In this document: piece by piece, positions 1-32,421 of the stretch
Numbering within the stretch: the first letter of the stretch is position 1
Layout of the letters: the number at the start of each line of letters is the position of its first letter
From: Spirochaetaceae bacterium
GTDB lineage: Bacteria > Spirochaetota > Spirochaetia > DSM-27196 > SLST01
Assembly: GCA_007694025.1 (NCBI GenBank)
Contig: RECL01000216.1
Span: forward strand, 1 to 32,421
DNA: 32,421 nt
Direction of reading: 5' to 3'
Position numbers and translations under genes: made by a program
Notes under the pieces: model-generated
What the model was told of the DNA's origin: nothing
What the model saw: the letters and a program-made list of their open reading frames with translations, nothing else
The model's database searches: none

Positions 1-1046
1 ACGCGCGCGCGACCGCTCTTGGGATGGCCGCGCTCGTGGAACTCCACGATGACGACGACTTCGCGCGCGCGCGCACAGTTTCACCGCCTCTGGTCGGGAT
101 CAACGCGCGCGACCTGTCGACCTTCCGCGTCGACCTGCTGACGCCGCTTCGCCTGCGGCCACGGATCGACTGGCCGCACCGGGCGGTCTTTGAGTCGGGG
201 GCCTTCAACGAAGAGGACGCGATGCTCGCGCGAAGCGGCGGGTTTGAGGGCCTCCTGGTCGGAGAGGCTGCGGTTCGAAACCCCGATGCGATCACCGATC
301 TCAGCCGTGGGTTGGCCTTCCCGGCCGCTGCTTCGGCGTTCTGGACGCGAATCGCCGAGCTCGGTGGCGCGCGCCGGCCGATCGTGAAGATCTGCGGGAT
401 CACGAACCGTGACGACGCGGTTGCGGCCGTCGACGCCGGGGCGGATCTCCTGGGCTTTGTGTTCGCGGACTCTCCACGGCGCGCCACGCCGGAACTCCTA
501 AGCGACGTGGCGGGCCTGGACGCGCTCAAGGTAGCGGTCGTCGTCGCAGGCGGGCCCCACGGGCCGCTTGATCGGCGGGTTCGGGATCTGTTGGACTCTG
601 GGCTCATCGACGCGATCCAGTTTCACGGCGATGAAGCGCCCGACGAGTGCGCGCGCTGGGGATTTCCGTACTACAAGGCGGTGCGCGTCGCGACCGCCGA
701 CGACCTCGAGCGCATCGGCGACTACCGCGGCCCGCGTGTACTCATCGACGCGCGCGCCGACGGGGCGTACGGAGGGTCGGGCGTTCGTGTCCCGGTAGAG
801 CTGCTTCGCGCCGCGCTCGACGCATCGGTCGCAGGCGAAGCCGGCTACGCCGGCGGGCGACCGCTGTGGATCGCCGGGGGCCTGACCGACGCGAACGTCG
901 CCGACGTGGTCCGCGCATTCGCGCCCGAGCTCGTCGACGCTTCGAGCGGACTCGAACGCGAACCGGGGCGGAAGGACCACGCGCGGGTCCGTCGGTTCAT
1001 CGACGCGGCGCGCGCAGCGGGTCGCGATCGCGGGGAGAGGGCATGA
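1..1046 (+). CDS. trpCF: Bifunctional indole-3-glycerol-phosphate synthase (C-terminal part) / phosphoribosylanthranilate isomerase, 5'-truncated by window edge
   Basis: Frame is open upstream of the ATG at 24 (ARATALGMAALVELHD resembles the IGPS core); IGPS C-terminus 'VGINARDLSTFRVDL' fused to PRAI 'IVKICGITNRDDAVAAVDAGADLLGFVF'. Stop TGA 1044-1046 overlaps the trpB ATG. Confidence 0.9.
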   Translation, partial: ARATALGMAALVELHDDDDFARARTVSPPLVGINARDLSTFRVDLLTPLRLRPRIDWPHRAVFESGAFNEEDAMLARSGGFEGLLVGEAAVRNPDAITDLSRGLAFPAAASAFWTRIAELGGARRPIVKICGITNRDDAVAAVDAGADLLGFVFADSPRRATPELLSDVAGLDALKVAVVVAGGPHGPLDRRVRDLLDSGLIDAIQFHGDEAPDECARWGFPYYKAVRVATADDLERIGDYRGPRVLIDARADGAYGGSGVRVPVELLRAALDASVAGEAGYAGGRPLWIAGGLTDANVADVVRAFAPELVDASSGLEREPGRKDHARVRRFIDAARAAGRDRGERA

Positions 1047-2311
1047 GCACTACGATCTACAACGATTACTTTGGCGAGTTCGGCGGCCGCTACGTCGCGG
1101 AGGTGCTTCGCACGCCGCTCGACGAGCTTGAAGCGGCGTTCAAGGAGGCGATGGCCGATCCCGGTTTCCACGCCGAAATCGACGACATCGCGGCGACCTT
1201 CGTCGGGCGGCCCACGCCGATGCTCTACGCGCGCAACAGCTCGCGGGAGCTCGGAGGGGCGCAGATCTTCGTGAAGCTCGAAGGCCTTGCGAACACCGGC
1301 GCGCACAAGATCAACAACGCGGTCGGGCAGGCGCTCCTGGCCAGGCGGATGGGCAAGACCCGCATCATCGCGGAGACCGGCGCCGGGCAGCACGGCGTTG
1401 CGACCGCGGCGGTGTGCGCGAAGCTCGGACTCCAGTGCGTCGTCTACATGGGAGAGGTCGATATCGCGCGGCAGCGGCCGAACGTCTTCTTCATGGAGCT
1501 CTTCGGCGCGACCGTCGCTCCCGTGTCGAGCGGCCAGCGCACGCTCAAGGACGCCGTGAACGAGGCGCTGCGCGACTGGGCGGCGTCGTTCGCCGATACG
1601 CACTACGTGATCGGGTCTGCGCTCGGGCCGAGCCCGTACCCCGACATGGTGCGCGAGTTCCAGTCGGTGGTTGGCCGTGAGACCGGGCAACAGATCGAGC
1701 AGTACGTCGAAGCCGAGGGTCTCTCCGTGGAGGCGCTCGTCGCGTGCGTCGGCGGCGGTAGTAACGCGATCGGCTTTTTTGCGCCGTTTCTGAACCGCGA
1801 ACAGCCCCGGCTGATCGGCGTCGAAGCCGGCGGTCGCGGGCCCGAACCGGGGCAGCACGCCGCGCGGATGAAGGGCCTCGGCCGCACCGGGATCGTGCAG
1901 GGGTACAAGAGCCTCTTCCTGCTCGACGAAGACGGGCAGGTGCAGGACACGCATTCGCTGAGCGCCGGGCTCGACTACCCGGGGATCGGGCCGCAGCTTG
2001 CGGCACTCGGCGTGTCGGGCCGGGTGGAGTTTGCGCGCGCGACCGATGCACAGGCTCTGGAAGCGCTGCGCTTCTTCGCGCGCAACGAAGGGGTCGTCTT
2101 TGCGCTGGAGTCGGCGCACGGAGCGGCAGAGGCGATCAGGCTCGCGCGCGAACTACCGAGCGACCGCGCGGTGATCGTCAACATGTCGGGGCGCGGTGAC
2201 AAGGACCTGTTCATAACCGCGCGCGAGCTCGGCGGGCCGCGCTGGAAGGCGTTCCTGCAGAGCGAGGTCGACCGCTTCGCCGACTCGGGCGCGATCGGAG
2301 GTGCTGAATGA
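1043..2311 (+). CDS. trpB: Tryptophan synthase beta chain
   Basis: MSTTIYNDYFGEFGGRYVAEVL; PLP lysine motif 'NTGAHKINNAVGQ'; 'GAGQHGVATAAVCAKLG'; ATGA overlaps at both ends. The track's ORF 647..2311 is over-extended. Confidence 0.95.
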   Translation: MSTTIYNDYFGEFGGRYVAEVLRTPLDELEAAFKEAMADPGFHAEIDDIAATFVGRPTPMLYARNSSRELGGAQIFVKLEGLANTGAHKINNAVGQALLARRMGKTRIIAETGAGQHGVATAAVCAKLGLQCVVYMGEVDIARQRPNVFFMELFGATVAPVSSGQRTLKDAVNEALRDWAASFADTHYVIGSALGPSPYPDMVREFQSVVGRETGQQIEQYVEAEGLSVEALVACVGGGSNAIGFFAPFLNREQPRLIGVEAGGRGPEPGQHAARMKGLGRTGIVQGYKSLFLLDEDGQVQDTHSLSAGLDYPGIGPQLAALGVSGRVEFARATDAQALEALRFFARNEGVVFALESAHGAAEAIRLARELPSDRAVIVNMSGRGDKDLFITARELGGPRWKAFLQSEVDRFADSGAIGGAE

Positions 2312-3075
2312 GCAGGATCATGGCGCATATGGTCGCGTTCTACCCCGATCGCGAGCGATCGCTCGCGGTCGCCAAAGGGCTTGTCGACGGCGGCGCGGCC
2401 TACCTGGAGATCCAGTTTCCGTTCTCCGACCCGACCGCCGACGGCCCCGCGATCCAGGAGGCGAGCCAGCGCGCGCTCGACGCAGGGTTCACGGTGGCCG
2501 AAGGGTTCGAGCTGGTGCGGGAGATCGCGGCGCTCGCCGGCAGCCGCTCGGGCCCCGACGGGGCGCCGCCGATCTTCCTGATGACGTACGCGAGCCTGGT
2601 CTACGCGCGCGGGGTCGATCGGTTCATCGCCGACGGCGTGGCAGCCGGCGCGACCGGCTTCATCCTGCCCGATCTGCCGTTCGATCACGACGAAGGCGCG
2701 GCGGCTGCCGCGCGACGCCACGGTGCTGCCGTGATGCCGGTAACCGTGACGTCGGCGCCGGCTTCACGCCTGGACGCGCTCCTTGCGACCGATCCCGAAT
2801 ACGTCTACGTCGCGCTTCGCCGCGGGATCACCGGGAGCCGGACCGACCTCGACGACGCGACGCTCGGCGTGCTCGACCGGATCAGGTCTACCGGCACGAA
2901 GGTGATGGCGGGCTTCGGCGTGAGCGACCGCGGGCAGGTCGACGCGCTCGACCCCCACGTGCACGCGGTGGTCGTCGGATCGGCGCTCGTGCGCGCCGTT
3001 GCCGCGGTCGCCGATGAGCCTCCCGACGCGATCCGCGCCGCGGTCGCCGGCCGCCTGCGAGAGCTCACCGGTTGA
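2308..3075 (+). CDS. trpA: Tryptophan synthase alpha chain (short N-terminus)
   Basis: 'YLEIQFPFSDPTADGPAIQEAS' with catalytic Glu and Asp; 'RRGITGSRTDLD' loop; 'GFGVSDRGQV'; ATGA overlap with trpB. Confidence 0.92.
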   Translation: MSRIMAHMVAFYPDRERSLAVAKGLVDGGAAYLEIQFPFSDPTADGPAIQEASQRALDAGFTVAEGFELVREIAALAGSRSGPDGAPPIFLMTYASLVYARGVDRFIADGVAAGATGFILPDLPFDHDEGAAAAARRHGAAVMPVTVTSAPASRLDALLATDPEYVYVALRRGITGSRTDLDDATLGVLDRIRSTGTKVMAGFGVSDRGQVDALDPHVHAVVVGSALVRAVAAVADEPPDAIRAAVAGRLRELTG

Positions 3076-3100
3076 CCGATCGCGGCTGGTCGTGCATATT
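3072..3100 (+). promoter_or_regulatory. Putative sigma70 promoter of trxA embedded in the trpA stop region
   Basis: TTGACC (3072-3077), 17-bp spacer, CATATT (3095-3100); the -35 contains the trpA TGA stop (3073-3075 in GTTGACC). Confidence 0.5.
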
Positions 3101-3117
3101 CGCGCAAGAGGGGCGAC

Positions 3118-3441
3118 ATGGGAAAGGAAGTAACGATCACGACTGCCAATTTCGACGCCGAGGTAACCAATTCCGACGTGCCGGTACTGCTCGACTTCTG
3201 GGCCGAATGGTGCATGCCGTGCAAGATGATCGCGCCGGTGCTCGCGCAGCTCAGCGACGAGTACGACGGGAAGCTCAAGATCGGCAAGCTCGACGTCGAC
3301 TCCGAGAGCGAGATCGCGATGAAGTACACCGTGCAGAGCATCCCGACGCTCCTGCTGTTCAAGAACGGCGAAGTCGTCGGCCAGCACGTCGGCGCCGCCC
3401 CCAAACCGACGATCGAAGCGCTCTTCAAGCCGCACCTGTAG
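3118..3441 (+). CDS. trxA: Thioredoxin with WCMPC active site
   Basis: 107 aa, 'VLLDFWAEWCMPCKMIAPVL', cis-Pro 'SIPTLLLF'; SD-like AGAGGGG upstream of ATG. Confidence 0.93.
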   Translation: MGKEVTITTANFDAEVTNSDVPVLLDFWAEWCMPCKMIAPVLAQLSDEYDGKLKIGKLDVDSESEIAMKYTVQSIPTLLLFKNGEVVGQHVGAAPKPTIEALFKPHL

Positions 3442-3524
3442 CCGGCCACCGTTCCTCCGTGGCAATCGCCGCGCCGCGTGCCGCACCCGTGGGGTGCCCG
3501 CGGCGGCGCCGCCGGCGGCCGCCC

Positions 3525-4583
3525 CTACTCGAACCGTTCGTCGGTGTTCGCTCTGCCCGGGCTCACGCCGGACGTGGGCGTGATATGCCAGTCGTCCTTG
3601 CTGTTCGTGTCGCGGCTGTCCGACGACCGCGCCATCGATCGGGTCGCGGTACTGCGCTCCGAGTTCACCGCGTCTTCGGGCGCGATCATCGCGCCCGCGT
3701 AGACCCAGTGGCCCGCGGCGGCGATCGCGTCGACCCGGTTCATCAGTTTCGTGCTTCCGAATCCGCGGTAGCGATCGTCGGACGCGCTCGTGCGGTTCGT
3801 GTAGATCACCGCGTCGATGTACCCGCCAAGCGGGTTCTCCGTCAGCGTGAGGACTCCGTTATTGCTCGAAAGCCCGGTTCCCCCGGGCACCCAGTAGTCC
3901 CACGCGGTATCGGTCGCGTCCTTGCCGCCAGACTGGGTCTTCGACACCGTTTCGTTGATCTCTTCCGGGATGCCGTCGGGCCTGAAGTGCACGACGATGA
4001 AGTCACCCGCCTCCACGTCGACCGACGGGAAGACGAACCGCTGCTCCCAGTCGCCGGGGATCCCTTCAAAGAGCGTCGCGCCGGCGATGTTCCCGTCGGT
4101 CAGCACCGCGATCTCGACCATGTCGGGCCGGTTCGTCGAACCCTTCGTCGTGAACTCGTTGATCACCATCGCGGGGAGCAGTCGGTTCAGCCCGTGGAAG
4201 CGTAACAGGAAGCGCAGGTTGTTGCCCGCGCGATCTGCGACCTGCGCCTCCACCCAGTGTTCGATCTCGGGCGCCGGGGCCGCCGCGAAGCGAAACACCC
4301 CGACCCGCTCGTCCTCGATCTCCAGGATCACCCCGTCGATCGCGTCGGACGCACCGACGCCGTCGGACACGCGTGCGATCGGTTCGTCGAACCGGACTAC
4401 CAGCTCCACCGGGTTGCGTAGCTCGATCCGCACGATCGACGGGGGCGTGAGGTCGACGTCGGCGACGACCGGTAGCGGCGGTAACTGCCCGCACCCGGCG
4501 GTTGCGAGCGCGGTCGTTACCCAGAGCAAGGCCAGCGCCGTCTGTCGACGGCGGGCCGGCGCGTGAAACGGTAGATGTTGCAT
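3525..4583 (-). CDS. Lipoprotein with lamin-tail-domain-like (LTD) C-terminal region
   Basis: Lipobox 'TTALATAGCGQ'; 'MVINEFTTKGS...DMVEIAVLTDGNIAG...' and terminal 'TPTSGVSPGRAN' typical of LTD proteins; SD GGAGG upstream of ATG. Confidence 0.6.
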   Translation of the reverse strand: MQHLPFHAPARRRQTALALLWVTTALATAGCGQLPPLPVVADVDLTPPSIVRIELRNPVELVVRFDEPIARVSDGVGASDAIDGVILEIEDERVGVFRFAAAPAPEIEHWVEAQVADRAGNNLRFLLRFHGLNRLLPAMVINEFTTKGSTNRPDMVEIAVLTDGNIAGATLFEGIPGDWEQRFVFPSVDVEAGDFIVVHFRPDGIPEEINETVSKTQSGGKDATDTAWDYWVPGGTGLSSNNGVLTLTENPLGGYIDAVIYTNRTSASDDRYRGFGSTKLMNRVDAIAAAGHWVYAGAMIAPEDAVNSERSTATRSMARSSDSRDTNSKDDWHITPTSGVSPGRANTDERFE

Positions 4584-4654
4584 CGGTGCCTCCGCTCCAT
4601 TAACCGCGCTCGCACGCGTGCTGCTTCAAGGATTGCGCGCCGGACGGTACTTTT

Positions 4655-4683
4655 TTGACGCGAACCGGTCGGCGAGATATACT
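4655..4683 (+). promoter_or_regulatory. Putative sigma70 promoter for Crp/Fnr-type gene
   Basis: TTGACG (4655-4660), 17-bp spacer, TATACT (4678-4683), 22 nt before ATG at 4706, SD GGGAG at 4696-4700. Confidence 0.75.
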
Positions 4684-4705
4684 CAGATCAAAAACGGGAG
4701 TGTTC

Positions 4706-5326
4706 ATGGCTGAGAATCCGCTCTTTGAGAAGTACGGACAGACGTTCGAGCCGGGCCGGACGATCTTCACCGAAGGCGAGCAGGGTGACCGGATGTACAT
4801 CATCCAGGCCGGTCAGGTCCGGATATCGAAGAATATCAGCGGCCGTGACCACGAGCTCGCGATCCTGGAGAAGGGCGACTTCTTCGGAGAGATGGCGATC
4901 GTTTCGCTGGTAGCGCGCACCGCCACCGCGACCGCGGTCGGAACCGTTCAGCTGTTGGCGTTTGACCGGCACGGATTCGTCGGGATGATCGAAAAGAACG
5001 CGAAGATCGCGCTCAACATCATCGACAAGCTGTGCCGCAGGCTGCAGAACGCGAACAGCCAGATCCAGATGATGTTCCAGCGCAACCAGCGCAGCCTCAT
5101 CGCGCTCAATCTGCACTCCCGATTCGCCGAGCGCAAGCCCGACGAGCAGTACCTGGCGCTCGACAAGACGCTTGAACAGATCTCGATGAACCTGGAGACG
5201 CCGCCGAAGGTCGTTCAGGAGTGCGTCAGCGCGCTCGCCGACTCCGGCGTCGTGTCGGTGAAGGGCAACGCGATCTGGTTGATGGACAGGACGCGGCTCA
5301 GTCAGATTGCGGAGCTTGGAGGCTGA
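4706..5326 (+). CDS. Cyclic-nucleotide-binding domain / Crp-Fnr family regulator
   Basis: cNMP-binding fold 'TIFTEGEQGDRMYIIQAGQVRIS...LEKGDFFGEMAIVSLVARTATATA' plus a C-terminal helical/winged-helix-like region. Start refined to the SD-preceded ATG at 4706. Confidence 0.85.
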   Translation: MAENPLFEKYGQTFEPGRTIFTEGEQGDRMYIIQAGQVRISKNISGRDHELAILEKGDFFGEMAIVSLVARTATATAVGTVQLLAFDRHGFVGMIEKNAKIALNIIDKLCRRLQNANSQIQMMFQRNQRSLIALNLHSRFAERKPDEQYLALDKTLEQISMNLETPPKVVQECVSALADSGVVSVKGNAIWLMDRTRLSQIAELGG

Positions 5327-5328
5327 CC

Positions 5329-7152
5329 ATGTGTGGAATCATCGGATACTGCGGGCCGAAGCCCGCCGCTGAGCTGCTGGTCGAAGGTCTTCGACGCCTT
5401 GAGTACCGTGGGTACGACTCGGCCGGGATCTGTGTGCGGACCGGCGGTAAGCTCGTAGTGCACAAGAAGAAGGGCAAGATCAAGGATTTGCGCGATCACG
5501 TGCCCGAAGGACTCGACGGAGAGACCGGAATCGGTCACACCCGGTGGGCCACGCACGGCGAGGTGAACGACACCAACGCGCACCCGCACCTCGACGTCAC
5601 CGGTCGCGTCGCGATCGTGCACAACGGGATCATCGAAAACTTCGACGCGCTGCGCGAGAAGCTCGAAGATGACGGCTACGTCTTTGTCAGCGAGACCGAC
5701 AGCGAAGTCATCGTGCACCTGATCGCGAGCCTCTACGACGGCGACCTTGAGCGCGCGGTCAAGCAGGCCGTGATGCTGCTCAAGGGCACGTACGGGATCG
5801 TCGCGATGCACCAGGACGAACCGGGCAAACTCGTAGGCGCGCGTAACGGATCGCCTCTGGTACTCGGTATCGGCGATCACGAGATGTTCCTGGCCTCCGA
5901 TGTGACCGCGATCATCGCGCACACGAAGCAGGTCATCTACATCGAAGACGGAGAGGTGGTCTCGGTCACGGCCGACAACTACCAGACCTCCGATCTGAAG
6001 AATCGCGCGGTCGACAAGAAGGTCGAGTTCATCAGCTGGGAGCTCGAGGAGATCGAAAAAGAGGGCTACGCGCACTACATGGAGAAGGAGATCATCGAGC
6101 AGCCCGACTCGATCCTCCGCGCGATGCAGGGCCGTCTGGATCACGAGTACGCGACCGGTCACCTGGGCGGGCTCAACATGAGCCGGCAGGAGCTCCTGTC
6201 GGTGGAGCGCGTGAAGATCATCGCGGCGGGTACCAGCTACTACGCCGGCATGGTCGGCGCCTACGTGCTGGAGAGCGTCGCGCGGATCCCGGCGACCGCC
6301 GAGCTTGCGAGCGAGCTGCGCTACCGCAACCCGATTGTGGAGCCCAACACGGTCTACTTCGCGGTTTCGCAAAGCGGAGAGACCGCCGACACGCTCTACG
6401 CGATGCGCGAGCTGCAGCGCAAGGGCGCTCGCGTGCTCGGCATCTGTAACGTTGTCGGAAGCACGATCCCGCGCGAATCCGACGGGGGCGTCTACATCCA
6501 TTCGGGTCCCGAAATTGCGGTCGCGAGCACGAAGGCGTTTACCAGCCAGATCACCGCGTTCTACCTCTTCGCGCTGATGATGGCGCGGATGCGCCACCTG
6601 GGGATCGAAGCCGGCGCACGGATGATCGAACAGATCGAGTCGCTCCCGCGGCTGGTCGAAGAGGTGCTGCGTCGCAAGGAGACGCTGATACCGATCGCGC
6701 GAAAGTACGCGCACGCCGACGATGTGCTCTTCCTGGGGCGAGGGATCAACTATCCGGTCGCGCTTGAAGGCGCGCTCAAGCTTAAGGAGATCTCCTACAT
6801 CCATGCGGAGGGGTACTCCGCGGCCGAGATCAAGCACGGTCCGATCGCGTTGATCAACGAAGTGACGCCGAGCGTCTTCCTGATTCCCGACGACGGGCTG
6901 CGCGACAAGGTGTTGTCGAACCTGAAGGAAGTGAAGGCGCGCAAGGGTCGGGTGATCGCGCTTGCGGTCGACGGCGATGACGAGGTCGGTCGCATAGCCG
7001 ACGATGTGTTCTGGGTTCCGAAGGCGAGCGAGCTTCTCTACCCCTACCTGATGGTTATCCCGCTGCAGCTGTTCGCGTACTACGTCGCGCTCGAGCTCGG
7101 CCGGAACGTCGACCAACCCCGCAATCTGGCCAAGAGCGTGACCGTCGAGTGA
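5329..7152 (+). CDS. glmS: Glutamine--fructose-6-phosphate aminotransferase (isomerizing)
   Basis: MCGIIGYCGPKPAAELLVEGLRRLEYRGYDSAG; SIS domains ending '...DQPRNLAKSVTVE'. Confidence 0.97.
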   Translation: MCGIIGYCGPKPAAELLVEGLRRLEYRGYDSAGICVRTGGKLVVHKKKGKIKDLRDHVPEGLDGETGIGHTRWATHGEVNDTNAHPHLDVTGRVAIVHNGIIENFDALREKLEDDGYVFVSETDSEVIVHLIASLYDGDLERAVKQAVMLLKGTYGIVAMHQDEPGKLVGARNGSPLVLGIGDHEMFLASDVTAIIAHTKQVIYIEDGEVVSVTADNYQTSDLKNRAVDKKVEFISWELEEIEKEGYAHYMEKEIIEQPDSILRAMQGRLDHEYATGHLGGLNMSRQELLSVERVKIIAAGTSYYAGMVGAYVLESVARIPATAELASELRYRNPIVEPNTVYFAVSQSGETADTLYAMRELQRKGARVLGICNVVGSTIPRESDGGVYIHSGPEIAVASTKAFTSQITAFYLFALMMARMRHLGIEAGARMIEQIESLPRLVEEVLRRKETLIPIARKYAHADDVLFLGRGINYPVALEGALKLKEISYIHAEGYSAAEIKHGPIALINEVTPSVFLIPDDGLRDKVLSNLKEVKARKGRVIALAVDGDDEVGRIADDVFWVPKASELLYPYLMVIPLQLFAYYVALELGRNVDQPRNLAKSVTVE

Positions 7153-7646
7153 CGCGGCGGGGTCGGCTGCTCGCCGTCGTGGCGGCCGTGCTGATCGCGG
7201 CCGTCGCGTGGAGCGCTGGCGCACCGGGCGCGGCCGCGCAGCCGGTCTCGACACAACCCGACGGTGAGATAGCGACGTTGCGGATCGGCCCGGTTCGTCG
7301 CCGCGGAGTCGACGCGCTCGCGCCCGATCTGACGCCGCACTGGTACGCGCAGTATTCGGTGGCCGGTCGTGAGGTGGAAGTGTTCATGTTCGACGCGCCG
7401 TTCGACCGTGCGCAGACGTGGCCGGTGTCGGGCTTGTGCGCGGAGCGATCGCTGCGCGGGCGCGACGGACTATGGTACTACGCGAGTCGACGCGGATGGT
7501 CGATGATCGTGTCGGCAGCCGACGACGCGCTTTTGTGCCGGTTCGTCGACCGGTTTGTTACCCGCTACGAGTTCTTCATGGGGGTGGACGGAAGGCTTGG
7601 CGCGGTGCCGCCGTTCCCGGCGGTCCTCAACGACCCGAGTCGCTGA
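7149..7646 (+). CDS. Hypothetical secreted protein, translationally coupled to glmS
   Basis: GTGA overlap with glmS stop; signal peptide 'RRGRLLAVVAAVLIAAVAWSAGAPGAAAQ'. Confidence 0.65.
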   Translation: MTRRGRLLAVVAAVLIAAVAWSAGAPGAAAQPVSTQPDGEIATLRIGPVRRRGVDALAPDLTPHWYAQYSVAGREVEVFMFDAPFDRAQTWPVSGLCAERSLRGRDGLWYYASRRGWSMIVSAADDALLCRFVDRFVTRYEFFMGVDGRLGAVPPFPAVLNDPSR

Positions 7647-8010
7647 TCTCGGCCAGTAGCGTGTTCGCGAGGACCCGCGGCCACTCGGGGATGCTCCCGG
7701 CCTCGGTATCGTACATCGCAAGGAGCGTGCCGAACTCGATCCGCGCCTGCTCGAAGTCGTTACGCCTGAAGTGGATAAATCCTATCTCGTAGCGAGCGGT
7801 CGCGACCGCGGCCCGATCGTCGGGGAACCGGTCAAGGATCGCCTGGTAGTACGCAAGCGCAGCGTTCGGGTTTTCGGCGTCCACCGACTCCTGCGCGAGC
7901 TGAATCAGCTCACCAAGCGTGAGTTCTTCCGGTATGTCGGTTGGTACCGTCCGGCACGCGGCAAGTATCACCACTGCAAGAAGAAGCATAAGCGGGAGTC
8001 GAGCGTTCAT
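7627..8010 (-). CDS. TPR-like lipoprotein
   Basis: 'LPLMLLLAVVILAACRTVP' lipobox; TPR-like 'NPNAALAYYQAILDRFPDD...ARYEIGFIHFRRNDFEQARIEFGTLL'. Confidence 0.75.
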   Translation of the reverse strand: MNARLPLMLLLAVVILAACRTVPTDIPEELTLGELIQLAQESVDAENPNAALAYYQAILDRFPDDRAAVATARYEIGFIHFRRNDFEQARIEFGTLLAMYDTEAGSIPEWPRVLANTLLAEISDSGR

Positions 8011-8018
8011 CGAGAGTT

Positions 8019-8047
8019 AATGTACACCTAGTCGACCACGGGTGCAA
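8019..8047 (-). promoter_or_regulatory. Candidate near-leaderless promoter for TPR lipoprotein
   Basis: Minus strand TTGCAC (8047-8042), 17 bp, TACATT (8024-8019), 8 nt, ATG at 8010; no SD. Confidence 0.4.
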
Positions 8048-8067
8048 AGGCCCCGGTCTTGCCTGGC

Positions 8068-8373
8068 CTACTGGTCGTAGACCTCGTCGTTGATAGGGAG
8101 ACTTCGTTTGAGGTCCTGGAGGAACTCCTCCTCGTCGCCCATCGGTTCGTACCGGTCGCACTCGTCCATGCTTCGCCGGATAACCGTGAAATACTTGTAG
8201 AACTTCTCGTCGCCAAGACGCTTTCGCCACTTCCCTGCGGCGCATCGGACCCGCAGCACGTACCGCGACCCGTCTTCGACCGAACTAGGCACCAACTTGC
8301 AGTTTCGGCAGTTGGCGCAGTAGATCTTGCCCTTCGTTTCCGTCAACCGGTCGACTTGTGCGGTCCGACTCAC
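8068..8373 (-). CDS. Conserved-looking small protein with CxxCxxC motif
   Basis: 'GKIYCANCRNCKLV...RVRCAAGKWRKRL...DECDRYEP'; start refined to GTG at 8373, preceded by GAGGAGG. Confidence 0.6.
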   Translation of the reverse strand: MSRTAQVDRLTETKGKIYCANCRNCKLVPSSVEDGSRYVLRVRCAAGKWRKRLGDEKFYKYFTVIRRSMDECDRYEPMGDEEEFLQDLKRSLPINDEVYDQ

Positions 8374-8470
8374 AACTGCCTCCTCTCCCATCGTCCCTTT
8401 CATCATCGATCATATCGAGTTCGGAGTTTAGGAAATGTGACGTATCTCCTTATGCATTCGTAACTTCGGT

Positions 8471-8499
8471 TTGACACCAACCGATCGGCCGACTACACT
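8471..8499 (+). promoter_or_regulatory. Sigma70-like promoter predicting leaderless transcript of DUF554 gene
   Basis: TTGACA (8471-8476), 17-bp spacer, TACACT (8494-8499), 7 nt, ATG at 8507. Confidence 0.75.
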
Positions 8500-8506
8500 C
8501 GCCGTC

Positions 8507-9202
8507 ATGATCGCAACCATCATCAACGCCGCCGCGGTGATCGTCGGTTCGGTGGTCGGTCTGCTCCTCAAGCGGCGGATCGGCGAACGGATTCGGGTAG
8601 TGCTCTTCTCCGGGATTGGGGTGATCACGCTCGTGATCGGTATGTCGATGGCGCTGTCGTTCCAACGGATTCTCTACCTTGCGCTCGCGATCGTGCTCGG
8701 GGGAATAACCGGGACCTGGATCGGGGTCGAGGACGCGATCCTGAAGCTTGGAGAGTGGCTCAAGCGGCGGTTCGGCCAGCAGGACTCAGGCGGAGAGTTT
8801 GCGTACGGCTTTCTCAGCGCATCGGTGCTCTTCTGCGTCGGTGCGATGACGATCATCGGCAGCTTCCAGGCCGGGGTCGACGGCAACTATGAGCTGCTGC
8901 TGACCAAGTCGGTTATGGACGGCTTCATGGCGATCCTGCTCGCCGCGTCGCTCGGCGTCGGCGTTGCGGCGAGCGCGATCGCGATCCTCGTCTACCAGGG
9001 CGGGCTGACGCTGCTTGCGGTGTACTTGAGTCCGCTGGTGATGCCGCTGCTCCTGTCGGAGATCACCGCGGTCGGCGGCGCGCTGATCCTGATGATTGGC
9101 ATCAACCTGCTCGACCTCAAGCGAATCAAGACCGCCGACTACATCCCCGCGATCCTCTGGGTCATCCTCTTCGTTCTGATCGACCCGGTGATCCGGCTGT
9201 AG
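8507..9202 (+). CDS. DUF554-type (YqgA/YdfK-like) integral membrane protein
   Basis: 'MIATIINAAAVIVGSVVGLLLKRRIGERIRVVLFSGIGVITLVIGMSMAL' and 'FCVGAMTIIGSFQAGVDGNYELLLTKSVMDGF'. Confidence 0.85.
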   Translation: MIATIINAAAVIVGSVVGLLLKRRIGERIRVVLFSGIGVITLVIGMSMALSFQRILYLALAIVLGGITGTWIGVEDAILKLGEWLKRRFGQQDSGGEFAYGFLSASVLFCVGAMTIIGSFQAGVDGNYELLLTKSVMDGFMAILLAASLGVGVAASAIAILVYQGGLTLLAVYLSPLVMPLLLSEITAVGGALILMIGINLLDLKRIKTADYIPAILWVILFVLIDPVIRL

Positions 9203-9229
9203 CCGCTGATTCGGCCCCGGCCGCCGGGA

Positions 9230-11770
9230 TCAACCGGCGACGACGAAGCCCGGGACGAACTCGTCTACCAGTTGCGGATGCCGTGGCAGAACGCGCACGC
9301 TCAGGCCCTGACGGCCCGCGGTCGTGCAGCGGATCACCGCGGTAAACGCGTACGTACCGTTGTCGCCCGCGCCCTTTGCGGTCATCGGCGTGCGCGTCGG
9401 GGCGGCGATCTCATCAAGAGTGCTCATCGGGCCGTGATAGAGCTCGACCGTCACGTCGTCGGGTTTGAGATCTCCCAGGTGGATCCGCGTCTGGAGCTCG
9501 ACGTCGTCGCCGACGTTCAGCCGGCGGTCGGGCAGCGCGGGTTCGGTGACGACCTGGATCGACGGCCACGCCTTGCGCAGCCGTGCCATATGCTCGGCGA
9601 GCGACTTCGCCGCCTTGTATGCCCCGGCGCGAACCCGTGCAGCGTTCGCGAGCGCCGGTCGGTAGAAGTGATCGGCGTACTCCATCAGCATCCGGTGACT
9701 CGAGAAGCGCGGTGCAAGCTCGGCCATCGATGCCTTCATCATTCTGATCCATTCGTGCGGTAGCCCGTCGCGGCCACGGTCGAAGTAGAGCGGCAGGATT
9801 TCGCGCTCCAGCAGATCGTAGAGCAGCTTGCTCTCGACCTCATCCTGCTCCTCCTCATCTTCGTAGTACTCTCCGCTGCCGATCGCCCACCCGACGTCGG
9901 GCGTATAGCCCTCCGCCCACCAGCCGTCCAGGATCGAGCAGTTGAGCACGCCGTTGATCGCGGCCTTCATGCCGCTCGTGCCGCTCGCCTCCATCGGTCG
10001 CCGCGGGGTGTTCATCCACAGGTCGGCTCCGCTGACCAGGTACTTCGCGATTCCCATGTCGTAGTTCTCGACAAAGACGATACGGCTACGAAGCTCGGGC
10101 TGCTGCGCAAAGTGGACGATGTCCTTGATCAGGTTCTTCCCGGGAACGTCGTGCGGATGCGCCTTGCCGCTGAAGATGACCTGAACCGGGCGTTCGGTAT
10201 TGGTCAGAAGCTTGTAGAGCCGATCCCGGTCGCGGAACAGCAGCGTCGCGCGCTTGTACGTTGCGAACCGCCGCGCGAAGCTGATCGTGAACGAGTAGGG
10301 CGAGAGCACCTGGTTCGCGGTGCCCAGCTGGGTGCCCGACAGACCGCGACGCTTGAGCTGCGATCGCAGCCGTTCGCGAACGAAGGTCACCAGCCGCTCC
10401 TTGCGCCGTTCGTGCGTCCGCCACAGCTCTTCGTCGCTGACCCGGTCCATCCGGTTCCAGATCTCAAGGTAGGTCGGATCGTCGTAGAAGCGTGGACCGA
10501 AGTAGCGGTCGAGTACGTCCTGGAGGTCATGGTTGAGCCAGGTTCGCGGGTGAACCCCGTTTGTGATGCTCTTGATCGGAACCTCGTGCACGGGAAGACC
10601 CGGCCAGATCTGCTTCCACATGTCGCGGCTGACCGCACCGTGGAGCTCGCTCACCGCGTTGTTGTACGCCGACAGCCTCACCGCCAGGATAGTCATGCAG
10701 AAGTGTTCGAGCTCGTCGTGCGGGTTCTCCCGGCCGAGCGCCATGAAGTCGTGGTAGCTGATCGGGATACCGTCGACGATGCTGTGGAAGTACTTGTGCA
10801 TCAGCTCCGGCGCGAACCGCTCGTTTCCGGCCGGTACCGGCGTGTGCGTCGTGAAGATGCTCGTCGGTCGGATCGCCTCTACCGCCTGGTCAAAGGTGAG
10901 TTTCTCATTGACGATCAGTTCGCGGATCCGCTCTATCGCCAGGAAGGCCGAGTGCCCCTCATTCATGTGCGCGACCGTCGCGTTGATCCCGAGCGCGCGC
11001 AGCGCGCGGATACCGCCGATCCCCAGGAGGATCTCCTGCTGGATGCGCGTCTCCTTCGTCCCGCCGTAGAGCGACGCGGTGATCTGGCGCAGATGCTCGC
11101 TGTTGTCGGGAATATTCGTGTCCAGGAGGTAGAGCGACGCGCGGCCGATCCTCACCTGCCAGACCTGCGCGACAACGACCGATTCGCCGATCTGAACCGT
11201 CACCTTCACCGGCGAGTCGTCGTCGGTGCGACAGACCGACACCGGCATGTTGTACCAGTCGTTTTCCGGGTACGACTCCTGCTGGTATCCGTCGGCGTTC
11301 AGGTACTGCTGGAAGTAGCCTTGCCGGTAGAGCAGCCCGACGCCGATCAGCGGAAGACCCAGGTCGGAGCTCGTCTTCATGTGATCGCCCGACAGAACCC
11401 CCAGGCCTCCGGAGTAGATCGGCAGGCTCACGTCCAGCCCGTACTCCATCGAAAAGTAGGCGACCACGTCTTCGGCGCCATCGGTGTACCACGTATCCCC
11501 GGCCAGGTACGCCTGGAACCTTTCGTACACCCGGTTCAGCGCGGCCAGGAACGAGTCGTCGCCCGACAGTTCCTCGTATCGCTCCTGACTGACCATGCCG
11601 AGCAGTTGCGCAGGATTCTGATGCGACTCCATCCACAGGTCGTAGTCGAGCCGCATGAACAGCATCACCGCGTCGTAGTTCCAGCTCAGCCACAGGTTGT
11701 TCGCGAGCTCCTTCAGCGGCTGAAGCGGCTGTGGGATATTCGGCTCAACCGAAAACGTCGTTACCTTCAA
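9230..11770 (-). CDS. glgP: Alpha-glucan (glycogen) phosphorylase, with N-terminal DUF3417-like region
   Basis: 'LKELANNLWLSWNYDAVMLF', 'EYGLDVSLPIYSGGLGVLSGDH', PLP motif 'EASGTSGMKAAINGVLN'. Start placed at TTG 11770 because GAGGGGGG lies just upstream. Confidence 0.9.
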   Translation of the reverse strand: MKVTTFSVEPNIPQPLQPLKELANNLWLSWNYDAVMLFMRLDYDLWMESHQNPAQLLGMVSQERYEELSGDDSFLAALNRVYERFQAYLAGDTWYTDGAEDVVAYFSMEYGLDVSLPIYSGGLGVLSGDHMKTSSDLGLPLIGVGLLYRQGYFQQYLNADGYQQESYPENDWYNMPVSVCRTDDDSPVKVTVQIGESVVVAQVWQVRIGRASLYLLDTNIPDNSEHLRQITASLYGGTKETRIQQEILLGIGGIRALRALGINATVAHMNEGHSAFLAIERIRELIVNEKLTFDQAVEAIRPTSIFTTHTPVPAGNERFAPELMHKYFHSIVDGIPISYHDFMALGRENPHDELEHFCMTILAVRLSAYNNAVSELHGAVSRDMWKQIWPGLPVHEVPIKSITNGVHPRTWLNHDLQDVLDRYFGPRFYDDPTYLEIWNRMDRVSDEELWRTHERRKERLVTFVRERLRSQLKRRGLSGTQLGTANQVLSPYSFTISFARRFATYKRATLLFRDRDRLYKLLTNTERPVQVIFSGKAHPHDVPGKNLIKDIVHFAQQPELRSRIVFVENYDMGIAKYLVSGADLWMNTPRRPMEASGTSGMKAAINGVLNCSILDGWWAEGYTPDVGWAIGSGEYYEDEEEQDEVESKLLYDLLEREILPLYFDRGRDGLPHEWIRMMKASMAELAPRFSSHRMLMEYADHFYRPALANAARVRAGAYKAAKSLAEHMARLRKAWPSIQVVTEPALPDRRLNVGDDVELQTRIHLGDLKPDDVTVELYHGPMSTLDEIAAPTRTPMTAKGAGDNGTYAFTAVIRCTTAGRQGLSVRVLPRHPQLVDEFVPGFVVAG

Positions 11771-11841
11771 GAGACCCCCCTCGGCAGAAGCCCGATTCGT
11801 TGAGTATATAGTCGCTGAACCGCGACCGCCGTTCAAGCGCT

Positions 11842-13173
11842 CTACGCGTGATCTATGAGTGCCTCGCGCGGTTCGTCAACGATCGCGAGCACCGTACACC
11901 GGCCCGCGACCTCCGGGAGCGCCGCGATCTCGCGAACCGCATCCGCGAGGTTCGCTTCGACGACGCGGTGCGTTATCAGCACGACTGGGGCGAGCGCGTC
12001 GCCGTTGTCTGCCATCTCGTCCTGGTGCATTCCGGCGATGCTGATCCCGTGCGTGCCGAAGTGATCGGCGAGCTCGGACAGCACGCCCGGCCGGTCATCG
12101 ACGAGCGCGCGAACGTAGAACCGACGCGCGGTCTGCGTTGCGTCGGCAATCTGGGCGGCCGGCGTCTGGTCGGGCCAGATCCCCGGCGCCGCGAAGACCG
12201 CCGGGTACCCGCCGACCGCGATCGACACAACGTCGGCGACGATCGCTCCGGCGGTTGCCGACCCGCCTGCTCCGCGACCGTAGTACATCGTGTGTCCGGT
12301 AGGGTACGAGTAGACGCTCACCGCGTTGAACGGCCCGGAGACCCACGCCAGCGGGTGCGCCTGCGGCACGAGCGCCGGACCCACGCGTAGCGACAGACCG
12401 GAGGCGGTTCGTTCGGCGATCGCGAGGAGCTTGGGCACGTAGCCGAGTCGTCCGGCCATCTGAACGTCGATCAGGTCGAGCGAATCGATGCCGCCGACCC
12501 GGATCGAATCGTAGTCGACGCGGACCCCGAACGCGAGCGCAGCCATGATCGCTATCTTGTGCGCGCTGTCGTGCCCACCGACGTCGAGCGCGGGGTCGGC
12601 CTCCGCAAGCCCGTCGCGTTGCGCTTCGGCGAGCGCATCGTCGTAAGAGATCGACCGGCGGATCATCTGCGTGAGGATGTAGTTGCACGTCCCGTTGACA
12701 ATCCCGTAGATTGCGTCGAAGCGTGCGCCGGCGAGGCCGTCGTAGATCGCACGAACGATGGGGACTCCGCCGCCGCAGCTCGCCTCGAACGCGAGCGACA
12801 CCCCGGCCGCGTGCGCCGCCGCAAAGAGCTCACGGCCGCGATGCGCGAGGAGCGCCTTGTTAGCGGTGACGACGTGCTTCCCGGCCGACAACGCGCGTTC
12901 GATCAGCGTGAACGCGAAGCCGGTGCCCCCGACAAGCTCGATCACGACGTCAATCTCCGGCGACGAGAGCACCGGTTCCACGTCTTGCGACAGCAGCGCG
13001 TCGGGTAGCCCGATCCGCCGTGCACGGCTGAGGTCCTTGTCGACGACCGCTGAGAGCCTTATATCGATCGAGTAGCGCGTGCGGATAGCGTCGGCGTTCT
13101 CGATCAGATGAAGCGCCGTCGCTCCGCCGACCGTACCGCAGCCGACAACGGCGATATTCATGCGTGTGTGCAT
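11842..13173 (-). CDS. hom: Homoserine dehydrogenase with C-terminal ACT domain
   Basis: 'MNIAVVGCGTVGGATALHL', 'VTANKALLA', 'GIVNGTCNYILTQM', ACT region 'DDRPGVLSELADHFGTHGISI'. Start either ATG 13173 or ATG 13161. Confidence 0.93.
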   Translation of the reverse strand: MHTRMNIAVVGCGTVGGATALHLIENADAIRTRYSIDIRLSAVVDKDLSRARRIGLPDALLSQDVEPVLSSPEIDVVIELVGGTGFAFTLIERALSAGKHVVTANKALLAHRGRELFAAAHAAGVSLAFEASCGGGVPIVRAIYDGLAGARFDAIYGIVNGTCNYILTQMIRRSISYDDALAEAQRDGLAEADPALDVGGHDSAHKIAIMAALAFGVRVDYDSIRVGGIDSLDLIDVQMAGRLGYVPKLLAIAERTASGLSLRVGPALVPQAHPLAWVSGPFNAVSVYSYPTGHTMYYGRGAGGSATAGAIVADVVSIAVGGYPAVFAAPGIWPDQTPAAQIADATQTARRFYVRALVDDRPGVLSELADHFGTHGISIAGMHQDEMADNGDALAPVVLITHRVVEANLADAVREIAALPEVAGRCTVLAIVDEPREALIDHA

Positions 13174-13182
13174 CGCGTGGGC

Positions 13183-13211
13183 ATAGTACGGAGCGCTCAG
13201 CACGCTGTCAA
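13183..13211 (-). promoter_or_regulatory. Sigma70-like promoter of hom
   Basis: Minus strand TTGACA (13211-13206), 17 bp, TACTAT (13188-13183), 9 nt, ATG at 13173; no SD. Confidence 0.75.
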
Positions 13212-13272
13212 CCGATCGATCGTCGCCGATCGATCGCTGTCAACCGATCGATCGCGGCCAACCGATCGATCG
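13205..13272. repeat. Degenerate 18-bp tandem array with four CCGATCGATCG cores (8 GATC sites)
   Basis: Cores at 13212, 13226, 13244 and 13262; units CTGTCAACCGATCGATCG / TCGCCGATCGATCG / CTGTCAACCGATCGATCG / CGGCCAACCGATCGATCG. Confidence 0.95.
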
Positions 13273-13300
13273 TGACGAAGGCGGCGGTGCAGGCTACAAT
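13272..13300 (+). promoter_or_regulatory. Sigma70-like promoter predicting leaderless transcript of FecR-domain gene
   Basis: GTGACG (13272-13277), 17 bp, TACAAT (13295-13300), 6 nt, ATG at 13307. Confidence 0.6.
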
Positions 13301-13306
13301 GCAATC

Positions 13307-14413
13307 ATGACATCCTGCTTCAGCTATCGTCGGTCGCGTAGGCGGCTGTTCGTGAACGCCGTGGTTCTTCTGGTGCTGATGGTCGGCGCGCATCCGGCGC
13401 ACGCGCGCGACCAGATCGGTGGTGTGAGCTTCTTCGATGGTGATCCGCTGTTGATCCGCGACGGCGTGCGGTTGGCGCCCGGGATCGACTTCGGGACGCG
13501 CGTGGAGAACTTCGACGCGTTCATCACCGATGAGAGGAGCTCGGTGGAGATCGTTCTGGATCGGGCGACCGGAATCGACGCGACGATCACGATCGCTGCG
13601 TCGACGCGGCTCTACCTTGATGTAACTGCGATTCGTGCGGAGCAGGACGCGACGGTGGAGCTCGTCGGCGGAACCGTGTCCGTGGTTGCCCGAAGCCTGG
13701 GCCGTGCGTCGCGGTTCAGCGTGACAACGCCGACCGCGGTGTTCGGCGTGCGCGGAACGACCTTCACGATCGTCGGTGCCGAAGGAGGCGATCTCCTGGT
13801 AGTCGCCGACGAAGGCATGGTCGAGGTGACCGACGCCGACGGTCGAATCGCGTTCGCATCACCCGGGGAGGCGGTCGAAATCGACCCGGAGGAGGCGATC
13901 CTGCGGACCCGGCGGTATGACCGCGCGCGGCGCGCCCTGTTCGTCGACGAATGGCGGCGCGAGAGGCGGGCGGTGCTGCTGCGGCGCGCCGAACGACTGA
14001 TCCCTCTCTACGCCGAGCGGTACGCGATCGCGCGCGAGCGGTTCATCGCGCACTACCGACAGCTGCTCGCGCGGCGCGACGTGTTCGACGCGTGGATGGA
14101 GGAGGGGCGTCGCGGCCTTGCGGGCAGGCCGATCGAGCAGGCCCACGCGGCACGCGAGATCTTCGGTCTTATCCGCCAGATCCGGGTGAGCTCGCGCGCG
14201 TATGAGTCGCTGCTTGATCAGCTCGATCGGATCGGGGGAGTTGTCGCCGGAACCCGACTCGATCACGACGTGTTCAGGCAGGTTCACAACGACCGGCCGA
14301 TCTTTGACGAGCGTTTCGCAGAGGTCCGATCGATCCTCAAGGCGTACGCGCTGCGCCACGGCGGTGTGGCCCCTCGATTCCTGACCGACGAGGCCCCGGC
14401 CGATGTCGACTGA
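13307..14413 (+). CDS. Secreted FecR-domain protein
   Basis: Signal peptide 'RRLFVNAVVLLVLMVGAHPAHA'; FecR-type 'ATVELVGGTVSVVARSLGRASRFSVTTPTAVFGVRGTTFTI'. Confidence 0.8.
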   Translation: MTSCFSYRRSRRRLFVNAVVLLVLMVGAHPAHARDQIGGVSFFDGDPLLIRDGVRLAPGIDFGTRVENFDAFITDERSSVEIVLDRATGIDATITIAASTRLYLDVTAIRAEQDATVELVGGTVSVVARSLGRASRFSVTTPTAVFGVRGTTFTIVGAEGGDLLVVADEGMVEVTDADGRIAFASPGEAVEIDPEEAILRTRRYDRARRALFVDEWRRERRAVLLRRAERLIPLYAERYAIARERFIAHYRQLLARRDVFDAWMEEGRRGLAGRPIEQAHAAREIFGLIRQIRVSSRAYESLLDQLDRIGGVVAGTRLDHDVFRQVHNDRPIFDERFAEVRSILKAYALRHGGVAPRFLTDEAPADVD

Positions 14414-15155
14414 GTTTTACGCCGCGCTCGCCGAGCACTACGACGCGCTGTTTCGCGTTGACGAGACTGCCCTTCGGTTCCTGACCAACCACGGCGCCGT
14501 CGGCGGCGCGCGCGTCCTTGACGCCGCGTGTGGAAGCGGCGCGTACACGCGCGCGCTCGTCGACCGCGGAGTCGACGCGTTCGGGACCGATCTGTCCGAC
14601 GCGATGATCGAACGCGCGCGCTCCTGCGGACTGGCCGCCGACCGGTGCGAAGTCGCCGACATGCTCGATGCCCGCGATCATCGCGCGGCGCCCTTCGATC
14701 TAGTCTTCTGCATAGGGAACTCGATCGCGCACCTGTCGTCGTACGACCACGTTTCGCGGTTCTTCGCGAGCGCGGCCGATGCGCTACGCGCCGCAGGCAC
14801 GCTGGTCGTGCAGTTCGTCGACGTGTCGGACCTGCCGGTCGACGGCGAACAGCGCCTGCCCGCGTTACAGGGTCCCGGCGTGGAGTTCGAGCGGACCTAC
14901 CGGCGCGTCGGTACCGACGCGATCCGGTTTGACGCGCGGTTGATCGTGGAACCGACGGGGCCGGATCGCCCGGCTTCGGGCGCTCCCCGGACGGCCGATC
15001 TGTCGCAGCGCCTCCTGCTGCTGTCGGCCGATCGAATCGAGCGGATGCTCTGCGCTTGCGGGTTCGCTTCGGTTCTGGTATACGGTGGGTTCGACGCGGG
15101 GCAACCTCGGCCGGACTCGTGGGTCCGGGTGGTGGTCGCCTCGCGCGCGTCCTGA
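14403..15155 (+). CDS. Class I SAM-dependent methyltransferase
   Basis: Motif I 'VLDAACGSGAYTRALVDRG', 'FGTDLSDAMIERAR', 'FDLVFCIGNSIAHLSS'; overlaps the upstream CDS by 11 nt. Confidence 0.85.
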   Translation: MSTEFYAALAEHYDALFRVDETALRFLTNHGAVGGARVLDAACGSGAYTRALVDRGVDAFGTDLSDAMIERARSCGLAADRCEVADMLDARDHRAAPFDLVFCIGNSIAHLSSYDHVSRFFASAADALRAAGTLVVQFVDVSDLPVDGEQRLPALQGPGVEFERTYRRVGTDAIRFDARLIVEPTGPDRPASGAPRTADLSQRLLLLSADRIERMLCACGFASVLVYGGFDAGQPRPDSWVRVVVASRAS

Positions 15156-15170
15156 GACCGTGGAGGAACC

Positions 15171-16364
15171 GTGTCCCGACTGAAATTCGCCGGCGCCGAC
15201 TACGCGGGAGCGCTCGGCTTCTTTGTCTACGCGTCGAGCGTGGTCGTCACGCCGATCGTGCTGCTACGACTCGGCGAAGACCTTGCGTTCGGTCTGGCCG
15301 AAGGCGGCGGGATCGAGGCGGTCCGCGCCTTCTTCCTGCTTGCGATCCTGATCGCGAGCGGTGCGGCCGCCGCGCGTTGGGGCAAGATTCCGACGCTCGC
15401 CGTCGGAGGGCTCGTACTTGCGGTCGGCCTGTTCGCGTACGCCGCCGCCCCGAGCTACGCGATCGTGCTTGCCGCGGTGGTTCTGGTCGGGCTCGGCGGC
15501 GGGATCCTTGAGGCGCTCATAAACCCGCTGATCCAGGACGCACACCCCCACGACTCAGGGCGCTACCTGAACGTCGTCAACGCGTTCTTCAGCGTCGGCG
15601 TGCTGGTCTCGGTGGTGGTCGTAGGCGACCTACTGACGCGCGGCGTGTCGTGGCGGGTGCTTGTCGCGGGAGTCGGCGTACTGGCCGTCGGTACCGCGGC
15701 GCTGTTCGGACTCGCGAGCCGCCGCGACCGGCCGAACCGGCCGGCCGCGGCCGCGGAAAAGCCCGGCGCCGGGTTTCTTGGTTCGGCCGCGCGGATCGTG
15801 CGCGAACCGCTGTTCTGGATCTATTCGGTCGCGATGTTCTGCGGCGGCGGTGCCGAAGGCGCGTTCACGTTCTGGAGCGCGAGCTACATCCAGATCCACT
15901 TCGACGCCGTTGCGCGCGCGGGCGCGATCGGTACCGCGGCGTTTGCGGCGGGTATGGTCGTCGGTCGCATCGGGTTCGGCCGTATGGTTCGCCAGGGTGG
16001 ACTCCAGACGCTGATCATCGCGTCGGCGCTCGCCGGCGTCGTGCTGAGCATCATCGCGTACCGCGTCGACGGGATGGGTGCGCTCTACGCGGTGCTGTTT
16101 GCAGCGGGCGTATCGATCGCGTGCTTCTGGCCGAGCATCCAGTCGCACGCGGCGACTCGCGTGCCGCACGACTCGACCACGCTGTTCGTACTGCTGTCGT
16201 GCGCGGGGATCCCGGGCTTCGGCCTCACATCGTGGGCTATGGGTCTGATCGCGGAGCGGGCCGGTCTGCGCGCGAGCCTTCTGGTTATCCCGGCGCTGCT
16301 GACGGTGCTCGCCGTCGCTATGGTCGCCGGGTCGCGGATCGGTAGCCGGCCCGAGGATCGGTAG
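15171..16364 (+). CDS. MFS transporter
   Basis: Multiple TM segments, 'LGGGILEALINPLIQDAHP'; SD GGAGG before GTG. Confidence 0.85.
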   Translation: MSRLKFAGADYAGALGFFVYASSVVVTPIVLLRLGEDLAFGLAEGGGIEAVRAFFLLAILIASGAAAARWGKIPTLAVGGLVLAVGLFAYAAAPSYAIVLAAVVLVGLGGGILEALINPLIQDAHPHDSGRYLNVVNAFFSVGVLVSVVVVGDLLTRGVSWRVLVAGVGVLAVGTAALFGLASRRDRPNRPAAAAEKPGAGFLGSAARIVREPLFWIYSVAMFCGGGAEGAFTFWSASYIQIHFDAVARAGAIGTAAFAAGMVVGRIGFGRMVRQGGLQTLIIASALAGVVLSIIAYRVDGMGALYAVLFAAGVSIACFWPSIQSHAATRVPHDSTTLFVLLSCAGIPGFGLTSWAMGLIAERAGLRASLLVIPALLTVLAVAMVAGSRIGSRPEDR

Positions 16365-16380
16365 CCGGCCCGAGGATCGG
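16337..16380. repeat. 19-bp tandem duplication (2.3 copies) across the MFS stop codon
   Basis: GATCGGTAGCCGGCCCGAG at 16337-16355 and 16356-16374, then GATCGG. Confidence 0.98.
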
Positions 16381-16387
16381 GAACGCG

Positions 16388-17905
16388 CTACACGATGAGC
16401 GGGCGATCGAGCATCTGCTCGTAGAGGTCAAAGTAGGCGCGTGCGGTCGCCGCGTGGCTGAACCGTTCGCTCGAGTCGCGCATGACCCGCGCGACGTTCG
16501 CGGATCGAAGCTCGGCATCGCATTGGAAGAACCTCACCGCCTCCGACATCGCCCATCGCAGCCCATTTGTGTCGTAGTCGCGGAACACGAATCCGTTGCC
16601 GCTGCCGGTCGACGGATCGAGGTGTGACACCGTGTCGTGCAGGCCTCCCGTGTCGTGGACGACCGGCAGCGACCCGTAGATCGCGCCGATCATCTGCGGG
16701 AGCCCGCACGGCTCAAAGCGCGACGGCATCAGCACGAAGTCCGACGCGGCGAATCCCAGGCACGACAGCCGTTCGTCGAAGTCGCACACGGCGACTCGAC
16801 GACCGATGCGCGAGCGCTTAACCGTGTCGCGGATCCTCTGCTGGTACGGGCCGTCGGCGATGAACGCAATCTGCATCCCGACGAGCGTGTGCTCGCGGAC
16901 CAGCTCCGGAAGCAGCTCGTCGAGTAACTCGCATCCCTTCTGCGACGGATCGAGTCGCGACGGCCAGAAGAACAGCGGCGCGTCCGGATCCTCCGGAAGA
17001 CCGACCTCTGCCTGGAACGCGGTCTTGTTCGCTCGCTTGCCGCTCTGGTGATCGTCGGCGGTGTAGTTCGTCACAAGGCTCCGATCGGTATCTGGCCGGT
17101 ACCTGTCGGGAGGGGCGTTGAGTATCCCAGCCGCGCATCCGGATCGGTGTTTTTCGATCACTTCCTGCCGGACGCTGTTCGGCACAAAGTGGTGATCGCC
17201 GCGGACCACCTCTTCCAGGAACGTCGGGCTCACCGTGTTCACGAAGTGCGATGAGAAGATGCCGCTTGCGAGCAGATCGACCGGATTGTCGCGTCCGATC
17301 GATTCGAGCTCCGCGGGGAATCGGGAGAAGTAGAGCTGCCGCCAGAAGTCGCCGACTGGAATGCCGCTGCGCTCGATCGTATCTATATCAGCGTACTGCG
17401 TGTGGATATTGTGGATCGTCATCAGACACGGGATATCGAGCCGTCGCGCCGCGCCGACCACCAGCCCGGTCATCCAGTCGTTGCAGTGCACCAGGTCGGG
17501 ACTCACCTCGGTAAGGATGTGGTTGATTACTTCCCGCTGGAACCGCAGCGATGATTCGAGCTCGTCGCCGCTGTAGACGCCGATCCGCCGGTGGAAGAAG
17601 CTGTCCTCGGCGAAGTGGAGCCGCCGTTCGGGCACCTTCCGCTTGTAATCGCGCACGTGTTTAGCCACGAGCGTGCTGATGTCGCCGTGGAACATCCGGC
17701 GGTAGTTCGGGAGCGCGACGTGGACGTCGGCGCCCATCTCGTAGAGCGCGGCGACGATGCCCTGCGTGACGTCTGCCATCCCGCCGGCCTTTGCGACGAC
17801 TCGGCCGCCGTTGTGACTCATGCCCGGAGGAACCGATGCGATCTCGGGGGTGACCACAAGGATCCGTGGTCCTTTCCTTTTCGCCCTGCCCGTCGCCTTG
17901 GCCAT
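16388..17905 (-). CDS. glgA: Glycogen/starch synthase-like glycosyltransferase (GT5-like)
   Basis: 'AKAGGMADVTQGIVAALYEMGADVHVALPNYR', 'HCNDWMTGLV', 'LMPSRFEPCGLPQMIGAIYGSLPVVHDTGGLHDTV'. Start refined to SD-preceded ATG 17905. Confidence 0.85.
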   Translation of the reverse strand: MAKATGRAKRKGPRILVVTPEIASVPPGMSHNGGRVVAKAGGMADVTQGIVAALYEMGADVHVALPNYRRMFHGDISTLVAKHVRDYKRKVPERRLHFAEDSFFHRRIGVYSGDELESSLRFQREVINHILTEVSPDLVHCNDWMTGLVVGAARRLDIPCLMTIHNIHTQYADIDTIERSGIPVGDFWRQLYFSRFPAELESIGRDNPVDLLASGIFSSHFVNTVSPTFLEEVVRGDHHFVPNSVRQEVIEKHRSGCAAGILNAPPDRYRPDTDRSLVTNYTADDHQSGKRANKTAFQAEVGLPEDPDAPLFFWPSRLDPSQKGCELLDELLPELVREHTLVGMQIAFIADGPYQQRIRDTVKRSRIGRRVAVCDFDERLSCLGFAASDFVLMPSRFEPCGLPQMIGAIYGSLPVVHDTGGLHDTVSHLDPSTGSGNGFVFRDYDTNGLRWAMSEAVRFFQCDAELRSANVARVMRDSSERFSHAATARAYFDLYEQMLDRPLIV

Positions 17906-18029
17906 CACCGCTCCCACGACATGATACCCGCGAAAGCGGCGATGGGCAAACACTTTGGGCGGAATCGGTCGCGCAGCCGGCCCACCGACCCGCCTTTCCG
18001 ACAGCCGCGCTACGATGGTATGCTTGCGT

Positions 18030-19883
18030 ATGCCAGAGACACCGATCGACGCAGCGCTCAAGATCCTTGGTACGCGCCGGCTCCTTCTGTCGATCCACGA
18101 TTCGAGTTTTCCCAGCCGTCCTGAAGAGGAGATCGGTCGCGGATCGCCGTATGCGCTCGGCGGGTACGACTTCCTGGCGTTCATCCGCTCGCTCGGTTTC
18201 AACGGTATCCAGTGCGGCCCGCAGGGGCGGACCACCAGAGGCAACGCGTCACCGTACGACAGCACCGCGTTTTCGCGCAACCCGCTGTCGCTTGCGTTCT
18301 GGAATCTGCCCGACGGGTGGCAGGCTTTGGTCGATCGCTCGGCGCTCGAACAGGCCGTGAAGTCGACGACGCTGGCGGCCGCCGACCGATCCGACCACGA
18401 GCAGGCGTACGACACCACTGCGCGCCTGCTGACGCTCGCGCATGAGGCGCACGCTGATCGGCCAACCGACGCGTTCGATGCGTTCCGGGCGGCAAACCGG
18501 CAGTGGCTTGAGCCCGACGCGGTCTACCAGGCGCTGACCGGCGATCACGACTCGCTCGACTGGACGACGTGGGCCGACAGCCGCGGAGACCGGACGCTCT
18601 TCTGCGCCGATGGGCGTAGCCGTACACCAGCCGAGCGTCGCGTCGCAGAGATCCGCCGTCAGTACGCGGTGCAGATCGAGCGGTACGAGCTTGCGCAGTT
18701 TCTGGTGCACGAGCAGCACGCGCAGTTCCAGCAGGCCGCGCACCGGATCGGCGTTGCGCTGCTCGCCGATCTGCAGGTCGGACTCTCATCGCGCGATATC
18801 TGGCGGTTGCAGCCGCTGTTCATGCCCGGGTACCGGCTCGGCGCGCCGCCGAGCCGGACCAACAGCGAAGGTCAGCCGTGGGGGTACCGTGTGCTCGATC
18901 CGGCGTGGTATACCGAACCGACGGCGGTCGGCAGCGTTGTCGACTATCTGCGCGCGCGGTCGGACAAGCTGATGGCGGAGTTCGACGGCGTGCGCATCGA
19001 CCACCCGCAGGGCCTTGTCTGTCCGTGGGTCTACCGGGACGACGACCCCGATCAGTTTCACGCGGTGCAGCACGGTGCCAGACTCTTTTCGTCGCCCGAT
19101 CTTGCCGATCATCCCGGCCTGCGGGCGTACGCGATTGCACGACCCGATCAGCTCGCGCGCGGCGCCCACACCCGTCACGCCGACGGGTGGGTCACCAGCC
19201 TCGACGACGATCAGGTCGAGCGGTACGGCACGTTGCTCGCGGTCGTCGTCGAGTCCGCGCGACGGTTCGGACGTGACGCGCGCGATGTCGCGTGCGAAAC
19301 ACTGAGTACGCAGCCCTATCCGTTGAAGCGCGTCATGGAGCGCTTCGGACTCGGTCGTTTCCGGATCACGCAGAAGATGAAGGTCGATGTGCCCGACGAT
19401 CCCTACCGAAGCGACCGCGCCTCCCGGTCGGACTGGATCATGATGGGAAACCACGATACGCCGTCGATCTGGAATGTCGTCGATCGCTGGCACGCTGAGG
19501 ATCGTACCGCCGATCCGGCCGCGTACCTTGCGCGCAGGCTGGTGTCCGCCGATCGGGTCGAGTCGTTCGAGCGCACGCTGCGCGACGATGCCAGGCAGAT
19601 GGTCCACGCGCTCTTCGCCGACGTGCTTGTCAGCAATGCCGAAAACGCCGTGGTGTTCTTTGCCGACCTGATCGGCAGCCGTGAGACCTACAACCGTCCG
19701 GGAACAGTCGGGTCGCAGAACTGGAGTCTGCGCGTTCCGCCGTCGTACCGCGACGACTACGCCCGGCAGGCGCCGGCGCTGAGCGCGCTCAACATCGCGT
19801 ACTCGGCGTCTCTCGCGCTGCGCTCGCCGCTGGTGCGGCACCCCGATGCAGAGCGGCTCGCCTATCGGCTGAACAACCCGTAG
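18030..19883 (+). CDS. malQ: 4-alpha-glucanotransferase-like (GH77-type) protein, divergent
   Basis: 'GDYDFLAFIRSLGFNGIQCGPQG'-like N-terminus, 'EGQPWGYRVLDP', 'FDGVRIDHPQGLVCPW', 'GNHDTPSIW' consistent with GH77 motifs. Confidence 0.75.
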   Translation: MPETPIDAALKILGTRRLLLSIHDSSFPSRPEEEIGRGSPYALGGYDFLAFIRSLGFNGIQCGPQGRTTRGNASPYDSTAFSRNPLSLAFWNLPDGWQALVDRSALEQAVKSTTLAAADRSDHEQAYDTTARLLTLAHEAHADRPTDAFDAFRAANRQWLEPDAVYQALTGDHDSLDWTTWADSRGDRTLFCADGRSRTPAERRVAEIRRQYAVQIERYELAQFLVHEQHAQFQQAAHRIGVALLADLQVGLSSRDIWRLQPLFMPGYRLGAPPSRTNSEGQPWGYRVLDPAWYTEPTAVGSVVDYLRARSDKLMAEFDGVRIDHPQGLVCPWVYRDDDPDQFHAVQHGARLFSSPDLADHPGLRAYAIARPDQLARGAHTRHADGWVTSLDDDQVERYGTLLAVVVESARRFGRDARDVACETLSTQPYPLKRVMERFGLGRFRITQKMKVDVPDDPYRSDRASRSDWIMMGNHDTPSIWNVVDRWHAEDRTADPAAYLARRLVSADRVESFERTLRDDARQMVHALFADVLVSNAENAVVFFADLIGSRETYNRPGTVGSQNWSLRVPPSYRDDYARQAPALSALNIAYSASLALRSPLVRHPDAERLAYRLNNP

Positions 19884-20872
19884 ACAGGCCCGGCGCACGA
19901 CGGGCAGCGGCCGTGATCCATCAGATTCCGCGTCGCAGCGAACCGGTCCCGGTCGACGCAGAGCGCGCCGCACGACGGGCACCACGTCTTTTCGCGTCGG
20001 TCCTCCGACCCGCCGAACGCGTACACGTGCGGGATAGAGATCTCCGCGTCGATTCGTCTGCACACGTCGTCGAGGAAGCCGCTGCGCGTAGGGCGGTGGT
20101 CCTGCATCCCGTGCGCCGGATGAAACCGGCTCAGGTGCCACACGGCGACACCGGCGTCCGCGAGCTCGTGCCCAAGCCCGACGATCTCATCTACCGAGTG
20201 GACGCCTTCGAGCAGCATCGTCGTGACCTCAAGGATCGCTGACTCCGCCGCCGCGATCGAGCGGATGTTGCGCAGGACCGGCTCGAGCCGTCCTCCGCAT
20301 AGGCGCCGGTAGAACTCGTCTCCACCCTTGCAGTCGATGTTGAACGCATCGATGACCGGGAGGATCCGCGAAAGCGCCTCCTCGGTGAAGAATCCGTTCG
20401 TGACCATCGCGGTGAGCCCGCCCGCGTCGTGCACTGCGGTAGAGCAGTCGATCATGTAATCCTGCCAGACCGTCGGTTCGCTGTAGGTGAACGCGACCAC
20501 TCGTGTCGCATCGGGGTCGAACGCATCGGCCATCCGGGCCACGATGTCATCGGGGCCGGCGGTCCGGTACGCGTGGCGGTCCCGGTACTCGGGCTGTGAT
20601 ATGCTCCAGTTCTGGCAGAAATCGCACCGGAAGTTGCAGCCGAACAGCGCGACCGACAACGCCGATGCTCCGGGGAACACGTGGTAGAGCGGCTTCTTTT
20701 CGATCGGATCGATAGCGAGCGATACCACGTCACCGTAGTTGACCGTTCGGATGCCGTCGGTCGCCGCGGGCGCATCCGGCATGCCCGCTGAGGCGTCGCG
20801 TCTCCTGACGCCGCAGCGGCCCGTTTGCCCCGGCGACAGGTTGCACCGATGCTCGCAGAAATCACATCGCAT
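19862..20872 (-). CDS. AmmeMemoRadiSam system radical SAM enzyme
   Basis: Family-like N-terminal 'CDFCEHRCNLSPGQTGRCGVR'; radical SAM CxxxCxxC in 'FGCNFRCDFCQNW'; C-terminal CPSCG...CPSCAG. Start at MRCDFCEHRC, overlapping the AMMECR1 stop. Confidence 0.92.
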   Translation of the reverse strand: MRCDFCEHRCNLSPGQTGRCGVRRRDASAGMPDAPAATDGIRTVNYGDVVSLAIDPIEKKPLYHVFPGASALSVALFGCNFRCDFCQNWSISQPEYRDRHAYRTAGPDDIVARMADAFDPDATRVVAFTYSEPTVWQDYMIDCSTAVHDAGGLTAMVTNGFFTEEALSRILPVIDAFNIDCKGGDEFYRRLCGGRLEPVLRNIRSIAAAESAILEVTTMLLEGVHSVDEIVGLGHELADAGVAVWHLSRFHPAHGMQDHRPTRSGFLDDVCRRIDAEISIPHVYAFGGSEDRREKTWCPSCGALCVDRDRFAATRNLMDHGRCPSCAGPVYGLFSR

Positions 20873-21464
20873 CGGTGCGTTCCACCTTGAGAGACTCGAA
20901 CACCAGGATTCTGGCGTCGGGCCGACGCGCGCTCCCGACGGGTAGGTCTGCTTTTCGCTCAAGCATCCGCAACGTCGTCTCGACGTCCCACCGCTGTTCG
21001 ATCGCGACCTGTGGCAGGAAGACCGCGCGCTTTGGGCCGACCTCTATGATGATCCCGTGCGTCCCGAGCACTATCCGGTCGATGCTCGATTCGCGCGCGC
21101 GCGCGAGGATCGACAACGATAGCGATATTCCTGGCAGTTCCGCACCGGTGACGGGGCCGAAGCGATAGTCGGCGAGCGCCGCGTCGCGGATGACCTCCGG
21201 AAGGATTTCGCGAAGCGTCCGTGACCCGGCGAACGTACCGATGCAGCCGCGTAGGTCCGCGGCGTTGTACAGCGTCGCAAACGCACCGTAGCGGGCGTCA
21301 AGGACGTGAGCTACCGGCGCCAGACGCGTCGTCGTGGGTTTGGGGAGCGGTTCATCGGTTACGGCGGCACGAAGGACCTCCTCGCCGTAATCAAGGAGCG
21401 AATCGCGTTCCCGGCGGTCGAGGCTCGGTAGCATCGACGCATCCGACGCGTCACGCGCGGTCAC
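20862..21464 (-). CDS. AmmeMemoRadiSam system protein A (AMMECR1 domain)
   Basis: 'LRGCIGTFAGSRTLREILPEVIRDAALADYRFGPVTGAELPGISLSLSIL'; GTG start forms a GTGA overlap with the Memo stop. Confidence 0.93.
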   Translation of the reverse strand: MTARDASDASMLPSLDRRERDSLLDYGEEVLRAAVTDEPLPKPTTTRLAPVAHVLDARYGAFATLYNAADLRGCIGTFAGSRTLREILPEVIRDAALADYRFGPVTGAELPGISLSLSILARARESSIDRIVLGTHGIIIEVGPKRAVFLPQVAIEQRWDVETTLRMLERKADLPVGSARRPDARILVFESLKVERTDAM

Positions 21465-22378
21465 TGTTTGAGGCCCTCGGGACCAGAGACGATTGTCGCG
21501 TAGCAGACAAACTCCGCGCTCGGGTTGTCGGCGCTGTTCGAGTTGTAGTAGAGCGCCCGATCGCCGGCGTATCCCCAACGGGAGGCAAGGTCGGTCGCGA
21601 CGGCGATCGGGTACCTGCCGCAGACCGTTGTCTGCCGCTTGCCAACGATGCGCCAGACCGCTTCGGCGTCGGCCGACGCGATCGCGTCGGCCAGAGCAAG
21701 GTCATCGGCTGCTACCCGCTGTTCGAGTTCGGGTCCGGCCGTGGTTCCGTACGGAGCGTAGGCAAAGCGCGATCCGTAGTGAGTGAAGTCGCTCGATACC
21801 AGTACGAGTGTCCGCTCGGGTCCGCCGGCGCGCTCGATCGCGGAGTGGAGCTCGCCGGCGCGCTCCCCGACGCTCCGGCGGCTTGTGAGTTCGGGGACCA
21901 GCACGACGGCGAGCCGAACCGCATCCCCGAACAGGTATCGCACGTAGGGTAACAGCAGTTCGACCGCGTGCTCGCGCTCGATCGCGTCGTCGGCAAAGTC
22001 GACCACCGCCGCGTCGTCGGTCCAGAATTCGGGCGCGCCGGCGATCGGACCAAGGGGGGTCTGGTGCTCGCCGAAGCGTTCTCCATGCAGTCGGTCGGGA
22101 GTCAGTCTGGCAGCGTGGCTTGGCGCAAGGATCACGACCCGGTCGATCGATTGAGCATCGACCGTCGCGAACGCGGCCGCCATCCCCGCGGCCGAATACG
22201 CGAGTCCGGCGTGCGGGACCACCGCGAGCCTGACTGCGCGGTCCACCGCGAATCGGGTGCCGTGACCGCGAGCGGCCGCGGCGAGCGAGTTCTGCAGCAA
22301 CCGCCGGAGGCTGATCGGGTCAGAATCGTACCAACTGCCAGCGTAGCGGCATCGGTTTGTCGTACGATCGTGGGGCAT
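21461..22378 (-). CDS. AmmeMemoRadiSam system protein B (Memo-like)
   Basis: 'RYAGSWYDSDPISLRRLL', 'AVVPHAGLAYSA', 'ILAPSHAA', 'EREHAVELLLPYV', 'VLVSSDFTHYG'. Confidence 0.93.
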   Translation of the reverse strand: MPHDRTTNRCRYAGSWYDSDPISLRRLLQNSLAAAARGHGTRFAVDRAVRLAVVPHAGLAYSAAGMAAAFATVDAQSIDRVVILAPSHAARLTPDRLHGERFGEHQTPLGPIAGAPEFWTDDAAVVDFADDAIEREHAVELLLPYVRYLFGDAVRLAVVLVPELTSRRSVGERAGELHSAIERAGGPERTLVLVSSDFTHYGSRFAYAPYGTTAGPELEQRVAADDLALADAIASADAEAVWRIVGKRQTTVCGRYPIAVATDLASRWGYAGDRALYYNSNSADNPSAEFVCYATIVSGPEGLKQ

Positions 22379-22384
22379 ACCTCG

Positions 22385-22413
22385 AGTATACGGTGCGTCG
22401 GGCGCTCAGTGAA
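22385..22413 (-). promoter_or_regulatory. Sigma70-like promoter predicting leaderless AmmeMemoRadiSam operon mRNA
   Basis: Minus strand TTCACT (22413-22408), 17 bp, TATACT (22390-22385), 6 nt, ATG at 22378. Confidence 0.65.
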
Positions 22414-22446
22414 CCGTCGACATCGGCCCGGCCGCCTGAAACGAGC

Positions 22447-22475
22447 AAAAAAACGGCCGCCCCGATGGGGCGGCC
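22447..22475 (-). terminator. Rho-independent terminator of the MalK-type ATPase gene
   Basis: Perfect 9-bp stem GGCCGCCCC-(ATC)-GGGGCGGCC followed by G then T7 on the minus strand. Confidence 0.93.
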
Positions 22476-22515
22476 TGAAGAAGCTTGAGTCTGCGGTCTG
22501 AAGCGACCGGCAGGC

Positions 22516-23616
<1,101 letters not shown>

Positions 23617-23648
23617 TGATACCTCCGTATCTTATTCTATAGGCGTTC

Positions 23649-23678
23649 ATTGTACGGGCAGATTGCCGATTCTGTCAA
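23649..23678 (-). promoter_or_regulatory. Sigma70-like promoter of the MalK-type gene (leadered)
   Basis: Minus strand TTGACA (23678-23673), 18 bp, TACAAT (23654-23649), then about 32 nt with SD before ATG 23616. Confidence 0.75.
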
Positions 23679-23752
23679 ACAGAAGATGTGCCGATGTACC
23701 CAGTTTTTCGGCCGGTTCGGCAGTCCGACCATGAAAGCAAGGAGCAGACCGA

Positions 23753-24862
23753 GTGAACGACCGTCGCAGAAGTCCTTCGCCCCGACCGATCGTGCGACTT
23801 GTCGCCGTCCTCGCGCTGAGCGGGGTGATCGTACTCGTCGTTGCGATCGTCGCCGCGGTGGCCGCGGCGCACCTGACAAGCGGGCTCCTGTTTCAGCCCG
23901 CCGGGTTGTCCGGGCCGGTGTTCGACGCGGAACGCGATGACGTGGACGCCGTCGTCTCCGAGATCGTTTTCGAGATCAGACCCAATCAGACGTTGCGAAC
24001 AATCAGCAGGAACATGGTAGACCTTGGGCTCGCGCGCAACGCGCTCGTGATCGAGGTGTACGGTCGGTTCAGAGAGTACGATCGGCGACTCCAGGCAGGG
24101 CGCTACCTGGTCACTCCGACGATGGCGCCCGTCGAGATCATCGAAAAAATCATCGCGGGCGACGCAGTCTTCGATGAGTTGACGATCACGATCCCCGAAG
24201 GGTGGACGGTCGTGCAGATCGCCGACCACCTGGACCGGGTGGGGCTGTTCACGGCCGACCGTTTCCTGGAAGCCGCGCTGATGCAGGATGCGTACCGCGA
24301 CTTCGCCTTGCTTTCCGACCTTCCTGACGGCAAGATCCTGGACGGATATCTGTTTCCCGATACCTACCGAATCTTCGCCGACAGCACTCCCGAGTCGGTC
24401 GTCCGTCGAATGCTCTCCAATCTCCACGCGCGATTCACCGCCGGCATGCTCGCCCAGGCCGCCGAGCGTGGCATGTCGGCGCACGAGGTTCTGACGCTTG
24501 CTTCGATCGTCCAGGCGGAGGCGGGTGGTGCGTACCAGATGGCCGACGTGGCCGGCGTGTTCTCCAACCGGCTGCGCGACCGGATCAGGCTCGAATCCGA
24601 CGCGACGGTCAACTACGCGCTCGGCACCAGCAAGCGCCAGCCCACGTTTGCCGACGTTGCGGTACAGCATCCGTACAACACGTACCAGAACTTCGGGCTG
24701 CCGCCCGGTCCGATCGGAAGCCCCGGCATGGACGCGATACGCGCGACGATCGCGCCGAACGTCCACGATTTCTTCTTCTTCCTTCATCCCCCCGATCGGA
24801 GAATCGTGCTGTCACGGACCTTCGCCGAGCACCTGCAGAACAAGGCCCGATACCTCGACTGA
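23753..24862 (+). CDS. mltG: Endolytic transglycosylase MltG (YceG-like)
   Basis: Single N-terminal TM; 'TIPEGWTVVQIADHL', 'GYLFPDTYRI', 'LASIVQAEAG', 'YNTYQNFGLPPGPIGSPG'; SD AAGGAG before GTG. Confidence 0.93.
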   Translation: MNDRRRSPSPRPIVRLVAVLALSGVIVLVVAIVAAVAAAHLTSGLLFQPAGLSGPVFDAERDDVDAVVSEIVFEIRPNQTLRTISRNMVDLGLARNALVIEVYGRFREYDRRLQAGRYLVTPTMAPVEIIEKIIAGDAVFDELTITIPEGWTVVQIADHLDRVGLFTADRFLEAALMQDAYRDFALLSDLPDGKILDGYLFPDTYRIFADSTPESVVRRMLSNLHARFTAGMLAQAAERGMSAHEVLTLASIVQAEAGGAYQMADVAGVFSNRLRDRIRLESDATVNYALGTSKRQPTFADVAVQHPYNTYQNFGLPPGPIGSPGMDAIRATIAPNVHDFFFFLHPPDRRIVLSRTFAEHLQNKARYLD

Positions 24863-24865
24863 GGG

Positions 24866-26104
24866 CTACTGTTCCTGTTGGAGAAGCCACGCGCGGATGC
24901 TGCCATCCATATCCCGTGCCTGTGGGGTCCCGCGTATCTCCCGGGCTAGCCACGGACGCACGACCTGTTCGGTCAGTTCGCCCCAGTGGCGCGGGCTCGG
25001 TTCGGGAAAGCGAAGCAGGCCAGCCGAAGGGATTCTGCCCGCGAGTTCGGGGTACGCGGTTGGCATGAACCGCTCGGTGACGCGCCAGAGCGCCGGAAAC
25101 CCGCCAGCGAGCCCGAATGAGTCGCTGCGGTCCCGGTGAGACCCCGCGATGATCGCGCTCTGCGTGTCCGCGGTGAACAACCACGTCAGGAAGCCCTCGG
25201 CACCGCGCGGGTTCGGCGCGTGCCGGGGAATACCGACGTAGACGACGTCCTCAAGCACGTTGATAGCGTGTTCGGATCCCAGCCAGCGGAAACGCAGTCC
25301 GGCTCGTCGCGCGTCGCTGAGCCCGAAGAAGCCCGCCGAATCGGTATAGCCGTACGCGATGCGCCCCTGGCGAACGAGCTCGACCGACGGCTCGTAGAGA
25401 TAGCGGTCGGCAAAGGACGTCGCGGCGCCGAGCCCGCCGTTCCACGTATCGATCCAGCGCTGCGCTGCGGTTACCCCGGCAACGACCCCCGCGAACGGAA
25501 GCCGGGGCGTACCGTCGTCGTTCTCCCGGACCCGCATCCCGTGGATTCGCGCGAGCTCGTAGAGGAACCGGTCGTTCCAGAGCGGCGAGTAGGAGACGCG
25601 CGTGAGGCGCCCGGCGGCGATCTGGTTGAAGCCTTCGCTTCGCGCCTGCATTTCGTCGGGCGTGATGATGATCGGCTCGCCGTAGGGCGGGATGCGGCCC
25701 GCGAAATAGATCAGCGGGAGGTTGAACGATACCGGCAGGAGGTATTGCCGACCGTCGCGGCTTCCCGCCGCGACGAGCGGCGCGTAGAAAGCGGTCAGGT
25801 CGATACCGGAGCGTATCAGCCGGTCCAACGGTCGCAACAGCTCTGCGGTGTGTCGGTCTTCGATGTACGTGGATACCACCAGATCGGGCTGCGACGGCGC
25901 CAGACGAAGCTGCCGGCCGATGTCGGTCCGGTAGACGAGCTCGATGACCGGTCGGTCGTGCGTTGCGTTGAACCGTTCGACGATCGGGGCCATTTCCGCG
26001 ATATCGGTCCAGAGCACGACCGACGCCGGCTGCGCGCAGCCGACCAGGAACAGACCGATTGTGATCGATAGAAGCAGGGCGTGGGGCAAACGGACGATGG
26101 GCAC
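24866..26104 (-). CDS. Extracellular solute-binding lipoprotein (ABC transporter substrate-binding type)
   Basis: Lipobox 'SITIGLFLVGCAQP'; 'IVERFNATHDRPVIELVYRTD' and overall family-1 SBP-like organisation. Confidence 0.75.
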   Translation of the reverse strand: MPIVRLPHALLLSITIGLFLVGCAQPASVVLWTDIAEMAPIVERFNATHDRPVIELVYRTDIGRQLRLAPSQPDLVVSTYIEDRHTAELLRPLDRLIRSGIDLTAFYAPLVAAGSRDGRQYLLPVSFNLPLIYFAGRIPPYGEPIIITPDEMQARSEGFNQIAAGRLTRVSYSPLWNDRFLYELARIHGMRVRENDDGTPRLPFAGVVAGVTAAQRWIDTWNGGLGAATSFADRYLYEPSVELVRQGRIAYGYTDSAGFFGLSDARRAGLRFRWLGSEHAINVLEDVVYVGIPRHAPNPRGAEGFLTWLFTADTQSAIIAGSHRDRSDSFGLAGGFPALWRVTERFMPTAYPELAGRIPSAGLLRFPEPSPRHWGELTEQVVRPWLAREIRGTPQARDMDGSIRAWLLQQEQ

Positions 26105-26109
26105 GCGCC

Positions 26110-26138
26110 ACTCTACGATCGCGAGCCGACGCTGTCAA
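26110..26138 (-). promoter_or_regulatory. Sigma70-like promoter predicting leaderless SBP transcript
   Basis: Minus strand TTGACA (26138-26133), 17 bp, TAGAGT (26115-26110), 5 nt, GTG at 26104. Confidence 0.6.
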
Positions 26139-26162
26139 TCGTACGCGTAGAAGAAGTATACT
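26132..26162 (+). promoter_or_regulatory. Candidate promoter predicting transcript starting at GTG 26169
   Basis: TATACT (26157-26162) 6 nt before GTG 26169; weak -35 CTGTCA (26132-26137) at a 19-bp spacing. Confidence 0.5.
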
Positions 26163-26168
26163 ATCCGG

Positions 26169-26663
26169 GTGCAGACCAAGGATGAACAGATCATGCAGCT
26201 GATCGATCAGATCGGTCAGCACTATCGCGCGAACATTGGTAACCGCTACGTGCGCTCGGCGCTGCGAACGCTACCGCTCGAGCACAAGGAGTGGGACCTC
26301 ATCGAAAGCGTCACGGAGAAGGCGAGCTACTACCAGCATCAGGGGTACCACCTGGACGAGCTCTACGACCGGATACTGGTCCTTGGGCGTTTTGTCTATC
26401 ACGCGCGCCGCGAGCTGCAGCCCAAGCTTCGCATGCTGCTGACCGGCTCGGGCAGCGGTCCGGCCCCGACTGGAAACGACCGGGTCCTCCGCGATATGGC
26501 GGTGAACAACTTCGCGTCGAACCTGTCGATCCTCGCCGACATGGTCAACCAGCTCTATTCGTGCGCGGTCGCGATCGACGACCAGATGACGCGTCCTCGC
26601 GCTCCCGTCCATACGACGGTCCCTGAGCTCAAGGAGCTCGGCGGCTACCTGGTCCCCAGATAA
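26169..26663 (+). CDS. Hypothetical protein, about 156-164 aa, helical
   Basis: Open frame with coding-like bias; start GTG 26169 (leaderless) or ATG 26193 (preceded by AAGGA). Confidence 0.65.
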   Translation: MQTKDEQIMQLIDQIGQHYRANIGNRYVRSALRTLPLEHKEWDLIESVTEKASYYQHQGYHLDELYDRILVLGRFVYHARRELQPKLRMLLTGSGSGPAPTGNDRVLRDMAVNNFASNLSILADMVNQLYSCAVAIDDQMTRPRAPVHTTVPELKELGGYLVPR

Positions 26664-26686
26664 CCGCCGCCCCGCCTGCGGCTGAT

Positions 26687-27967
26687 CTACGGCGCAAGCG
26701 ACCGCGCGGTCGCTGCTATCGCGTCGAACAGCGCTTCCAGATCCGACTCGTCGATCGTCGAAAACGCGACGCGCAGGTACTCCGATCCGATCGCGATCGT
26801 ACCGATCCCCTGGTCCAAGAGCGACGTCCGCAGTCGTTCGGCGTCGATACCGTCGCACGCGAACGCCATGAAGTAGCCGCTGTTGAACGGCAGCGGTGAC
26901 AGCGGTCCCAGGTCGATACGCTGCAGGATCCGACGGACCGCCTCATAGCGGCTCTTGAGAACCTCTCGCGCGGACGCCTTTTCGTCGTGGTAGGTGTCTG
27001 ACTTCAGCGCATGGATCAGCATGCTCTGCGCGATTCGGCTGCTGTTGGACACCGACGCGCGGATATTGCCCATCAGCTTCCGCTCGAGCGCGTCCAGGTG
27101 CTCCGTGGCGAGTCCCGCTCCGGCGAACGTGACGAAGCCGATCCGGAATCCCCACGCGAAGTCTTCCTTGGTCGCGCCGTCGACCTTCACCGCCAGAATT
27201 CGATCGTGTGCTCCCGCGAGCCGTGCGAACAGGCTCTCCTCCAGCAGGTTCTCTTCGTAGAGCAGCCCAAAGTACGCGTCGTCGCAGACCACCAGGATAT
27301 CGCAGCCGCCTGCAGCGCGCTCGGCGAGCGCCGACACGATTCGGTCCGCCTCCGACACAGTCGGCGAGTAGCCGGTCGGGTTGTTCGGGAAGTTGAGCAG
27401 GACGATCGCCTTCGTGCGTCCCGCGAGCGCGTCGGACAATCCGTCGACGTTGAATCCGCCGGCCGGATCGAACAACGGAAACGTGACAACCTGCGCGCCG
27501 ATCCGCACCTCGGCCATCAGGCGGTAGTTGCCCCAGAACAGATCGGGCAGTACGAACGCGTCTCCGTCGTCCAGGAAGAGCTCTCCGATGTGAAACAGTC
27601 CGTTTGTCAGCCCACCGGTGACCATCGGATTGCTTGTCGGGACCCCGGACAGGCTCGGGTTCTTGCGAAGCATTTCCTGCTTCCACAGCGAACGCAGCTC
27701 GGGTACCCCGGGCGTCGGGGCGTACGCGACCGTCTCGGTCGGCGTCAGTCCGCTCGTGAGCCGCTGGAGGCCCGACAGAACCATTGGCTCGCCGTCACTG
27801 ACAGCCATTCCGACGGTTGCGTTGAAACGGTGCGCGCGCGCGTTCGCCTCCGAGGTCTGTGCGACGATTCCCTTCGGGAAGTACATCCTGCGGCCCAGGC
27901 CGGAAAGCAGCCGTCCGGCGACCGTCGTGTCGAGCACGGTGTTGAGTTGTGATGCGAGTGGGTTCAT
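26687..27967 (-). CDS. PLP-dependent aminotransferase class I/II
   Basis: 'LLNFPNNPTGYSPT', 'CDDAYFGLLYEE', 'GATKEDFAWGFRIGF'. Start refined to ATG 27967 (MNPLASQLN). Confidence 0.9.
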   Translation of the reverse strand: MNPLASQLNTVLDTTVAGRLLSGLGRRMYFPKGIVAQTSEANARAHRFNATVGMAVSDGEPMVLSGLQRLTSGLTPTETVAYAPTPGVPELRSLWKQEMLRKNPSLSGVPTSNPMVTGGLTNGLFHIGELFLDDGDAFVLPDLFWGNYRLMAEVRIGAQVVTFPLFDPAGGFNVDGLSDALAGRTKAIVLLNFPNNPTGYSPTVSEADRIVSALAERAAGGCDILVVCDDAYFGLLYEENLLEESLFARLAGAHDRILAVKVDGATKEDFAWGFRIGFVTFAGAGLATEHLDALERKLMGNIRASVSNSSRIAQSMLIHALKSDTYHDEKASAREVLKSRYEAVRRILQRIDLGPLSPLPFNSGYFMAFACDGIDAERLRTSLLDQGIGTIAIGSEYLRVAFSTIDESDLEALFDAIAATARSLAP

Positions 27968-27974
27968 GAGCCGG

Positions 27975-28002
27975 ATAATACCAATTGTCGATTCGTTGAC
28001 AT
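27975..28002 (-). promoter_or_regulatory. Candidate promoter predicting leaderless aminotransferase transcript
   Basis: Minus strand ATGTCA (28002-27997), 16 bp, TATTAT (27980-27975), 7 nt, ATG 27967. Confidence 0.55.
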
Positions 28003-28024
28003 AGCACCCCGTGTCACGTAGTGT
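27996..28024 (+). promoter_or_regulatory. Candidate promoter predicting leaderless transcript starting at ATG 28031
   Basis: TTGACA (27996-28001), 17 bp, TAGTGT (28019-28024), 6 nt, ATG 28031. Confidence 0.5.
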
Positions 28025-28030
28025 AGCGAC

Positions 28031-29644
28031 ATGGGCGACAATGCCGCCAAGCGCGACGAATCGGCGAGTGAGCCTGCCGGCCTGATCCAACGTCTTGTCG
28101 CGCTGTTCACCGGTGCGGGTGATCCCGAGCGCGAGAAACGTCGCCTGCTCAAGGAACTCGGTAAGGATCTCCAACGCCAGCGGTTCAAGTTCTACAAGCC
28201 CAAGTCGTCAGAGGCGCTGCCCCCTCTTGCCCGAGTCTTCTTCGACGCGTACAAGATCGTGGCTACCGCGCAGACGCTGCTCGCCGGGGCCGACAGCTCG
28301 AACGCGCTGAAGACGATCCTGATCGAAGTTCACCACAACCCGGAACAGGCACGGCTGCGGGAGGAGCTCAACGACGACGCGATCCGCCGCGCATCGAAGA
28401 CGATGGAGCCGAAGCAGCTGACCGCGCATCTGAAGGATGCCATGGTCGGATACTTCAGCGGATTCGACTCAACGACCGTGCGCCGCATCAACGATACGTA
28501 CAACCTGATGCAGACTTTTCTGGCGTTCGCGAAGTTCGATTTCTACTTTGTGCTGCGGAAGTTCGACGCGGGAATCCAGGAAGGCAATCTTGCCTACACG
28601 CCCCGATTCGACGCGATAAACGCGGAGTACGTCAGCGATGATATCAAGGACTTCCTGGAAGTGCTGCTGCCGCTCGATAAGGATGCCGAATGGGGTCCCG
28701 TGTTCGATGCGCTCCAGGAGTACAAGGGGGTCGAGGTAGTCGACCGCGACGCGTGGAAGAAAGCGCTCGTGGTGCTCACGAACATTGGCCGTTCAGGCGT
28801 GCTGACCAAGATCGTCCAGCACGTCGACCAGAACCCCCAGTACCGCCCCGAGGTCCGCGTTTTCAGGACGCAGATCGTCGAAGGCTACCTGAATCTGTTG
28901 AAGACGCAGGTGGAGGCGTCGATTCAGAGGCTTGCCAAGGAGCGGCGAACGCAGAAGAAGGATCAGCTTCTGATGGCCGTGTTCGGTACGACGGCGATTC
29001 AGCGATCAAAGCACTACACCGACGCGACGAACATGCTGTTCACGAAGCGCAACCTGGCCGGATTTCTGCACATCGACGCGGTCAACTTCCTGAAGGCGTT
29101 TCTGGTGGACTACTTCAAGGGAGAGGTCCGCAAGGTCGTCAGCGACATCCTGATCGTCCGCGGCGAATGGTCGGACACCGTACTGTCCAAGCAGCTGTCC
29201 GATGCGTACTACAGCGCGATGAACGTCGCTCAGGCGGTCTCCGAGTTCGACGACTCGCTCGGCGAAGAGGGCGAACTGGGGATGAAGCTGAAGAAGGCGT
29301 CGGGGCGCGTCGTCGAACGCGACCCGGCGTCGGCCAAACTCCTTCGGCAGTTGCTGCAGGAGATCAATGAGAGGGCGTTGGTGATGATCAACGAGTCGGC
29401 GCAGAACCTCATCGTGATTGGCAAGGTAACCAAGACGCTGATCGAGGATCTGTCGCGCGAGCGTCCGGAGGTACTCCTGAACTGGAAGGACCTTCAAGGA
29501 TACTCCGAGCAGCCGCTCGCGCCCCAGCTGACAACGATCTACAAGCGGATCTACTACTTCGTGCAGCTCATGCAGATGCACGTGCCGACTCAGACACAAC
29601 GGCCGGGGTCAGTACCCCCTCGATCTCCAGCAGGCTCCGCTTGA
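28031..29644 (+). CDS. Conserved-looking protein of unknown function, 537 aa (possibly the spirochaetal DUF5312 type)
   Basis: Long open frame with strong coding character, no recognisable catalytic motifs; family suggestion is from memory and low confidence. Confidence 0.7.
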   Translation: MGDNAAKRDESASEPAGLIQRLVALFTGAGDPEREKRRLLKELGKDLQRQRFKFYKPKSSEALPPLARVFFDAYKIVATAQTLLAGADSSNALKTILIEVHHNPEQARLREELNDDAIRRASKTMEPKQLTAHLKDAMVGYFSGFDSTTVRRINDTYNLMQTFLAFAKFDFYFVLRKFDAGIQEGNLAYTPRFDAINAEYVSDDIKDFLEVLLPLDKDAEWGPVFDALQEYKGVEVVDRDAWKKALVVLTNIGRSGVLTKIVQHVDQNPQYRPEVRVFRTQIVEGYLNLLKTQVEASIQRLAKERRTQKKDQLLMAVFGTTAIQRSKHYTDATNMLFTKRNLAGFLHIDAVNFLKAFLVDYFKGEVRKVVSDILIVRGEWSDTVLSKQLSDAYYSAMNVAQAVSEFDDSLGEEGELGMKLKKASGRVVERDPASAKLLRQLLQEINERALVMINESAQNLIVIGKVTKTLIEDLSRERPEVLLNWKDLQGYSEQPLAPQLTTIYKRIYYFVQLMQMHVPTQTQRPGSVPPRSPAGSA

Positions 29645-30122
29645 TAGAACGTCCGCGTTCGGCTTCAACCCCACGCAGCGCGTAGTTGCCCAGTCCGCCG
29701 CCCGACGGAAGGACGCGGTGGCACGGCACGATGATCGCGACCGGGTTGACCGCTACCGCGTTACCCACCGCGCGTGCGGCGTCGCGCCTGCCGATCTTCT
29801 GCGCGATCTCACCGTAGGTCGTCGTCTCTCCGTACGGGATCTTGAGCAGCCTGCTCCAGACCGCCTTCTGGAAGCTCGTCCCGTCCATATTGAGCTCAAG
29901 ATCAAACTCGGTGCGCTCTCCGCGGAAGTATTGCTCGATCTGGTACTCGAGCTCTCCGCAGGCGTACTTGTTTTCGTGGATCTCGATGTCGCCCGGTACA
30001 CGCGTCGGCGCCCCGAAGCCGAGCCATACGACCTTTCCGATCTTGTCGACGATGCCGCAGAGCCGGCCAACCGGAGACGTGAACGAGTGCTGATAGCCGA
30101 TCCGCCTTTGTGCCGTAGTCAT
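29568..30122 (-). CDS. ogt: Methylated-DNA--[protein]-cysteine S-methyltransferase
   Basis: Active site 'NPVAIIVPCHRVLPSGGGLGNYALRG', 'KIPYGETTTYGEIAQKIG'. Start ATG 30122 (ATGA overlap) or ATG 30128. Confidence 0.93.
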   Translation of the reverse strand: MTTAQRRIGYQHSFTSPVGRLCGIVDKIGKVVWLGFGAPTRVPGDIEIHENKYACGELEYQIEQYFRGERTEFDLELNMDGTSFQKAVWSRLLKIPYGETTTYGEIAQKIGRRDAARAVGNAVAVNPVAIIVPCHRVLPSGGGLGNYALRGVEAERGRSIKRSLLEIEGVLTPAVVSESARASA

Positions 30123-31243
30123 TCCCATTGGCCCCTTCGAACACCGAGTGTAGCAGCAAATCGCATCGCTGGCCAAGCGGTTACCGCTCCCAGTAGCGTC
30201 GATGCGATCACTACCGCGATGGCAGACCCTATCGATGGAGTCACGGCAGTCTCCACAGCCGTGTTCATGACGGCGAGCTGCGGCGGCGCGGCGATCAGGT
30301 GTGCCCACTCGAACGGAAGCAGCGCCTCGGCCGGGATCGACTGGGCGTTCGCGATCGCGACGATGGCGAGCCCGCCGACCGCGCCGAACGAAGACGCGAC
30401 CGCCGCGACGTACGCCCCTACGCAGAGCGCGACCGTTTTGACCGTACCGGGCGCGAATCCCCACGATGTCAGCAGTCGGTAGATCGACGCGGTGCGCTGC
30501 GCGAACACGAGCTGTCCCGGGATCAGCACCGCAACCGCCATCGCGGCGATCGCGGCGATCAGAACCGCGATCCGACGCCGGATAGGGCCGATCGTGGCCG
30601 ATCCACGCGCGGCAGAGCCGGTCGATACCAGGTCCGGCGCGATCGTGGCCGCGCGGTCGGGAGTGAGCGCTCCGCGCGCTCCGTAGACTCGAAGCGTGAC
30701 ATCTCCGTCGAGCCTTGCCGGTTGATGCACGATCACCTCGATCGCGTCGGACGACGAATGCACGACGCTTCGCACGCGCACGAACAGCGGTTCACCGTCG
30801 GCGCCGGTAAGCCGGGCGACCCGTCCGACAAGCGATGCAAACCGTTGGTCACGCGCGACGATCACCGCGTCCCGGACCCGGACATCGTCCGGGCCCGCTA
30901 TCCGCCGGTACGCGGTTTCGGCGCTCAGATCCGAGTAGGTCAGCAGCGCCAGGACAAGCTGATCGTAGACATCGAGCGTGCCGATCTCCTGCACTACGAC
31001 CGACACGACCGCGTCGTCGGATCGCGAGTCAACGATGCGGGTCGCGACGTGCGCGTCCACGACCGCGGTGTACTCGCCGGCGGACGCCGTGCGGTGCATC
31101 TCTACCCACCCGGCGTGCAGCGACGTCGCGATCGCTCCCGAAACCGTCGCGGTTGCGGCAACGAGCGCGAGTCCGGTCACCATCGACCCGAGCGACGTGC
31201 GATGCTCGGCGACGAGCCGGAGCGCGAGCTTGGCGATCCTCAC
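30119..31243 (-). CDS. FtsX/MacB-type ABC transporter permease
   Basis: N-terminal TM, extracytoplasmic region, three C-terminal TM segments; GTGA overlap with the upstream permease. Confidence 0.7.
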   Translation of the reverse strand: MRIAKLALRLVAEHRTSLGSMVTGLALVAATATVSGAIATSLHAGWVEMHRTASAGEYTAVVDAHVATRIVDSRSDDAVVSVVVQEIGTLDVYDQLVLALLTYSDLSAETAYRRIAGPDDVRVRDAVIVARDQRFASLVGRVARLTGADGEPLFVRVRSVVHSSSDAIEVIVHQPARLDGDVTLRVYGARGALTPDRAATIAPDLVSTGSAARGSATIGPIRRRIAVLIAAIAAMAVAVLIPGQLVFAQRTASIYRLLTSWGFAPGTVKTVALCVGAYVAAVASSFGAVGGLAIVAIANAQSIPAEALLPFEWAHLIAAPPQLAVMNTAVETAVTPSIGSAIAVVIASTLLGAVTAWPAMRFAATLGVRRGQWE

Positions 31244-32406
31244 GCTCCGACCTCGCGCAGCAACTGTACAAGCGGCCGGTTCAGTTCACGACGGACGATC
31301 AGAAACGCGATCAGTGGTGGCATCGCCGCCACGACCAGCATCGCGCGCCGCACGACGCCGGGCTGCGATTCGATTCCGATCGAAAGCGCGACCACGATCG
31401 CGATGAGCCCGATCGCGATGGCCGCCGCCATCCCGACGATCGTCATCATTCGCGCGAACAACCCGATGAGCGTCACGGGCCGCAGCCCGATAGTCGACAT
31501 CACCAGCACGTCGGCGGTGCGTCCACGGACGGACAGCACCGTGATCCCGATCACCGCGAGCGCCGCAACGATCAGGACCAGAAGCCGTTCAGCGTTCGAT
31601 GTGCTTCGGGTTGCCAGGTAGAGCGCGACGCCGGCCTGCTCGGGCCACGGCGTGATCGCCAGGTGCGGTGAGGCGTCCCCCAGGTAGTCGGCCAGGTCGA
31701 TCGCTACCCCGAACGGATCGCCGGTCGCCGAGTAGAGCGCGAGTTCGTTCGCGATCTGCGGCGGGACTCCGTCTGTGCTGCCGGAGAGGACGCCGCGGAT
31801 CCAGTCGATGTCCAGCCAGATCGGTCCCGGAGTCGGGTCGACCGCGATGATCGCGCTCGTCGGGGCGCGAGCAAACACGACCCGATCGTCGGTAGGCTGG
31901 TACGCGATCACGACATCCGCGTCGTCGGGTAGTGGGGCGGTGATGCCGCGCGCTGTAGTGGTGCTCTCAGTCGCGGTGCCGGCACGACCGGGTGCGTTTT
32001 CGCGCGCTATCGAATCGTCGCGATCGATCGCGATGAACTCGACTGCTGCTATCCCGACTCCGGCCACGCCTCTGATCCTGGGTACGACCGTGAACCCGAG
32101 CGTTTCTGCGGCGTCGGACACGATCGCCACGTCGTCGGGATGCAACCACGCGAGCGGCTCGTGCGGGCGGTGCGCCAGGTGCGGGCTGTCGATCTGTTCG
32201 ACGCTTGTGACCGGCCGTCGGACCGTTGCAGTCCCGTAGCGGCGGGTCAGGTTCGATTCAAGCGCGGCGTTGCGTCGTGCGCTCACTTCGGAGTACCCGA
32301 GCGCTACCACTCCGGCTGCAATGCAGACGGCCAGAAGAAGGATCGTCTGCATCCGGTCTGCGGCGAGCATGCCGAACGCAAGGCGCCACAGCTTCACCGA
32401 GGTCAT
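31240..32406 (-). CDS. FtsX/MacB-type ABC transporter permease
   Basis: N-terminal TM 'ILLLAVCIAAGVVALGYSEV', C-terminal TM cluster; overlaps the downstream permease by 4 nt. Confidence 0.7.
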   Translation of the reverse strand: MTSVKLWRLAFGMLAADRMQTILLLAVCIAAGVVALGYSEVSARRNAALESNLTRRYGTATVRRPVTSVEQIDSPHLAHRPHEPLAWLHPDDVAIVSDAAETLGFTVVPRIRGVAGVGIAAVEFIAIDRDDSIARENAPGRAGTATESTTTARGITAPLPDDADVVIAYQPTDDRVVFARAPTSAIIAVDPTPGPIWLDIDWIRGVLSGSTDGVPPQIANELALYSATGDPFGVAIDLADYLGDASPHLAITPWPEQAGVALYLATRSTSNAERLLVLIVAALAVIGITVLSVRGRTADVLVMSTIGLRPVTLIGLFARMMTIVGMAAAIAIGLIAIVVALSIGIESQPGVVRRAMLVVAAMPPLIAFLIVRRELNRPLVQLLREVGA

Positions 32407-32421
32407 CGCGCGGCCTGGTCG

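What the first reader, a model, noticed from the sequence alone, without database searches (positions are those of the whole stretch)
8010..28033. Recurrent leaderless promoter architecture: -10 box 5-9 nt before the start codon at about nine transcription-unit starts
Gap between the -10 3' end and the start codon: 8507(+) 7 nt; 13307(+) 6; 22378(-) 6; 26104(-) 5; 26169(+) 6; 27967(-) 7; 28031(+) 6; 8010(-) 8; 13173(-) 9. Most have a TTGACA-like -35 at 16-17 bp. Since +1 normally lies about 7 nt after the -10, transcription should begin at or within about 3 nt of the start codon, and none has a usable SD. Other genes here (trxA, 4583, 4706, 8373, 11770, 15171, 17905, 23616) have clear SD leaders. 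Two initiation modes appear to coexist, with leaderless starts preferentially at first genes of units. Leaderless mRNAs are well known in Actinobacteria, Deinococcus and archaea; I do not know of a systematic description in a spirochaete-like genome.
Basis: partly seen in the sequence, partly recalled or inferred. Interest (0 to 1): 0.85.

Follow-up and report, generated by a model that had tools for sequence, protein, structure and literature searches.

The report
Leaderless promoters in a soda-lake spirochaete
Many genes in this uncultured spirochaete have their promoter so close to the start codon that the messenger RNA should begin at the start codon itself, with no leader; this start-up mode is real and widespread in the group, but is already known from other bacteria, including one spirochaete.

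Summary
All nine -10 boxes lie 5-9 nt before the start codon as described; about 6% per start is expected by chance. The architecture is genome-wide. In 683 kb of the same genome, TANNNT peaks sharply 12 nt before the start codon of divergent first genes (29 seen, 5.9 expected, P = 9e-12). A TTGAC box 17 bp upstream emerges without being selected for, and none of the 28 leaderless-type starts has a Shine-Dalgarno (SD) motif. Genes inside units show almost no peak and use SD. A rough estimate is about 10% of all genes and 14-19% of divergent first genes. Orthologues in other genera and families keep the box at the same distance (DUF554 in 10 of 10 genomes). An AT-rich spirochaete control shows no peak. 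So the leaderless reading is strongly supported by sequence, though no transcript was measured. The novelty claim is wrong: leaderless genes were tabulated for spirochaetes in 2011 and mapped by dRNA-seq in Leptospira in 2017. A less certain extra: back-to-back leaderless genes cluster 62-64 bp apart, where the two -35 boxes fall on the same bases; clear in one genome set (23 of 69), not significant in a second (6 of 33).

The parts
8494..8507 (+). -10 TACACT (8494-8499), 7 nt, ATG 8507 of a DUF554 gene; -35 TTGACA at 8471-8476, spacer 17
   Evidence: Pfam DUF554; same arrangement in all 10 relatives found
13295..13307 (+). -10 TACAAT, 6 nt, ATG 13307 of a FecR-domain gene; -35 weak
   Evidence: no orthologue seen in the loci examined, conservation untested
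22378..22390 (-). -10 TATACT, 6 nt, ATG 22378 of a Memo-family gene; second gene on this strand, 137 nt behind 22516-23616
   Evidence: conserved only in the near relative G004
26104..26115 (-). -10 TAGAGT, 5 nt, GTG 26104; -35 TTGACA at 26133-26138, spacer 17
   Evidence: TAGAGT near the start in all three relatives aligned, gap clear in L055 and L057
26157..26169 (+). -10 TATACT, 6 nt, GTG 26169; divergent from 26104, 64 bp between the start codons; its -35 position falls on the TTGACA of the other strand
   Evidence: leaderless spacing in 4 of 5 relatives, SD-like leader in L057
27967..27980 (-). -10 TATTAT, 7 nt, ATG 27967 of an aminotransferase gene
   Evidence: -10 within 6-8 nt of the ATG in every relative shown
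28019..28031 (+). -10 TAGTGT, 6 nt, ATG 28031 of a DUF5312 gene; -35 TTGACA at 27996-28001; divergent from 27967, 63 bp between the start codons
   Evidence: kept in relatives of three families at 49-65% protein identity
8010..8024 (-). -10 TACATT, 8 nt, ATG 8010 of a TPR gene; -35 TTGCAC, spacer 17; internal promoter behind the ORF starting at 8373(-)
   Evidence: TACATT 7-8 nt before ATG in most relatives
13173..13188 (-). -10 TACTAT, 9 nt, ATG 13173 of homoserine dehydrogenase; -35 TTGACA, spacer 17
   Evidence: similar spacing in most relatives, L125 differs
23600..23640 (-). contrast: ATG 23616 of an ABC transporter ATPase (MalK-type OB domain) with a clear SD leader (GGAGGT)

Best explanation
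These are ordinary housekeeping (sigma70-type) promoters placed so that transcription starts at, or within 0-3 nt of, the first base of the start codon. The mRNA is leaderless and is translated without a Shine-Dalgarno contact, presumably by direct binding of the ribosome to the 5'-terminal AUG or GUG. The same genome uses SD leaders for genes inside units and for many first genes. Shown here: the box geometry, its genome-wide excess at first genes, absence of SD at these starts, conservation in orthologues. Inferred: the transcription start position and the translation mechanism.
For: All nine sites re-read. In 683 kb of this genome, with starts called from coding potential only, TANNNT at distance 11-13 at divergent first genes is 29 vs 5.9 expected (P 8.7e-12); with alternative starts allowed the profile jumps to 25 of 166 at d=12 against about 6-7 elsewhere. 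Sites picked on TANNNT alone show T.64 T.46 G.49 A.36 C.60 exactly 17 bp upstream. None of 28 has an SD motif; closely spaced internal genes have SD in 50% and only 6 vs 1.7 TANNNT. Whole genome: TTG-N19-21-TANNNT-N5-7-ATG 195 hits against 55 with the ATG moved 9 nt away and 52 for the reversed pattern. Orthologues keep box and spacing: DUF554 in 10 of 10 genomes, DUF5312 and aminotransferase in relatives down to about 50% identity, homoserine dehydrogenase and TPR gene in most. Negative control: AT-rich genome G100, no excess (2 vs 3.0; pattern 319 vs 330).
Against: No transcript or protein start was measured. At 8010 and 13173 (gaps 8 and 9) a 1-3 nt leader is as likely as none. One orthologue of 26169 (L057) has an SD-like leader instead and one homoserine dehydrogenase (L125) has the box well upstream of the aligned start, so the mode is not obligatory. 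The genome is a draft bin of 449 contigs, 94% complete, and my gene caller is simple.
Confidence: 0.92

Rival explanations
1. The boxes are by-products of an AT-rich, weakly structured stretch before start codons, not promoters.
For: AT enrichment before start codons of non-SD genes is known and is partly ascribed to S1 binding or low structure (PMC5397173).
Against: The peak is 2-3 nt wide, a TTGAC box appears at the right spacing, hits are at unit starts rather than inside units, and box and spacing stay while flanks change.
Confidence: 0.03
2. The start codons are misplaced: true starts lie downstream with SD leaders, and these are normal leadered promoters.
For: The coding-potential caller picked later starts for 13173, 13307, 27967, 8010 and 22378.
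Against: Orthologues align from residue 1 or close to it right after the box (8507, 26104, 26169, 27967, 28031, 13173), and the excess holds when only best coding-potential starts are used.
Confidence: 0.03
3. The promoters are real but transcription starts a few nt away from the standard 7 nt spacing, giving short leaders or starts inside the first codon.
For: TSS choice varies by a few nt in bacteria (general knowledge); gaps here run from 5 to 9 nt.
Against: The modal gap of 6 nt puts the A of ATG at the expected +1, and ATG dominates these sites (53 of 67).
Confidence: 0.06

Closest known systems
Leaderless (TA-led) genes of Actinobacteria and Deinococcus-Thermus (Zheng et al. 2011, PMC3160421)
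   Same: TANNNT about 12 nt before the start codon, high-GC genomes, coexistence with SD-led genes
   Different: Estimated share here is lower (about 10% of genes against 19% and 39% on average); different phylum
Leptospira interrogans leaderless transcripts (Zhukova et al. 2017, PMC5243855)
   Same: Spirochaete with many mRNAs starting at or near the start codon, measured by dRNA-seq
   Different: A distant spirochaete in which no common sigma70-type motif was found upstream of the start sites; here -10 and -35 boxes are plain
Bidirectional promoters of E. coli and Salmonella (PMC12825309, PMC10268837)
   Same: One short stretch drives divergent transcription through symmetric elements
   Different: Those share the -10 and have start sites 7-25 bp apart; the pairs here would share the -35 position with start sites about 63 bp apart, transcribing away from each other

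Membership tests
Bacterial leaderless (TA-led) genes | -10-like TANNNT about 12 nt before the start codon, above chance | tested here: met
   29 vs 5.9 expected in 166 divergent first genes; 195 vs 55 whole-genome pattern
Bacterial leaderless (TA-led) genes | No Shine-Dalgarno motif at these starts | tested here: met
   0 of 28, against 23% of divergent first genes overall and 50% of internal genes
Bacterial leaderless (TA-led) genes | Preference for first genes of transcription units | tested here: met
   14% excess at divergent first genes, 2% at internal genes
Bacterial leaderless (TA-led) genes | Arrangement conserved in orthologues | tested here: met
   seven sites tested beyond a near relative
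Bacterial leaderless (TA-led) genes | Transcription start at the start codon | not testable with these tools
   Needs TSS mapping
Bacterial leaderless (TA-led) genes | Translation of the leaderless mRNA from its 5' codon | not testable with these tools
   Needs reporters or ribosome profiling
Symmetric bidirectional promoters (shared -10) | Divergent start sites 7-25 bp apart with a shared -10 | tested here: not met
   Window pairs have start codons 63 and 64 bp apart with separate -10 boxes

The most novel reading that the evidence does not exclude
In high-GC Spirochaetales, leaderless genes form a standard compact module of two divergent genes 62-64 bp apart with both -35 boxes on the same bases, so that the two RNA polymerases exclude each other and leaderless starts allow a very short divergent intergenic region.
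Probability: 0.35. Interest if true: 0.5.

Novelty: new member of a known kind. Interest (0 to 1): 0.36.

Why it matters
It extends sequence evidence for frequent leaderless initiation to uncultured free-living spirochaetes and much of the class Spirochaetia. Gene callers that model only SD sites would misplace these starts. It offers a comparative set in which the mode is kept or switched between orthologues, and a testable geometry for mutually exclusive divergent promoters.

Tried and rejected
The strict TTGACA/TATAAT/ATG pattern is too rare, 2 hits. Pattern controls outside the phylum failed: E. coli was not held for whole-record search and a Deinococcus deserti plasmid was too small (2 vs 1), so negative controls come from inside the phylum. 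Intergenic lengths from gene calls alone showed no clear 63-65 bp peak in 83 divergent pairs; the peak appeared only with the two-sided promoter pattern and was not significant in the second genome set (6 of 33, P = 0.09). CGATCG is not over-represented in the genome against a Markov expectation. Rfam found no RNA family in the window.

Full report
What was checked. All nine sites were re-read from the sequence and the stated gaps are exact. Five have a good -35 box at 17 bp; four have a weak one. By chance a TANNNT falls in a 5-position window upstream of a unit start in 5.9% of cases in this genome, so nine among about 16 unit starts is not chance (P about 7e-8).

Where it comes from. The window is a contig of a 4.08 Mb draft genome of 449 contigs. 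Its nearest named relatives are metagenome-assembled Spirochaetaceae and Spirochaetales genomes, several with isolate names beginning CSSed; I take these to be soda-lake sediment samples, from memory. GC of the sampled part is 64.6%.

Genome-wide test. I called genes in 683 kb of the same genome from codon usage alone, with no promoter or SD information, and counted TANNNT by distance from the called start. At 166 genes whose upstream neighbour points the other way, distances 11-13 hold 29 boxes against 5.9 expected (P 8.7e-12). Allowing alternative starts, 51 against 19.3, with 25 at distance 12 alone. Genes less than 30 nt behind a same-strand gene show 6 against 1.7 and carry SD motifs in 50% of cases. 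None of the 28 leaderless-type starts at divergent first genes has an SD motif. When the hits are aligned on the -10 box, T T G A C appears exactly 17 bp upstream without having been selected (0.64, 0.46, 0.49, 0.36, 0.60) and a G precedes the box in 61%. These are promoters, not just AT-rich stretches. The start codon is ATG in 53 of 67.

How many. The whole genome has 195 matches to TTG-N19-21-TANNNT-N5-7-ATG, against 55 when the ATG is moved 9 nt further and 52 for the pattern read backwards. Correcting the excess of about 140 for the share of sites with TTG (13 of 28) and with ATG (53 of 67) gives roughly 380 genes, about 10% of an estimated 3,600. This is a rough figure. It is above the range published for six spirochaete genomes (1.8-6.9%, PMC3160421).

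Taxonomic spread. The same pair of patterns gives ratios of about 2.0-3.5 in the genus and family, 1.4-4.4 in the order, 8.0 in G089 and 2-3 in several other families of the class. Ratios are about 1.0 in family f12 (small AT-rich genomes), G044 and G070. Lower-GC genomes have more chance matches, so ratios cannot be compared strictly.

Conservation. Orthologues of 28031 (DUF5312) and 27967 (aminotransferase) keep the -10 box 6-8 nt before the ATG in relatives of three families down to about 50% protein identity while the rest of the intergenic region changes. DUF554 (8507) keeps it in 10 of 10 genomes of four families, to 57% identity. Homoserine dehydrogenase (13173) and the TPR gene (8010) keep it in most. 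The Memo gene (22378) has a counterpart only in G004, with the same arrangement, and 13307 had none in the loci examined. In L057 the orthologue of 26169 has an SD-like leader instead, so the mode can switch.

Mechanism. Shown: box geometry, excess at first genes, absence of SD, conservation. Inferred from the standard 7 nt from -10 to +1: transcription starts at the A or G of the start codon, or 1-3 nt before it where the gap is 7-9. Inferred from work on other bacteria: translation of such mRNAs depends on the 5'-terminal start codon rather than on SD pairing. No specialised factor was looked for.

Divergent pairs. The window has two divergent pairs of leaderless starts, 64 bp apart (26104/26169) and 63 bp apart (27967/28031). 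With a 6 nt gap and 17 bp spacer on both sides, 64 bp is where the two -35 hexamers coincide. In 18 genomes the two-sided pattern gave 69 places against 11 for the reversed control; 23 of 69 have 62-64 bp between the start codons (6.7 expected if even; 19 of 62 after dropping orthologous repeats, P about 4e-6), and both strands have better than random -35 matches there. I read ORFs at 20 of these places; most have long ORFs on both sides. In 13 further genomes, of which several showed no excess over the reversed control (33 places against 16), 6 of 33 fell in the peak (P 0.09), so this is not replicated at significance. E. coli bidirectional promoters share the -10 instead (PMC12825309, PMC10268837).

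Prior knowledge. Leaderless genes are a known kind: 207 of 953 bacterial genomes in 2011, Spirochaetes included (PMC3160421); 21.6% of bacterial species in a set of 4,769 genomes predicted by GeneMarkS-2 (as cited in PMC9581028); measured in Leptospira interrogans (PMC5243855). No held paper describes it for Spirochaeta relatives, but the library holds only open papers.

Noticed in passing
window 13203-13284: Between homoserine dehydrogenase and the FecR-domain gene lies a run of degenerate repeats (CCGATCGATCG with CTGTCAAC, i.e. TTGACAGC on the other strand), copies spaced 14 and 18 bp, overlapping the -35 of the 13173 promoter; possibly an operator array.
   Followed up: partly
window 26104-26169 and 27967-28031: Two divergent gene pairs with 64 and 63 bp between start codons, so that the -35 positions of both promoters overlap.
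   Followed up: yes
L057, orthologue of window 26169: One orthologue has an SD-like leader (AGAAGGACGGTGC ATG) where the others are leaderless: a switch of initiation mode within a family.
   Followed up: no
window 8068-8373 (-): Small cysteine-containing ORF of about 100 aa with a GGAGAGGAGG SD, directly upstream of the TPR gene that has its own leaderless promoter.
   Followed up: no
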